Source: a bacterium
GTDB lineage: Bacteria > Elusimicrobiota > Elusimicrobia > Elusimicrobiales > UBA9959
DNA: 51,364 nt
Direction of reading: 5' to 3'
Assembly (NCBI GenBank): GCA_021811315.1
Contig: JAJZPF010000018.1
Location: 1-51,364, forward strand
Shown: piece by piece, positions 1 through 51,364 of the stretch
Numbering within the stretch: the first letter of the stretch is position 1
Layout of the letters: each line of letters begins with the position of its first letter
Program-made: the position numbers and the translations under genes
The notes under the pieces: generated by a model
What the model saw: only the letters and a program-made list of their open reading frames with translations
The model's database searches: none
What the model was told of the DNA's origin: nothing

Positions 1-32
1 ACTATTTTTTCAATAATCTGACTATTAGTGAG

Positions 33-97
33 CATGGGTGTCCTCCGTGGGGTATCTTCTCGTAAAAGTAATTCTACGAGATACCCATGCTCCTTAC
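33..97. repeat. Imperfect inverted repeat at the break of the C11 remnant
   Basis: The left arm begins AGCATGGGT and continues to TCTCGTA; the right arm TACGAGATACCCATGCT is its near complement, with an insertion in the left arm. The hairpin lies directly upstream of the truncated clostripain-like frame, so it may be the end of a mobile element or a rearrangement scar. No transposase is seen in the window. Confidence 0.5.
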
Positions 98-119
98 AAA
101 TTTACACCCGTTATTCTAA

Positions 120-329
120 CACAACCACGAAACCCTGCGCGCGAGCGCCGGCCGCCTGCTCGACCACCTCACCGGCAGCCTCATCGCCCAAAACGTCGCC
201 ACGGGCAAGTATTCCCCCGTCAAAGGCCTCTCCTTCTACTTCCCCGAATCTTATATCGATCCCGCCTTCAACCAACTAAAATTCGCCCAGTCCATCAACT
301 GGTCCGACTGCGCCCTCCTCGGTAAATAA
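120..329 (+). pseudogene. Clostripain-like (peptidase C11) C-terminal remnant
   Basis: The frame ending in TAA at 327-329 is open from 120, just after a TAA at 117-119, and has no start codon. Its translation reads GLSFYFPESYIDPAFNQLKF followed by AQSINWSDCALLGK, which resembles the C-terminal end of clostripain-family (C11) cysteine peptidases, where a G-L-S-I-Y-F-P motif precedes a short Trp-containing tail. Only about 69 residues remain and the catalytic His/Cys domain is absent, so this is a truncated pseudogene. An imperfect inverted repeat (33-97) sits exactly at the broken 5' side, suggesting a mobile element or rearrangement joined there. The family call is from memory of the motif. 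Confidence 0.5.
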
Positions 330-353
330 AGTGTACTGCGGCTTATAACAGAA

Positions 354-535
354 CCGCGAGATGTGAAGTCGGGGGCCTGGCAAGGGTATGGGCCCGCAGG
401 GCACGGGCTCTCGCACACCGTGCTCGGCCCTCCTCTCTCGGCCTCCGCTCTTACGTAAGCTCCGGCCTCCGAGAAGGCCCTGCGAACCCATACCCTTGCC
501 ACCCCTCCGCTCAATTTATGCGTCAGCACATCTTT
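354..535 (+). repeat. Long hairpin element, copy A (CACACCGTG family)
   Basis: Perfect arms GGCAAGGGTATGGG (379-392) and CCCATACCCTTGCC (487-500) enclose an inner stem CGCAGGGC (395-402) / GCCCTGCG (477-484). Weaker outer pairing continues to AGATGTG (359-365) / CACATCT (527-533). The interior holds CACACCGTG (414-422) and a GC-rich hairpin around CTTACGTAAGC. The interior is nearly identical to the copy at 13914-14130 while the arms differ yet remain complementary. Short ORFs crossing it look spurious. The element lies between the C11 remnant and the 3' end of the convergent mltB gene. Confidence 0.8.
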
Positions 536-550
536 CGCAAATCAAGAGAT

Positions 551-714
551 CCGGGCGGAGACCGTGCCGATCGGATAAGCAAAACCCTCTCGGAGGCCGA
601 CGCTTGCGTAAGCGCGGAGGCCGAGAGCGGGAGTTGCGAGCACGGTGTGCGGGTGGCGCAGCGCCACTGCAGTGACAACGTTTTTGCGTTCCGGTCGGCA
701 CGGTATGCCGCCCG
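551..714 (-). repeat. Long hairpin element, copy B, opposite orientation
   Basis: Arms at 551-574 and 691-714 are complementary around ACCGTGCCGA(T/C)CGG, followed inward by AAGCAAAAC (577-585) pairing with GTTTTTGCGTT (680-690). CACGGTGTG at 641-649 is the reverse complement of the family core, so this copy is inverted relative to copy A and sits almost directly next to it. It carries an extra small hairpin near 653-667. The inner GCAAAAC / GTTTTGC pair is shared with the copy at 24787-24915. Confidence 0.75.
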
Positions 715-738
715 AGCAAGTATTAACTGTTTCTATTT

Positions 739-1620
739 TTACTTCTGAGCGGTCACTCTTTTTTGTATTTCGAGGCGGAGTTCGAGGATGACGTTGACGT
801 AGTTGGCGGAGTGGTTGTAGCCGTACAGGGCTTTCCAGGGGCCGGAGTTTTCGGCGAAGCCGGGTGAGGAAAAATAGTCGTGCTTGACCAGGTAGTTGGA
901 GATGCTGGCCAGGGCGTCCGGCCAGGTGAAGAGGTCGGGGTAGGCGTCGCCGTCGAAATCGGCCGCGTAAGCGTTGTAGGAAGAGGGCATGAACTGGCCC
1001 AGGCCGAAAGCGCCGGCGTAAGAGCCGAGCAGAGAGAGCGGGTCTTTCTTCCTCGAATAAGAAAGCTTCAATAATTCCGCTATCTCTTTGGACGCCCAGG
1101 CCGAGCGCCGCGGGATCCTCTCCGCGATAGTGTTCAAAGCGTTGAAAACGAGATATTTGCCTTTGTTCTCCCCGTAATTGCTCTCCACCCCGACAAGGCC
1201 GGAAAGAAGGAAAACGTCGACCCCGTACTTCTGCGAAACGGCGGCCAGGATATCTTTATTGGCCGTATAGAACTGCGCTCCGCCGGCTATTCTTTTCTCG
1301 GTCAGGAGCAGCTTCCTGTATTGTTCGTAGGTAAGGCTTTCGGCGGGCTTGTTCATCGCCGTCACTATTTCCTCGTGGATCTTCACGCGCGGGTCCGCGA
1401 AAGCCGCTTTCACATAGCCTTCCGGCACGCCCGAACCTTTAAGCGCGGCGAGAACGGCCTGGTAAACGCCGGCGGGGACGGCCTGGGCTTTATCGGCGGA
1501 AACCTGGGACCTGTCGAAGGGGGGGAAAAGGTCTCCGGCCGTCAATTCTTCGGCCCTGGCCGCGGAAGCGAAGGCCGCGAACAGGATAAGCGGCAGAAAT
1601 GTTTTGAATAAGATCTTCAC
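739..1620 (-). CDS. Lytic murein transglycosylase, MltB-like
   Basis: A 293-residue exported protein that should cleave peptidoglycan glycan strands in the periplasm, leaving 1,6-anhydro ends (GH103/SLT_2 family). A GTG at 1620 is preferred because it opens directly into a signal peptide (VKILFKTFLPLILFAAFASA, ending ARA); the frame extends upstream only as implausible sequence. The catalytic Glu is in the VESNYGENKG motif near residue 146, and the C-terminal half has the typical GAFGLGQFMPSSY and DFDGDAYPDLFTW motifs (Ca-site-like DxDGD). It is a single gene divergent from the nucleotidyltransferase-like gene; its 3' end faces the hairpin elements. Confidence 0.9.
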   Translation of the reverse strand: MKILFKTFLPLILFAAFASAARAEELTAGDLFPPFDRSQVSADKAQAVPAGVYQAVLAALKGSGVPEGYVKAAFADPRVKIHEEIVTAMNKPAESLTYEQYRKLLLTEKRIAGGAQFYTANKDILAAVSQKYGVDVFLLSGLVGVESNYGENKGKYLVFNALNTIAERIPRRSAWASKEIAELLKLSYSRKKDPLSLLGSYAGAFGLGQFMPSSYNAYAADFDGDAYPDLFTWPDALASISNYLVKHDYFSSPGFAENSGPWKALYGYNHSANYVNVILELRLEIQKRVTAQK

Positions 1621-1691
1621 ATCTATAGTGTAGCCCGCGGCCGTCAAACCTCCAAGTGCCGAAAGTCCTACTTCCTCTTCGCCAACCGCCC

Positions 1692-1720
1692 TTTACTGCC
1701 CACCCGGCATATCCTAGAAT
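1692..1720 (+). promoter_or_regulatory. Promoter, -35 TTTACT / 17 nt / -10 TAGAAT, leaderless geometry
   Basis: TTTACT (1692-1697) and TAGAAT (1715-1720) are spaced 17 nt apart. The -10 ends exactly 6 nt before the ATG at 1727, so transcription would start at or next to the start codon. No Shine-Dalgarno sequence fits in between. Confidence 0.55.
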
Positions 1721-1726
1721 CTGGTT

Positions 1727-2575
1727 ATGGATAAAGGCATAGCGGCCAGGGAGATCCTGCTCCTGGGGGCATTCGAGGAGGCGCGCGACGTCGCGCTAAA
1801 GGCCGGCATAGAGATAATACCGCTCAAAGGCGCGGCCCTCCTCGAGCTCGGCATCTACAAGGTCGGCGAACGCGGGATGAGCGACGCCGACGTGTTGCTG
1901 CGTCCGAAGGACCTTCCGCGCTTCGAAAAGATACTCCACGGGCTCCGCTACCAGCCGATGCCTAACAGCGCCGACGGCTGGCTGCGGCCGAGCCGGAACG
2001 ACGCGCCGCCGGCCATTCTTGACCTGCATACCGGCCTCTGGCACATAAAGCGCACCGAGGAACTGTTCAACTGGGGCCTCGAACCGGGCCCCGGCGGGCT
2101 CGCGCTGAACCTGGCCGACCTGTTCCTGCACGCCGCCGCCCACCCGCTGCTGCACCACGGGGAAGTCACGCCGCGCTCGCTGGAAGACTGCGCCCGCATC
2201 GCCCTGCACGCGCCGGGGGACGGGGAAAAGTTCTGGGCCGCCGTGGCCCGCAAAACGGAAATTTATAATATGCGCCCTGTGATCTGGCCGGTCATAGAGC
2301 GCCTGGCCGCCGGCCCGCTGGCGATCCCGGAGGCCGAACGGCGGGCGCTGGCGCCGCGCGGCCTGGAAAAAATAAAAGCGGCTTTCTTCGAGAAAGCCGC
2401 CAAAAAACATTCTACCGCGCTGGAATATCTGCTGCCGGTGCTGCACCGTCCCGGCTTCCTGCTTAAATACGCCGTCCCCGAAAAACATTTCATGCTGCGC
2501 CGCTACGGCGCCGCCAGCCTGGCCCTTTACCTGCTGCGCCCGCTAAGGCTGCTCCGCTCCGCCCTGAGGCGCTAG
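1727..2575 (+). CDS. Nucleotidyltransferase family protein (NTP_transf_5-like)
   Basis: 282 residues resembling the uncharacterised nucleotidyltransferase family PF14907. The N-terminal part has IIPLKGAALLELGIY followed by RGMSDADVLLRP, the K-G and S-D-x-D pattern expected for a nucleotide/metal site. The C-terminal half is helical and basic. Members often occur near polysaccharide or lantibiotic-type genes, but the substrate is unknown and the neighbours here do not reveal it. The ATG lies 6 nt after a TAGAAT box with no ribosome binding site, so it is probably translated from a leaderless mRNA. Its 3' end overlaps the convergent response-regulator gene by 33 nt. Confidence 0.7.
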   Translation: MDKGIAAREILLLGAFEEARDVALKAGIEIIPLKGAALLELGIYKVGERGMSDADVLLRPKDLPRFEKILHGLRYQPMPNSADGWLRPSRNDAPPAILDLHTGLWHIKRTEELFNWGLEPGPGGLALNLADLFLHAAAHPLLHHGEVTPRSLEDCARIALHAPGDGEKFWAAVARKTEIYNMRPVIWPVIERLAAGPLAIPEAERRALAPRGLEKIKAAFFEKAAKKHSTALEYLLPVLHRPGFLLKYAVPEKHFMLRRYGAASLALYLLRPLRLLRSALRR

Positions 2576-2947
2576 CCCGCGCACCAGCGTGTACATCTTC
2601 AGCATATTGGCCAGCCGCTCGAGGCCGGGCGGCTTCAGCACAAAATCGAAAGCGCCCTCCTTGACGGCCTTGGCCGCCATGTCCACGTTGTCCAGGCCGG
2701 TGATGAGGATGACACAGGCGTCCTTGTTCGTCTCCCGCGCTTTGAAGGAAAACTCGAGGCCGCTGGCCCCGCGCAGGTAAATATCCGCGATCACGACGTC
2801 GAAAGGTTTTTCCGCCAGGAGCGCGCGGGCTTTTTCCGCGTCGTCCAGGCGGGTAACTTCAAATTGGGGGAAAGCGGCCAGGATCTCGTCGACGCGGGCG
2901 ATGACGTAGCCCTCTTCCTCGAGGAACAGGAGCTGTTTTTTCTCCAT
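2543..2947 (-). CDS. Response regulator receiver-domain protein
   Basis: 134 residues forming a stand-alone CheY-like receiver without an output domain. Visible receiver features are an acidic cluster (FLEEEGY) near the N terminus, a putative phospho-acceptor Asp in FDVVIADIYL, the Thr in ILITGLD and the conserved Lys in FVLKPPG. The first acidic pair is Glu-Glu rather than the usual Asp-Asp. The ATG at 2947 is chosen because it overlaps the TGA of the upstream HD-GYP gene (TGATG), implying translational coupling and a shared pathway. The sensor kinase is not in the window. Confidence 0.85.
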   Translation of the reverse strand: MEKKQLLFLEEEGYVIARVDEILAAFPQFEVTRLDDAEKARALLAEKPFDVVIADIYLRGASGLEFSFKARETNKDACVILITGLDNVDMAAKAVKEGAFDFVLKPPGLERLANMLKMYTLVRGLAPQGGAEQP

Positions 2948-4290
2948 CACCACTCCACCCACCACCTGGCCATCTCGAGCCTGGCCGCGAATTTGGGGTT
3001 GCGGGCGGCCAGCTCTTTAAGGCCGATGGAGCGTTCTATCGAGGTAAGAGGGTGCTCGAAAAGGTCCAGGTGCCGCGGTGGCAGCTGCTCGAACTGGGAA
3101 TCCAGGATTATTTCCACCAGCGGCTTGGTAAGGAAGCCCTTCGTCACCCTTATCACGCGGGCGATCTCGCCGGAGGAGAGCTCCACCAGGGAACCGGGGG
3201 GATAAATTGAAACGGCGGAGAGCAGCGCCTTGATAGCCGGGGCATTGAAGCCTTTGCCTTCTTTCTCAACGAGTTCTTTGACCGTGTCGGGATGGGAGGC
3301 GGCTTCCCGCCAGGCCCGGGGATGGGTCAGCGCCTCATAGGCGTCGGCTATGCTTATGAACTGGGCGAGCGGGTCTATTTCCTCGTCCGAGAGGCGGTCG
3401 GGATAGCCGGTTCCGTCCGCGCGCTCGTGGATCTGCAGCACTATGCGCTTGGCCCGGTCCTTTATCCTGTAATCTATGTCTACTATCCGGTCCAGCTTGG
3501 CGACGCCGGCCTCGGCGTGCAGGGACATTTCCTGGAATTCTTTCTCGCCCAGGCGGTCCGAGCGGTTGTAAAGCGAAGTATATTCCGTCATGCCGATATC
3601 GTGCGCCATGGCGCAGAAGCCGAGCAGAAGGAGTTCGGACTCTTTCAGGCCGGCTTCCAGGCCCATGGCCAGCGCTATTATGGTCGTATTGGCCGTGTGG
3701 CCGCGCAAATAGTCTTCGGCGGTGGAATGATCCGTATAGCTGAAAAGAACGCTGCCGGGCTTCAGGTTTTCAATGACCAAGCGGCAGACCGACAGGACGG
3801 CCTCGTACTTTTCCGTATAGGGCTGGTCGACGCTTTTAAGGAAGGTTCCGGAGAGTTCCAGGACCCTGGCGTAAACTTCCCTGGCCCTGGCGTCGAGCTC
3901 GTTGAACGGGACGGCCGGGGCGCGGGAAAGGGCCGCGGCTTCCCTCCGGCTCCTGGGGCTTCCGGGGGCCGGCTGTTTGACCGGGGCCGGGGCATAGGAG
4001 GGGAAATAGGCCTGCAGTTCCTGCGTCAGGGCGGAAATTTCATCTTCGCGCGAGGGCGCGGCCGGCCTTTCTTTTTCACTTTTGGAGGGGGGGGCGAACC
4101 TTGAAGGTTTTTGGGTTTCCCGGGCCGGGGCTTCCTCTTTGGCGGCGGGAATGACGGGCGGTTCTGAAAAGTTGGAAGCCGCCGGGGGGGCCGGCCTCTC
4201 TTTTCTTGGAAGGGGGGCGAACCGCGCCGGTTTTTCAGGCTCCGGAGCCGGAGCTTCCTCTTTTAGTCTTTTCAGATCTGAAAAACGCAT
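2947..4290 (-). CDS. HD-GYP domain protein with repeat-bearing Pro-rich N terminus
   Basis: 447 residues. Residues 1-130 are low-complexity and contain two copies of a module of the form EEAPA-x-E-x(2)-KP-x-RFAP. The rest is an HD-GYP phosphohydrolase with the HD pair at about 230-231 (CAMAHDIGM) and HERADGTGYP at 288-297, so it could hydrolyse cyclic di-GMP; no GGDEF or EAL domain is in the window. The gene is coupled to the receiver gene downstream. A TACAAT box preceded by TGC (extended -10) ends 6 nt before the ATG, pointing to a leaderless transcript of its own despite lying only 55 nt from the upstream GNAT gene. Confidence 0.85.
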   Translation of the reverse strand: MRFSDLKRLKEEAPAPEPEKPARFAPLPRKERPAPPAASNFSEPPVIPAAKEEAPARETQKPSRFAPPSKSEKERPAAPSREDEISALTQELQAYFPSYAPAPVKQPAPGSPRSRREAAALSRAPAVPFNELDARAREVYARVLELSGTFLKSVDQPYTEKYEAVLSVCRLVIENLKPGSVLFSYTDHSTAEDYLRGHTANTTIIALAMGLEAGLKESELLLLGFCAMAHDIGMTEYTSLYNRSDRLGEKEFQEMSLHAEAGVAKLDRIVDIDYRIKDRAKRIVLQIHERADGTGYPDRLSDEEIDPLAQFISIADAYEALTHPRAWREAASHPDTVKELVEKEGKGFNAPAIKALLSAVSIYPPGSLVELSSGEIARVIRVTKGFLTKPLVEIILDSQFEQLPPRHLDLFEHPLTSIERSIGLKELAARNPKFAARLEMARWWVEW

Positions 4291-4296
4291 ATCTAG

Positions 4297-4305
4297 ATTG
4301 TAGCA
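4297..4305 (-). promoter_or_regulatory. Extended -10 (TGC-TACAAT) of the HD-GYP gene, leaderless geometry
   Basis: On the minus strand TGCTACAAT is followed by 6 nt (CTAGAT) and then the ATG at 4290. No -35 of quality is seen, as expected for an extended -10 promoter. No Shine-Dalgarno sequence lies between. Confidence 0.45.
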
Positions 4306-4345
4306 GAGGAGGGTTAAGGAAAGATTACGGAAAGATTAACTGCGG

Positions 4346-5458
4346 CTACATCTTTTTCTCGTAGATCCTGTACTTTTTGTACGGTTTCCCGCCGACCGAT
4401 TCGATAGTGTTGTTTATCAGGGTATTGTCCTCGAGGGTCCAGGACATTTCGCCGTGCTGCCAGCCCATCTTTTTGCCGGATTGCATGGCTTTGTTTATAA
4501 GGAGCATCTCGAGGCCGCGGCCGCGGAATTCTTTTTTCACTCCGAGGGTCAGCATGCGCCCGCCGCGCACCTTGAACAGCATCTTGTGGAGGAAAGGGAC
4601 GATGGTGAGGAGGTTCAGGCTGCCCCGCGCGGCTTTGAGCGGCACGTTGAAGTCCGGCAGCATCAGGCAGAAAGCTGCCGGCTTGCCGTCCACCCTGGCG
4701 AAGAACAGATAGTCGGGCTTGAGCATCGGCTTCAGCATCTTGCCCAGGTCGTCAAGCTCGGCTTCCGTCATCGGCACGAAGCCCCAGTTCTTTTCCCAGG
4801 CGGAGTTGTAGACGTCCTTGAGTTCCGCGATAGCGGCGTCCAGCTTCTTTATGTCCACGAGGTCCACGGTTATGCTCCCGCTCCTGCCGATGCGCTGGAT
4901 CAGCTTGTTGAAGCGCTCGGGCAGCCCGGCGGGGACTTCCATGTCGAAAGCCAGCAGGTCCTTGGCCTTGGCGAAGCCGGCGGCCTCGATCAGCGCCGCG
5001 TAATACGGCGGGTTGTAAGTCATCATGATCATGGGCGGGGAATCGAAACCCTCTATCAGCAGGCCGCAGGTCTCGTTGGTGGAGGGGTTGACCGGGCCGC
5101 GGATCATGTCCATGCCCTTGGCGCGCAGGTATTTCTCCGCGGCCGCGAAGAGCGCGGCGGCGGCTTCCTGGTCCTCGGAGCAGTCGAAAAAACCGAAGAA
5201 GCCGCAGTTCTCGCCGTGGAAGGAGTTGTGCGCGCTGTTCACTATGGCCGCGATCCGGCCGGCGGGCCGCCCGGAGCGGTAGGCCATGAAAAGTTTCCGC
5301 TCGCCGTGGCGCCAGAAAGGGTGGCCGAGCCCGAGCAGGTGCAGGGTGTCTTTTTTCAGTTCCCCCACCCAGTGAGGGTGGTCCTTGAAAAGGTCGTAAG
5401 GGTAGTTGATGAAGTCCGCAAGTCCGGATTCCGGCAGTTCTCTGATTTCTATGGGCAT
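4346..5458 (-). CDS. GNAT-superfamily acyltransferase, YghO-like
   Basis: 370 residues resembling YghO-type proteins (GNAT fold) with the N-terminal motif YPYDLFKDHPHWVGELK, a central IRGPVNPSTNETCGLLIEGF and the C-terminal LGVKKEFRGRGLEMLLINKA, the last matching the acyl-CoA pyrophosphate-binding loop (R-G-x-G-L/x). It follows the alpha-oxoamine synthase gene by about 113 nt on the same strand. In Caulobacter, ceramide synthesis uses a serine palmitoyltransferase and a GNAT-like N-acyltransferase, so an N-acyltransferase acting on a sphingoid-like base is a reasonable inference, not shown by sequence alone. Confidence 0.6.
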   Translation of the reverse strand: MPIEIRELPESGLADFINYPYDLFKDHPHWVGELKKDTLHLLGLGHPFWRHGERKLFMAYRSGRPAGRIAAIVNSAHNSFHGENCGFFGFFDCSEDQEAAAALFAAAEKYLRAKGMDMIRGPVNPSTNETCGLLIEGFDSPPMIMMTYNPPYYAALIEAAGFAKAKDLLAFDMEVPAGLPERFNKLIQRIGRSGSITVDLVDIKKLDAAIAELKDVYNSAWEKNWGFVPMTEAELDDLGKMLKPMLKPDYLFFARVDGKPAAFCLMLPDFNVPLKAARGSLNLLTIVPFLHKMLFKVRGGRMLTLGVKKEFRGRGLEMLLINKAMQSGKKMGWQHGEMSWTLEDNTLINNTIESVGGKPYKKYRIYEKKM

Positions 5459-5523
5459 AAATTAAATCGCTGGTCGGCTGGAGAGCCGGGCCTCTGAATG
5501 CTGCTCCTGACGGGAGTTTCTCT

Positions 5524-5567
5524 GCCGCCGCGCGGGCGCGAGCCGCCCGGCAGGCCGGCGCGGCGGC
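5524..5567. repeat. GC-rich stem-loop between the spt-like and GNAT genes
   Basis: GCCGCCGCGC (5524-5533) pairs with GCGCGGCGGC (5558-5567). There is no T-run on the minus-strand side, so it does not look like an intrinsic terminator for the minus-strand operon; it may attenuate or protect the mRNA. Confidence 0.5.
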
Positions 5568-5571
5568 GGCT

Positions 5572-6780
5572 TTATTTTACCAGGACCGCGGATTTTTTCT
5601 TCAGGATCTTCTTAACGCAGGTCTCGAAAATATCCAGGGCCCGGTCCAGCTGCTCGCGGGTGTGGGTGGCGGTGGCCACGATGCGGATGAGGGCGCGCTT
5701 CGGGGGGACGGCCGGGCTTACCACCGGGTTGGTGAAAAGCCCTCTGTCGTAAAGCATGCGCCAGAGCATGAAAGTTTTTTCGTCGTCGCCGATGACCACC
5801 GGGATGATGGGGGTCTGGGTCTCGCCGGTATTGAGCCCCATTTCCTTGAAGCGCTTCATCAGGTACCGGGAATTGTCCCAGAGCCGCTTCAGGCGCTGCG
5901 GCTCGGCGTCGATGATGTCTATGGCCTTGGAAATAGCGGCGACGGAGGCGGGCGGGAGGGCCGCGGAGAAGATCATCGAGCGGGAAACGTGCCGGAGGTA
6001 ATGGATAATATTCTCGTCGCCGGCGGCGAAGCCGCCGACCGAGGCGAAGGATTTGGAGCAGGTGCCTACGACCAGGTCCACTTCCTTGGAAGTCAGGCCG
6101 AAATGCTCGCAGGTCCCGTGGCCGCGCTTGCCTATCACGCCGCTGGCGTGGGCGTCGTCCACCATCAGGCGGGCGCCGTATTTTTTGCAGATCTTGGAGA
6201 TCTCGGGGATAGGGGCGATATCGCCTTCCATCGAGAAGACCCCGTCCACTATCACCAGCTTGCCGTGCCGGGGCCCGATCTTCTTGAGTACGCGCTCCAG
6301 GTCGGCCGGGTCATTGTGCTTGAAGCGGGCTAATTCTCCCTGTGAAAGCCTGCAGCCGTCCAGGATGCTCGCGTGGTCCAGCTTGTCTATTACCGCGAAA
6401 TCGCCTTTGCCGACCAGGGCGGAGATGACGCCGAGGTTCATCTGGTAGCCGGTCGCGTAGATAAGGGCGGCTTCCCGGCCCTTGAAAGCGGCGAGCTTCT
6501 GCTCCAGCTCCATGTGCAGGACCGTATTGCCGTTAAGGAAGCGCGACCCGGCCACGCCGGTCCCGAACTGCTTCACGGCGTCTATGGACGCCTGCTTCAT
6601 GCGGGGGTCGTTGGCCAGCCCAAGGTAATTATTGGAGCCGAACATTATGAATTTCTTGCCCTTTATGGTTATTTCAGGGGCTTGTTCGGATTCAAGCTCT
6701 TTAAAGAAAGGATAGATGCCCGAAGCCATCAATTGGCGGACGATGGTGAAGTTCCTGCATTTGGTAAAAAGGTCATTCAT
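5572..6780 (-). CDS. Alpha-oxoamine synthase (serine palmitoyltransferase / KBL-like)
   Basis: 402 residues, a complete PLP-dependent acyl-CoA:amino acid C-acyltransferase. Key features are FGSNNYLGLA, the cofactor-stacking region HASILDG, the DDAHASG Asp/His motif and the PLP Lys in GTCSKSFASVGG. The family includes KBL, BioF and bacterial serine palmitoyltransferase; the N-terminal GIYPFFKELES region and the neighbour GNAT gene favour the palmitoyltransferase branch, but no bio genes or tdh are nearby to settle it. It probably condenses an amino acid with a long-chain acyl thioester in the cytoplasm. It begins its transcription unit; the 143 nt upstream are AT-rich. Confidence 0.8.
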   Translation of the reverse strand: MNDLFTKCRNFTIVRQLMASGIYPFFKELESEQAPEITIKGKKFIMFGSNNYLGLANDPRMKQASIDAVKQFGTGVAGSRFLNGNTVLHMELEQKLAAFKGREAALIYATGYQMNLGVISALVGKGDFAVIDKLDHASILDGCRLSQGELARFKHNDPADLERVLKKIGPRHGKLVIVDGVFSMEGDIAPIPEISKICKKYGARLMVDDAHASGVIGKRGHGTCEHFGLTSKEVDLVVGTCSKSFASVGGFAAGDENIIHYLRHVSRSMIFSAALPPASVAAISKAIDIIDAEPQRLKRLWDNSRYLMKRFKEMGLNTGETQTPIIPVVIGDDEKTFMLWRMLYDRGLFTNPVVSPAVPPKRALIRIVATATHTREQLDRALDIFETCVKKILKKKSAVLVK

Positions 6781-6923
6781 AATATCCTAATATTTTATTA
6801 AATTGGGGGGGCATTGTGTAAAAATAATAGCAATGAAGAAAGGGGGAATTCGAGGGCGGCTGAGCGCGGGAAAGAGCTTGAAAGCGGGGGGAGGAAATAG
6901 GGACTAAAAAAACCTCAAAAACC

Positions 6924-7400
6924 TTACTTTTTGCCTTCTTTTGCCATCTTTTTGGCCAAAAGAGTGGTCGAGCGCCCTTTAAGCAGAGGTATCAGGGCCA
7001 CCCGGCCGGCGAATTCCGCCCCTGCGATGTTCCCTTTATGGTAATCGGCGCCTTTTGCCAGGACGTCCGGTTTCAGGGCCTTGATCAGTTCGAGAGGGGT
7101 ATCCTGCCCGAAAATTATAACGGCGCCGACGGCTTCCAGGGCGGCCAGGACCACCGCCCTGTCGGCGGCTTTGTTTATAGGCCGGCCCGGCCCTTTCAGT
7201 TTGCGCACAGAGGCGTCTGAATTGAGGCCGAGGAAAAGGAAATCCCCCAGGGAGCGGGCTTTTTCCAGCGAGGCGATATGACCGGCGTGGAGCAGGTCGA
7301 AGCAGCCGTTGGTGAAAACCGCTTTTTTCCCGCGGCGCTTCAGGGCCGCGCGCAGGGCCGCGGCTTTCTTAAGGGAGATTATCTTTACCGAGGTCTTCAT
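6924..7400 (-). CDS. rfaE2: D-glycero-beta-D-manno-heptose 1-phosphate adenylyltransferase
   Basis: 158 residues with the cytidylyltransferase-like fold: FTNGCFDLLHAGHIASLEKA carries the HxGH nucleotide-binding motif, followed by GLNSDASVRKLKGPGRPI and the late KGRSTTLLAKK segment. It transfers AMP to heptose 1-phosphate in the pathway to ADP-heptose for LPS core. In many bacteria this domain is fused to the RfaE1 kinase; here it stands alone and the kinase is not in the window. It is the last gene of the mtnP-cdd-accB-accC operon, 25 nt after accC. It supports an LPS-type outer membrane. Confidence 0.9.
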   Translation of the reverse strand: MKTSVKIISLKKAAALRAALKRRGKKAVFTNGCFDLLHAGHIASLEKARSLGDFLFLGLNSDASVRKLKGPGRPINKAADRAVVLAALEAVGAVIIFGQDTPLELIKALKPDVLAKGADYHKGNIAGAEFAGRVALIPLLKGRSTTLLAKKMAKEGKK

Positions 7401-7425
7401 TGTGCAGTTTCGGGTTTGGCTGGGG

Positions 7426-8832
7426 CTAGTGGCCTTTCAATGAAGTCTTTATGGAAAGCTCGCTCCCGCTCGCAGTCGCCGCGACGGGTTCAGCGGGGGC
7501 GAGCAGTCTTTCCATGAAGCCGGTGTCGGTCTTCCCGGCCTTGAAAGCCTCGCTTTCCACGATCAGCTTGTGGGCGTCGATGGTGGTCTTAACGCCGGTC
7601 ACATGGAAATCCTGGAGGGCGCGTTTCGACCTGGCCACGGCCATCTCGCGGTTCTGGTCCCAGACTATCAGCTTGGCCAGCATGCTGTCGTAGTACACCG
7701 GCAAATTGTAGCCGGAATAGACGTGGGTGTCGATGCGCACGCCGGGGCCGCCGGGGACTATCCATTCGTCTATCCTGCCCACGGAGGGGGCGAAATTCTT
7801 GGAGAAGTCTTCGGCGTTGATCCGGTGCTCTATAGCGTGGCCGCGGTAAGGGACGGTGTGGCCGCCGGTATAGGAAAGCTTCTCGCCGGAGGCGGCGAGC
7901 AGCTGCTCGCGCACCAGGTCGAAGCCGGTGATGAACTCGGTCACGGGGTGCTCCACCTGCAGGCGGGTGTTCACTTCCATGAAATAGAACTCGCCGGTCT
8001 GGGTCAGCAGGAATTCCACGGTGCCGACGCCGACGTAATTGGCGGCGTTCGCAAGCTTCACGGCGGCTTCTTCAAGCGCCTCGCGCAGCTTTTTGTTGAC
8101 CGCGGGGGAAGGGCTTTCCTCCACCAGCTTCTGGTGGCGGCGCTGGATGGAGCAGTCGCGTTCAGGGAAGGCTATCACGTTCCCGAAAGTGTCGCGGGCG
8201 AACTGCACTTCTATATGACGGGGCAGCTCGATGTATTTTTCGAAATAGACGTCGCCGTTGCCGAAGGCCGCTTTTGATTCGCTCTGGGCCATGTTCATCT
8301 CATTGGCCAGCTGGGAGGCCTCGCGCACTATGCGGATGCCTTTGCCGCCGCCGCCGGCCGCCGCCTTGATCATGATGGGGAAGCCGATCTTGGCCGCCTG
8401 GGCCGCCGCGTCCTTGTGCACGCATTCCTTGGTGCCGGGGGTCACGGCTATGCCGGCTTTCACGGCCATTTTCCTGGCCTCGGCCTTGTGGCCGAGCTGC
8501 TGTATCGATTTCGGGGAGGGCCCGATGAAAGTGATGCCGTTATCGCGGCAGGCGGCGGAGAAATCGGCGTTCTCGGACAGGAAGCCGTAGCCGGGGTGGA
8601 TAGCGTCGGCGCCGGTCACCTTGGCGGCCGAGATTATCGCCGGGATGCTCAGGTAGCTCTCGCGGGCCATCGCCGGCCCGATGCAGACGGCCTCGTCGGC
8701 CAGCCGGACGTGGAGCGAAGAGCGGTCCGCTTCTGAATAGACGGCCACGGATTTTACCCCGAGCTCCCTCAGCGTCCGTATCACGCGCACCGCGATTTCG
8801 CCGCGGTTGGAAATTAAAACTTTTTTAAACAT
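7426..8832 (-). CDS. accC: Acetyl-CoA carboxylase, biotin carboxylase subunit
   Basis: 468 residues, full length for AccC. The start MFKKVLISNRGEIAVRVI at 8832 has GGAGGATCT just upstream and replaces a longer frame start. The ATP-grasp glycine loop AAAGGGGKGIRIV, the metal/ATP motif FMEVNTRLQVEHPVTE and the HAIEHRINAED segment are intact. It carboxylates the biotin on a carrier protein as the first step of malonyl-CoA synthesis. The C-terminal tail of about 25 residues is extra. It shares the operon with accB but is separated from it by a zinc-ribbon protein; the carboxyltransferase subunits are not in the window. Confidence 0.95.
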   Translation of the reverse strand: MFKKVLISNRGEIAVRVIRTLRELGVKSVAVYSEADRSSLHVRLADEAVCIGPAMARESYLSIPAIISAAKVTGADAIHPGYGFLSENADFSAACRDNGITFIGPSPKSIQQLGHKAEARKMAVKAGIAVTPGTKECVHKDAAAQAAKIGFPIMIKAAAGGGGKGIRIVREASQLANEMNMAQSESKAAFGNGDVYFEKYIELPRHIEVQFARDTFGNVIAFPERDCSIQRRHQKLVEESPSPAVNKKLREALEEAAVKLANAANYVGVGTVEFLLTQTGEFYFMEVNTRLQVEHPVTEFITGFDLVREQLLAASGEKLSYTGGHTVPYRGHAIEHRINAEDFSKNFAPSVGRIDEWIVPGGPGVRIDTHVYSGYNLPVYYDSMLAKLIVWDQNREMAVARSKRALQDFHVTGVKTTIDAHKLIVESEAFKAGKTDTGFMERLLAPAEPVAATASGSELSIKTSLKGH

Positions 8833-8904
8833 AGATCCTCCTAAAAAACAGTCAAATTCCGATACCGTCCCCGCTCCCCCGACCATGGATTCTCGATTAC
8901 CCGA

Positions 8905-10698
8905 TTACCCCCGTCCCGGCGCTGTCCCCTGGGGCGTCTGCGGGGCCGGCGGGGCTTTCTCTATTTTGGCTTTGGCGGTCCACAAATTAACCAGGAAAAT
9001 AAAAATATTCTGCGTTTCGGCTTTGCGGGTCTGCGGGTTAAGGTGGGACTGGCGCAGAAAAACGCGGTATTCGGGGCCGGCCACGTGCACGGCCAGCCAT
9101 TCGTCCTTGGGCATAAGCTTGGCGTTCTTGGGGCCGAGCTTGGCTTTAAGGATCTCCATCTGGCGCCGGTGGGCCTCCAGGATCGGGGGCATATCCGGCC
9201 TGAGGCGTGATTTCTGGGCGAAAGCGATAGCCTCGCTGCCGGCGCTGCCGCTCATATAGCCCAGCCTTTTCTTGGAATCCTCTTTCTGCGGGCTCTGGAT
9301 GCAGAGGCTCTCCGCTTTCATGATGTCGTGCAGGGCGTTCTCGTAGTCTTTTAAGGCTACCCCGGAGTCGGCGCGGTTAAGATGGATGACGCAAAGCTCC
9401 GCGGAGGCGAGGCCGGGCCAGCTGAGGAGCTTGTCGAACTGCTGCAGGGCTTCTTTGTCGCGCCCCAGGTAGCGCAGGCTGTCGGCGTAATGCATGTTGT
9501 ACCAGAAAAGCTCTTCCCTGGAATAGCCCGTCGGATAGCTCCCGGCGGTGTCGATCGCGCGCTTGCAGGATTCCGCCGACTTCTCGTAAAGCTCCATGAA
9601 AAATTCCGAGACGCAGAGGTAGGCGGAGGTCCGGGGGTGGACGGGGTCGGTCAGGTAAAGTTTCTGGGACAGGAAAAGCGCGTGCGGGAAGTCCTGCTGC
9701 TTGAGCGCCTCCTCGATGGGCTGGAAAAGCACCCAGATATACGGCCTGGCCCAGCGGTTATTCTCGCGGATGAAGGAAATATAGTCGCTCTTCCAGGGCT
9801 CGTTCCCTTCTTTGAGCTGGTAGCGGATGAGCGCCGTGTCCTTCTCCAGGGAAAAGACCTGGATATCCTTGAATTGCCAGGCCGGGACCTTGGAATAATA
9901 TTCTTTGCTGTTCTTTACGTATTCGTCGAGGGTGCAGATGGCCTTTGAATTCGAGGAAAGAAGTTCGTAGGCTTTGTCGAATTTATTTTCCGAGATATTG
10001 GTCAGGTAGGATTTCGCCGTCATCACCAGCCGCAGGCGCGGCAGCGAGGGGGCGACTATCATGTAAAGTATGCCGAGCAGGACGGAGACCAGGAGAAGGG
10101 TGACGGCGGGGCCGGCTATTTTCTTAAGAAGGCTCGGCTGCAGCGACTTCGGGAGCCCGGCCTGGCCGGGCAGGCGCGCCGAATCCGGGGAGAGCGTGGT
10201 CGTGACGGCGGCGTGCTTCTGTGGCGGCTGCGGCGCGCCGGGTTTCCGGGTCTCGGAGCCCGGCGGCGGCGGGGCAGCGGCGGCCGGTTTCGGCGGCACG
10301 GTCCCGGCCGGCGGCGGAGGCAGGGGCGCGGAAGGCTGGTTCTGCGCGGCCGCCGCGGGCTTCTGCGGAGGTCCGTCCGGCGGCCTGAGCCTGAAAGAAG
10401 TGGCCCTTTCCGAGACCGTGTCCTGTATCGACTCCATCTCCAGGATGAAGGAGCCCGGCTTCGGGCCGCCCTGGGCGGGGGCCGAAGGCGGGGGCGGCTG
10501 GTTCTCGCTCTTGGGCGGCGGCTGCAGGGCCAGGACCGAACCGCAATTACCGCAATAATTTTTTTCCACCGGGTTGGCAAAGGAGCATTCCCCGCAGACT
10601 TTTTCAAGCGGGGTATTGCATTTAAGGCAAGTGTCCCCCAGCATGTTCGGCAGGTAGCCGCACTTGGGACACTTGATCACGGATTGCTTTGCCATCAT
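8905..10698 (-). CDS. Zinc-ribbon, single-pass membrane protein with TPR-like C terminus
   Basis: 597 residues of unknown function. The N terminus holds three Cys-pair ribbons (CPKCGY, CLKCNT, CGECSF, CGNCGS, within residues 10-54), as in double-zinc-ribbon proteins. A Pro/Ala-rich linker of about 130 residues follows, then one membrane helix near residue 205 (VTLLLVSVLLGILYMIV), and a C-terminal region of about 370 residues with helical repeat character (YLCVSEFFMELYEKSAESCK, ALQQFDKLLSW) like TPRs. Topology would place ribbons and repeats on opposite sides of the membrane. It is translated between accB and accC, an unusual position that may mean a link to carboxylase or lipid supply, but no function can be read from it. 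Confidence 0.75.
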   Translation of the reverse strand: MMAKQSVIKCPKCGYLPNMLGDTCLKCNTPLEKVCGECSFANPVEKNYCGNCGSVLALQPPPKSENQPPPPSAPAQGGPKPGSFILEMESIQDTVSERATSFRLRPPDGPPQKPAAAAQNQPSAPLPPPPAGTVPPKPAAAAPPPPGSETRKPGAPQPPQKHAAVTTTLSPDSARLPGQAGLPKSLQPSLLKKIAGPAVTLLLVSVLLGILYMIVAPSLPRLRLVMTAKSYLTNISENKFDKAYELLSSNSKAICTLDEYVKNSKEYYSKVPAWQFKDIQVFSLEKDTALIRYQLKEGNEPWKSDYISFIRENNRWARPYIWVLFQPIEEALKQQDFPHALFLSQKLYLTDPVHPRTSAYLCVSEFFMELYEKSAESCKRAIDTAGSYPTGYSREELFWYNMHYADSLRYLGRDKEALQQFDKLLSWPGLASAELCVIHLNRADSGVALKDYENALHDIMKAESLCIQSPQKEDSKKRLGYMSGSAGSEAIAFAQKSRLRPDMPPILEAHRRQMEILKAKLGPKNAKLMPKDEWLAVHVAGPEYRVFLRQSHLNPQTRKAETQNIFIFLVNLWTAKAKIEKAPPAPQTPQGTAPGRG

Positions 10699-10707
10699 CG
10701 GGCGCGC

Positions 10708-11085
10708 TTATTTGGGCTCTATGAAGAAGAGGGGCTGGCCGTATTCCACGGGCTTGCCGTCCTGTATCGAGATTATTTTCAGCAGGCCGTTGGAGTGGGC
10801 GGTCACGGGCTTGAACTCTTTGCCCACTTCAACCAGGCCGAGCTCCTGGCCGGTCTTTACGGCGGCGCCTTCCTTGAGGAAATTGGTCTTGCCGGGGCGG
10901 GCGAAGCGGAAGATCCCGATGGACGGCGAGAGCACCGGCTCCATGTTGGAAGAGAAGTTCGCGCTGTGGTCGGGATTATTGTTCAGCTTGAGGCTGATCT
11001 TGTCGTCCCCGCTGCTCCAGGTGATCTCCTCGAGATCGGTAGTTTCCATCCACTTGGTCAGTTTCGTCAGTGTTTTTACGTCCAT
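10708..11085 (-). CDS. accB: Biotin carboxyl carrier protein-like, degenerate biotin motif
   Basis: 125 residues. The C-terminal barrel aligns with BCCP (SPSIGIFRFARPG, KEGAAVKTGQELGLVE, VEYGQPLFFIEPK), but the hallmark E-A-M-K-M is replaced by EVGKEF. A lysine is retained at the attachment position, yet both flanking Met residues are lost. The N-terminal 60 residues contain the usual short helix and linker. The ATG at 11085 follows GGAGGTACTAACAAA. It lies in the same operon as accC, so it is the likely partner; either biotinylation tolerates this motif or the real carrier is encoded elsewhere. Confidence 0.75.
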   Translation of the reverse strand: MDVKTLTKLTKWMETTDLEEITWSSGDDKISLKLNNNPDHSANFSSNMEPVLSPSIGIFRFARPGKTNFLKEGAAVKTGQELGLVEVGKEFKPVTAHSNGLLKIISIQDGKPVEYGQPLFFIEPK

Positions 11086-11108
11086 TTTGTTAGTACCTCC
11101 GTTAAATT

Positions 11109-11564
11109 CTACAGCCCGGCTTCCGAGGGGTCGAAAGCGTGCGGCAGCAGCTTGCCCGCCTTGGTGATAGTGACTTTTTCCTTCTTTTCCAGCGGCTGCC
11201 AGTCCAGGTAGATCATCTCGGCGTCCTTGTCCGCGAATTCTATTATCACCTGCCGGCAGGCGCCGCAGGGCTTGGCGGACTTGGCCGCCACGCAGAGCGC
11301 TTTTACGCGCTTTTCCCCGTGGCTTACGGCCTTGAAGATAGCCACGCGCTCGGCGCAGATCGCGAGCCCGAAAGAGGCGTTCTCGACATTGCAGCCGGTA
11401 TAGATCCGGCCGGAATCCATCAGGACGGCCGCGCCCACGGGGTAGCGGGAATAGGGGCAATAGGCTTTTTTCTGGGCGGTCTTGGCCGCTTCCATCAATT
11501 TTTTGCGGATGACCGACTTCGTTTCCGCCTTGGCCGGTCGCTTCTTCGAGGGCTGTTTAGCCAT
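11109..11564 (-). CDS. cdd: Cytidine deaminase
   Basis: 151 residues, homotetrameric-type cytidine deaminase converting (deoxy)cytidine to uridine. The zinc site is complete: CAERVAIFKA carries the Cys and catalytic Glu, and PCGACRQVI the other two Cys. The substrate motif NVENASFG and the early CPYSRYPVGAAV are present. A basic 20-residue N-terminal extension precedes the domain. It follows mtnP by 1 nt and precedes accB by 23 nt, so the genes are co-transcribed; with mtnP it forms a nucleoside salvage pair. Confidence 0.93.
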   Translation of the reverse strand: MAKQPSKKRPAKAETKSVIRKKLMEAAKTAQKKAYCPYSRYPVGAAVLMDSGRIYTGCNVENASFGLAICAERVAIFKAVSHGEKRVKALCVAAKSAKPCGACRQVIIEFADKDAEMIYLDWQPLEKKEKVTITKAGKLLPHAFDPSEAGL

Positions 11565-11565
11565 T

Positions 11566-12429
11566 TTACCCCTCCAGTATCAGTTTCAGCTTTGCGTAGG
11601 TCTTGGCCGGGAAATTTTCTTTGTGCGTCAGCAGGGAGTTCTTCGTGAAGGTAGGGCAGCCGTTGCGGCAGCCGGTCTTGGCCACCAGCGGTATTGCTTT
11701 TACCAGCAGGCGGCGGATATTTTCCACGTTCGCGTGGACGGTCTCGGAGACCTTGTGCTGGTTCACTTCCTCGCCTTCTTTCCAGCAGTCGTAATCGGTG
11801 ACCAGGGAGACGGGGGCGTAATGCAGGCCGGCTTCGCGGGCCAGCTTGGCCTCGGTGGCCATGGTCATGCCGATAATATCGTAGCCCATAGCGCGGTGGA
11901 AATGGGATTCGGCCTTGGTGGAGAAACCGGGGCCTTCCATGCAGCAGTAGGTCCCGCCTTTATGGCAGACTATGCCGAGTTTCTTGGCTTCGGCGTACAT
12001 CATGTCGGAGATGTCCATGCAGAAAGGCTCCGCCAGGGGGACATGGCCCACTATGCCATTGCCGAAGAAAGTGGAGGGGCGGCCCTTGGTCTGGTCGACG
12101 AACTGGTCCGGGAAAACGAAATGGGTGGGGGCGAGTTCCTCTTTGAGGGAGCCCACGGCGCTGGCGGAGATTATGGTCTTTACGCCTATGGACTTGAGGG
12201 CCCACATATTGGCGCGCTGGTTGATCTCGCCGGGGAGCATCGCGTGCTTGCGGCCGTGGCGGGGGAGGAAGGCTACTTTTATGCCTGAAAGGGTACCGAG
12301 TATTATCTTGTCCGAGGGGTCGCCGAAGGGGGTTTTTACCTTAATTTCCTTCAAGATCTTGAGTTCCTGCATTGCGTAGAGGCCGGTTCCGCCTATCACG
12401 CCTATTTCCGCAAGTACTTTGTTAGCCAT
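11566..12429 (-). CDS. mtnP: S-methyl-5'-thioadenosine phosphorylase
   Basis: 287 residues of the PNP/MTAP family. It phosphorolyses methylthioadenosine to adenine and methylthioribose 1-phosphate. Typical motifs are GVIGGTGLY at the N terminus, FLPRHGRKHAMLPGEINQRAN (phosphate/base site), SAVGSLKEE and the CMEGPGFSTKAES block, followed by IGMTMATEAKLAREAGL. The Asp in LVTDYDCW favours 6-aminopurines. It is the first gene of the operon, with GGGAGAGGAA before the ATG and a promoter at 12452-12479. Confidence 0.93.
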   Translation of the reverse strand: MANKVLAEIGVIGGTGLYAMQELKILKEIKVKTPFGDPSDKIILGTLSGIKVAFLPRHGRKHAMLPGEINQRANMWALKSIGVKTIISASAVGSLKEELAPTHFVFPDQFVDQTKGRPSTFFGNGIVGHVPLAEPFCMDISDMMYAEAKKLGIVCHKGGTYCCMEGPGFSTKAESHFHRAMGYDIIGMTMATEAKLAREAGLHYAPVSLVTDYDCWKEGEEVNQHKVSETVHANVENIRRLLVKAIPLVAKTGCRNGCPTFTKNSLLTHKENFPAKTYAKLKLILEG

Positions 12430-12451
12430 TTCCTCTCCCAGGTCTTACATT

Positions 12452-12479
12452 AGTATAAAATCGTATTGTGGCCGGGCAA
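12452..12479 (-). promoter_or_regulatory. Promoter of the mtnP-rfaE2 operon
   Basis: On the minus strand TTGCCC (12479-12474) and TATACT (12457-12452) are 16 nt apart. The start site would fall about 15 nt upstream of the mtnP ATG, leaving room for its GGGAGAGG ribosome binding site. Confidence 0.55.
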
Positions 12480-12592
12480 CCAGAAGGTGAATCCCTCCAC
12501 TATATTTATTTTATAATAAATAAAGCCCTTAAACACGTCATTTTTCCCTCAAAACCCAAAAACAGCAAAAAGGCAGCAGGAGCCTTTTTAGG

Positions 12593-12622
12593 GGAAAGAA
12601 AAAGCCGCGCTTTGGGCGCGGC
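12593..12622 (-). terminator. Rho-independent terminator of glyA
   Basis: Stem GCCGCGC (12604-12610) / GCGCGGC (12616-12622) with loop TTTGG. On the minus strand the hairpin is followed by TTTTTCTTT, about 24 nt past the glyA stop. Confidence 0.85.
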
Positions 12623-12645
12623 CTTCTCTTTTTTGGGCTTCCGGG

Positions 12646-13896
12646 CTATTTCTCGAAGCCGGGGTACATCGGGAAGCCGGCGCAGAGGAGTTTTACCTGC
12701 TCCTTTATGCCTTTCAGGGCTTTGTCGTCAGCGCTGTGCTTAATAGCTTCGTCTATCAGGCCGGCCACCAGGACCATCTGTTTCTCTTTCATCCCGCGGG
12801 TGGTGATGGCGGGGGTCCCGAGGCGGACGCCGCTGGTTATCATCGGCTTCTGGGGGTCGTAGGGGATGGTGTTCTTGTTCACCGTTATCCCGGCTTTGTC
12901 CAGGGCCTTTTCCGCGTCCAGGCCGGTGATGTTCTTCGCGCGCAGGTCCACGCTCATCAAATGGCAGTCGGTTCCGCCGGAGACTATCCGGTAGCCGCGG
13001 CCCTGGAGTTCGCGGGCGAGCTTGCGGGCGTTCTTGAGGACCTGGCCCTGGTATTCTTTGAAGGCCGGGGTCAGGGCTTCTTTGAAGCAGACCGCTTTTG
13101 CCGCCACCGCGTGCATGAGGGGGCCGCCCTGGTTGCCGGGGAAGTTGGTGCGGTCTATCGCTTTGGCGTAGGGGGCCTTGGACAGGATCAGGCCGCCGCG
13201 GGGGCCGCGGAGGGTCTTGTGGGTGGTGGTGGTCATGATGTCGGCGTATTCGACCGGGGAGGGGTAGACTCCCGCGGCGATGAGGCCGGCGTAATGGGCG
13301 ATGTCGGTGACGAGGAAACATTTCCAGGCGTCGGCGGCGCGCTTGATGCGGGCCCAGTCCCATTTGCGGGAGTAATTGGAGGCGCCGGCCATGATGAGCT
13401 TGGGGCGGAACTTCTCTATGTCCTTCTCCATCTTTTCATAGTCTATCAGCTCGGTTTCCTGGCTGACGTCGATGGTGACTATTTTGAAGTAGCGGCCGGA
13501 GAAGTTTAAGGGGTGGCCGTGGCTGAGGTGGCCGCCGTGGCTGAGGTTGAGGCCCATGACGGTGTCGCCGGGGTTGATGAGGGAGAGGTAAGCGGCGATA
13601 TTGGCCTGGGTTCCGGAATGGGGCTGGACGTTGGCGTGGTCGGCGCCGAAGAGTTTTTTGGCGCGGTCTATGGCGAGCTGCTCGGCTACGTCTACGTGCT
13701 CGCAGCCGCCGTAATAGCGTTTGCCGGGGTAGCCTTCGGCGTATTTATTGGTGAGGACGGAGCCGAGGGCTTCGAGGACGGCTTTGGAGGTGTAATTTTC
13801 GGAGGCGATGAGCTCCAGGTTGTTCTGCTGGCGCAGGACTTCGCCCTGGATGGCCTTGTAAAGCTGGGGGTCGAACTTGCGTATTTCGTCGTACAT
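12646..13896 (-). CDS. glyA: Serine hydroxymethyltransferase
   Basis: 416 residues, full length. It interconverts serine and glycine with tetrahydrofolate. The start [16 protein letters not shown] at 13896 has AAAGGAGAACAAC upstream; the longer frame reads into the hairpin element and is rejected. Signature segments include [41 protein letters not shown] and the PLP Lys in [13 protein letters not shown]. It is transcribed alone, ending at a clear terminator. A long hairpin element lies 18 nt or more upstream of its start, where its promoter would be expected. Confidence 0.96.
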
Positions 13897-13913
13897 GTTG
13901 TTCTCCTTTGTTA

Positions 13914-14130
13914 GCGCTGAATTAAGAAAACTGAAAGACCGCGAGATGCTGAGTCGGGCAGTCAAGGGCAGGGGCCCGTCGGGCACGGGCTCTCGCACAC
14001 CGTGCTCGGCCCTCCTCCCTCGGCCTCCGCTCTTACGTAAGCTCCGGCCTCCGGGAAGGCCCGCCGAACCCCTGCCCTCGCCTGCCCTCCAAGAAGGGTC
14101 AGAAGTCTATTAACCGCTTAAATTCAGCGC
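13914..14130 (+). repeat. Long hairpin element, copy C, in the glyA upstream region
   Basis: Outermost arms GCGCTGAATTAAG (13914-13926) and CTTAAATTCAGCGC (14117-14130); main arms AGGGCAGGGG (13965-13974) and CCCCTGCCCT (14069-14078). The interior, including CACACCGTG and the CTTACGTAAGC hairpin, is almost identical to copy A, but the arm bases differ and compensate (TATGGG/CCCATA in A versus CAGGGG/CCCCTG here). It fills nearly the whole gap between glyA and the phosphatase gene, both on the minus strand. Confidence 0.8.
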
Positions 14131-14151
14131 ACTGCGGTCGATTTTATTATT

Positions 14152-14604
14152 CTACTTCTTTTTTAGGTTTTCGAGCGCTGCTTTTACGGCTGATTTTATT
14201 AATTTGAAGACTTCGAAGTAGAAGAGGTCGTCGCGGCGGTAGGGGTCGGCGATGTCGCCGTTGCCGAAGCCGGCGTAGTCGATGAGGGTGCGGGTTTTTT
14301 TGGCGGCGCGGGGGTAGCGGGCGATGAGTTCCGACTTGTGGGCGGCGGTCATCGTGAGGATGAGGTCGGAGCTTTTGACGAGCTTGCCGGTCATGGGGAC
14401 GGGGATATGGGCGAAGTTCTTTACGCCTTCTTTTGCGAGGAGGTCGGCTACTATTTTGGGCTGGGGGATGTCTTTGTGGGCTTCGAGGCCGGCTGAGGAG
14501 AATTTATAGGGGAGTTTGAGGTCGGCGGCGAGCTTGGCGGCGTAAAAATGGGCGAGGACGCTGCGGCAGGTATTGCCGGTGCAGAGGAAGAGGACCTTTT
14601 TCAC
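14152..14604 (-). CDS. Low-molecular-weight protein-tyrosine phosphatase / arsenate reductase fold
   Basis: 150 residues. The P-loop VLFLCTGNTCRSVLA lies directly at the N terminus (CX5R) and the general-acid Asp is in IADPYRRDD near the C terminus. It may dephosphorylate proteins or an exopolysaccharide tyrosine kinase, but no kinase is nearby. The GTG at 14604 is chosen because it overlaps the rsmI TGA (GTGA) and starts the domain exactly; the longer frame is an rsmI shadow. It is the third gene of GAF-HD-GYP, rsmI, phosphatase. Confidence 0.85.
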   Translation of the reverse strand: MKKVLFLCTGNTCRSVLAHFYAAKLAADLKLPYKFSSAGLEAHKDIPQPKIVADLLAKEGVKNFAHIPVPMTGKLVKSSDLILTMTAAHKSELIARYPRAAKKTRTLIDYAGFGNGDIADPYRRDDLFYFEVFKLIKSAVKAALENLKKK

Positions 14605-15335
14605 GCCAGGCCACCGTGCTCGTCGGGGCCGGCGGACTCTTCGTCTTCTTCGTCTTCGGCCCCGGCTTTTTCGGGGGGGCGGAGGAGGACCACCACTTCG
14701 CCTTTTACTTCGCCGGCGGCTTCTATTTTGGCGATGGTGTCGTCGATGGCGCCGCCGGTCCATTCTTCGTAGATCTTGCTGATCTCGCGCGCCACTACGG
14801 CGGTGAGGCCGGGGCCGAACTCTTCGCGGGCGAGGGCCAGGAATTTTTTAAGCCGGTGGGGGGATTCGAAAAGGACGACGGTCTTGTTCAGGGCGAAGGC
14901 CGCGAGCAGGGCTTTGACTATTTTGCCGCGGGAGCGCGGGAGGAAGCCGAGGAAGACGAAGGAATCCGCGGGCAGGCCGGAGCCGGCGATAGCGGTTATT
15001 ACGGCGGAGGGGCCGGGGAGGGCGGTCACTTTCATCCCGGTCTGCCGGGCGAGGGCGACCAGCCGCCTGCCGGGGTCGGAGATGCAGGGGGAGCCGCCGT
15101 CGGTGACCAGCGCGGCGCTTTTGCCGCCGCGCAGCCACGCCATGGCCGAGGCCACTGAGCGCTCGTCGTGCTCGTTGTACCGGAAGAGCTTTTTCTGGAT
15201 GCCGAAATGGTTGAGCAGCTGGGAAGTGCGGCGGGTGTCCTCGCAGAAAACGGCGTCGACCTCTTTAAGCGCTTCGAGAGCGCGGAGAGTTATGTCTTTG
15301 AGGTTCCCGATGGGGGTGGGGACGATGAAAAGCAT
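14601..15335 (-). CDS. rsmI: 16S rRNA (cytidine(1402)-2'-O)-methyltransferase
   Basis: 244 residues of the tetrapyrrole-methylase-like RsmI family. Motifs are FIVPTPIGNLKDITLRALE, the FCEDTRRTSQLL block, ALVTDGGSPCISDPGRRLV and ALPGPSAVITAIAGSGLP, all canonical. It methylates the ribose of C1402 in the ribosomal decoding centre using SAM. The last 25 residues are very acidic (EDEEDEESAGPDEHGG), in place of the usual C-terminal domain. It begins directly after the stop of the HD-GYP gene, with no gap, and overlaps the phosphatase start. Confidence 0.94.
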   Translation of the reverse strand: MLFIVPTPIGNLKDITLRALEALKEVDAVFCEDTRRTSQLLNHFGIQKKLFRYNEHDERSVASAMAWLRGGKSAALVTDGGSPCISDPGRRLVALARQTGMKVTALPGPSAVITAIAGSGLPADSFVFLGFLPRSRGKIVKALLAAFALNKTVVLFESPHRLKKFLALAREEFGPGLTAVVAREISKIYEEWTGGAIDDTIAKIEAAGEVKGEVVVLLRPPEKAGAEDEEDEESAGPDEHGGLA

Positions 15336-16586
15336 TTAAGCTAATTTCTTGGGAAGAGCGCTGTCGAAAGGCGGCCAGTCCGTGTTTTCCAGCTTCAGGA
15401 AAGCTTTTACCACGTCGGGGTCGAACTGGCGGTTGGAGCCTTTGGTCAGCTCGCTCTCGGCTATCTCCCGGCTGAGGGCTTTGCGGTACGGGCGGTCGCT
15501 GCGCATCGCGTCCCAGGCGTCGATGGTGGCCACGATCCGCGCGCCGAGCGGGATCTCTTCGCCCTTGAGGCCTTCCGGGTAGCCCATGCCGTTGAACCAC
15601 TCCTGGTGGTAAAGCACCATCTGGGCGACGGGGCCGAGGAAATGGATGGGGGAAAGGATCTGGTAGCCGATAGCGGGATGCTTCTTTATCTCGTCGTATT
15701 CTTCCGTGGTCAGCTTGCCGGGCTTGGAGAGGATGCCGCCGTCGATGCCTATCTTGCCGATATCGTGCAGCAGCGCCGCGTATTCCACGTAGCGCAGCAT
15801 CTGGGCGGGCATATTGAGCTCCTCGGCGAGGCGCCGGGCTTTCATCCGCGCGCGGCCGGCGTGGTCGCCGGTGTAGGAATCTTTCGCGTCGATAACGCGG
15901 GCCAGGGTCTGCACCATCTCGAGGTAGAAATTCTCGAGGCTTTCGTAAAGCTTTATATTCTCCAGGGTTATCGCGGTCTCGCCGGCCAGCAGGGTCAGGA
16001 ACTTCAGGTCGTAGTCGGTGAAAGATTCTTTTTCGCGCGAGAGGTGCAGGTTGAGCACGCCGAAGGGCTTGTCTTTGAGCTTCAGCGGGATGGCGATGAA
16101 AGGGTCTTTCTGCTCTTCCATCCCGATGTAATCTTTATACTGGGTATTCTGCTGCGGGTCGGTCACGAAGATGGTCTCGCCCGTCTGGAAAGCGCGGCCG
16201 GCTATGCCCAGGCCCGGCTTCACATGGGTGTTCTCTATCACTTCTTTGGAGATGTTCTTCGAGGCGACTATCCTCAGCTCGTCGGCCTGCGCGTCGTGGA
16301 TCATCAGGGAGCCGCGGGGGGAGATGATCAGCTCGCAGGCATTGTCCACCACGGTCTGGTAAAATTCCTCTTTTTTTATCGAGCCGGCGTTCACTATGCC
16401 TATTTCATGGATGGTCAGCAGGCTGGTGAGCAGCTCGTCGAACTTGCCCCAGGTGGTTTTAAGGGAAATTTCCGCGCCGCCCGCTTCGGAAGAGGGCTTG
16501 TCCAGGCGCAGTTCGTAGATCTTCCGCAGCAGCGCGCCGAGGACGAAAAGGAGCAGGACTATGACCAGCGAAAGCAGGTATAACAT
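15336..16586 (-). CDS. Membrane-anchored GAF-HD-GYP protein
   Basis: 416 residues. An N-terminal membrane helix (LYLLSLVIVLLLFVLGALL) is followed by a GAF domain at about 50-210 and an HD-GYP domain with ALLHDIGKIGI and YHQEWFNGMGYP, then ATIDAWDAMRSDRPYRKAL. All metal ligands look intact, so it is a likely cyclic di-GMP phosphodiesterase gated by the GAF ligand. The ATG at 16586 is preferred to a TTG at 16604 because TATTCT with an upstream TGC (extended -10) ends 8 nt before it, and the TTG lies inside that box. Confidence 0.85.
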   Translation of the reverse strand: MLYLLSLVIVLLLFVLGALLRKIYELRLDKPSSEAGGAEISLKTTWGKFDELLTSLLTIHEIGIVNAGSIKKEEFYQTVVDNACELIISPRGSLMIHDAQADELRIVASKNISKEVIENTHVKPGLGIAGRAFQTGETIFVTDPQQNTQYKDYIGMEEQKDPFIAIPLKLKDKPFGVLNLHLSREKESFTDYDLKFLTLLAGETAITLENIKLYESLENFYLEMVQTLARVIDAKDSYTGDHAGRARMKARRLAEELNMPAQMLRYVEYAALLHDIGKIGIDGGILSKPGKLTTEEYDEIKKHPAIGYQILSPIHFLGPVAQMVLYHQEWFNGMGYPEGLKGEEIPLGARIVATIDAWDAMRSDRPYRKALSREIAESELTKGSNRQFDPDVVKAFLKLENTDWPPFDSALPKKLA

Positions 16587-16644
16587 CGGCTTAAAGAATA
16601 GCAAAAGACTATATACGCTATCAATTAATATATAACGGCTATTA

Positions 16645-16674
16645 TTGTGTCCCCAATCCCATAAAGTTTATAAT
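16645..16674 (+). promoter_or_regulatory. Promoter of dapB, TTGTGT / 18 nt / TATAAT, leaderless geometry
   Basis: A perfect TATAAT (16669-16674) ends 6 nt before the ATG at 16681, with TTGTGT at 16645-16650. No Shine-Dalgarno sequence lies in the 6-nt gap (TAAGCC). Confidence 0.65.
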
Positions 16675-16680
16675 TAAGCC

Positions 16681-17403
16681 ATGAAAAGAAAGCCTTTAAG
16701 GGTGCTTGTCAGCGGGGCCGCCGGCCGCATGGGCCGGGCCGTGCTGGCCGAGATGGAAGGTTCGGAGGCTTTCGCCTGCGCCGGCGGGGTGGACGCCGTC
16801 GCCGGGGCTGGGGTGGAGGGGCCGGCGGCTTTCAGCTACCTGCTGGGCTCCGCGGACGTGGTCGTGGATTTCTCTTCTCCGGCGGCCGCCTGCGTCTTCG
16901 CCGCGGCTTGCGCCCGGGCCCGCAAGCCTTTCGTGAGCGGGACCACGGGTTTTTCCGCGAAACAGCTGGCCGCGCTGAAAGCCGCGGGCCGCAAGACCGC
17001 CGTTTTTATTTCTCCTAATATGAGCCCGGCCGTTAACCTGACTTTCGCCCTGGCCGCCCTGGCCGCGAAGCGGCTTAAAGGTTTCGATATACATATAAGC
17101 GAGGCGCACCATACCGCCAAGAAGGACGCGCCCAGCGGGACCGCGCTGCGCTACGCCGGGCATATCGCCGCGGCCGTCGGCGGGGCGCTCCCGCCCATAA
17201 CCAGCGTCCGGGCCGGGGATATCGTGGGCGACCATACCGTGCTTTACGCGGGGCCTCACGAGCGGGTGGAGCTGAAGCATATGGCGCATTCGCGGGCCGT
17301 TTTCGCCGCAGGCGCGCTTAAGGCGGCGGCCTGGGCGGCCGGCCGCAGGCCGGGCTACTACGATTATTTCGACCTGCTGGACCTGAAAGGCCTGGCCGCC
17401 TGA
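16681..17403 (+). CDS. dapB: 4-hydroxy-tetrahydrodipicolinate reductase
   Basis: 240 residues. It reduces HTPA to tetrahydrodipicolinate in lysine and meso-diaminopimelate synthesis. The N-terminal Rossmann loop VSGAAGRMGRAV, FVSGTTGFS, SPNMSPAVNL and the signature EAHHTAKKDAPSGTAL are present, with HERVELKHMAHSRAVFAAGA near the C terminus. It heads a plus-strand unit with the hydrolase gene 34 nt downstream. The mRNA looks leaderless. No other lysine genes are in the window. Confidence 0.95.
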   Translation: MKRKPLRVLVSGAAGRMGRAVLAEMEGSEAFACAGGVDAVAGAGVEGPAAFSYLLGSADVVVDFSSPAAACVFAAACARARKPFVSGTTGFSAKQLAALKAAGRKTAVFISPNMSPAVNLTFALAALAAKRLKGFDIHISEAHHTAKKDAPSGTALRYAGHIAAAVGGALPPITSVRAGDIVGDHTVLYAGPHERVELKHMAHSRAVFAAGALKAAAWAAGRRPGYYDYFDLLDLKGLAA

Positions 17404-17437
17404 TGAAAACGCCCGGTAAGTCTTCCAAAGGAAAAAA

Positions 17438-18367
17438 ATGAGCAAGGTTGAACTTCTGAACTGGTTCCTGTTCGCGCTGGGCTCCCTGGCCGCGCTGGTG
17501 GTCTACGCGTCCTACCTGAAGAGCTCGGATATTATAAAGCCGGCCCGCTCCGGCGCGCTGGCTTTTTCCCCGGACCAGTACAAGCTGGCCTACGAGGCGG
17601 TGGAATTCTGCACGGCCGACGGCGTGCGGCTGAAAGGCTGGTTCATCCCGGCGGTCGGCGTCGAAAGCGGCTGCACCATAATTTTCTGCCACGGCTGGGG
17701 CGCCAACCGCGGGGAGATGCTGCGGGATACCTGGTTCCTGGCCGAGAAAGGCTTTAACCTTCTTTATTTCGACTTCCGCGCCTCCGGCGAGAGCAAGGGC
17801 TCCGTGTCCAGCGTGGGCTACCTCGAGACGCGCGACTTCGACGCCGCCTACGAATTCCTGAAGGCCAACCGCCCGCAGGCGGCGGAGTCGGTGGGGGTGT
17901 TCGGGATCTCCATGGGCGGCTCGGTGGCGGCTTACGCGGCGGTGAAATACCCGGAGCTCGTCTGCCTCCTGGCCGAGAGCACTTTCCTTTCTTATAAAAA
18001 AGTCGTGGCCAACTGGGGCTGGCACCGCCTGAAGACGCCGTACTTCCCGCTGGTGGCGCTGACCATGTTCTTCGTCAGGCATAAGCTCAAGGCGGACCCG
18101 GAGCCCTACAGCCCCCTTTACAGCGTGGGGAAGATAAAGATCCCGGTCATGTTCATCAACGGGGACCACGACGACCTGGTCCCGCTCCCGGAGGCGGAAG
18201 CCCTTTTCGGCCTGTGCCCGTCGGAGAAGAAACAGCTGTGGATCGTGGCGGGCGCTTCGCACGCGAAGTGCGCCGAGGTGGGCGGCGAGGTTTACCGGGG
18301 CAAGGTCTCGGCGTTCTTCGCCGAAAACCTGCGCGAGCCGGCCGCGGAGCAGGCGGTTAAAAAATAA
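17438..18367 (+). CDS. Alpha/beta hydrolase with N-terminal membrane anchor
   Basis: 309 residues. A hydrophobic segment at 7-24 (LFALGSLAALVVYASYL) precedes an alpha/beta-hydrolase domain with the oxyanion motif FCHGWGANRGEML, the nucleophile elbow GISMGGSVAAY, the acid in FINGDHDDLVP and the His in AGASHAKCAEV. Ser, Asp and His are all present. The fold resembles YqkD/BAAT-like serine hydrolases, substrate unknown. AAAGGA lies 6 nt before the ATG. It probably shares dapB's transcript. Confidence 0.8.
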   Translation: MSKVELLNWFLFALGSLAALVVYASYLKSSDIIKPARSGALAFSPDQYKLAYEAVEFCTADGVRLKGWFIPAVGVESGCTIIFCHGWGANRGEMLRDTWFLAEKGFNLLYFDFRASGESKGSVSSVGYLETRDFDAAYEFLKANRPQAAESVGVFGISMGGSVAAYAAVKYPELVCLLAESTFLSYKKVVANWGWHRLKTPYFPLVALTMFFVRHKLKADPEPYSPLYSVGKIKIPVMFINGDHDDLVPLPEAEALFGLCPSEKKQLWIVAGASHAKCAEVGGEVYRGKVSAFFAENLREPAAEQAVKK

Positions 18368-18381
18368 TTCGAAATTGGGTA

Positions 18382-18410
18382 TTGCATTTTCCGTCGGCAT
18401 AGTGTAATAT
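18382..18410 (+). promoter_or_regulatory. Strong promoter TTGCAT / 17 nt / TAATAT of the small repeat protein
   Basis: TTGCAT (18382-18387) and TAATAT (18405-18410) are 17 nt apart. The same TTGCAT-N17 layout precedes the 22-residue peptide gene at 21582. A perfect stem-loop CATCCCC-GTC-GGGGATG (18419-18435) would sit at the very 5' end of the roughly 70-nt leader. Confidence 0.75.
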
Positions 18411-18487
18411 TTACCTAACATCCCCGTCGGGGATGAAATACTGCCCCGGCGGTAATCGGGGGGAATGCATAACTGGAGGAAGTAAAA

Positions 18488-18724
18488 ATGGCAGAAATGA
18501 TACAGAAAGTCGGTCTCAAGCGCGAGAAGGGTTACCTTTATTTCATCGACAAGAAAGGCGACATCTCCTGCGCCCTCATGGCCCGCGGCAAAAAGAAAGG
18601 CGGCAAGGCCAAGACCGCAGTGAAAGTCGGGATCAAGAAAGAGAAAGGTTATCTCTACTTCATCGACAAGAAAGGCAATGTGTCCCGCGCCATCATGAAG
18701 AATTCCGGCAAGAAGAAGAAATAA
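18488..18724 (+). CDS. Small basic protein of two tandem 25-residue repeats
   Basis: 78 residues, about a third Lys or Arg. Residues 7-31 and 46-70 are two copies of KVG(L/I)K(R/K)EKGYLYFIDKKG followed by (D/N)(I/V)S(C/R)A(L/I)M, period 39. The linker and tail are Gly-Lys runs. Each repeat looks like a short beta-hairpin with the turn at DKKG, so the protein could be a small nucleic-acid-binding dimer-in-one; this is inference and no family is recognised. It has its own strong promoter, GGAGGAAG before the ATG and a strong terminator, which suggest high expression. Confidence 0.8.
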   Translation: MAEMIQKVGLKREKGYLYFIDKKGDISCALMARGKKKGGKAKTAVKVGIKKEKGYLYFIDKKGNVSRAIMKNSGKKKK

Positions 18725-18742
18725 TATTTCTTTTCCTTGACG

Positions 18743-18778
18743 AACCGCCCGGCCTCAAAACCGGGCGGTTTTTCTTTT
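18743..18778 (+). terminator. Rho-independent terminator of the small repeat protein gene
   Basis: AACCGCCCGG (18743-18752) pairs with CCGGGCGGTT (18761-18770) and is followed by TTTCTTTT, 19 nt after the stop codon. Confidence 0.9.
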
Positions 18779-18789
18779 ATGGTTTTTGG

Positions 18790-18795
18790 TAGAAT
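18790..18795 (+). promoter_or_regulatory. Extended -10 (TGG-TAGAAT), leaderless geometry
   Basis: TAGAAT, preceded by TGG, ends 6 nt before the ATG at 18802. The upstream -35 position falls within the preceding terminator's T-run and has no good match, which an extended -10 would tolerate. Confidence 0.5.
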
Positions 18796-18801
18796 AGTTT
18801 T

Positions 18802-19518
18802 ATGAAAATTTTAATTATGGTTTTGCTGGCTTGCGCGCCGGTTTCGGCGCAGTGGGGGGCTTCCGAGGGACGCGTTGCGGCCGGGCTGGTTTCTAAACGC
18901 GCGGAGACCAGCGTGATAAGCGGGGTTCCGCTGCTCGACCTGCTGGCGGCGCGCGACAAGGCCGCGGCACCTTTTACCATGGGCGGTAAGAATTTCCTGG
19001 CCTCCGTGGTGTTCGACGCGAACTGGGACAGCTGGTTCACTATCAAGCCCGCTGGCGGCGGCTTCGGGGCCGGCGCTTGGAAAGAAACGGACCTTGCGGC
19101 GGGCGCAGAATATAAGTACGGGGACCTCGTGCTGAACCTGAAAGAGACAGGCGGCCTGGTCGCCGTGGAAGCCGCGGGCGGGGAAAGAACGGAGTTCTCG
19201 GTGGACGCGCTTTTCTACCGGCTCTATAAAGACTCGATGCAGGTCACTTTCGGGGACGCCGTCACTTACGCGGTTTTCCGCAATTTGGAGCCGCTGACCG
19301 AAACCGAGGGGACCGTCACCCTGCGCGTCGGTTCGGACGGGCTTTATTATTTTTCGGTGACCCCCGACGCCCAGATCGCTTCGGCCACCCGCTGGCTGCT
19401 TGCCGTGAACGGCGTGCTTTACGGGCTTAGGATCGAAGAGGGCTCGCTTCTGTTCGTTTCAAAACCGATAGAGATGGGCAAGCCGGTTTTCGCCGCCGAG
19501 CGCTCCCGCGCGCGCTGA
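18802..19518 (+). CDS. Secreted protein of unknown function
   Basis: 238 residues. A short signal peptide (MKILIMVLLACAPVSA, cut before QWG) leads a soluble, mostly beta-rich protein with several aromatic patches (DANWDSWFTIKPAGG, LFYRLYKDSMQVTFGDAV, GLYYFSVTPDAQIA). No family is recognised. It has no paired Cys residues. It has its own extended -10 promoter with no leader and ends at a bidirectional terminator, so it appears to be monocistronic. Start confidence is high because the signal peptide begins at this ATG. Confidence 0.75.
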   Translation: MKILIMVLLACAPVSAQWGASEGRVAAGLVSKRAETSVISGVPLLDLLAARDKAAAPFTMGGKNFLASVVFDANWDSWFTIKPAGGGFGAGAWKETDLAAGAEYKYGDLVLNLKETGGLVAVEAAGGERTEFSVDALFYRLYKDSMQVTFGDAVTYAVFRNLEPLTETEGTVTLRVGSDGLYYFSVTPDAQIASATRWLLAVNGVLYGLRIEEGSLLFVSKPIEMGKPVFAAERSRAR

Positions 19519-19529
19519 GCGTACGGCAA

Positions 19530-19564
19530 AAAATGAGGGGCGCCACCTGGCGCCCCATTTTTTT
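19530..19564. terminator. Bidirectional terminator between convergent genes
   Basis: GGGGCGCC (19537-19544) pairs with GGCGCCCC (19549-19556), flanked by A-runs on the left and a T-run on the right, so it can stop both the secreted-protein gene and the minus-strand Cys-rich gene. Confidence 0.88.
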
Positions 19565-19590
19565 GCCCGAGAGAACGTTGCGGACCGTTA

Positions 19591-20121
19591 TTAAACCTTC
19601 TTCTCTTTTTCCTCGAGCTTTTCTTTTACTTTCTCCTGGCGGGCTTTGCAGCCTTCGGAGAGACCTTTGAGGTTCTTCTGCAGGCAGTCGCGCACGCGGC
19701 CTTCGCCCGGCTTCACCCCGGCGCAGAATTTCTCGCGGTCGGCGGCGCAGGCCTTGCCGGCCCCGGCGAATTTCTTCCCGTCTTTAGCCCCGAGCCCGGC
19801 CCTCATCCCGAAGCCGCGCTTGAAGCCGGAAGAGAACCCCTTCTCGTAGGCGTTGACGCAGGCGCCGCCTTTCTTATTCCCGCGTTTCCCTCCGCGCTTC
19901 TCCGCGGACAGGGCTTTGCGGTCGACGCAGGCCTGCGAGAGCTCCTTTTCATGTTCCTTAAGGCAGGCGGCCACGCGGCCCTCGCCCGGTTTCACGTCCT
20001 TGCAGAACTTCGCGGCGTCCTCGGCGCAGGGGCCTTTGCCCTTTTCCGCCGCGGCCGGCAGGTTGAGCGCCAGCCCAAGTCCCGCGCTCAGCGCGAATAC
20101 AGCTATCAATGTGTTCTTCAT
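19591..20121 (-). CDS. Secreted Cys-rich repeat protein (GLG1-type repeats)
   Basis: 176 residues with a signal peptide ending near residue 25. Two copies of a module, ACAEDAAKFC/ACAADREKFC followed by GVKPGEGRVxxCL and ending with a third Cys pair, occupy about residues 30-68 and 125-168. The C-x(7)-C-x(5)-PGEGR-x(3)-C layout resembles the cysteine-rich GLG1 repeat (PF00839) described from a Golgi receptor and from bacterial periplasmic proteins. The linker is Gly/Lys-rich and the tail strongly charged. Role unknown. The ATG at 20121 has AAAGGAGCAC upstream. Confidence 0.75.
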   Translation of the reverse strand: MKNTLIAVFALSAGLGLALNLPAAAEKGKGPCAEDAAKFCKDVKPGEGRVAACLKEHEKELSQACVDRKALSAEKRGGKRGNKKGGACVNAYEKGFSSGFKRGFGMRAGLGAKDGKKFAGAGKACAADREKFCAGVKPGEGRVRDCLQKNLKGLSEGCKARQEKVKEKLEEKEKKV

Positions 20122-20170
20122 ACAGTGCTCCTTTCTCCCGTGCACTCATACAACGCGGGAGGAGCCGGTT

Positions 20171-20527
20171 TTATTGCAGGTCTACGAAGATAGAGCCGTT
20201 TTCCGTCTTAACGGGCCAGGTCTTGAGGTCTTTCGTTGCGAGGGCGGGGTCGGCGGGATCGGGATGGGCGCTTTCCGGGGCTTTAGGGGCGGGGCCGCTC
20301 AGGGCGGAACCGCTGCGGACGTCGAACTGGGCGAAATGGAGCGGGCAGGTGAGGATCCACCCGGTGAGGGCGCCCCGCTCGAGCCGCGCTTTCGCGTGGC
20401 CGCAGGCGCGCTCCACGGCGTAGAAGGTTCCGCCGTAATTGCAGAGAACTATTTCCCGGCCGCTAAGAGCGACCGCTTTCATCCCCCCGGGGGCGATATC
20501 TTTTTCTTCGGCGGCTTTAATGTACAT
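20171..20527 (-). CDS. Rieske-type [2Fe-2S] ferredoxin
   Basis: 118 residues, soluble. The cluster ligands are C-x-H in ACGHAKARLERG and C-x2-H in LTCPLHFAQFDV; flanking IVLCNYGGTFYAV and GSALSGPA are typical of dioxygenase-type Rieske ferredoxins. A Pro/Ala-rich insertion of about 20 residues follows the second motif. It is the last gene of a minus-strand redox operon, 17 nt after the FTR-like gene. It probably carries electrons; its partner is unknown. Confidence 0.88.
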   Translation of the reverse strand: MYIKAAEEKDIAPGGMKAVALSGREIVLCNYGGTFYAVERACGHAKARLERGALTGWILTCPLHFAQFDVRSGSALSGPAPKAPESAHPDPADPALATKDLKTWPVKTENGSIFVDLQ

Positions 20528-20544
20528 ATATGGAGGAACCGCGG

Positions 20545-20886
20545 CTATTTTCTGCCGGCTTTGAATTTGCTCTCCGAGATCTGCACCAGTTTATCCGGGT
20601 CGGTGACGTCTTTGTGGACGAACAGGCCGCACCAGCAGCGCTTCATAGCGTCGTAATGTTCCCGGTGATAAGGGATGCAGGGGCAGACTATCTTCATGTT
20701 CTCCGCGCGGTCGTCGGTGCGCGCCTGGCAGGGGCAGTAAGGGATACCGGTCAGCGCCTCTATTCCCGCCTCCTGCTCCAGGAGGAAGTCGGCGTCCTCT
20801 TCGGCCGGCGTGAACTTGTAGCCCAGCTTGTCCACGAGCGGCTCGAAAAGGAAGCGGAGCGCTTTCTTGCGTTCCTGCGCGTTCAT
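20545..20886 (-). CDS. Ferredoxin-thioredoxin reductase catalytic-subunit-like protein
   Basis: 113 residues. Three Cys motifs PYCPCQART, IVCPCIPYHRE and KRCWCGLFVH match the CPC...CPC...CHC pattern of FTR catalytic subunits, which hold a [4Fe-4S] cluster beside a redox disulfide. The third motif is CWC, so the conserved His is Trp. No variable (alpha) subunit is adjacent, as in archaeal FTR. Its ATG overlaps the glutaredoxin TGA (ATGA), so the two are translationally coupled and are likely partners in disulfide reduction. Confidence 0.85.
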   Translation of the reverse strand: MNAQERKKALRFLFEPLVDKLGYKFTPAEEDADFLLEQEAGIEALTGIPYCPCQARTDDRAENMKIVCPCIPYHREHYDAMKRCWCGLFVHKDVTDPDKLVQISESKFKAGRK

Positions 20887-21134
20887 TTCTTTTCCATGAG
20901 CCGCTCGAACTCCGCCGGGTCGTAGCCCTGCGTGCAGGTCCCGCCGATCTTGATGAAAGGAAAGGAAGTGTCGCAGCCGGCGCTTTTCATCTCTTTGCGG
21001 ATCTCCGCCTGCTTTTCCGGGTCCTGCTTGTCGTAGTCCACCGCTTCGAACGGGACCTTCTTGTCTTCGAAATACTGTTTCGTCTTCCTGCACCAAAGGC
21101 AGGTGCTCAGCGCGTAGATGGTTATTTTTTTCAT
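20883..21134 (-). CDS. Glutaredoxin-like thioredoxin-fold protein
   Basis: 83 residues. The active site is STCLWCRKTK (dithiol CLWC), followed by the cis-Pro region TSFPFIKIGGTCTQGYDPAE. It begins MKKITIYALSTC at 21134, which overlaps the Rieske gene's stop. Coupling to both a Rieske protein and the FTR-like gene suggests it is the thiol protein reduced by the FTR-like enzyme. That partnership is inferred from position only. Confidence 0.88.
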   Translation of the reverse strand: MKKITIYALSTCLWCRKTKQYFEDKKVPFEAVDYDKQDPEKQAEIRKEMKSAGCDTSFPFIKIGGTCTQGYDPAEFERLMEKK

Positions 21135-21439
21135 GGTAGCCTCACAAAAACCTTTCCGTCCCTGATCTCCGCCGGGTAAGTCCTGACGGACAGCTCCGGC
21201 GCCCCGATGAACTTGCCGTCGCGCACGTCGAAGCGCCAGTCGTGGCAGGGGCACTGGAGGATATGCCCGTCGAGCTTTCCCGCCGCGAGCGGGCAGCCCA
21301 TGTGGGCGCAGCGGTTCTCCAGCGCGAAGACTTCCCCGCCGCGGCGTATCAGGAGCACCGGCAGGCCGAGCGGGAACACGGCGGAGGGTTTTCCCTCGGC
21401 CAGCCCGGCCAGCTCGGTCACTTCGCAGTTAAACGCCAT
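21131..21439 (-). CDS. Rieske [2Fe-2S] protein
   Basis: 102 residues with CAHMGCPLAAG and QCPCHDWRFDVRDG, the full Cys-His/Cys-His ligand set of a Rieske ferredoxin such as those in nitrite-reductase small subunits or dioxygenases. It is the first gene of the four-gene redox operon; the gap upstream (21440-21581) is AT-rich and shared with the divergent peptide gene. It is only distantly similar to the Rieske gene at 20171, so the pair is not a recent duplication. Confidence 0.9.
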   Translation of the reverse strand: MAFNCEVTELAGLAEGKPSAVFPLGLPVLLIRRGGEVFALENRCAHMGCPLAAGKLDGHILQCPCHDWRFDVRDGKFIGAPELSVRTYPAEIRDGKVFVRLP

Positions 21440-21517
21440 TTTTTGATTATATAAAAAACGCGGCGCGCATAATCCCGCGAAAAAATTTAAAAAAACGAAA
21501 ATAATTAAAAATAACTA

Positions 21518-21546
21518 TTGCATTATATTGAAACAATAGATAAAAT
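21518..21546 (+). promoter_or_regulatory. Strong promoter TTGCAT / 17 nt / TAAAAT of the Lys/Ala peptide
   Basis: TTGCAT (21518-21523) and TAAAAT (21541-21546) are 17 nt apart in AT-rich DNA, matching the promoter of the basic repeat protein at 18382. Transcription would start near 21553, about 29 nt before the ATG. Confidence 0.75.
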
Positions 21547-21581
21547 CAATTCACAGCGCAAAGGCGCAAGGAGAAAAAACA

Positions 21582-21650
21582 ATGGCCGCTAAAAAGAAAG
21601 CTGTAAAGAAAGTTGCGAAGAAAACCGTAAAGAAAGCGAAGAAGAAATAG
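21582..21650 (+). CDS. 22-residue Lys/Ala-rich peptide, histone-tail-like
   Basis: A complete tiny gene: AAGGAG (21568-21573), 8 nt, then ATG, 22 codons and TAG. The product has 12 Lys, 5 Ala, 3 Val, 1 Thr and the initiator Met, in the K-K-x-A/V-K-K pattern of histone H1 tails and of AlgP/Hc1-type bacterial proteins. It should bind DNA or RNA or another polyanion. It is flanked by its own promoter and terminator, so it is very probably expressed on purpose. It is too short for most gene finders. No enzyme or antitoxin partner is adjacent. Confidence 0.75.
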   Translation: MAAKKKAVKKVAKKTVKKAKKK

Positions 21651-21668
21651 TTCGTTTCTTACGTCGGA

Positions 21669-21717
21669 AGGCGGCACCAGGGCGCGGTTCAAAGGCCTTC
21701 GGTGCCGCCTCTGTTTT
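21669..21717 (+). terminator. Terminator of the Lys/Ala peptide gene
   Basis: AGGCGGCACC (21669-21678) pairs perfectly with GGTGCCGCCT (21701-21710) around a 22-nt loop that can fold further, followed by CTGTTTT. Confidence 0.75.
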
Positions 21718-21777
21718 AGGCGGAAAAAAACAGCCGCTTCCCCTCCCCCGAAAAAACTTTTTAGATTTATAAAAAAA

Positions 21778-21826
21778 CCGGCGCGCGAAATCGCGCGCTA
21801 AAAAACGCCGGCGGATATTTTTTATT
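21778..21826 (+). terminator. Second terminator-like hairpin upstream of pxpB
   Basis: CCGGCG (21778-21783) pairs with CGCCGG (21806-21811), enclosing the nested stem GCGCGCG-AAAT-CGCGCGC, and is followed by GATATTTTTTATT. The rest of the 21718-21947 gap is GC-rich with further self-complementary GCGCCGGC stretches and an AT-rich block (TTTATTATATATATCC) just before pxpB that probably holds its -10. Confidence 0.55.
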
Positions 21827-21947
21827 CCCGGCCCGGCGGCCTGGCGGGCGCCGGCCGCGTCCCGGATCGCGCCGCGCGCGGCGCCGGCCGCCGTTCTCCG
21901 ACGGGGGGACTGGCGAAACCGCCCGTTTATTATATATATCCTTTAAT

Positions 21948-22601
21948 ATGCCGCAAGCGAACAAAACATACCGGACCTATTTCCTGGGCGACGCCTGCCT
22001 CTGCTGGGAGCTGGGCGGCGCGATAAACAGGCTCACTTCCCTGCAGGTGCTCTACGTCTTCCGGCAGCTCAGGAAAGACCCCGCGCTCGCGCGCCTCGGC
22101 GCGCACGACGTGGTCCCGTCCTATACCGCGCTCGCGGTCCACGCGCACCCGCTCTGCGACTGGGAGGCCGTGCGCCGCCTGGTGAACGCCTGCCTCGCCG
22201 CCATGCCCGCCGACGAGGCCCGGCTGAAAGAGCGCTCCGCGCTGCACGTGCTGCCGGTCGCCTATACCGGCGAGGACCTGCCGCGCGTGGCCGGCCGTGC
22301 CGGGATCACCGTCGAAGAGGTCATCCGCCGCCACACGGCCCCGGAATATCTTGTGGCCATGATAGGCTTCCGCCCGCACTTCCCCTACCTGCTCGGCCTG
22401 GACCGCAGCCTGGTCATGCCGCGCCTGGACTCGCCGCGCGCGGCCGTCCCCGCGGGCGCGGTGGCCATAGGCGGAGAGCAGACCGGGATCTACCCGGAAA
22501 CCTCGCCCGGCGGCTGGAATATCCTCGGCATGACCTCCCCCGAGCTGCTCTACTCCATCGAGCCCGGCGACTCCGTGGTCTTCAGGAGGGCCGAAGCATG
22601 A
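21948..22601 (+). CDS. pxpB: 5-oxoprolinase subunit B (KipI-like)
   Basis: 217 residues of the allophanate hydrolase subunit 1 / KipI family. Typical motifs are VPSYTALAVHAHPL, the LHVLPVAYTGEDLPRVA block and FRPHFPYLLGLD, ending in the IGGEQTGIYPETSPGGWNIL segment of the cyclophilin-like domain. With PxpA and PxpC it hydrolyses 5-oxoproline to glutamate using ATP. Its TGA overlaps the ATG of the PxpA-PxpC fusion (ATGA), so subunits are made together. No Shine-Dalgarno sequence is obvious; the AT-rich box TATATAT lies 8 nt before the ATG. Confidence 0.9.
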   Translation: MPQANKTYRTYFLGDACLCWELGGAINRLTSLQVLYVFRQLRKDPALARLGAHDVVPSYTALAVHAHPLCDWEAVRRLVNACLAAMPADEARLKERSALHVLPVAYTGEDLPRVAGRAGITVEEVIRRHTAPEYLVAMIGFRPHFPYLLGLDRSLVMPRLDSPRAAVPAGAVAIGGEQTGIYPETSPGGWNILGMTSPELLYSIEPGDSVVFRRAEA

Positions 22602-24166
22602 TCCAGATAAACTGCGATATCGGGGAGAAGGGCCCCCTGCACGAGGGGGACCGCAAGCTGATGGAGTTCGTCCACATAGCCAACCTGGCCTGCGACGGCC
22701 ACGCCGGGGACTGGGAAAGCGTGGAAGCTTTCCGCGCCCTGGCCGCGCAGCGCGGCGTGGGCGTGTCGGCCCACCTGTCCTACCCGGACAAGGCCAATTT
22801 CGGGCGGGCCAGCATGGCCATGCCGGAGGCCGACCTGCTGGCCGCGCTGGACGCGCAGTTAGCCCTGCTGCCCGGCGTGAAGCTGGTGAAGTTCCACGGC
22901 GCGCTTTATAACGACGCCTGGCGGGACGCCCGCCTGGCCGAATCGCTGGCCGGCTGGCTGATGCGCGCCGGGATAAGCGGCGTGCTGGCCCCGGCCGACT
23001 CCGAGCTGGCCGCCGCCGCGCGCCGGCTGGGCATAACCGTGCTGCGGGAAGCTTTCGCGGACCGCCGCTACGCCTGGGACGAGGAAGGCGGCCGCCTGCG
23101 CCTGGCCTCCCGCGCCGAAGCCGACGCCGCGATCTCCGGCGTGGAAGAAGCCCTGGCCCAGGCAGAGGAGATAAGGCGCGGCCGCGTGAACGTCAGCGGC
23201 GACCCCGCCAGGCCCGACTGGCGCGAGATAAAGGCCGACACCGTCTGCATCCACTCCGACTCGCCGATAGCCCTGGAGCTGGCCGCAGCCCTGCGCGCGG
23301 CGCTCGACGCCGCCGAGAAAGCCGCGGCCGCCGCCGGGGTCAGGGGAAATATCCGCCTGGTGAAATCCGGCTTTTGCGGCACCGCCGGCCTCCCGGTCTA
23401 CGGCAGGCAGCACCTGGCCGTCACTCCGGGCGGCGCGATGGACTGCTTTTCGCTGCGCCGCGGCAATTTGATGCTTGGCAATCCCGAGGGCAGCCAGGCG
23501 CTGGAAATAGTCGGCCCCCCGGAGATAGAGATCCTGACTCCCGGCCGTTTCGTCCTGACCGGCGCCAAGCTGGAGGCCTTCCTGCGCCGAGGCGCGGGCG
23601 AACCGGCCGCGGTGGAGCACAGCCGCGTCTACGAGGCTGAAGCCGGGGACAGGCTTACTTTCGGCGAGAAGCGCTACGGTCTTTACACCTATTTCTGCTT
23701 CAGGGGCCGCGCGGGCGGCGGCCGGGCGCCGGAAGAGGCCGTGCCTTTCTCGGCTGTGAACGGCTGGGCCGACCCGCAGGGCCGCATCCGCGTCCTGCCG
23801 GGCCCGGAATACGGCTCTCTGAAAGATCCCGAACAATTCTTCTTTACCCAGTGGCATACCACTTTCAAGATGGACAAGATGGGGATGCGCCTGGCCGGCG
23901 AGCCCGGCCTGAAGTGCGACCTTGGGAATATGGTCTCCGCCGCCGTGGCCGACGGGACCGTGCAGCTGACGCCGGACGGCCCTATCGTCCTGCTCCGCCA
24001 CCGCCAGACCACGGGCGGCTACCCGCGGATCTTCAACGTCATCTCCGCCGACATAGACCTGCTGGGCCAGTACGGCCCGAACCAGCAGATCCATTTCGTC
24101 CAGGTTACGCTGGAAGAAGCCGTCGAAGCCGCGCGGCAGAAAGAGAAAGCGCTCGGGCATGCATAA
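22598..24166 (+). CDS. pxpA-pxpC: Fused 5-oxoprolinase subunits A and C
   Basis: 522 residues in one frame. Residues 1-245 are a LamB/YcsF (PxpA) domain: INCDIGE, IANLACDGHAGD, SAHLSYPDKANFGRA and VKFHGALYN. These deviate from the usual ACGFHAGD and GAHPSYPD motifs. Residues 252-520 are a PxpC (allophanate hydrolase subunit 2 / KipA) domain with GRQHLAVTPGGAMDCFSLR, GNPEGSQALEI and LRHRQTTGGYPRI. Separate genes or PxpB-PxpC fusions are the arrangements I know; A-C fusion is unusual. It is coupled to pxpB and overlaps trhA by 8 nt. The junction has no linker of note, which argues against an assembly artefact. Confidence 0.85.
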   Translation: MIQINCDIGEKGPLHEGDRKLMEFVHIANLACDGHAGDWESVEAFRALAAQRGVGVSAHLSYPDKANFGRASMAMPEADLLAALDAQLALLPGVKLVKFHGALYNDAWRDARLAESLAGWLMRAGISGVLAPADSELAAAARRLGITVLREAFADRRYAWDEEGGRLRLASRAEADAAISGVEEALAQAEEIRRGRVNVSGDPARPDWREIKADTVCIHSDSPIALELAAALRAALDAAEKAAAAAGVRGNIRLVKSGFCGTAGLPVYGRQHLAVTPGGAMDCFSLRRGNLMLGNPEGSQALEIVGPPEIEILTPGRFVLTGAKLEAFLRRGAGEPAAVEHSRVYEAEAGDRLTFGEKRYGLYTYFCFRGRAGGGRAPEEAVPFSAVNGWADPQGRIRVLPGPEYGSLKDPEQFFFTQWHTTFKMDKMGMRLAGEPGLKCDLGNMVSAAVADGTVQLTPDGPIVLLRHRQTTGGYPRIFNVISADIDLLGQYGPNQQIHFVQVTLEEAVEAARQKEKALGHA

Positions 24167-24776
24167 AAAAGAATTCGTCAACACTTTGACCCACACCGCG
24201 GGCGCCGCGCTGGCTTTGGCCGGCCTGGTCGTGCTGGTCGTGAAAGCCTCGCTCAGGGGCGACGCCTGGCATATAGTGAGCTTCAGCATCTACGGCGTCA
24301 CCCTGCTCCTGCTCTACTCTTCCTCCGCGCTTTACCACGCCGCGCACCAGGGGCGCCTGAAAAGTATCCTGCGCATGGTGGACCACCAGGCGATCTATCT
24401 CCTGATAGCCGGGACTTACACCCCGTTCACTTTGGTGACGCTGCGCGGGGTCTGGGGCTGGTCGCTGTTCGTCGTGGTCTGGGTCCTCGCCGTTTTCGGC
24501 ATAGTGCTGGACTCCCTGCACAAGAAAGGGCACAGGATAGCGCAGCTTATTATTTACCTGATGATGGGCTGGATGATAATACTGGCGCTCGGGCCGCTCG
24601 CGCGGGCCCTGCCTTTCTGGGGGCTGGCCTGGCTGATGATCGGGGGCTTGTTCTACACCTCGGGCGTGATCTTCTACATTATGGACGATCTCTACCCGCA
24701 CTACCACGGCATCTGGCACCTCTTCGTCCTCGCCGGCAGCCTCTCCCACTACTTCGCTATACTTTTTTACATCTAA
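24159..24776 (+). CDS. trhA: TrhA/hemolysin III family membrane protein
   Basis: 205 residues with seven predicted membrane helices. Conserved PAQR-type residues are seen in SSALYHAAHQGRLK near helix 2, LRMVDHQAIYLLIAGTYTPF and the C-terminal HGIWHLFVLAGSLSHYFAI, whose His residues form the putative metal site with the early Ser/His. Bacterial members are linked to membrane energetics or hydrolase activity; earlier hemolysin naming is doubtful. It overlaps the oxoprolinase gene by 8 nt, so all three are one operon ending before a hairpin element. Confidence 0.88.
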   Translation: MHKKEFVNTLTHTAGAALALAGLVVLVVKASLRGDAWHIVSFSIYGVTLLLLYSSSALYHAAHQGRLKSILRMVDHQAIYLLIAGTYTPFTLVTLRGVWGWSLFVVVWVLAVFGIVLDSLHKKGHRIAQLIIYLMMGWMIILALGPLARALPFWGLAWLMIGGLFYTSGVIFYIMDDLYPHYHGIWHLFVLAGSLSHYFAILFYI

Positions 24777-24786
24777 ATATTCACAA

Positions 24787-24915
24787 GGGGCAGCGCGCGG
24801 GCCGGAACGCAAAACGCGTTCGGCCACACCGTGGCCTCACTCCGTGTTCGCCCGCCGGGCTATGCAACCGGCGGGCTCTCCGAGGGTTTTGCTAACCCGG
24901 CCCACGCGCTGCCCC
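24787..24915 (+). repeat. Long hairpin element, copy D
   Basis: Arms GGGGCAGCGCGCGGGCCGG (24787-24805) and CCGGCCCACGCGCTGCCCC (24897-24915) pair with one mismatch. Inside are AACGCAAAACG (24806-24816) facing GGGTTTTGCTAA (24885-24895), CACACCGTG (24825-24833) and a hairpin CGCCCGCCGG...CCGGCGGGC. It sits between convergent trhA and the AAA ATPase gene, where it could also act as a bidirectional terminator, but it has no T-run. Confidence 0.78.
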
Positions 24916-24928
24916 AGGTGGCTATTAG

Positions 24929-27235
24929 TCAGGAAAGAGAGGTCAGCGCGACTTCCGTGACCGGAAGGCTTTCGGCTTTGGCGGAGGCAGAGAGGGTCTT
25001 GTCTTTAGTGAGGATTATTATCTGCCAGCCGGTGTTCCGGTGGAAGGCGCCGAGCAGCTTCAGCGCGAGGCGCTCGCGCTCGGCGTCCATGGTATAGAAG
25101 GGCTCGTCCAGGACCAGCAGCGCCGGAGCCAGGCCCTCGGGCCCCAGGCGGGCTTTATGCGCTATCGTAAGCCGCGCCGCGAGCATGAAGAGGTCGCGCG
25201 TGCCCGAAGAAAGGCTTTTCACCGGCCGCGTGATGCCCGAGGCGTCCGTGACGGCGGCGCCGGCGGCTTCGAAACCGCGGAACTCGGCGTGCGCTTCGGG
25301 CAAAATGGCCCTCAAAGTCCCGGTCACTTCTTTTCCCAAAGCCTCGAAAGCTATAGCCGAAGACTCGGCGAGCTTTTTAAAAACGCCGGCGGCCAGAGTA
25401 TAGGCCTCGGCCTGCAGCTCCAGGTCGGCCAGCTCGGCTTTATCCAGCTCCAGCACGGTCTCCACCTGGTTCAGGCGTTCCGGCAGGCCGCCCAGCCTGG
25501 CGCCGGAAACGGCTTTATTGGTCTCGAGCGCGGAATTGACTTTATTGAGCGCGGCTTCTATCTCGCGCGCTTCGGCGGAGAGCGCCGCCGCTTCGTGCTT
25601 CAGGCGGGCCAGCTCCGCGTCCGCGCCCTGCGCCGGAATTACGCCGCGCCGCTCCAGGTCGCCGTTCTCGGCGAAAAGCTTGTCCCTGAATTCGTTCTCG
25701 TTCGCGCAGCCGCTGCCGCCGGCCAGCGCAAGCACGCGCTGCTCCCTGTCGGCCGCGCGCGCCGACCGCTTATTGTATTCGGCGACCTTCTTCTGGTAAT
25801 CGTCCTCGCTGAGGCAGCCGCGGGCTTTGAGCCAGGCCTCGATCGCGCCCAAGGCCTCTTTCACCGTCTTCCCCAGCTCGGCGCTGTTCTTTTCCGCCTC
25901 GGTTACGAGCACCGCCAGGACGCCCGACTCCGCTGACCTTTCCGCCGAAGTCCTGACCGCGGCTTCGTATTCAGCTTTGATCTTGGCCAGGAAGGCGCGC
26001 GCGGCTTCTATATCCGTGGTCGGGAAGGGTGAGGGCGAGACTGTCTTCCAGTCCGCTTCAAGAGCGGACAGCAAGTCCCAGACTTCTACCGAAGTATGGC
26101 CGACAAGGGTCTCTATGATAGAGAATTTAAAGCCGGCCCAGAGCGCCGCGCCCAGGATAAGGGCCGCCGCGCCGTAAGCCGCCGCGCTCCGGCCTGAATA
26201 AGCCACGAAGGCGGCCAGGACCGCGCCGCCGGCGAAGATCCCGAAGCGCATATTCGCGTTAACGGACCGCGATATTTTTTCCGGCTCGGCCGCGAAAGCC
26301 CCAAGCCGCGCGGCCAGGCCGTCGGCGCGCTCGCTCTGCAGCTTCAGCTGCTCCAGGCGCTTGGCCATTTCGCCGGAGGCCTCGGCGGCCGCGGCCACGG
26401 CCAGCCGCTTTTCGGAAAGGGCGGCTTCGGCTGCGGCCGCGCTCTTTTCGGCTTCCGCAAGCGCTCTCTGCAGGCTCCTGAGATCAGTCGTTTCGTCGGA
26501 AGCGAAAGCGGCCATAGCCGCCGCGGCCGAGCGCGCTTCTTCAAGCTCGCGCACCGCCGTTATCCCGGCCATCACCACGGCGCGCCGCGCCGAGGCTGAA
26601 AGTTTTTCGAGCGCCGCTTCTTTCGCCTTGAGCTCGGCGGTCTTCGCGGCCAGTTTGGCTTCCCTGTCTTTTTTCTCCGCCTCAAGCCTGGGGGCCTGCG
26701 AAGCGTCGGCCAGGACCGCGTCGCGCTCCGTCTTAAGGCCGGCTATGGCCTGCTCATGGTCTTTGAGCGCCTCGCGCAGGCGCTTGATATTGGCTTTCAC
26801 CGAACCTTTGCGGCCGCTCTCCGCCTTGTCGGCGAGCGCGGCGGCCAGAACTTCAGGGTTCAGCCCGGCATTGAGGAGAGCGTTCTCGGCGGCCAGCGCC
26901 CAGGAGGAAGCGCCGCTATTGTCGGCGTGCTTCACGCCAAGCTCGCCGCCGCGTATCGCGAAGATCTCAATGAATTCATTATCGCCGAAGGAGAGGGGAG
27001 CGGCGCCTTCCTCCCAGAGCAGGGAGGATTTGCGCAGCGCGCCGTAGCGGCCGGCCAGGTTCTTCCAGAGAGGGTGCCCTTCATGCCGCGACCCCGCGCA
27101 GAGCGCGTCGAACAGCGCGTCGAAAATAGTGGTCTTGCCGGCTTCATTGGGCCCGGTGATGATCGTGAAAGGGCCGAGGTCCAGCCCGTCTTTTTTGAAC
27201 TTGCCGTAATCCACCATTTCCAGGCGCTTTATCAT
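24929..27235 (-). CDS. SbcC/YhaN-like AAA ATPase with coiled coils
   Basis: 768 residues. The N terminus has Walker A IITGPNEAGKTTIFDAL at about 26-42 and a Q-loop-like GNNEFIEIF region; two long coiled coils (about 150-340 and 410-600) are separated by a short hydrophobic segment near 330-365 (FAGGAVLAAFVAYSGRSAA). The C terminus has the ABC signature LSSGTRDLFMLAARL and Walker B ALLVLDEPFYTMD. Such proteins pair with an SbcD/YhaO nuclease to process DNA ends. Its ATG overlaps that nuclease's TGA. The hydrophobic hairpin in the coiled-coil hinge, as in YhaN-type proteins, may tether it to the membrane. Confidence 0.85.
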   Translation of the reverse strand: MIKRLEMVDYGKFKKDGLDLGPFTIITGPNEAGKTTIFDALFDALCAGSRHEGHPLWKNLAGRYGALRKSSLLWEEGAAPLSFGDNEFIEIFAIRGGELGVKHADNSGASSWALAAENALLNAGLNPEVLAAALADKAESGRKGSVKANIKRLREALKDHEQAIAGLKTERDAVLADASQAPRLEAEKKDREAKLAAKTAELKAKEAALEKLSASARRAVVMAGITAVRELEEARSAAAAMAAFASDETTDLRSLQRALAEAEKSAAAAEAALSEKRLAVAAAAEASGEMAKRLEQLKLQSERADGLAARLGAFAAEPEKISRSVNANMRFGIFAGGAVLAAFVAYSGRSAAAYGAAALILGAALWAGFKFSIIETLVGHTSVEVWDLLSALEADWKTVSPSPFPTTDIEAARAFLAKIKAEYEAAVRTSAERSAESGVLAVLVTEAEKNSAELGKTVKEALGAIEAWLKARGCLSEDDYQKKVAEYNKRSARAADREQRVLALAGGSGCANENEFRDKLFAENGDLERRGVIPAQGADAELARLKHEAAALSAEAREIEAALNKVNSALETNKAVSGARLGGLPERLNQVETVLELDKAELADLELQAEAYTLAAGVFKKLAESSAIAFEALGKEVTGTLRAILPEAHAEFRGFEAAGAAVTDASGITRPVKSLSSGTRDLFMLAARLTIAHKARLGPEGLAPALLVLDEPFYTMDAERERLALKLLGAFHRNTGWQIIILTKDKTLSASAKAESLPVTEVALTSLS

Positions 27236-28332
27236 TTGCCCTCCGCGAGGTGGGAGGCGAGTTCTTCCAGCCCGTACTGCCGCGCGAGCAGCCAGCGGTC
27301 ATACTCCGCGCCCTGCGCGTCTTCCGGCTCGAGCTTGTCGATCTCGGCGAGGAAAGCTTTGGTAAGACTATTAGCTGAAAGCGCCGCGGCCACTATGGTC
27401 TCGGTAGCTACGATGACCAGCCGCGCTTTCTCCTTCAGCCGCGCGCGCAGCGCTTCGGCGGAAGCTTTGGCCGCGTTCTCGTCCTCTACCACTCCGGTGA
27501 GGACCACTTTAACCAAATCGAGGGGGGCGGCCGAGCCTGAAATTTTATCGGCGGCGGCGGGGTTCACTGCGCCGGCCAGGTCCAGGGGAAGGCGGTATTC
27601 TTTAAATAAGCCGGCGGACTGAAGTTCTACGGTGCGGACGTCCACGGCCGCGCCGAGCTCCACCACGCAGGCGCGCCGGGGCCCGGCTTCCCGCGGATGC
27701 GCCCGCCAGACCCGGGCCGAACCCGGGTAGCAGGCCACGGCCCCGCCCAGCTTCTGCTGCCGCCCGGAGTGCACATGGCCCAGGGCGGCGTAATCGGCCC
27801 CGAGGTGGGCGAAAAGATCGTCGTCGACGACGCCGGCGCGGGAATCCGTTTCCTCGTCCGGGCCGGTATAGATGGCGGAGTTAAGCGCGTGGGCCACGAC
27901 GATCCGCGGCGTCCCGGGCTTATTAGGCGGGACCTTCCAGTCGCGGTAGCCGTCGTAGCTCTCCGCGTGCGGTATGCAGACGAATTCGGCGCCGCCGGCT
28001 TCGATAAAGGAGAAAGGTTTTGCCGCAGCGAAGGTGATCGGGTCCAGGTTGTAGGCGGAAAGATCGGCGGTGGCGCCGCGGGACTCGTGGTTGCCCGGGA
28101 TATAGAGCACGCGGCAGCCCGCTTCGGCCAGCGGCCTGAATTTAAGGCAGACCTCGGAGCGCAGCGCTTCGAAATCCCCGAAAGAATTGAAGAGGTCGCC
28201 CGCAAGCACTAGCGCGGCGGCTTTCTCGGAGAGCGCCAGGGCGATCACCTCGTCCAGCACGGCATAGCAGTAGCCCTTCTCTTCCCCGTCCTCGATATGA
28301 AGGTCCGCCGCGTGGATTATCTTAGAAGCCAT
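27232..28332 (-). CDS. SbcD/YhaO-like DNA repair exonuclease
   Basis: 366 residues of the calcineurin-like Mre11 family. Metal-site motifs are IIHAADLHIED, VLAGDLFNSFG, YIPGNHESRGA, VAHALNS and GHVHSGRQ, all present. The C-terminal part resembles the capping domain. It probably works with the coupled AAA protein as an SbcCD-type nuclease. The ATG at 28332 and its ribosome binding site GGAGGGG (28346-28340) lie inside the left arm of an inverted repeat at 28324-28483, so the element supplies the translation start. Confidence 0.88.
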   Translation of the reverse strand: MASKIIHAADLHIEDGEEKGYCYAVLDEVIALALSEKAAALVLAGDLFNSFGDFEALRSEVCLKFRPLAEAGCRVLYIPGNHESRGATADLSAYNLDPITFAAAKPFSFIEAGGAEFVCIPHAESYDGYRDWKVPPNKPGTPRIVVAHALNSAIYTGPDEETDSRAGVVDDDLFAHLGADYAALGHVHSGRQQKLGGAVACYPGSARVWRAHPREAGPRRACVVELGAAVDVRTVELQSAGLFKEYRLPLDLAGAVNPAAADKISGSAAPLDLVKVVLTGVVEDENAAKASAEALRARLKEKARLVIVATETIVAAALSANSLTKAFLAEIDKLEPEDAQGAEYDRWLLARQYGLEELASHLAEGK

Positions 28333-28483
28333 CCGGAAACCCCTCCGCGCCTGCAAGCGCGGCTTTTGACCGGCTGCGGCGTTGCTCCTCACTCACGTAC
28401 CGCCAGTATGCTCGCTCGTCGCGCCTTGCATCCGGCGCAAAATCCGCGCTTTCGCGTATCAAATGGGTTTCCGGATGGCTTCT
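28324..28483. repeat. Inverted-repeat element overlapping the sbcD-like start
   Basis: Perfect 19-nt arms AGAAGCCATCCGGAAACCC (28324-28342) and GGGTTTCCGGATGGCTTCT (28465-28483), with an inner near-complement GCGCGGCTTTTGACCGG (28357-28373) / CCGGCGCAAAATCCGCGC (28432-28449). The interior has GTTGCTCCTCACTCACGTAC and CTCGCTCGTCGCGCCTTGC. It lacks CACACCGTG, so it is a different family, though the layout (variable arm, GCAAAA/TTTTG inner stem) is similar. From memory, cores like this are common intergenic repeats in several phyla; not checked. Confidence 0.8.
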
Positions 28484-28537
28484 GTTCATTTTCTTCAGCT
28501 ACAATTATATTATTGTGAAAAGGCGGCGGCTACCTTT

Positions 28538-29239
28538 TTATTTGTTCAGCTCGCTGATATACCAGTCCTCGAGCGCTTTGCGCGCCCAGGGGGTGTCCCG
28601 CAGGAAAACAAGGCTGGATTTGACGCTCGGGTCGTACATAAAACAGCGGACGGGGATGCGCCGCCCGAGCTTGCTCCAGCCATGCCGCTTGAGAAGAACG
28701 ATAAGGATGTCCTCCAGCGTGATCCCGTGCAGAGGATCGCCTGGCTTTGCCGCAGGCGCGGGTTTAACGGAACACTCGGCTATAGCCGCCGCGTAAGCGT
28801 TGTCCGAGCAGCAGACGCCGAGCGGGTTGGTCTCCGCGCAACGGCACTTCGGGACGGCTCCGGTTATCGTCTTGATCACGGCGGCCCAGCGGGTGGACCG
28901 GGTCCTGTTTGCGGCTTCCACTACCTGGGCTTTGGTGACCTTCGCGCAGTAGCAGGCGTAGACCGGCTCGGCCCCGGTCTTGAAAAATACCGGCACGGAA
29001 ACATCCGCCTGCTTATAGACCAGGCCTTTCCCGTCGAAATAGACCGCGTCGCAGGCGGGCTCGCTGCAGAGAAAATATTTATCCCCGGCGGCCGGAAGAC
29101 CCGGCTTCAGGAGTTTCCGCACCGTGTCCCCGGGCACGAGGTCCACGGAAGCCTCGCCGCAAAGAGGACAGGGAAGGCTGTGTTCGCCCTTGGGCTTGCC
29201 GCAGGCGGGATCCCCGCAGGCGCAGATCTTCTGGGTCAT
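28538..29239 (-). CDS. CopZ-type zinc/[2Fe-2S] domain fused to a VF530 (DUF2132) domain
   Basis: 233 residues. Residues 20-150 resemble the N-terminal domain of Archaeoglobus CopZ: PCPLCGEASVDL, a Cys pair in FLCSEPACDAVYFDGKG and VYACYCAKVTKAQVVEA, plus KCRCAETNPLGVCC, Cys ligands expected for one zinc and one [2Fe-2S] cluster. After a Pro/Ala linker, residues 168-230 match VF530: DPLHGITLEDILIVLLKRHG, IPVRCFMYDPSVKSSLVFL and TPWARKALEDWYI. VF530 has a small fold of unknown or DNA-binding role. I know of no such fusion. It follows the SDR gene by 4 nt. Confidence 0.75.
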   Translation of the reverse strand: MTQKICACGDPACGKPKGEHSLPCPLCGEASVDLVPGDTVRKLLKPGLPAAGDKYFLCSEPACDAVYFDGKGLVYKQADVSVPVFFKTGAEPVYACYCAKVTKAQVVEAANRTRSTRWAAVIKTITGAVPKCRCAETNPLGVCCSDNAYAAAIAECSVKPAPAAKPGDPLHGITLEDILIVLLKRHGWSKLGRRIPVRCFMYDPSVKSSLVFLRDTPWARKALEDWYISELNK

Positions 29240-29243
29240 AGTT

Positions 29244-30800
29244 CTACCAATCGGTCGGCTTATAATCTTTCAGGAATTTTCCCCAGACATGGACGCCGGT
29301 ATTGAAGCCGGAGATGATAGGGTCCACTATGCGTGCCGCGCCGTCCACGATATCAAGCGGCGGGTGGAAGCGGTGTTCCTTCACTTTGCGCTCGGCTATC
29401 TGGACGGGGTCCTCGTCCGTCACCCAGCCGGTGTCGACGGCGTTCATATGGATGCCGCAGGACTGGTAATCGGCCGCGGAAGTGCGCGTCATCATATTGA
29501 GAGCGGCCTTGGCCATGTTCGTATGCGGGTGCCGGGTGGTCTTGAACTTCCTGTAGAACTGGCCTTCCACCGCCGAGACGTTCACTATATGCTTGTCGCG
29601 CTCCGGCGTACGGAGCATAAGGGGTTTAAGCCGCGCGTTAATGATGAAAGGAGCTATAGCGTTCACGAGCTGCACTTCAAGGAGCTCCACCGCCGGGACT
29701 TCGGCCATCAGGAGGCGCCAGGAATTCCGCTCGCGCAGGTCCACCTGCTGCAGGTCCTGGTCCAGCCTGCCTTCCGGGAACAAAGCTTTCTGGGCCGCCG
29801 CTTCTTCGGGCAGCATAGGGACCTGCGACAAGGCCGCCGCGTGGGTCAGGCCCGGTACCTGCGAAACGCCCGGAAGAAGCGTCGAGGTCAGGGCGCCCGG
29901 CGCGCCTTCCGGCAGGATATGGTAGCCGCGCAGGCCTTCGTAAGCGCCGAGAAGTTTGCGCGCCGCCTCCGGCATATCGTTCAGGGAGCCATGCTCGCCT
30001 TCCATCATATGCGCGTAAAAATCCGGCGGGCGCCGCACCGTCTGGCAGGCATTGTTGATTATAAAGTCCAGCCGCGACCGCGTAGAAAGAAGATGCCGGC
30101 AGAAAGCTTCCACGCTCGGCGTATGGCGCAGGTCCAGCCCGAAGATCTCTAGGCGGCTTCCCCAGTCCTTGAAATCCGGCTCGGCCGCGTAGCGTTTGGC
30201 CGAGTCCCGCGGGAAGCGGGTGCTTACTATGAGCTGTGCGCCGGCGCGGAGCAGCTTTATCCCGGCCTGGTAGCCTATCTTGACGCGCCCGCCGGTGAGC
30301 AGGGCGACGCGCCCCCTCAGGTCGGCGGTCTCGGTGCGCTTTAGAAAATTAAGTTCGGCGCAGGGCGGGCAGAGCTGGTCGTAGAAATTATGCAGCTGGT
30401 TATAGTTCTTTTTGCAGACATAGCAGTTCTGCTCTTCATGGGCCTCGCGGAACTCAGGGTTATCCGTGACTTCTTTCTGCTCGAAGCCGAGCGGCGGGTG
30501 CACATTGGGCGTGGTAAAAACGGTCTGCCGGCGGAGTTTGCGTATCCCGGTGTGGTTAAGCTGGCCCTCGGCGCGCTCGGTCTTCGCCGTTTTGCGCTGG
30601 CGCGCGTATTCTTTCACCAGCTGCCGCCGCGCGCGCGAATCGGGGCGCGAGATCTGGCCGGCCGCTTTGAGCAGGCGGTGCTGCTCCTCCACGGAGACTT
30701 CCGCGAGTAGCTCCCGGTTGCCGGAGACGGCCTCGAGCAGTTCGACTGCGGCCCTTATCCTTTCGGACAATGCGGGCTGGTTTGATTTGTCTTGTTTCAT
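29244..30800 (-). CDS. Long SDR-family oxidoreductase with zinc ribbon
   Basis: 518 residues. The first 125 residues are helical and basic, then a zinc-ribbon-like [20 protein letters not shown], then an SDR domain ([45 protein letters not shown]). At the catalytic YxxxK position the sequence is [12 protein letters not shown], so the Lys is kept but Tyr is Thr. An insertion of about 100 residues interrupts the SDR core after NNACQT. The substrate is unknown, and the altered residue may mean different chemistry. The ATG at 30800 is chosen over an upstream start; the first ORF part (MLKLTM...) is non-domain sequence. It precedes the CopZ-VF530 gene in an operon. Confidence 0.78.
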
Positions 30801-30907
30801 TGGTCGCGGCGAATAAACAGCCGGCCCTGCGCGGGCCATAGTCAATTTTAGCAATTTGCGGGGTCCCGCTCCCGGCCAGCGCCGGAGGAGTACGGTTTAG
30901 CCGGCGG

Positions 30908-31693
30908 TTATTTAAGCGTCCAGTGCGTTCCGTCCGGCTTTTGTATCGCGCGCCAGGCTTTTATTATGCGCGAAGCGGCGACCGCGAGAACGACGGCCAG
31001 CGCCAGTATCAGGGCGGAAAGCTCTATCTGGCCCCGAAGTTCCCGCTTCCGCTTTATTTTTTCGGCTTCCGCTTTCCTGTTATGCTCGGAGCGGAGCCTT
31101 TCAGCTTCTTTGTCCACCGCGGAGTAGCGCTTTTCCAAAGAGGCGGAGACCGGCCGCGCCCCGCCGACTTTGATCTTCTTTGTCAGGGCCGCTTTGGTAA
31201 GGGCTACTTCGCCGTCGCCCGGGCCGCGCGGCGCCTCTTCCCGCTCTCGCTCCTGAAGCGCCCCGGAGCCGGCGGGACGGAAATCTATTTTCGCGAACCA
31301 TCTGCCGGAGGCGCCGGAGGCCAGGCGCGGGATAGGCGCTTTTTGCCGGGCCGGCGCGCTTGTCGTGCCGCGCGGGGCCGCTTTGACCAGAGCAAGGCTG
31401 TCGGCCTGGGGCGGCGCGTATGCCGGCACGACCGCCATCTGGAGCTCCTGCCGGGGCCGCTGTACCGCCAAAGAGGGCTTTTTCGCCGCGGCGACGGTTT
31501 CCGGCCTGAAAGCACCTTCGTTTACGGCGTAGGCGAAGCAGGCGATCAGGATCGCCGTCCAAAGAGCGGTGCGCAGCGCAAGCAAAGAATAATACCTGCC
31601 CGGGCGCAGGGTTTTGCGCGGCCCGGTGGAAGGCAGAGCGCTTTTACGCGTTTTGTTTTCGGGGAGGTCCGCGGTGTCCTGGTTCTTCAGCAT
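30908..31693 (-). CDS. Two-helix membrane protein of unknown function
   Basis: 261 residues. A membrane helix at about 40-62 (RTALWTAILIACFAYAV) and another near the C terminus at 229-247 (ELSALILALAVVLAVAASR) bracket a charged, Ala/Pro-rich domain of about 160 residues. Both ends would lie in the cytoplasm. No family is recognised. It lies 7 nt after dinB on the same strand, so it is likely in the PHP-dinB operon. Composition is similar to neighbours, with no sign of transfer. Confidence 0.6.
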   Translation of the reverse strand: MLKNQDTADLPENKTRKSALPSTGPRKTLRPGRYYSLLALRTALWTAILIACFAYAVNEGAFRPETVAAAKKPSLAVQRPRQELQMAVVPAYAPPQADSLALVKAAPRGTTSAPARQKAPIPRLASGASGRWFAKIDFRPAGSGALQEREREEAPRGPGDGEVALTKAALTKKIKVGGARPVSASLEKRYSAVDKEAERLRSEHNRKAEAEKIKRKRELRGQIELSALILALAVVLAVAASRIIKAWRAIQKPDGTHWTLK

Positions 31694-31700
31694 AGTGAGC

Positions 31701-32930
31701 TCAAGTCCCCTCGTCCTCGTCCGGTATCCTGGTGAAGGCTATCCGGAGGGGGACCAAACCCGAAGATTCGTGGGTAGCGCCGTAGTGCAGCACGTCTTTG
31801 CCGAATTTATCGTTCAGCAGGTCGAGGGTTTTCGTGAGCTGGTTGCGGCGCTGGTCCTCGAACAGGGAGGGGGCGTGGAAAGCTTCCGGGACCAGGCCGG
31901 ACATAGCCACGCCCACGGAGAAAACCTGGCCCTGCGGCAATTCTTTCCAGAGAGTTTTGATAGCGTGGATAAAAGCCAGGGTGTCCTGCGTTTCCATAAG
32001 GTTGCAGCGGGCCTGCCAGGCGCTCTGGCCCGTGAACCTGACATAAATATTTATCCCGGAGGCGAAAAAGCCTTCTTTGCGCAGGCGGGTGGCGGCTTTA
32101 TCGGTAAGCTTCTTCAGGATCCGCAGCGCGCCAGCCCTGTTGCGGAGTTCCGGCGGGAGAACATGGGAGTGGCTGATAGATTTCTGCTCCGTCTCTTTGA
32201 TCTCGAGGTTCTCGCCGCGCAGAAGATGCCACATTTCATCGCCGAGGACGCTGCCCCAGGCCCCGTTCATTTCTTTCGGGTCGAGCGAGAGCAGTTTCTC
32301 CATCGTGTGTATGCCCTCCCGGTTGAGCCGCTCCTCTGTTTTCTTCCCGACGCCGGTAAGGTCGCGCAGTTTCAGCGGGTAAAGCGCCTGCGGCAGGTCG
32401 CAGGGCCGGATGACCGTGAAACCGTCCGGCTTTTTCATATCGGCGGCGATCTTCGCGAGGTACCGGTTGGGGCCGAGCCCGATTGAGCATTTAAGCGAAG
32501 AGCCGACTTTCTCTTTTATAGTGGCTTTGATCTTGAGGGCCAGGTCCGAGGCGACTTTCACGTCCATCTGGTAGCCGGTCAGCCGGCAGGCCATTTCGTC
32601 TATGGAACAGACGGAATCCACCGGGACGCAGGACTCCACGGCCTCTACTATCTTATTGTGATACCTGACATAATGCGAATGGTCGCCCACGATGAACTTC
32701 ATCTTCGGGCAGAGCCGCCTGGCCTCGCCCACCAGGGTCCCGGTCTTCACCCCGCAGGCCTTCCCCTCGTAGCTGACCGCGATGCAGCAGGTGCTGTCGG
32801 CCAGCAAAGGAACCACCGCCACCGGCTTCCCGCGCAAAGAGGGGTCCATCTCCTGCTCGACGGAAGCGAAGTAGGAGTTCATGTCCAGGAAAAGCCAGCT
32901 TACAAGCTGCGCGGGGTCGCTGTTTGCCAT
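31701..32930 (-). CDS. dinB: Y-family DNA polymerase (DinB / Pol IV-like)
   Basis: 409 residues with the full Y-family palm: FLDMNSYFASVEQ, the fingers AVSYEGKACGVKTG and the catalytic CSIDEMACRL, followed by SIGLGPNRYLAKIAADMKKP and the thumb HhH region LTGVGKKTEERLNREG. The little-finger domain is complete. It performs translesion DNA synthesis. It lies 10 nt after the PHP gene stop and 7 nt before the two-helix protein. No LexA-like operator was recognised upstream. Confidence 0.92.
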   Translation of the reverse strand: MANSDPAQLVSWLFLDMNSYFASVEQEMDPSLRGKPVAVVPLLADSTCCIAVSYEGKACGVKTGTLVGEARRLCPKMKFIVGDHSHYVRYHNKIVEAVESCVPVDSVCSIDEMACRLTGYQMDVKVASDLALKIKATIKEKVGSSLKCSIGLGPNRYLAKIAADMKKPDGFTVIRPCDLPQALYPLKLRDLTGVGKKTEERLNREGIHTMEKLLSLDPKEMNGAWGSVLGDEMWHLLRGENLEIKETEQKSISHSHVLPPELRNRAGALRILKKLTDKAATRLRKEGFFASGINIYVRFTGQSAWQARCNLMETQDTLAFIHAIKTLWKELPQGQVFSVGVAMSGLVPEAFHAPSLFEDQRRNQLTKTLDLLNDKFGKDVLHYGATHESSGLVPLRIAFTRIPDEDEGT

Positions 32931-32939
32931 TTCGTAAAT

Positions 32940-33749
32940 TTACAGGAACAGGTCTTTTATCTCCGTGAAATATTCTTCGGGATAGTCGAAGCCGCTCATC
33001 GCGCAGCGCTCGAAAGGGGGGCCGTGGAAATCGCAGCCCGCCGTGACGAAAAGCTCGTGCCGCTCCGCCAGGGCGATGAGGTCTTTCGTCTCCCCGGGGC
33101 TGTGCGAAGGATAAAAAGCCTCCAGCCCGTCCAGCCCCGCGTCTTTCATCGCCGCCAGGTCGGGCGCAGTGCCTTTTTTAATGGGATGAGCGAGGACGGC
33201 TTTTCCGTCGGCGCCTTTTATGACCCGGATCGCTTCTTCCACGGTGGGGCCGGCGGACGGCTCATAAGCCGCCGTTAACGGAGAGAGGTAAAGCCTGAAA
33301 GCCTCTTTGATATCGGGCGCCAGCTTGCGCCGCACCAGCAGGTCCGCCAGCTGTCCCCTGCCCGGAGAGACGCCGCCGCGCGGCTTGAGGTCCTCGAAGT
33401 TTATCTCTATCCCGAGGCCATTCAGCCGCTCGAGCATCTTCTTTATCCTGGCCGCGCGCCTTTCGCGGAACTCGGCGAGGCTGGCCACGAAGCCGGGATC
33501 GGTCGGGTTCACCCCGTAGCCGAGTATATGCAAATTCCCTTTCTCCCGGGTGCTTATCTCCACGCCGGAGCAGTACTTTATCCCCGCTTTTTCCAGCTCC
33601 AGCCCCATCTCCGGCCAGCCGTCGATAGTGTCGTGGTCGGTAAGGGAGAAATATTCTATCCCGGCGCGCGCGGCTTCTAGCGCGAGCGCCTTCGGGGCGA
33701 GCGTCCCGTCCGAATAAGTGGAATGATTGTGGAGATTTATCAAAGCCAT
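32940..33749 (-). CDS. PHP-domain metal-dependent phosphoesterase
   Basis: 269 residues of the YciV/TrpH-type PHP family. Metal motifs NLHNHSTYSDGTLAP, FSLTDHDTIDGWPEM, the Glu in GVEISTRE and TAGCDFHGPP are complete. Members remove phosphate from small nucleotides or act as 5'-3' exoribonucleases (RNase AM). A perfect TATAAT on the minus strand (33798-33793) lies about 43 nt before the ATG, with TTTTGACA just upstream of it but wrongly spaced for a -35. It heads a unit with dinB. Confidence 0.88.
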   Translation of the reverse strand: MALINLHNHSTYSDGTLAPKALALEAARAGIEYFSLTDHDTIDGWPEMGLELEKAGIKYCSGVEISTREKGNLHILGYGVNPTDPGFVASLAEFRERRAARIKKMLERLNGLGIEINFEDLKPRGGVSPGRGQLADLLVRRKLAPDIKEAFRLYLSPLTAAYEPSAGPTVEEAIRVIKGADGKAVLAHPIKKGTAPDLAAMKDAGLDGLEAFYPSHSPGETKDLIALAERHELFVTAGCDFHGPPFERCAMSGFDYPEEYFTEIKDLFL

Positions 33750-33860
33750 TTTTGTGGGTCTAAAAGCGCGGGGTTAAAACCGCTTTTCATATATTATAGT
33801 ATGTCAAAAGCGCGCCGGGTTGGAAACGGGCTTGGCATGTGGTAGGATTATAGATACCTG

Positions 33861-34625
33861 ATGAACAGATATTCCGGACTCTCCAAAATTTTGCTCCCCG
33901 CTTTCCTCGCGGTCCTTTTCGCCTTCCCGGCCGGCGCGGGTTCTCCTGCCGCCCCGGCCGCCGGCGCTTATGTGAACGATTACGCCGGCGTGATGGACCG
34001 GCAGGCCGCGGCGAAGCTGAACGGCGTCCTGGCGGAGCTGGACGCAAAGGCCAAAGCCCAGGTGGCCGTCCTGACCGTGAAAAGCCTCGGCGGCTCCGAT
34101 ATAGAAACCTACGCGGTGGAAACCTATAAAAAATGGGGCATAGGCGATAAAAAGACCAGCCGCGGCGTGCTTTTGCTGGTAGCGGTGGAAGACCGCAAGT
34201 CCCGGATAGAAGTGGGTTACGGCCTGGAAGGGATACTTCCCGACGGGCTGACCGGAGCTATCCAGGACAAATACATGGTCCCGTATTTTAAAGCCGGCGA
34301 TTATTCCTCTGGGGTAGCCCAGGGCGCAATGGCCGTCGCCTCGGTCATAGCCGACGACAGCGGAGTCGCGCTTTCGGGCGGCTTCTCCCGCGGCGGACAG
34401 CGCGAGCTCCCGCCGCTCAGCCGCGGCCAGAAAATATTTTTCGCGATAATGCTGGCCGGCTTCGTGCTCTTCGCCATCCGGCATCCGTATATGGCTTTTT
34501 TCCTCCTGCAGGCGATGACAAGGAGCTCCGGCCGCGGCGGCGGGGGCGGCTTCGGGGGAGGCGGCGGTTTCGGCGGCTTCGGCGGGGGGAGCTCGGGCGG
34601 AGGCGGAAGTTCACGGAGCTGGTAG
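33861..34625 (+). CDS. TPM-domain membrane protein, YgcG-like
   Basis: 254 residues. Signal peptide (cut after AGA near residue 27), a TPM domain at about 35-155 (VNDYAGVMDRQAAAKLNGVL, TYKKWGIGDKKTSRGVLLLV, VGYGLEGILPDG), one membrane helix at about 195-212 and a tail of Gly/Phe/Ser repeats (GGGGGFGGGGGFGGFGGG). The TPM domain sits outside the membrane. Such proteins often pair with LemA, present here two genes downstream. Function is unknown; Ca-dependent phosphatase activity is known for a plant relative. A TATAGA box is 6 nt before the ATG but lacks a good -35. Confidence 0.85.
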   Translation: MNRYSGLSKILLPAFLAVLFAFPAGAGSPAAPAAGAYVNDYAGVMDRQAAAKLNGVLAELDAKAKAQVAVLTVKSLGGSDIETYAVETYKKWGIGDKKTSRGVLLLVAVEDRKSRIEVGYGLEGILPDGLTGAIQDKYMVPYFKAGDYSSGVAQGAMAVASVIADDSGVALSGGFSRGGQRELPPLSRGQKIFFAIMLAGFVLFAIRHPYMAFFLLQAMTRSSGRGGGGGFGGGGGFGGFGGGSSGGGGSSRSW

Positions 34626-34633
34626 GAGAGACT

Positions 34634-35353
34634 ATGGCTAAAATGACACCTGAAATTTTATCGGAAGAACTTAAGAAGATCTGCGGAGCGAATCTCGGCT
34701 CCGTAGTTTTGTACGGCTCCTCGGCCGCCGGCGATAAAGTGAAGACCTCCGACTATAACGTCCTGGTCGCGGTGGACCGCCTCGACGCCGAAGTCCTGAC
34801 TTCCCTGACCGAACTTTGCTCGGCCTGGAGCAGGGAGGGGAACCCGGCCCCGCTTCTCTTCGCGAAAGAAACTCTCCTGCGCTCCGCCGACGTTTTCCCT
34901 ATCGAATTTTCAGACATCATCCAGTCCAACAAGATAATTTACGGCGCGAACCTTTTCGAAGGGATGAAGATAGAGCCTGCCAATCTAAGGCTGCAGCTCG
35001 AGCATGAGCTCAAAACAAAGCTTATCGTCCTCCGCAGCCGTTTCCTGACCACGAAAGGCTCGGCGAAAGAAGTGGAAGCCCTCATGGTCTCCTCGATCTC
35101 GGCCTTCCTCACTCTCTTCAAAGCGATACTCAGGCTTTACGGCGAGAATCCGCCGGCGAAAAAAATCGAAGTCCTCCCCCTGCTCGCGGAACATATTAAA
35201 ATAGATATCGAGATATTTACGATAGTCTGGGACCTGAAAGAGGGGAAAAAGTCCCCCGACCTGACTTCGGCGCAGCTTTTCAGCCGGTATCTGACGGCGG
35301 TGCAGAGCGTCACGGACTCCGTGGACGCCTGGCTGCAGAAAACGGCAAAATAG
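34634..35353 (+). CDS. Nucleotidyltransferase-fold protein
   Basis: 239 residues. VVLYGSSAAGDKVKTSDYNV matches the G-S-x(n)-D-x-D loop of MNT/Pol-beta-like nucleotidyltransferases, but the second acidic position reads Asn (SDYNVLVAV), so catalysis may be lost. The C-terminal two-thirds are helical, as in HEPN-like or KNTase C-terminal domains. It lies between the TPM and lemA genes, with GTAGGAGAG before the ATG and 8 nt from the TPM stop, so it is part of that operon, perhaps a regulator. Function unknown. Confidence 0.65.
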   Translation: MAKMTPEILSEELKKICGANLGSVVLYGSSAAGDKVKTSDYNVLVAVDRLDAEVLTSLTELCSAWSREGNPAPLLFAKETLLRSADVFPIEFSDIIQSNKIIYGANLFEGMKIEPANLRLQLEHELKTKLIVLRSRFLTTKGSAKEVEALMVSSISAFLTLFKAILRLYGENPPAKKIEVLPLLAEHIKIDIEIFTIVWDLKEGKKSPDLTSAQLFSRYLTAVQSVTDSVDAWLQKTAK

Positions 35354-35376
35354 CGGAAAAAGAATAGGAGAAAATC

Positions 35377-35934
35377 ATGAAAAAAGCATTATTGATAGTT
35401 TTCGGTCTGATCGTGGTGGTCGGGCTCTGGGCCGGTTCGGGCTATAACAGGCTGGTTAACACTTCCGAGGCCCTGCCCAAGGCCTGGAGCCAGGTGGAGA
35501 CCGTCCTCCAGCGGCGCTATGACCTTATCCCCAACCTCGTCAATACCGTGAAAGGCTATGCGAAGCATGAAAAAGACCTGCTCACCGAAGTGACCGCGCT
35601 CAGGAGCCAGTGGGGCGCCGCGAAGAACCAGAGCGAAAAAGTGGCCGCCGCCAACGGGATGGAAAGCGCGCTGAGCCGCCTGATGGTGGTGGTGGAGCAG
35701 TACCCGCAGCTTAAAGCGAACGAGAACTTCATAAGGCTGATGGACGAGCTGGCCGGGACCGAGAACCGCATCTCGGTGGAAAGGATGCGCTATAACGAAA
35801 CCGTGAACGCCTACAACCTGGCGGTCCGCGGCTTCCCCACGAACATCCTGGCCAAGATGTTCGGCTTCGAGAAAAGCAACGATTATTTCAAGAGCGAAGA
35901 AGCCGCCAAGCAGGCGCCCAAGGTGCAGTTCTAA
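35377..35934 (+). CDS. lemA: LemA family protein
   Basis: 185 residues. One N-terminal membrane helix (LLIVFGLIVVVGLWAGSGY) anchors a helical extracytoplasmic domain with the signature KAWSQVETVLQRRYDLIPNL, the ALSRLMVVVEQYPQLKANEN block and ISVERMRYNETVNAYN. GAATAGGAGAAAATC precedes the ATG. LemA with TPM proteins is a widespread pairing of unclear envelope function. Confidence 0.94.
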   Translation: MKKALLIVFGLIVVVGLWAGSGYNRLVNTSEALPKAWSQVETVLQRRYDLIPNLVNTVKGYAKHEKDLLTEVTALRSQWGAAKNQSEKVAAANGMESALSRLMVVVEQYPQLKANENFIRLMDELAGTENRISVERMRYNETVNAYNLAVRGFPTNILAKMFGFEKSNDYFKSEEAAKQAPKVQF

Positions 35935-36066
35935 CCTTAAGTTCCAGCATAGCCGGGCGCCGCTGCATGGGCGCCCGGTTTTGCTTGGCCGCAAAAGCCG
36001 CGGGCCGCCCAAAAACATATAATTACGGCAGCGGCGTAAAATCAGGATGGAAACGGACTGGATTCT

Positions 36067-39000
36067 ATGAAACATCTGATCGGGCTCCTTGGTTCCCTGG
36101 CGGTTTTCGTCTCCCTGGCCGGCGCCGCCGGGCCCGGCGACCTGGCCGCGCTGAAGAAAGACCAGCTGTTCGCGGAAAACTTCAGGGTCCGGGCGCTTTA
36201 CCTGGACCCCGCCGGCGCGCCCAAGGGCGCGCGCTTCGAGCATGACCGCGGCGCGGTGATAGACCTCCTGTTCTTCGAATCCGTGCCGCAGGTCTCCGTG
36301 AATTTCCGCACGGTCCCCTCCGACGATCGCGGCGCCCCGCACACCCTGGAGCACCTCCTGCTCGGCAAGGGCGCGGCCGGCCGCAAGCTCAATACCCTGA
36401 TGCCGATGCGGATGGGTGATTACACCGCCGGAACCTATACCGACCGCACCAATTACCAGTTCTCAAGCGCCGCCGGGCCGGCCGAGTTCTACGAGCTGCT
36501 CGGGACTTTCCTGGACGCCCTGGTCCGCCCCGATTTCACCGACGAAGAAGCCCGCCGCGAAGTGGCCCATAACGCGGTGGTGGAAGAGGGCGGCCGCCTG
36601 AGGCTGGAAGAAAAAGGCACGGTCTACACGGAAATGGTGGCGCGCACGGAGCGGGCCGATTATCCCCTCTGGGACCAGCTGCAGCGGGCGGTGTACGGCG
36701 CCGGGCACCCGCTGGCGCTCAACTCGGGCGGGGAACCGGCCGAGATCTGGAAGCTTAAGCCGGACGATATCCGCGCTTTCCACGCCGCGCATTACCGCCT
36801 GGACGGGAACATGGAACTGGCCGCGGCGCTGCCTTCGGGCTGGGACGCCGCCGATTTTTTGAAGCGCCTTAACGGGGAGATCCTGCGCCTGGAGCCGCAG
36901 GCGTCCGCGCGCGCTTACGCCGGGCTGCCCCCGCCGGTTCCCGCTAAAGACAGGGAGATAAAGATAGGCCGCTACCCGTCCGACGGCACGCCCACCCCGC
37001 AGGACGCGCTCATGGCCTGGGCCCCCGTGAGCACTTTTTCCGGGGCGGATAAGACCCGGGTGCAGTTCGCCCTGGGCCTGCTTGGCGGCGGCCAGACCTC
37101 CTATCTTTACCGCGACCTGGTGGACCAGAAAACGCGCAAAGTCGAAGCCGGCCCCACCGGCGTTTATACCGGCGCGAACGTGCTCCCCGTTTCTTACGTC
37201 ACGCTTTCGCTTTCCGGCCTGCCGCCGGCTTCCGTCAATCCCGCCGGCCTCGGGCGCCTCCGGGATATAATCATGGAGCGCGTGCGCTGGCTGCACGACC
37301 TCAAGCCCGGCAGCCCGGAGCTGGCCGAGGCCGCCGATAAAGCGCGCTCGCTCATCCGCGCCGGCCGGCGCTCCACCCTTAAGTCCATGGAAGGCCCGCC
37401 TATGTTCGGCGAGCGCTCCACCGGGGACGGCTGGAACCAGTACCTGGACGAACTGGCCCTGGAGCCTGAATTCGCAAAAGAGCTGGGCGAAGGCGCGCAG
37501 TCGGACAGCCTCCTGGCGGAACTCGACGCCGGCCGCAACCCGTGGGCCCAGGCCCTGGAACGGGCCGGGCTGCTTGAACAGCCTTACGTCTCGGCCGTCC
37601 TGCCGGAAGCCGCGCTGCTTGAAGCCCAGAAGGAGCAGAAACTCAAGCGCGTCGCCGCGGCAACGGCGGCGCTGGCCTCCGGTTACGGCCTGCCGGAGGC
37701 GCAGGCCCTGGAGCGCTACCGCGCCGAAGCGGCTTCGGCCACGGCGGTGCTTGCCGGGCTTGAAAAGAATGCGGCTAAGCCCTCGTTCCTCCGCGAACCG
37801 CCCCTCGAGCTGGACTCGCTCGACTGGAAAGAAAGCCGCCTGCCTTCCGGGCCGCGGCTCCTGGCCACTCAATTCCAGACCCCGTTCACGGATATCAGCG
37901 TTACCTTCGACCTGAGCGGCATCGCGGAGGGCGACCGGGAACTCCTGCCGCTGCTGGGCGGCGCCCTCGGCTCCGTTGGCGTTACGACCCGCTCCGGGGA
38001 GCGCCTCGATTACGTCCAGGCCAGCGAACGCCAGATGAAAGAGATCTACGGAGCCGGCGTGGGCGTGGACGCCTCCGCGCGCAGCGGCCGCGCCGGGCTG
38101 AGCTTCAGCGGTTACGCTTCCTCGCCCGAAGAGGTGGACCGGGCCGTGGAATGGATGGAGAATTATCTTCTCCGGCCCGACCTTACGCAAGCCTCGCGCC
38201 GGCGCCTTATCGACACGCTCAACGACGGGATACAAAGCCTGCGGGGGATCTTCGAGCGGGACGAGGAAGCCTGGGTTTCCGAAGCCGTCGCCGCCTATAA
38301 ATACCAGGACAAGCCTTTATATATGCATCTCAGCAGCCCGTTCACCGAACTGCGGGACCTGAACAGGCTGCGCTGGCGCCTGGAAGAACCGGCGCCGGCA
38401 GAACTTGCCGTGCTCCGCGCCACGATGACCGCCGTAGAGGCCGCGGCGAAGACCCTGGAAAGGCCGGCCGCGGAAAAACTCCTCGCCGGCATCGACGGCG
38501 AACTTGGCGAATACCTGCGCTGGGAGTTTTCGCATTTGCCGGAGAATTCCTGGCGCGGCGACCTGCGGGAGCTCTCTTCCGACCTCCTTGCCGACGTGGG
38601 CCGGTCCACCGGGACCATCCGCCGGCTGCAGGACTTAGCTTCCAGAACTCTCGTGCGAGCCGGGGCGCGGGTGCATATCAACGGCAGCCCCGCAAATACG
38701 GAACGCGCGGCCCGCCTGGTGGACGCGCTGCTGGCCCGGCTGCCCGAAGGCCGCGCTTCAGCCGCGCCCCCGCGCGAAGACCTTGTCCTGGGCCGCCTTC
38801 GCCAGCGCTTCCCCGGGCTGAAGCGGCCGGCGCACGTCGCGCTGGTGAACAATAGCGGCAAAACGGGGACCATAAGCGTGTGGACTCCGGCCGCCGACTA
38901 TCACACGCTCGACCGCGAAGCGCTGCTGGACACCCTCGCGCTCGGGGTGCTTTCCGGCGGCGGCGCGCACTCGCTCTTCATGCGCACCTGGGGCGCCGGG

Positions 39001-39513
39001 CTGGCCTACGGCAACGGGATGTCGCACAGCGCGGCTTACGGGCAGGCCCGGTATTACGCCGATAAATGCCCGGACCCGGCGCAAACCCTCCGCTTCGTGG
39101 CGGGGGTCGCGTCCGCGCAGAAGATCGACGACCCTTTCCTGCTTGAATACAGCCTGGCCACTTCTTTCGGCGATTACCGCGCCCTGGGCGGTTTCTCCTC
39201 GCGGGGCGCTTCGCTGGCCTACGACCTGGAGGAAGGCGACCGGCCCGAAGCGGTGCGCGCCTACAAAACCGCCCTGCTGAAAATAGCCCGGGAGCCGGGA
39301 ATCCTGCCGCTGGTCCGCGCCAGGTTCCTGAAGACCCTCGGCCGCGTGCTGGTGGGCTTGCCGGGCGGCCGCGTTTCCGCCTCTCCCAAGGCGGGAGCCG
39401 TTATCATAGGCCCCGACGACCTTATCCTGCGCTACGAAAATTTCGCCCGCGAGCTGGGCGAAGCGAAAGAAGTCGTAAAGCTTTACCCGCGCGATTTTTG
39501 GCCCGGAAAATGA
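36067..39513 (+). CDS. Secreted M16C-type metallopeptidase (insulinase fold)
   Basis: 1148 residues, full two-lobe M16C architecture similar to the presequence protease. Signal peptide ends at residue 20 or so. The inverted zinc motif HTLEH is at 92-96, with an Asn-rich TYTDRTNYQFSSAAG and the distal Glu in the NAVVEEGGRLRLEEKGTVY segment. The second lobe ends with GRASAAPP to LYPRDFWPGK. It should degrade peptides in the periplasm or outside. A TATAAT (36018-36023) about 45 nt upstream is a candidate -10. It precedes tldD by 33 nt. Confidence 0.9.
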   Translation: MKHLIGLLGSLAVFVSLAGAAGPGDLAALKKDQLFAENFRVRALYLDPAGAPKGARFEHDRGAVIDLLFFESVPQVSVNFRTVPSDDRGAPHTLEHLLLGKGAAGRKLNTLMPMRMGDYTAGTYTDRTNYQFSSAAGPAEFYELLGTFLDALVRPDFTDEEARREVAHNAVVEEGGRLRLEEKGTVYTEMVARTERADYPLWDQLQRAVYGAGHPLALNSGGEPAEIWKLKPDDIRAFHAAHYRLDGNMELAAALPSGWDAADFLKRLNGEILRLEPQASARAYAGLPPPVPAKDREIKIGRYPSDGTPTPQDALMAWAPVSTFSGADKTRVQFALGLLGGGQTSYLYRDLVDQKTRKVEAGPTGVYTGANVLPVSYVTLSLSGLPPASVNPAGLGRLRDIIMERVRWLHDLKPGSPELAEAADKARSLIRAGRRSTLKSMEGPPMFGERSTGDGWNQYLDELALEPEFAKELGEGAQSDSLLAELDAGRNPWAQALERAGLLEQPYVSAVLPEAALLEAQKEQKLKRVAAATAALASGYGLPEAQALERYRAEAASATAVLAGLEKNAAKPSFLREPPLELDSLDWKESRLPSGPRLLATQFQTPFTDISVTFDLSGIAEGDRELLPLLGGALGSVGVTTRSGERLDYVQASERQMKEIYGAGVGVDASARSGRAGLSFSGYASSPEEVDRAVEWMENYLLRPDLTQASRRRLIDTLNDGIQSLRGIFERDEEAWVSEAVAAYKYQDKPLYMHLSSPFTELRDLNRLRWRLEEPAPAELAVLRATMTAVEAAAKTLERPAAEKLLAGIDGELGEYLRWEFSHLPENSWRGDLRELSSDLLADVGRSTGTIRRLQDLASRTLVRAGARVHINGSPANTERAARLVDALLARLPEGRASAAPPREDLVLGRLRQRFPGLKRPAHVALVNNSGKTGTISVWTPAADYHTLDREALLDTLALGVLSGGGAHSLFMRTWGAGLAYGNGMSHSAAYGQARYYADKCPDPAQTLRFVAGVASAQKIDDPFLLEYSLATSFGDYRALGGFSSRGASLAYDLEEGDRPEAVRAYKTALLKIAREPGILPLVRARFLKTLGRVLVGLPGGRVSASPKAGAVIIGPDDLILRYENFARELGEAKEVVKLYPRDFWPGK

Positions 39514-39546
39514 TCCGGCCGCGGTAAAAAGAAGATGGAGGAAATA

Positions 39547-40884
39547 ATGTTTAAATTCCCTGAGGGTCTTTACAGCGACGTGCGCGTGGAGAAAGTGCGC
39601 GCCACGCTCGTTCAATATCTTAAAGGCGAATTGCGCGAGATGCGCGAGCGGGATACTTCCGGCGCTTTCATCCGCGTCTACGACGGGAAACGCTGGTATT
39701 ATTCCTCCACCACCTCGCTGGACAAGATCCAGGAGGAAATAGACCGCCTCGCGAAACTGGCCGCGCCTTCGAAGAACATAGCGGAAGATAAAGTGGTCGC
39801 GAAGATGTCCTCGCGGAAAGGCGTGCCGCACGGCTTCGCCGGCAAAGACCTGCGCAAGACCTCCCTGGCCGGGAAGAACGCTTTCCTCTCCTCTTTCTTC
39901 CCGGCGGTGACCGCAGAGAAGACAATAACCATGTGGTCGGCCTCCTACAGCGACACTTTCACCCACAGGGAGCTTTACAATTCAAAGGGCGGGCAGTCCG
40001 TCTGCGAGCAGCAGCTCTGCGGCATCCGCATCGGCATGACCTTCCTCGAGAACGGGCATACCTTCACCGAGGGCGCGATGAAAGCCGGCGGGGAATTCAG
40101 CGAGCTCGGCGATTTCAAGGAGATCCTCGAGAAGCGGATCTCCCAGTCCCTGGATTTCCTGCGCAATTCCGCGCGGGTCGCCCCCGGCAAATATACCGTG
40201 GTGCTCTCGCCGCTCGCCGCCGGGGTCTTCGCCCACGAATCTTTCGGCCATAAGAGCGAGGCCGACTTCATGCTGGGCGACGCGGCCATGATGAAAGAAT
40301 GGCATATCGGCCGCCAGCTCGGCCCCGACTTCCTGCATATCTCGGACGACGGAGCGCAGGCCGGCAGCGGCTTCACGCCTTTCGACGACGAGGGAACCCC
40401 GGCGAAGAAGACCACGCTTATCAAGAACGGGAAACTCGCCGGCCGCCTGCACAGCGCGGTCACGGCCGCCGCGATGGGCGAAGAAGCCACCGGGAACGCC
40501 CGCGCGATCAGCTTCGAGTACGAGCCGATAGTCCGGATGACCACCACCCACTTCGAAGCCGGGAATATGACGAAGGACGAGCTTTTCGCCGGCGTTAAAG
40601 ACGGCCTTTTCATCGACACTATAAAGCACGGCTCCGGGATGAGCACTTTCACCATAGCGCCTTCGCTTGCTTATTTCATAAAGGACGGGAAGATAGCCGG
40701 CCCCGCCCAGATCTCGGTCATCTCAGGAAGCGTCTTCGATACTTTCGGGCTGATCGACGCTATCTCGGATAAAGTCGAGCTGCTCTCTTTCGTGGGCGGC
40801 GGCTGCGGAAAGATGGAACAGCACCCGCTCCCCGTCGGCTTCGGCGGGCCTTTTGTCCGCGTGCGCGGAATGTCGGTTCTGTGA
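39547..40884 (+). CDS. tldD: TldD/PmbA metalloprotease, catalytic partner
   Basis: 445 residues from the ATG at 39547, which has GGAGG 6-7 nt upstream. The zinc motif HESFGHKSEAD is at about 230-240 (HExxxH). The C-terminal part is typical of the family: GTPAKKTTLIKNGKLAGRLH and GPAQISVISGSVFDTFG. TldD works with TldE on unfolded peptides and on RiPP precursors. The TldE-like gene is 6 nt downstream. No recognised RiPP precursor or modification gene is adjacent. Confidence 0.9.
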   Translation: MFKFPEGLYSDVRVEKVRATLVQYLKGELREMRERDTSGAFIRVYDGKRWYYSSTTSLDKIQEEIDRLAKLAAPSKNIAEDKVVAKMSSRKGVPHGFAGKDLRKTSLAGKNAFLSSFFPAVTAEKTITMWSASYSDTFTHRELYNSKGGQSVCEQQLCGIRIGMTFLENGHTFTEGAMKAGGEFSELGDFKEILEKRISQSLDFLRNSARVAPGKYTVVLSPLAAGVFAHESFGHKSEADFMLGDAAMMKEWHIGRQLGPDFLHISDDGAQAGSGFTPFDDEGTPAKKTTLIKNGKLAGRLHSAVTAAAMGEEATGNARAISFEYEPIVRMTTTHFEAGNMTKDELFAGVKDGLFIDTIKHGSGMSTFTIAPSLAYFIKDGKIAGPAQISVISGSVFDTFGLIDAISDKVELLSFVGGGCGKMEQHPLPVGFGGPFVRVRGMSVL

Positions 40885-40890
40885 GGACCT

Positions 40891-42114
40891 ATGACAAAAG
40901 AAACCTATACCCTTATTAAAGACGAAGTCTCGGTGAAAATTTCAGCCTCCGTGCCCGAATCGCTTCGAAATAAGCGCATCAAGCGCACCGGCGTCCGGGT
41001 TTACAAAGACGGCTGCCTCGGGATCTCCGGCTATATGGGCGAGGAAGGCGCCGGTGACGCTCTCAAGCGCGCCGAAGCGGCCCTTGCTTACAAGATCGCT
41101 TATCCCGGCCAGCCTTCGGGGAATTTGGTCCGCTCGCTTACAATAGGCGGAAAGCCTTTTACGCCGGAAGCGCTGGACGCGGAAGTAGCGGCGATCCTGT
41201 CCGCTCTGCGTAAAGATTTCCCGCAGTTCGTTCTTTCCTCTCCCTCGGTCAAAACCGGAACCTATACCGAAGCGCTAAAGAACGACGCCGGGCTGGACCT
41301 GCTTTCGGCTATCACCCTGCACGAATTCGTCTTCCTTTACAAAATGAATTCCTCCTCGAGCATCATGGACGGCTGGTTCGCCTATGCCGGCCAGGAATAT
41401 AACAGGCAGGCTTTCCTCGCCCATGCCGGGAATATCCTCGGCGCGCATCTGCGCGAAGTTTCGCTGCCGGCGGAAGGGAAGCTGCCGGTCTTCTTCGACG
41501 ATTCGGAATTTTTGGTAAAAAATATTTTCGCGCGCGAGCTGGGCGGGATGACTTTCGGCTCCGGCGGTTCGCTGTTCTCCGGCAAGACCGGGCAGAAGCT
41601 TTTTAACGAAGGCTTCACCCTGTACAGCGGCCGGCAGGAGGAACACCTCCCTTTCTTCGACGCCGAGGGCGTCTGCGCCGAGGGTTTTAAATATATAGAG
41701 AACGGCGTCCTGCGCGCGCCTTTCGCCGATAAAAAGACCGCCGCCAAATTCAATTTCACGCCGAGCGGCACGGCCGACGCGGCCTATGACGGCACGCCCA
41801 CCGCCGGCCTTGGCGGGATGAAAATACAGGCCCAGGCCAAAACCGTAAAAGAAATGCAGGGCGGCGCCCCCGCTATCTTCGTAAGCATGGCCAGCGGCGG
41901 CGATTTTACGAGCGAAGGCGGCTTCGGAACACCGGCGCAGGTGGCTTTCCTGATGAAAGACGGGAAACTCGTCGGCCGGCTGCCAGAGCTGCAGCTGACC
42001 TCGCACGTCAACGAGATGTACGGCAAAGATTTCCTGGGCGTGTCGAGCGACAAAATAATGCCGCTCGCGAACAACCGCTGGCTCGGTTTCATGATGAACG
42101 TCCGCAAGATGTAA
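40891..42114 (+). CDS. TldE/PmbA-like non-catalytic partner
   Basis: 407 residues of the TldD/PmbA family lacking an HExxxH motif. Visible segments are RTGVRVYKDGCLGISGYMG, LPVFFDDSEFLVKNIFAREL, the TGQKLFNEGFTLYSGRQ region and GTPAQVAFLMKDGKLVGRLP, parallel to the family's C-terminal domain. It probably heterodimerises with the preceding TldD. It starts 6 nt after tldD and ends 3 nt before the MBL gene, so all are one operon. Confidence 0.85.
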   Translation: MTKETYTLIKDEVSVKISASVPESLRNKRIKRTGVRVYKDGCLGISGYMGEEGAGDALKRAEAALAYKIAYPGQPSGNLVRSLTIGGKPFTPEALDAEVAAILSALRKDFPQFVLSSPSVKTGTYTEALKNDAGLDLLSAITLHEFVFLYKMNSSSSIMDGWFAYAGQEYNRQAFLAHAGNILGAHLREVSLPAEGKLPVFFDDSEFLVKNIFARELGGMTFGSGGSLFSGKTGQKLFNEGFTLYSGRQEEHLPFFDAEGVCAEGFKYIENGVLRAPFADKKTAAKFNFTPSGTADAAYDGTPTAGLGGMKIQAQAKTVKEMQGGAPAIFVSMASGGDFTSEGGFGTPAQVAFLMKDGKLVGRLPELQLTSHVNEMYGKDFLGVSSDKIMPLANNRWLGFMMNVRKM

Positions 42115-42117
42115 AAA

Positions 42118-43389
42118 ATGAAAATAATCGTACACCGCGGGGCCGAAGAGATCGGCGGGAACTGCATCGAGCTGGTTTCCGGAACTTCCAGGATACTCCT
42201 GGATTACGGCGCTCCTTTGGGAGCCTCGCCGGAAGAAACAGTATTGAATATCCCCGGCCTTTACGAAAAGTCAGCGGACCCCGTCCTCGGGATAATAATC
42301 TCCCATACCCACCACACCCATTACGGCGCGCTCCTGGCCAGGCCGATAGAGCCCGGCGTCAAAGTTTACATGACGGAGATAATGGAAGACGTCATCCGGA
42401 TAACCGCAAAGATGCCGCGCGACGGGAAAAAGCTCCCCGCGAATATCCACTATTTCAGGAAAGGCCATAAATTCATAGTCGGGCGCTTCGTGATAACTCC
42501 TTACCTGATGGACCATACCGCGGCCGAGTCTTTCGCTTTCCTCATCGAGGCCGACGGGAAAAGAATAATTTATACCGGAGATTTCCGCGAGCACGGGAAT
42601 AAAGCCGCGGCTTTCAAACAGTTCCTCGCCGCGAAGACCGGCCCCGTCGACGCGCTTATAACCGAAGGCGTCCAGGCGGACATAGAGAAAGGCCCCGCCG
42701 AGCAGGACGTGATGGCCGAGATAGAATCCAAACTTAAAGACCGGCGCGGCGCGCTTTACGTGATGTGCGCCGGGCAGGACATCGGCCTGCTCGCCAGCAT
42801 GGCTATGATAGCCAAGAACACAAGGCGCTTTCTGGTGGTGGACGGCTATACCGCGCTTCTGCTTGAAAGGGTGAAAGCCCTCGCGCAGAAACAGGGCGTG
42901 GACCTAAAGATCCCGAGCCTGGAGACGAAGTTCCTGTGCATCATCAGGAACCTCGCTACGCAGCGGATCTACCAGCTGTCGGAATACAATGAGACTTTCG
43001 TCCGGATGCGCCCCAAAATGTACGGCTGGGACTGGGTCAGGGACAACTTGCCCCGCCTGATAATTCCGGTGCGCGCGAATTCGCAGCTCTGGGTCAAAGA
43101 ACAGATAGACGACCTGCGCGGCGCGGCTTTCCTTTATTCGGACTGGGAAACTTACACCGAGGAAGCCGGCATGATGGAAACCCTTAAGTGGTTCAAAGCC
43201 CGCCCTTTGGAGGTGGTCCCCACCCCGTCAACCGGCCATGCTTATTTCTCCGCTATCCGCAAACTGGCCGAGAATAAAAAACCGCGCTATATAATCCCGA
43301 TAAACACCGAACACCAGGAAAAATTCACTGCCACCTTCGGCAAGCGCGCCAAAGTCCTGAAGAACGGCGAAGAATTCACCCTGGATTGA
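42118..43389 (+). CDS. RNase J-like metallo-beta-lactamase-fold protein
   Basis: 423 residues. It resembles an RNase J/beta-CASP-type MBL protein: IVHRGAEEIGGNCIELVSG, then ISHTHHTHYGALLA, TPYLMDHTAAESF, YTGDFREHGNKAA and HAYFSAIRK at the end. The first motif is HTHHTH rather than HxHxDH, so the metal-binding and catalytic Asp is Thr. The C-terminal S1-like domain is absent, giving a shorter protein than RNase J. Function could be exonuclease or regulator. It is the last gene of the protease operon. Confidence 0.78.
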   Translation: MKIIVHRGAEEIGGNCIELVSGTSRILLDYGAPLGASPEETVLNIPGLYEKSADPVLGIIISHTHHTHYGALLARPIEPGVKVYMTEIMEDVIRITAKMPRDGKKLPANIHYFRKGHKFIVGRFVITPYLMDHTAAESFAFLIEADGKRIIYTGDFREHGNKAAAFKQFLAAKTGPVDALITEGVQADIEKGPAEQDVMAEIESKLKDRRGALYVMCAGQDIGLLASMAMIAKNTRRFLVVDGYTALLLERVKALAQKQGVDLKIPSLETKFLCIIRNLATQRIYQLSEYNETFVRMRPKMYGWDWVRDNLPRLIIPVRANSQLWVKEQIDDLRGAAFLYSDWETYTEEAGMMETLKWFKARPLEVVPTPSTGHAYFSAIRKLAENKKPRYIIPINTEHQEKFTATFGKRAKVLKNGEEFTLD

Positions 43390-43400
43390 TCTTGCCGGGC

Positions 43401-43429
43401 TTGACAAGGTGGAACACTTGTGTTACACT
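43401..43429 (+). promoter_or_regulatory. Promoter and operator of the RelBE-type module
   Basis: A perfect TTGACA (43401-43406) and TACACT (43424-43429), 17 nt apart. Between them lies the palindrome AACACTTGTGTT (43413-43424), placed where an antitoxin would repress. GAGG at 43437-43440 serves the ATG at 43446. Confidence 0.75.
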
Positions 43430-43445
43430 ATTTCAAGAGGTAAAT

Positions 43446-43673
43446 ATGCCCGCCAAAAACCCGAGAGTTAACATAGTCCTGGACCCGCTGCTTTACAGCA
43501 CGCTGGGCAGCATGGCCGCGCGCGACGGGATCTCGATGTCGCTGGAAGCCCGCGACCTTATTAAAGAAGCCCTGGAAGCCAGGGAAGACATCTACTGGGG
43601 CCTGGTCGCCGCCGAAAGGGCCAAGACCTACTCCGCCAAAAAATCCGTATCCCACAAGGATATCTGGAAATAA
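43446..43673 (+). CDS. Antitoxin of a RelBE-type module
   Basis: 75 residues. The N-terminal half NPRVNIVLDPLLYSTLGSMAA is a ribbon-helix-helix-like DNA-binding segment, followed by SLEARDLIKEALEAREDIYW and a disordered charged tail expected to wrap the toxin. Its stop and the toxin ATG overlap (TAATG). It should bind the palindrome in its own promoter. The antitoxin class is judged by layout and is less certain than the toxin. Confidence 0.82.
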   Translation: MPAKNPRVNIVLDPLLYSTLGSMAARDGISMSLEARDLIKEALEAREDIYWGLVAAERAKTYSAKKSVSHKDIWK

Positions 43674-43942
43674 TGCTCTACGAGCCGCGCTATCATCCTG
43701 AAGTAGCCGGCGATATCGCAGGCTTTCCGAAAAACATCAGGGACCGCATCCGCAAAGCCATAGAAGAGCGCCTTATCCTGGACCCTGTAAAATTCGGCGA
43801 ACCGCTGCGCCGCAGCCTGGCCGGCTTCCGCAAACTGCGGGTAGGCGACTACCGCGTTATTTACCAGGTGCATGGCGCCGTGGTGGTGATCCTCAAGATC
43901 GGCCACAGGAAGGAAGTCTACAAGAAGCTCGGCCGCTCCTGA
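43673..43942 (+). CDS. RelE/ParE superfamily toxin
   Basis: 89 residues. The C-terminal signature LRRSLAGFRKLRVGDYRVIY followed by VVVILKIGHRKEVYKKLG is typical of RelE mRNA interferases (LRVGDYRV, HRKEVY). It would cleave mRNA in the ribosomal A site until neutralised by the upstream antitoxin. A good terminator follows 20 nt later, so the pair is a self-contained module inserted between the MBL and DUF2779 genes. Confidence 0.9.
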   Translation: MLYEPRYHPEVAGDIAGFPKNIRDRIRKAIEERLILDPVKFGEPLRRSLAGFRKLRVGDYRVIYQVHGAVVVILKIGHRKEVYKKLGRS

Positions 43943-43961
43943 AATCCGTCCATTGAAAGAT

Positions 43962-43991
43962 AAAACCGGAGGCTGATCCTCCGGTTTTTTT
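43962..43991. terminator. Terminator between convergent relE and DUF2779 genes
   Basis: AAAACCGGAGG (43962-43972) pairs with CCTCCGGTTTT (43978-43988) around CTGAT. It is followed by a T-run (43985-43991) on the plus strand and an A-run, thus a T-run, on the minus strand, so it can work both ways. Confidence 0.88.
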
Positions 43992-44002
43992 CGGGCTTTC
44001 AC

Positions 44003-45484
44003 TTAAACAATTTCAATAAGGTGTTCAAGGATCTTTACCATGGCCAGGGTGTCCTGGCCGCAATAAATTTTCAGGTCCTTACGGAGCCGCTCAACTTCCC
44101 CGGGGGGGAGCTTCCCGGAAAGTATATTATAGTAAGCCAGCTGCGCGTCGCCGCCATTGGCCACGGCCAGGCCTTCGTAAGTCATGTCCGGTATAAGCGC
44201 CGGCAGGATCTTCTTAAGCGAGAACCGGCCATGGCAGTCCGGGTGCACATAAGCCCTTTCCAGGAAAGGTTTCATTAGGTCTTCGAAGCGGTCGATCAGG
44301 GCCAGTAAAGCCGCGCCCGAAGCCGGGAAATCCCTCGCAAGTTCTTCTATCCTTTTCATCTCGAAAGATGAATTAAAAGCAAGAAGCGTGCCCTCCGGGC
44401 CGATCTTCTCAAGCATAAAGCTGATAAGGCCGGGCCGCGGGTCGTTCAAACCGTCGCCGAGATATTCAAAGTGCAGCGGTTCCGCGCCCGGGGCCGCCTG
44501 GACATGGAGTGAAACCTGGAAAGGCAGCTGCTGGTAAGGCCTAGTCCCGTCATAAAGCGGCAGGCCCGGCATCACGGTCTCGAAATCTATGTGGTACAGA
44601 GGATATTTTATCTTCTTCAGGAATTTCGCAAGCTTTTTCCTGTCCAAAAGAGCCTCGCCGCTTTTCTCGACCTTCAAAGCCAGTTTCTGACCTTCGCTCA
44701 GGTCGAAGCTGTCGGGAACATTCTTGAAGAGCAAAATGCCCATAGCCTTAAGCATGTACTTCTTTTCCCAGCTCAGGCGCGGGATATCGTAAATAGAATA
44801 CTCCGGTATCCCTTTCCAGCAATGACCGCGGAACTCGCAGTCATAAGGCGTGGAACAATGCCGGCCTATGCCCGGTTCCGGCGCTTCCGCGGAGGCCAGG
44901 GTTTCCGTGAACCGCTCCAAATCCCGGCCTGTTTCAGGGAGAAGGGCGGAGGTTTCTTTGGTTATATCCTCAAGCGCGAATAACTTCCCGGCTTCCAGCG
45001 GACCGGACTTGATAAAACTATTGTCGATGCGCATCAGAAGCGTCTTCCTGAGCCTGAGCCCCGACCCTTCAAGGACATAGCGCTGCACGGCCACGTCCCG
45101 CAAATGCTCGTCCTTTAACTCCGTAGAGCCCTTGGCTTCTATCAGGTCCCATGACCCGTCCCGGTTCCGCTTCAGGATGTCGCAGCGAACCAGAACATTT
45201 CCAAAAACAAAAGTTCCCTCGTAGATAATATCCGCGCCGCCCCCGGTGAGTTCCGCGGTCCGCTTAAGAGCCTGCGGGATATGCTTATGATCGGCGTCGA
45301 CCAGGACCCCGCCCGCGAAATATTCGCGCGCGAGCAGGCCTATAGCATGCCCCTGGTCGAACAGCTGCTGCTGCTCCGGCCCTACGGGCGGCATGAGGTC
45401 CCGGCGATGGTTATAAAGCCAGAGCCTTTTAAGGCACTGCAGCCCCATCATGAACTGCGATTTTGAGATGCGTTTCTTAAACAT
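44003..45484 (-). CDS. DUF2779 protein: PD-(D/E)XK nuclease with RNase H-like domain
   Basis: 493 residues. The N-terminal half is a Cas4/PD-(D/E)XK-like region (RCDILKRNRDGSWDLIEAKG, Asp and EAK motif), with Cys residues GRHCSTPYDCEFRGHCWKG that resemble a Fe-S or zinc cluster. The C-terminal half has the DUF2779 signature PLYHIDFETVMPGLPLYDG and CHGRFSLKKILPALIP, an RNase H-like 3'-5' exonuclease core (DFE motif). Members occur near mobile and defence genes, but this function is not proven. It is transcribed alone. Confidence 0.82.
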   Translation of the reverse strand: MFKKRISKSQFMMGLQCLKRLWLYNHRRDLMPPVGPEQQQLFDQGHAIGLLAREYFAGGVLVDADHKHIPQALKRTAELTGGGADIIYEGTFVFGNVLVRCDILKRNRDGSWDLIEAKGSTELKDEHLRDVAVQRYVLEGSGLRLRKTLLMRIDNSFIKSGPLEAGKLFALEDITKETSALLPETGRDLERFTETLASAEAPEPGIGRHCSTPYDCEFRGHCWKGIPEYSIYDIPRLSWEKKYMLKAMGILLFKNVPDSFDLSEGQKLALKVEKSGEALLDRKKLAKFLKKIKYPLYHIDFETVMPGLPLYDGTRPYQQLPFQVSLHVQAAPGAEPLHFEYLGDGLNDPRPGLISFMLEKIGPEGTLLAFNSSFEMKRIEELARDFPASGAALLALIDRFEDLMKPFLERAYVHPDCHGRFSLKKILPALIPDMTYEGLAVANGGDAQLAYYNILSGKLPPGEVERLRKDLKIYCGQDTLAMVKILEHLIEIV

Positions 45485-45519
45485 AAGCTCCCACCTTCCC
45501 TAATAGTATACAACACGAC

Positions 45520-45584
45520 CCCGACAAGGGCGTGTCGGGTTGGTTAATGAATAATAATTTTCGTCCCGACAGCCCCTTGTCGGG
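45520..45584. repeat. Two hairpins with the same CCCGACA stem, upstream of DUF2779
   Basis: CCCGACA-AGGGCG-TGTCGGG (45520-45539) and CCCGACA-GCCCCT-TGTCGGG (45565-45584) have identical stems and similar loops. They lie between the DUF2779 start and the HigBA promoter. The stem is a 7-bp repeat, perhaps a protein site or two small terminators without T-runs. Confidence 0.65.
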
Positions 45585-45620
45585 TTCGCCTGCTATGCTA
45601 TTTCAGGTAAAGCGGGGGCA

Positions 45621-45658
45621 TTGACTATACAACAATTATGATGTAGGCTATTTACATC
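45621..45658 (+). promoter_or_regulatory. Promoter and operator of the HigBA module
   Basis: TTGACT (45621-45626) and TAGGCT (45644-45649), 17 nt apart. The inverted repeat GATGTA (45640-45645) / TACATC (45653-45658) overlaps the -10, a typical place for HigA autorepression. Confidence 0.65.
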
Positions 45659-45691
45659 AAAATAGATGTGTATGCCCCGCGGGGGGGCGCG

Positions 45692-46045
45692 ATGTACACT
45701 GTTATTTATTATGTTTCCCGGCGCGGCGACAATTATGCCGCGGAATTCGTCCGGGGGCTGCCAAGAAAGGTAGGCAGAAAGATAGCGGAACATGTCGGGT
45801 ACCTGGCTTCCGCCGGGCCGCTGGCCAGGCCTCAATATGTCAGTTACCTGGAGGACAGGATCTTCGAATTGCGGGTGACCTTCGCGCATTATGAGCCGAG
45901 GATACTGTATTTCTTTAACGGCAGCGAAATAGTTCTTACGTATGGGTTTCTGAAGAAGACCAGGGCCGTGCCGACAGGGGAAATCGAGAGAGCGAAGCGG
46001 ATACGCGCGGAGTACCTGGCCCGCACAGCGGAGGAAAACATATGA
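45692..46045 (+). CDS. higB: HigB-type toxin (phage-derived Gp49-like)
   Basis: 117 residues. RILYFFNGSEIVLTYGFLKK followed by TRAVPTGEIERAKRIRAEYL is the C-terminal signature of HigB-like (Gp49/PF05973) mRNA interferases. The start at 45692 has a G-rich site upstream; the frame could extend to 45668, but that prefix is unconvincing. The ORF overlaps the antitoxin by 4 nt. The order toxin then antitoxin is the one expected for HigBA. Confidence 0.9.
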   Translation: MYTVIYYVSRRGDNYAAEFVRGLPRKVGRKIAEHVGYLASAGPLARPQYVSYLEDRIFELRVTFAHYEPRILYFFNGSEIVLTYGFLKKTRAVPTGEIERAKRIRAEYLARTAEENI

Positions 46046-46326
46046 AGCGGAAAGTATATACGCACGATGATTTCGTGAAGGAATATTTCAAGACTCCCGC
46101 CCAGCGCGGCGCCTATGAACGCGGCGTTGAGCGCCTGCTGATCGCACATAAGATAGCCGACCTGCGCGAGAGGGCCCATATGACGCAAGCCGAACTGGCG
46201 AAAAAGCTCCATACCAAGCAGCAGGTGATCTCAAGGCTGGAACAGGACAAATACAAGCCTTCCTGCAATACGCTTGAGAAAATAGCCCGTGTATTCGGCA
46301 AGCGGATAGAAATAAACTTTGTTTAA
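46042..46326 (+). CDS. higA: HigA-type antitoxin, XRE-family helix-turn-helix
   Basis: 94 residues. The helix-turn-helix is LRERAHMTQAELAKKLHTKQ to VISRLEQDKYKPSCNTLEKI, a Cro/C1-type fold. It neutralises the preceding toxin and represses the operon. The start overlaps the toxin end (ATGA), so production is coupled. Confidence 0.9.
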   Translation: MKRKVYTHDDFVKEYFKTPAQRGAYERGVERLLIAHKIADLRERAHMTQAELAKKLHTKQQVISRLEQDKYKPSCNTLEKIARVFGKRIEINFV

Positions 46327-46328
46327 TC

Positions 46329-46352
46329 TACCCTTTTCAGGGTATAGCCTCT
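46329..46352 (+). terminator. Weak terminator after HigA
   Basis: TACCCT (46329-46334) pairs with AGGGTA (46339-46344) around TTTC, followed by TAGCCTCTTTTT. The T-run is interrupted, so the call is tentative. Confidence 0.4.
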
Positions 46353-46479
46353 TTTTCCCGAATATCGCATTCTATTGATAACTATATTGATTCAATGCGA
46401 CCGAATTGTGTTTTGTGTCTGGGTAGGACCGGGGAAAAGAGGTAGAATCTGGACAAAGGGTCAGGCAACAGGGGGCGGA

Positions 46480-46830
46480 ATGAGCGGCATCGAAAACCTT
46501 ACTAAAAAGATAATCTCTTTCCGTGACGCGCGCGACTGGGCGCAGTTCCATAATCCCAAAGACGTCGCAATCTCCCTCTCCCTCGAAGCCGCCGAACTGC
46601 TGGAGCACTTCCAGTGGAAGAACCCCGCCGAAATAGAAAAACACCTCAAAACCCATAAAACCGAAGTCTCCGAAGAACTCGCCGACGTCCTCTACTGGGT
46701 CCTCCTCCTCAGCCACGACCTTAAAATAGACCCGCTCGCCGCCCTCTCCAGGAAACTCAAGAAGAACGCCAAGAAATACCCCGTCTCCAAAGCCAAAGGC
46801 CGCCACACCAAGTATACGGGGTTAAAGTGA
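46480..46830 (+). CDS. MazG-like nucleotide pyrophosphohydrolase (dCTP pyrophosphatase type)
   Basis: 116 residues of the RS21-C6/MazG-related all-alpha NTP pyrophosphatase group: FHNPKDVAISLSLEAAELLE then EVSEELADVLYWVLLLSHDL, the ExxE...ExxD metal pattern. It probably cleaves non-canonical or deoxy NTPs. The ATG at 46480 has GGGGGCGGA upstream; a TAGAAT box is at 46443-46448, about 31 nt before the start codon. It stands alone between the HigBA module and the ATPase gene. Confidence 0.88.
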   Translation: MSGIENLTKKIISFRDARDWAQFHNPKDVAISLSLEAAELLEHFQWKNPAEIEKHLKTHKTEVSEELADVLYWVLLLSHDLKIDPLAALSRKLKKNAKKYPVSKAKGRHTKYTGLK

Positions 46831-46887
46831 TAGTTTGCTCTGCCATTGTATTAATAAACATACGCATGCAAATTAGTATTGACTAGA

Positions 46888-46903
46888 TTGCATGTATATG
46901 CAA
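46888..46903 (+). promoter_or_regulatory. TTGCAT-N4-ATGCAA inverted repeat upstream of the DUF4143 gene
   Basis: Perfect inverted repeat TTGCAT / ATGCAA separated by GTAT, 10 nt before the ATG at 46914, with a related GCATGCAAAT at 46864-46873. TTGACT lies at 46879-46884. It looks like an operator for an unknown regulator. Confidence 0.45.
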
Positions 46904-46913
46904 AACTGTCAAC

Positions 46914-48131
46914 ATGACTATTAAACGCCACCTGAATCATATCGCCTTCGCCGAAAAACTCGGCAGGCAGATGCGCTTTATAACCGGGCCCCGCCAGGCC
47001 GGGAAAACCACCATAGCAAAACAGCAGCTCGCCCATGCCGGGGGCGGCCTTTATTACAACTGGGACAATAAAGAGGTGCGCGCCCGGTACCGGGAGGGCG
47101 GCGATCTGATAGCGGCCGACCTGCTTAAGTCCGGCCGCCGCGCCACTTGGGCGTGTTTTGACGAAATCCACAAGATGCCGCGCTGGAAGAACATCCTTAA
47201 GGACTATTTCGACGCGCACGAGGGTAAAGTGAAGTTCATCGTGACAGGCAGCGCACGCCTGGACATGTTCCGCAGCGCCGGCGACAGCCTCTCCGGCCGG
47301 TACTTCCTTTTTAATTTAAACCCACTTACGCTTTCGGAGGCCTCCGGCGCGCCGTTTTCCGCTATGCTTCCCGGCACTGACGCTCTCGCCCACCTTGAGA
47401 CCGCTGCGGCCCGGTCCGTTTCGCCCAAGGCGGAGCTTGCCGGCCTGCTTAAATTCGGCGGTTTCCCGGAGCCTTTTCTGAAAGCCAGCGGGATCTTCCA
47501 TAAAAAATGGACGGAAACCTACCTGGAGCAGGTGGTGGACCAGGACCTGCGGGACCTGACGCGCATACAGCAGCTGGAATCGGTAAAACGGCTTTTGCTG
47601 CTTATGCCTTCAAAAATAGGCTCGCCGCTTTCCATAAATTCGCTGCGCGAAGACCTGGAGGTCAACTACCTCACGGCCCGCAACTACATCGATCACCTCT
47701 GCAAAACCTGCGTGCTGTTCAAAGTGCCGCCTTATTCCCAAAAGATCAGCAGCCTGGTTAAAAAAGAGCAGAAAGTGTATTTTTACGACTGGACGCTTGC
47801 CGGCGACGAAGGCGCTAAATTCGAGAACTACACCGCGGCGGAGCTGAAGGCCCGGGTGGACCTGTGGAACGACTCGCAGGACGACCGCTACGCGCTGCAT
47901 TTCGTTCGCAGCCGCGACGGCCTTGAGACGGATTTCCTTATCACAAAGAACGGCGCCCCGTGGCTGCTCTGCGAGGCCAAAGTCTCGGCCCAGGGCGTGG
48001 CCAGCCATCACCACAGGCACTCCGCCATGCTGGGCGGCATCCCCTTTGTGCAGGTAGTACTGAAAGAAGATATTTTGAAGGTAGAGGGGGGAAAGTTCTT
48101 CACTATTTCCGCCTCAAAATTATTCGCATGA
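46914..48131 (+). CDS. DUF4143-type AAA ATPase
   Basis: 405 residues. Walker A RFITGPRQAGKTTIAKQQLA, Walker B-like ACFDEIHKMPRWK, then FIVTGSARLDMFRSAGDSLS and a DUF4143-like C-terminal region with a nuclease-like core near the end (ETDFLITKNGAPWLLCEAK, D...E-x-K). The family of ATP-binding proteins is common and often found near accessory genes; the role is unknown. Its end overlaps the DUF2075 pseudogene start (ATGA), implying a former two-gene operon. Confidence 0.85.
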   Translation: MTIKRHLNHIAFAEKLGRQMRFITGPRQAGKTTIAKQQLAHAGGGLYYNWDNKEVRARYREGGDLIAADLLKSGRRATWACFDEIHKMPRWKNILKDYFDAHEGKVKFIVTGSARLDMFRSAGDSLSGRYFLFNLNPLTLSEASGAPFSAMLPGTDALAHLETAAARSVSPKAELAGLLKFGGFPEPFLKASGIFHKKWTETYLEQVVDQDLRDLTRIQQLESVKRLLLLMPSKIGSPLSINSLREDLEVNYLTARNYIDHLCKTCVLFKVPPYSQKISSLVKKEQKVYFYDWTLAGDEGAKFENYTAAELKARVDLWNDSQDDRYALHFVRSRDGLETDFLITKNGAPWLLCEAKVSAQGVASHHHRHSAMLGGIPFVQVVLKEDILKVEGGKFFTISASKLFA

Positions 48132-48722
48132 TAGTCTACAGCGCCACCAAGGCCAAATTCCGCCAGGATGTCATGACCAATGACATCGGCAATATCATCC
48201 TCGGCGCCTTCAAAGGCGCAACCGGCAAAAGCACACAAAAGTCCGAAATAAATTCCTGGGTCAATTCCCTCCAGTACATGGACCGCGTCCTGAACGACCC
48301 CGCCATCCCCGGCGACGCCGGCGTGGCCATCGAATACCACATCCCCAAATCCAACAAGCGCATAGACTTCATCCTCACCGGCGCCGACGCCGGCAACCTG
48401 GAAACCGCCATCCTGGTGGAGCTCAAGCAGTGGCAGCACGCCGCCCTTACCGACAAAGACTCCATCGTGATCACCGAGTTCATGGGCCAGCCCCGCGAAA
48501 CCACGCACCCGTCCTACCAGGTCTGGTCCTACAAGCGCCTGCTCGAAGACTACAACGCCACCGTGCAGGAAGAGAACGTCCGCCTTTACCCCTGCGCCTA
48601 CCTGCACAATTACGAGCAGGACGACGTGATAGGCAACAAGTTCTACGGCGAGTACACCCGGCAGGCCCCCGTCTATTACAAGGCCGACGCGCTGAAGCTG
48701 CAGGTGAGGCCCGGCTTTAGAA

Positions 48723-48820
48723 CGAGGCATAATTATGCCTCGCGTCCGGGCCGCAAGGCCGGAGGCGATTTTTCAACGAAAATCGCCGAGGCGGGGTCGC
48801 GCAAAACCGCTATGCGGTTT
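48723..48820. repeat. Hairpin cluster 1 inside the DUF2075 pseudogene
   Basis: Four hairpins: perfect CGAGGCATAATTATGCCTCG (48723-48742); GGCC-GCAA-GGCC (48749-48760); GGCGATT...AATCGCC (48764-48787); AAACCGC-TAT-GCGGTTT (48804-48820). The reading frame stays open through all of them. Confidence 0.75.
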
Positions 48821-49140
48821 ATGCGTGACTTCATAACCGCCCTGGCCCGGGCGGCCAGGGCCGGCAGCGGCGCAAAGCACGTGCTGATAGTGGAAGGCGG
48901 CCCCGGCACCGGCAAGTCCGTGGTGGCCATAAACCTGCTGGTCGCCCTCACCGACCGCGGCCTGGTGGCGCAGTACGTCACCCGCAACTCGGCCCCGCGC
49001 ATGGTTTACGAAGCCAAACTCACCGGCTCCTTCAAAAAGTCCCATATAACCAATATGTTCAGCGGCGCGGGCTCGTACCATACCGCCAGGCCCAACGATT
49101 ACGACTGCCTTATAGTGGACGAGGTCCACCGCCTTAACCC

Positions 49141-49268
49141 TAATTCCGCTTGCGGAATTACCCGCGAAGCGGGCGGAGGGCCAAGCGCTATGCGCGCCAG
49201 ACCCGACGGGGTGTATGCCTCCCGAAGGGCGCCCGCTATGCGGGCGGAAAACTTCATCAGAAGTTTTC
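49141..49268. repeat. Hairpin cluster 2 inside the DUF2075 pseudogene
   Basis: TAATTCCGC-TT-GCGGAATTA (49141-49160), CCCGC-GAA-GCGGG (49161-49173), GCGC-TAT-GCGC (49185-49195), CGCCCGC-TAT-GCGGGCG (49230-49246), GAAAACTT-CATCAG-AAGTTTTC (49247-49268). A TAT loop between GC pairs recurs here and in cluster 1. Confidence 0.75.
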
Positions 49269-49571
49269 AGGCGAACGCCAAGTCCCGCTGGGCGCGCCGG
49301 CAGAACGCCGCTATCACCGATCTGAAGCTGAGTCCCATTCCGCTGCAACGGCTCGGACGGCTACCTGGCCTGGCTGGATAACACCCTGGAGATCTCAAAA
49401 ATCACCAATCCGACGCTGCAGCTCGAAGATCACGATTTCCGCATAATGGACGACCCCGCGGAGCTGAACGCCCTGGATCCGCCGCAAGAACCAGACAAAG
49501 AACTCCGCACGCATGGTGGCCGGCCTATTTATTATAAAGAGCAGCTCGAGGTTCCCGTTTTATTAGAAACT

Positions 49572-50450
49572 TTAATTCCATGCGGTGATAGCATTTATTA
49601 TCGCATCTGCTGCCTGGGCGGCCGTAGACTGAAAGCCAGGTCCGGACTTCCGGGGTGAATTCTTTTGTTCCGCTTCAGCGGCCGCTTTCCCGGCAAATCT
49701 AATTATCTTTTTGCTGTTTACGATGTGAACAAATCCGTCATACACACCGATCTTTGCTTTCCCGTCTTTTAACATAGGCAGAACGGCCGCGGCAAATTCC
49801 GGATACGTATCACAATATGCCAGCAGGATACCGAGCAGCTGCTTCTGGAGGGCGGGCTGCGCCGCCGCCGGCGTCTTTTTAGATTTAACCTTTCTCCCCG
49901 CCTCGCCCTGGACGGCGTTTGCGCCCGGATAGCACAGCGCCATCCCCACCCAGGAGTTCGGATTCGTTTCTTCGCAATTAAAACCACCAACACCGCCTTC
50001 CTGTTCCCATATAGTGTACCAGGGGTCGGGTTTGCAGGAGCAACCGCCGGTGACAGACCCATAGGTGTACCCGTACGGGCAATACATAGCGCAACCGCCG
50101 GAAAGGTAGGAAGGGATGGGGGTCGGCATGGGGAAATCCGGCGCCGGGACTTGCGGCAATGTGTAATCGGGGATATTACGCCGCGCCTCTAAAGGCATTG
50201 ATCCTGCCGCCTCTATCGCCGCCGCCAATATTTCAGAAGGAAGACTGGTGCCGCAGGCCATAAGGCCTCCGCAATTGTCCTCGGAAAAGGCAGCCGAGTT
50301 AATAAGATCCAAAAGGCTACTTTTAGAACTGCCTGAAGCCTGGTTGCCGGATGTCCTGCCGTCAAAATCAACCGTCATTTCTGCGGCGAAGGCCGCAGTG
50401 GCCGTCACCAACACCGTGAACACTACTATCAGCATATTGCTCGTTTTCAT
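49572..50450 (-). CDS. Secreted Cys-containing protein of unknown function
   Basis: 292 residues from the ATG at 50450, which opens a signal peptide (MLIVVFTVLVTATAAFA). The mature part has a Ser/Gly-rich stretch, a Pro-rich segment (LPQVPAPDFPMPTPIPSYL) and a Cys cluster GGCAMYCPYGYTYGS, TGGCSCKPDP and FNCEETNPNSW, suggesting disulfides. The C terminus is helical. No family is recognised. It faces the DUF2075 pseudogene tail, ending 6 nt from it, and has its own upstream gap of 230 nt. Confidence 0.68.
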   Translation of the reverse strand: MKTSNMLIVVFTVLVTATAAFAAEMTVDFDGRTSGNQASGSSKSSLLDLINSAAFSEDNCGGLMACGTSLPSEILAAAIEAAGSMPLEARRNIPDYTLPQVPAPDFPMPTPIPSYLSGGCAMYCPYGYTYGSVTGGCSCKPDPWYTIWEQEGGVGGFNCEETNPNSWVGMALCYPGANAVQGEAGRKVKSKKTPAAAQPALQKQLLGILLAYCDTYPEFAAAVLPMLKDGKAKIGVYDGFVHIVNSKKIIRFAGKAAAEAEQKNSPRKSGPGFQSTAAQAADAIINAITAWN

Positions 50451-50604
50451 ATTTATTTTGCCCTTCCCGTTTATATTCTGTGCCGCTACACCCGATACAG
50501 AGCAATAAATATGCCAGCGTGGGCGGGAAGAGGATCTTAAGCGGTCGCTCCTTGGAGAGCATATGTTAACAGGGGTAGGGAGTGGGGGGGGAACAGGTAA
50601 TAAT

Positions 50605-50662
50605 ATTTTCATATGAGAATATTATTCTCATATGAAAATGGCGGCCGGGTATCCCGGCCGCC
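50605..50662. repeat. Two adjacent perfect hairpins between the last two genes
   Basis: ATTTTCATATGAGAAT (50605-50620), ATT, ATTCTCATATGAAAAT (50624-50639) gives perfect 16-nt arms. It is directly followed by GGCGGCCGGG (50640-50649), TAT, CCCGGCCGCC (50653-50662), perfect 10-nt arms. On the minus strand the GC-rich hairpin lies just past the stop of the 50683 gene and could terminate it, followed by CATTTTC. The AT-rich arm pair could instead be a regulator site or cruciform. The rest of 50451-50682 holds no gene. Confidence 0.75.
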
Positions 50663-50682
50663 CTCCCAATATGCTTCAGGTG

Positions 50683-51159
50683 TTATTTGTTATCCGGCAA
50701 CCGCGTCCGCATTTGAAGCAGCCCCCCTAGAAGGATGCCGCTGCTTATCTGGAAGCAGGTGACGATATTGCGCATCTCCACTTTAAAAAACAGCAGGGCG
50801 TAGAACACCAGGAAAGTTACCGCCACACCCACCGCGTACCATTTTAAAGTGTCAAAAAAACCGTTCTTTTTGTTTTCGATATCAGTCATATGAGTCTTAG
50901 ACCCGCCATTCCAGTGGTTCCCATGCTGCTGCGCTAATGACGGTCCGGTTGAGCCGGACCCCGGATCATTCTCTTTAACTTTATTTGTAAACAATTTTAC
51001 CACGATTGGGAACTTGAATACCCAGAGTATAACTATAATACACACGAGCAGAACCCACATTCTTGCCTTATCAGGGATGCCAGGCAGCAGGTGTATCCCA
51101 AGTGCTATAACCGTTCCCACAATAATTCCGAGCAGTTGGTTGCGAGTTTCAATCTTCAT
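50683..51159 (-). CDS. Membrane protein of unknown function
   Basis: 158 residues with about four membrane helices: LLGIIVGTVIALGIHLLPG, MWVLLVCIIVILWVFKFPIV, a second pair WYAVGVAVTFLVFYALLFF and VTCFQISSGILLGGLL. A hydrophilic loop (VKENDPGSGSTGP...) of about 40 residues lies between the pairs. No family is recognised. Only 'AAAGGGGTATGAG' precedes the ATG, with AAAGGGG as a plausible ribosome binding site. Confidence 0.68.
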   Translation of the reverse strand: MKIETRNQLLGIIVGTVIALGIHLLPGIPDKARMWVLLVCIIVILWVFKFPIVVKLFTNKVKENDPGSGSTGPSLAQQHGNHWNGGSKTHMTDIENKKNGFFDTLKWYAVGVAVTFLVFYALLFFKVEMRNIVTCFQISSGILLGGLLQMRTRLPDNK

Positions 51160-51201
51160 CTCATACCCCTTTCCTTGCTTGTTGAGTATCCTCTTTCCGG
51201 G

Positions 51202-51226
51202 CGGGGCACATATTCAATGTGCCCCG
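51202..51226. terminator. Hairpin near the window end
   Basis: GGGGCACAT / ATGTGCCCC around ATTCA, about 45 nt upstream of the membrane-protein start. T-runs are weak on both sides, so it may be a terminator for a gene beyond the window or part of a leader. The remaining bases to 51364 show no clear gene. Confidence 0.45.
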
Positions 51227-51364
51227 GTAGTTTTATGTTGTCCTGTCCAGTTTAATCTGAAACATTTTTTCGCCTAGTTCTGTTGACAGATTCTAGCATC
51301 TTCCGGTTCTGCTTCCCATTCTTCAAGTAACATCCACTTTTTCAACACAGCTCTTACCGCCCTG

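What the first reader, a model, noticed from the sequence alone, without database searches (positions are those of the whole stretch)
354..24915. A family of long hairpin elements with covarying arms and a shared CACACCGTG core
Four copies (354-535, 551-714 inverted, 13914-14130, 24787-24915) fold as long inverted repeats. Arms differ in sequence among copies yet pair within each copy (GGGTATGGG/CCCATACCC, AGGGCAGGGG/CCCCTGCCCT, ACCGTGCCGA.., GGGGCAGCGC..). An inner stem also swaps as a unit: CGCAGGGC/GCCCTGCG in A, GCAAAAC/GTTTTGC in B and D. CACACCGTG and a downstream GC hairpin are kept. Compensatory change is the signature of selection on structure, either as RNA or as hairpin DNA, or of arm-to-arm repair. 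No transposase was found nearby.
Basis: partly seen in the sequence, partly recalled or inferred. Interest (0 to 1): 0.85.

Follow-up and report, generated by a model that had tools for sequence, protein, structure and literature searches.

The report
Hairpin repeats that swap their cores
This bacterium carries about ninety copies of a folded, non-coding DNA hairpin, mostly just behind its genes; the arms of each copy match each other but differ from copy to copy, and a related species often has a different centre in the same place, which suggests DNA that is inherited partly as a shape.

Summary
The four copies belong to a family with 91 merged places in this 63%-complete Elusimicrobiota genome, found in all 31 same-genus relatives searched and, by covariance model, in four other genera of the family. 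Each copy is a branched hairpin: a two-hairpin core with fixed loops on arms that pair within a copy but differ between copies (82% of arm positions paired within copies, 54% when re-dealt among copies). Fourteen copies with one identical 95-nt core carry 11 distinct 5' arms. At orthologous places in a ~90%-identical species, 5 of 21 cores are conserved, 16 changed or replaced, two of these inverted; six more elements are missing. Copies are intergenic, usually behind a gene's 3' end, without strand bias. G.U pairs are almost absent (15 of 2,248 cells), which favours DNA-level over RNA-level pairing. No Y1/RAYT-type or reverse transcriptase gene goes with them. Best reading: REP-like hairpin repeats whose cores move by template switching or conversion and whose arms are kept complementary by arm-to-arm copying. 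The mechanism is inferred.

The parts
354..509 (+). Copy A: frame F1 (5' part about 354-379, 3' part about 500-509), variable outer arms 380-392/487-499, inner stem 395-402/477-484, hairpin 1 about 405-430 with loop ACC in CACACCGTG 414-422, hairpin 2 about 433-475
   Evidence: Sequence, fold of 380-502, MFE -68.6 kcal/mol, z -6.81, inverted repeat I3
510..550 (.). Linker between the two facing elements A and B; ends partly complementary (by eye)
   Evidence: Sequence; facing pairs 15-113 bp apart recur in 13 G000 pairs
551..714 (-). Copy B, facing copy A: frame F2, arms around 561-575/691-706, core with CACACCGTG 641-649 and an extra mini-hairpin about 651-676
   Evidence: Sequence, fold z -4.95, inverted repeat I6; 61 matches in the genome at E<=0.01, overlapping pieces included
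13914..14130 (+). Copy C: outer inverted repeat 13914-13926/14117-14130, frame F1 about 13936-13957, arms and stems 13956-13984/14059-14087, CACACCGTG 13996-14004; insert absent in G019 and G014, same frame with another core in G012
   Evidence: empty sites; G012
24787..24915 (+). Copy D: unframed type, arms about 24787-24805/24897-24915, core GGAACGCAAAAC..GGTTTTGCTAACC with CACACCGTG 24825-24833; between two convergent genes; shared with G019
   Evidence: fold z -7.10

Best explanation
These are non-coding, non-autonomous, hairpin-forming repetitive extragenic elements, REP- or MITE-like in behaviour, that live mostly behind gene 3' ends. Each has (1) a conserved core of two short hairpins (loops ACC and AYGCA-like) on an inner stem, and (2) long arms, often inside a longer frame, that must pair but whose sequence is free. 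Shown: family, structure, covariation, different cores at orthologous sites, inverted cores, presence and absence of whole elements, nesting. Inferred: hairpins stall or break replication; synthesis or repair then switches template. A switch to the sister arm copies one arm into the other, which keeps arms complementary and can invert the core. A switch to another hairpin in the genome copies in a foreign core, or nests one hairpin in another. No enzyme of their own is needed in this model. Pairs of elements facing each other are a standard unit.
For: 91 places, none more than half covered by a called gene. Arms pair within copies 0.823 against 0.543 (sd 0.015) when re-dealt among 44 copies; 35 G000-only copies give 0.824 against 0.547. 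14 copies with an identical 95-nt core have 11 distinct 18-nt 5' arms, some of them only one or two bases apart. 19 of 30 pairs have two-sided changes, 321 two-sided cells, 0 of 500 shuffles as high; sliding the partner by 1-3 columns destroys it. Only 15 G.T cells of 2,248, none in 1,348 core cells, and A.C (37) is not rarer than G.T, as expected if pairing is set at DNA level on both strands. Orthologous places: 21 element pairs, 5 with cores at about 95-100%, 16 at 90% or less or only partly alignable although flanks are 75-98%; two of the 16 lie inverted. Site b: G000, G014 and G012 share outer arms CGGTTCCG/CGGAACCG (G012 with one change) but differ in inner arms and core; G014's core is of another type. 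In another family (G290, a weak match) two hairpins share a core but not arms, and a third shares arms with one of them but not the core. Template switching between inverted repeats is reported to homogenise arms and to invert spacers (PMC8604942, abstract and passages).
Against: A conserved C.T mismatch 12 bp out in 18 of 44 unframed copies, fixed internal loops and a fixed apical loop would be erased by arm-to-arm copying alone, so something also selects the shape. All true close pairs are convergent, 13 of 13 in G000 and 11 of 11 among 150 listed places of other genomes, which random template switching does not predict. Spread to about 90 sites and an end of pairing about 20 bp from the core look like a defined mobile unit. 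Some arm changes between orthologues or between copies with identical cores are one-sided (A.C or G.T intermediates), so ordinary mutation also acts. No donor and recipient pair was traced. G019 stretches were mostly chosen because they hold copies, and only 20 of 60 sites tested found an orthologous stretch, so the rate of empty sites is not measured.
Confidence: 0.47

Rival explanations
1. Non-autonomous transposable hairpins moved in trans by a recombinase or transposase that reads shape rather than sequence in single-stranded DNA, as integron integrase or Y1 HUH enzymes do (recalled); the conserved mismatch or bulge marks the exchange point.
For: Copy number; facing-pair unit in several genera; element present in G000 and G012 but not in G019 and G014 at site C; pair absent at site 3 in G019 and at site 1 in G019 and G022; conserved C.T mismatch near the border between shared outer and differing inner arms at site b; a bulged C in both G290 copies.
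Against: Y1_Tnp has no match in 5 of 32 same-genus genomes, own included, that have the element (G003, G016, G024, G026, G031; some are incomplete) and is present in genera without it; 11 Y1 loci (2 of G000, 1 of G019, 8 of other genomes) show no element, only chance-level matches at E 0.05-0.18; RVT_1 has no match in G000 and G019; no target-site duplication was recognised; four intervals of about 1-1.6 kb between elements hold no gene with a transposase domain in Pfam (ORF6N, CopG antitoxin and four genes without a match). Other recombinase families were not searched.
Confidence: 0.28
2. A structured RNA, such as a 3'-UTR or terminator element, kept by selection on RNA folding.
For: Strong covariation, constant loops, position a median 25 nt behind the upstream gene (36 of 45 tandem sites nearer the 3' end), terminator-like hairpins at the same place in relatives at site a.
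Against: Same and opposite orientation to tandem genes 26 and 28; cores inverted at two orthologous sites; nearly no G.U pairs, though RNA families commonly use them (recalled; no control could be made); no Rfam match at gathering score in the window.
Confidence: 0.2
3. Decayed ends of a known insertion sequence.
For: Dispersed inverted repeats; some elements lie 1-1.6 kb apart.
Against: Many D-type cores are 97-100% identical within and between genomes, elements are complete hairpins rather than ends, intervals between them carry no transposase.
Confidence: 0.03
4. Assembly artefact of repeated sequence in metagenome bins.
For: The bin is 63% complete and 18 of 91 places lie within 200 bp of a contig end.
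Against: The family is found in all 31 same-genus genomes searched; misjoined cores would break arm pairing, but arms pair.
Confidence: 0.02

Closest known systems
REP/BIME/REPIN repetitive extragenic palindromes (GTAG and CGTC families; PMC3733652, abstract start and passages)
   Same: Intergenic dispersed palindromes, often as dimers mostly 20-100 bp apart, some with complementary spacer ends, some inserted in larger palindromes; many copies; suspected non-autonomous mobility.
   Different: REPs are 20-40 bp with a terminal tag; here a ~95-nt two-hairpin core plus ~20-bp arms without conserved sequence, no tag at the ends, no link to Y1/RAYT genes.
Double-hairpin elements and GC clusters of organelle DNA (search listing; two passages of PMC2800124; compensatory changes in them are recalled)
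   Same: Mobile-looking non-coding hairpins; some with two hairpins per element.
   Different: Organelle genomes; exchange of core and arms was not mentioned in what I saw.
Borrelia plasmid intergenic stem-loops (PMC2674063, passages)
   Same: Stem-loops just behind genes with two-sided compensatory changes, compared by the authors with MITEs.
   Different: Short stem-loops, interpreted as RNA; no core exchange in the passages seen.
Integron attC sites (recalled)
   Same: Sequence-free, structure-conserved inverted repeats with unpaired marker bases.
   Different: No cassette array, no conserved end boxes; integrase not searched for.

Membership tests
REP/REPIN (GTAG or CGTC) | Short palindrome (20-40 bp) with terminal GTAG/CGTC tag | tested here: not met
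   Arms about 20 bp on a ~95-nt core; positions beyond the arms are unconserved (5' entropy 1.6-2.0 bits at idx 20-25)
REP/REPIN (GTAG or CGTC) | Associated RAYT (Y1 HUH) gene (GTAG families) | tested here: not met
   27 of 32 same-genus genomes have a Y1_Tnp match, 5 do not; no element at 11 Y1 loci
REP/REPIN (GTAG or CGTC) | Extragenic position and dimer organisation | tested here: met
   0 of 91 more than half inside a called gene; 13 convergent pairs
MITE | Non-coding, terminal inverted repeats, multi-copy | tested here: met
MITE | Terminal repeats shared between copies and with a parent transposon | tested here: not met
   Arm and end sequences differ between unframed copies; no parent found among the genes looked at
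MITE | Target-site duplication | tested here: inconclusive
   None recognised by eye in the few empty-site comparisons; intergenic flanks have diverged
Structured RNA family of Rfam | Score at or above a family's gathering threshold | tested here: not met
   0 matches in the window
Integron attC | Conserved boxes at the ends and cassette arrays | tested here: not met
   No conserved ends, dispersed single sites and pairs; feature definition recalled
Integron attC | Recombined by an IntI integrase | not tested
   No search for integrases was made
Functional RNA | Transcribed from a fixed strand | not testable with these tools
   No RNA data; orientation to tandem genes 26 same, 28 opposite

The most novel reading that the evidence does not exclude
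A class of mobile DNA whose hereditary unit is a small two-hairpin core plus a structural rule (be self-complementary, keep one mismatch) rather than a sequence: cores home from hairpin to hairpin, replace or nest in what is there, sometimes flip, and take on the arms of the place where they land, in at least five genera of one bacterial family and perhaps beyond it.
Probability: 0.27. Interest if true: 0.87.

Novelty: new variant of a known kind. Interest (0 to 1): 0.7.

Why it matters
Covariation is normally read as evidence of a conserved RNA. Here strong covariation goes with core exchange, core inversion, no strand bias and almost no G.U pairs, so the family is a natural test of how DNA-level arm-to-arm copying can imitate RNA covariation, and of how hairpins spread without a recognised transposase. 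Contigs of this genome often stop at copies (18 of 91 places within 200 bp of an end). The genus offers many orthologous sites on which hairpin-stimulated template switching could be measured.

Tried and rejected
RAYT/REP: Y1_Tnp searched in 61 genomes; not co-distributed, and no element at 11 Y1 loci. Reverse transcriptase: PF00078 in 61 genomes, no match in G000 and G019. Genes between elements about 1-1.6 kb apart in four intervals: six ORFs scanned with Pfam, one ORF6N, one CopG antitoxin, four without a match. Insertion into a pre-existing hairpin: supported only in part. Site 2 has a bare hairpin in G014 (by eye) and site a has terminator-like hairpins in G014 and G012 and another long hairpin in G019 (by eye), but at site b and site C the species without the element have neither arm. 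Arms copied from target DNA: no arm was seen at these empty sites. In G000:C42:15920 the 3' side looks copied from a D-type 5' arm; a search for other such copies found none. tRNA control for G.U use: only 7 tRNA calls in the stretches held, so no control was made. Literature: searches for Elusimicrobia with palindromic repeats or MITEs, and for hairpin or MITE elements with compensatory change or gene conversion, listed no report of this family by title and abstract start; most subscription papers are not held.
Full report
What was checked. The window's four copies are real: each folds with z-scores of -4.64 to -7.10 against dinucleotide shuffles, 0 of 200 shuffles as good, and together they hold the only CACACCGTG motifs of the window, 4 against 0.12 expected. 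The window is contig C3 of a 2.67-Mb, 48-contig, 63%-complete genome. A 522-aa window protein is 93% identical to an Elusimicrobiales metagenome contig, 91% to another, and 64-79% to 16 more contigs in the same listing, most titled Elusimicrobia.

Size of the family. blastn with copies A, D and B gives 91 merged places, a few of them pieces of one element; 18 lie within 200 bp of a contig end. With the D core, 32 of 61 genomes match: own, 31 of 31 same-genus relatives, 0 of 5 of other genera of the family, 0 of 24 of another family of the order. A covariance model from 75 cores reaches further: 36 of 294 phylum genomes, namely 23 of the own genus including own, 12 genomes of genera g3, g10, g12 and g13 in the same family, and one weak match (E 5e-5) in another family; 12 listed same-family genomes have none. 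Only 12 candidates per genome were scored there, so copy numbers are lower bounds. In ten of the non-genus carriers 1 to 43 places per genome reach E<=0.01.

Anatomy. From outside to inside: an optional frame (F1 CCGCGAGATG..AGTCGGGG / CCCCTCCG, or F2 GGCTGGGCGG / CCGCCCAG), variable arms, a fixed internal loop (GG-AAC-GC / GC-TAA-CC in the D type), an inner stem (GCAAAAC/GTTTTGC in B and D, other sequences in A and C), then hairpin 1 with loop ACC and hairpin 2 with an AYGCA-type loop. In 44 copies classed as unframed, from G000 and G019, pairing runs to about 20 bp from the core and then drops to background; position 12 is a C.T mismatch in 18 of 44, between better-paired neighbours (82% and 93%). 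A few of the 44 are really framed copies that my rule missed; 4 of 83 rows were dropped because an arm was cut by a contig end. Extra mini-hairpins are nested in hairpin 1, hairpin 2 or the frame of some copies.

Arms vary but pair. Within the 44 copies 82.3% of arm positions pair; re-dealing the 3' arms among copies gives 54.3% (sd 1.5, maximum 59.8 in 2,000); 35 G000-only copies give 82.4 against 54.7; 35 framed copies 94.0 against 74.1. On the 75-sequence alignment 97.0% of cells pair against 80.2% in shuffles, 19 of 30 pairs have two-sided changes, with 321 such cells against 98, 0 of 500 shuffles as high, and sliding the partner by 1 to 3 columns brings the score from 0.383 to at most 0.077. 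The rows are related copies, so these are not independent events, and the alignment was picked by a D/B-type pattern.

DNA rather than RNA. In the same cells there are 2,166 Watson-Crick, 15 G.T, 37 A.C and 30 other; in the core helices 0 G.T of 1,348. A.C outnumbers G.T (p 0.003; 15 against 22, not significant, without one column). On the opposite strand A.C reads as G.U, so an RNA from that strand is not excluded by this alone, but the core has only 2 A.C cells. I recall that RNA helices commonly hold a good share of G.U; a control could not be made. Orientation to tandem neighbours is 26 same and 28 opposite.

Position. None of 91 places is more than half covered by a called gene (a simple codon-usage caller trained on the window). 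Of 77 merged sites, 57 have both neighbours called: 45 tandem, 8 convergent, 4 divergent. In tandem sites the median distance is 25 nt to the 3' end of the upstream gene and 82 nt to the next start; 36 of 45 are nearer the 3' end.

Facing pairs. Of 14 neighbouring pairs within 300 bp in G000, 13 are convergent and one is a single element split by an insert; 11 of 11 such pairs among 150 listed places of other genomes are convergent too (more places were not listed). Window copies A and B are such a pair.

Exchange of cores. 14 copies share an identical 95-nt core but have 11 distinct 18-nt 5' arms, some one or two bases apart and others unrelated. G019 is about 90% identical to the window's genome. 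Of 77 sites, 60 had flanks long enough, and for 20 (27 elements) an orthologous interval was found in the G019 stretches held. Six elements are absent: C3:13939, C8:120677, both of the C8:129326 pair, C39:67149, and C39:64581, where another hairpin stands. Of the 21 present in both, 5 cores are about 95-100% identical, and 16 are at 90% or less or only partly alignable; two of these lie inverted (C8:124007, C36:24630). Two of the 16 (C1:6107, C8:131648) are close to their flanks in identity and may be ordinary divergence. Alignments of 11 regions are. At site b, behind the same stop codon, G000, G014 and G012 share outer arms but have different inner arms and cores (G014's of another type, G012's related to G000's with a nested mini-hairpin), while G019 and G022 have the two genes abutting. 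At site C, G012 has the same frame with another core (10 of its bases are N), G019 and G014 have nothing. At site 3, G014, G012, G022 and G027 hold other hairpins, some in the same frame. At site 2 G019 and G022 hold the core in the other orientation, G014 has a bare hairpin. In G290, of another family, two hairpins share a core with quite different AT-rich arms, and a third shares arms with the first but has another core; the model match there is weak, so kinship with the main family is uncertain.

Mechanism. No helper gene was found among those looked for. Template switching between inverted repeats homogenises arms and can invert the spacer (PMC8604942, abstract and passages); quasipalindromes are mutation hot spots by a template-switch route in E. 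coli (PMC7202029, abstract start only). Extending the switch to a second hairpin elsewhere would copy in a foreign core. This joins arm pairing, inversion, core exchange and nesting in one process, but leaves the conserved mismatch, the fixed loops and the strict facing pairs to be explained by selection on shape or by an unknown enzyme. I give this 0.47, a trans-acting recombinase 0.28, an RNA 0.2.

Known relatives. REP dimers resemble the facing pairs, some with complementary spacer ends, and some REP dimers sit in larger palindromes (PMC3733652, passages), but REPs are 20-40 bp with a terminal tag (abstract start), and neither tag nor RAYT link is met here. Borrelia plasmid stem-loops behind genes show two-sided changes (PMC2674063, passages). 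Organelle double-hairpin elements are the closest in name (listing; two passages of PMC2800124). I found no report of this family in the searches made. I rate it a new variant of the repetitive extragenic palindrome kind.

Noticed in passing
window 34-88: Another long imperfect hairpin near the contig end, GAGCATGGGT..ACCCATGCTC with inner TACGAGATACC pairing, not of this core type (read).
   Followed up: no
window 45502-45602; also near G000:C14:101851 and C36:1: A second palindromic motif, around CCCGACAAGGGC..TGTCGGG, that turns up in several loci.
   Followed up: no
site 3 in L163, L164 and L166 (printed): Other species hold a different hairpin type there (with GGAAACCC..GGTTTCC inside), in G014 and G012 inside an F1-like frame, so the frame accepts more than one kind of core.
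   Followed up: partly
L098 8520-10366 (G000:C39): A 1.85-kb stretch between two facing elements, with an ORF6N-domain gene, is missing as a block from G019.
   Followed up: partly
L252, L260, L286 (G290): A genome of another family has a few hairpins of a similar plan with AT-rich arms; two share a core, two share arms.
   Followed up: partly
G000:C42:15920-16032: A C-type core sits in what looks like the 5' half of a D-type element, and the 3' side is nearly the complement of that half (one mismatch) instead of the usual D-type 3' half.
   Followed up: partly
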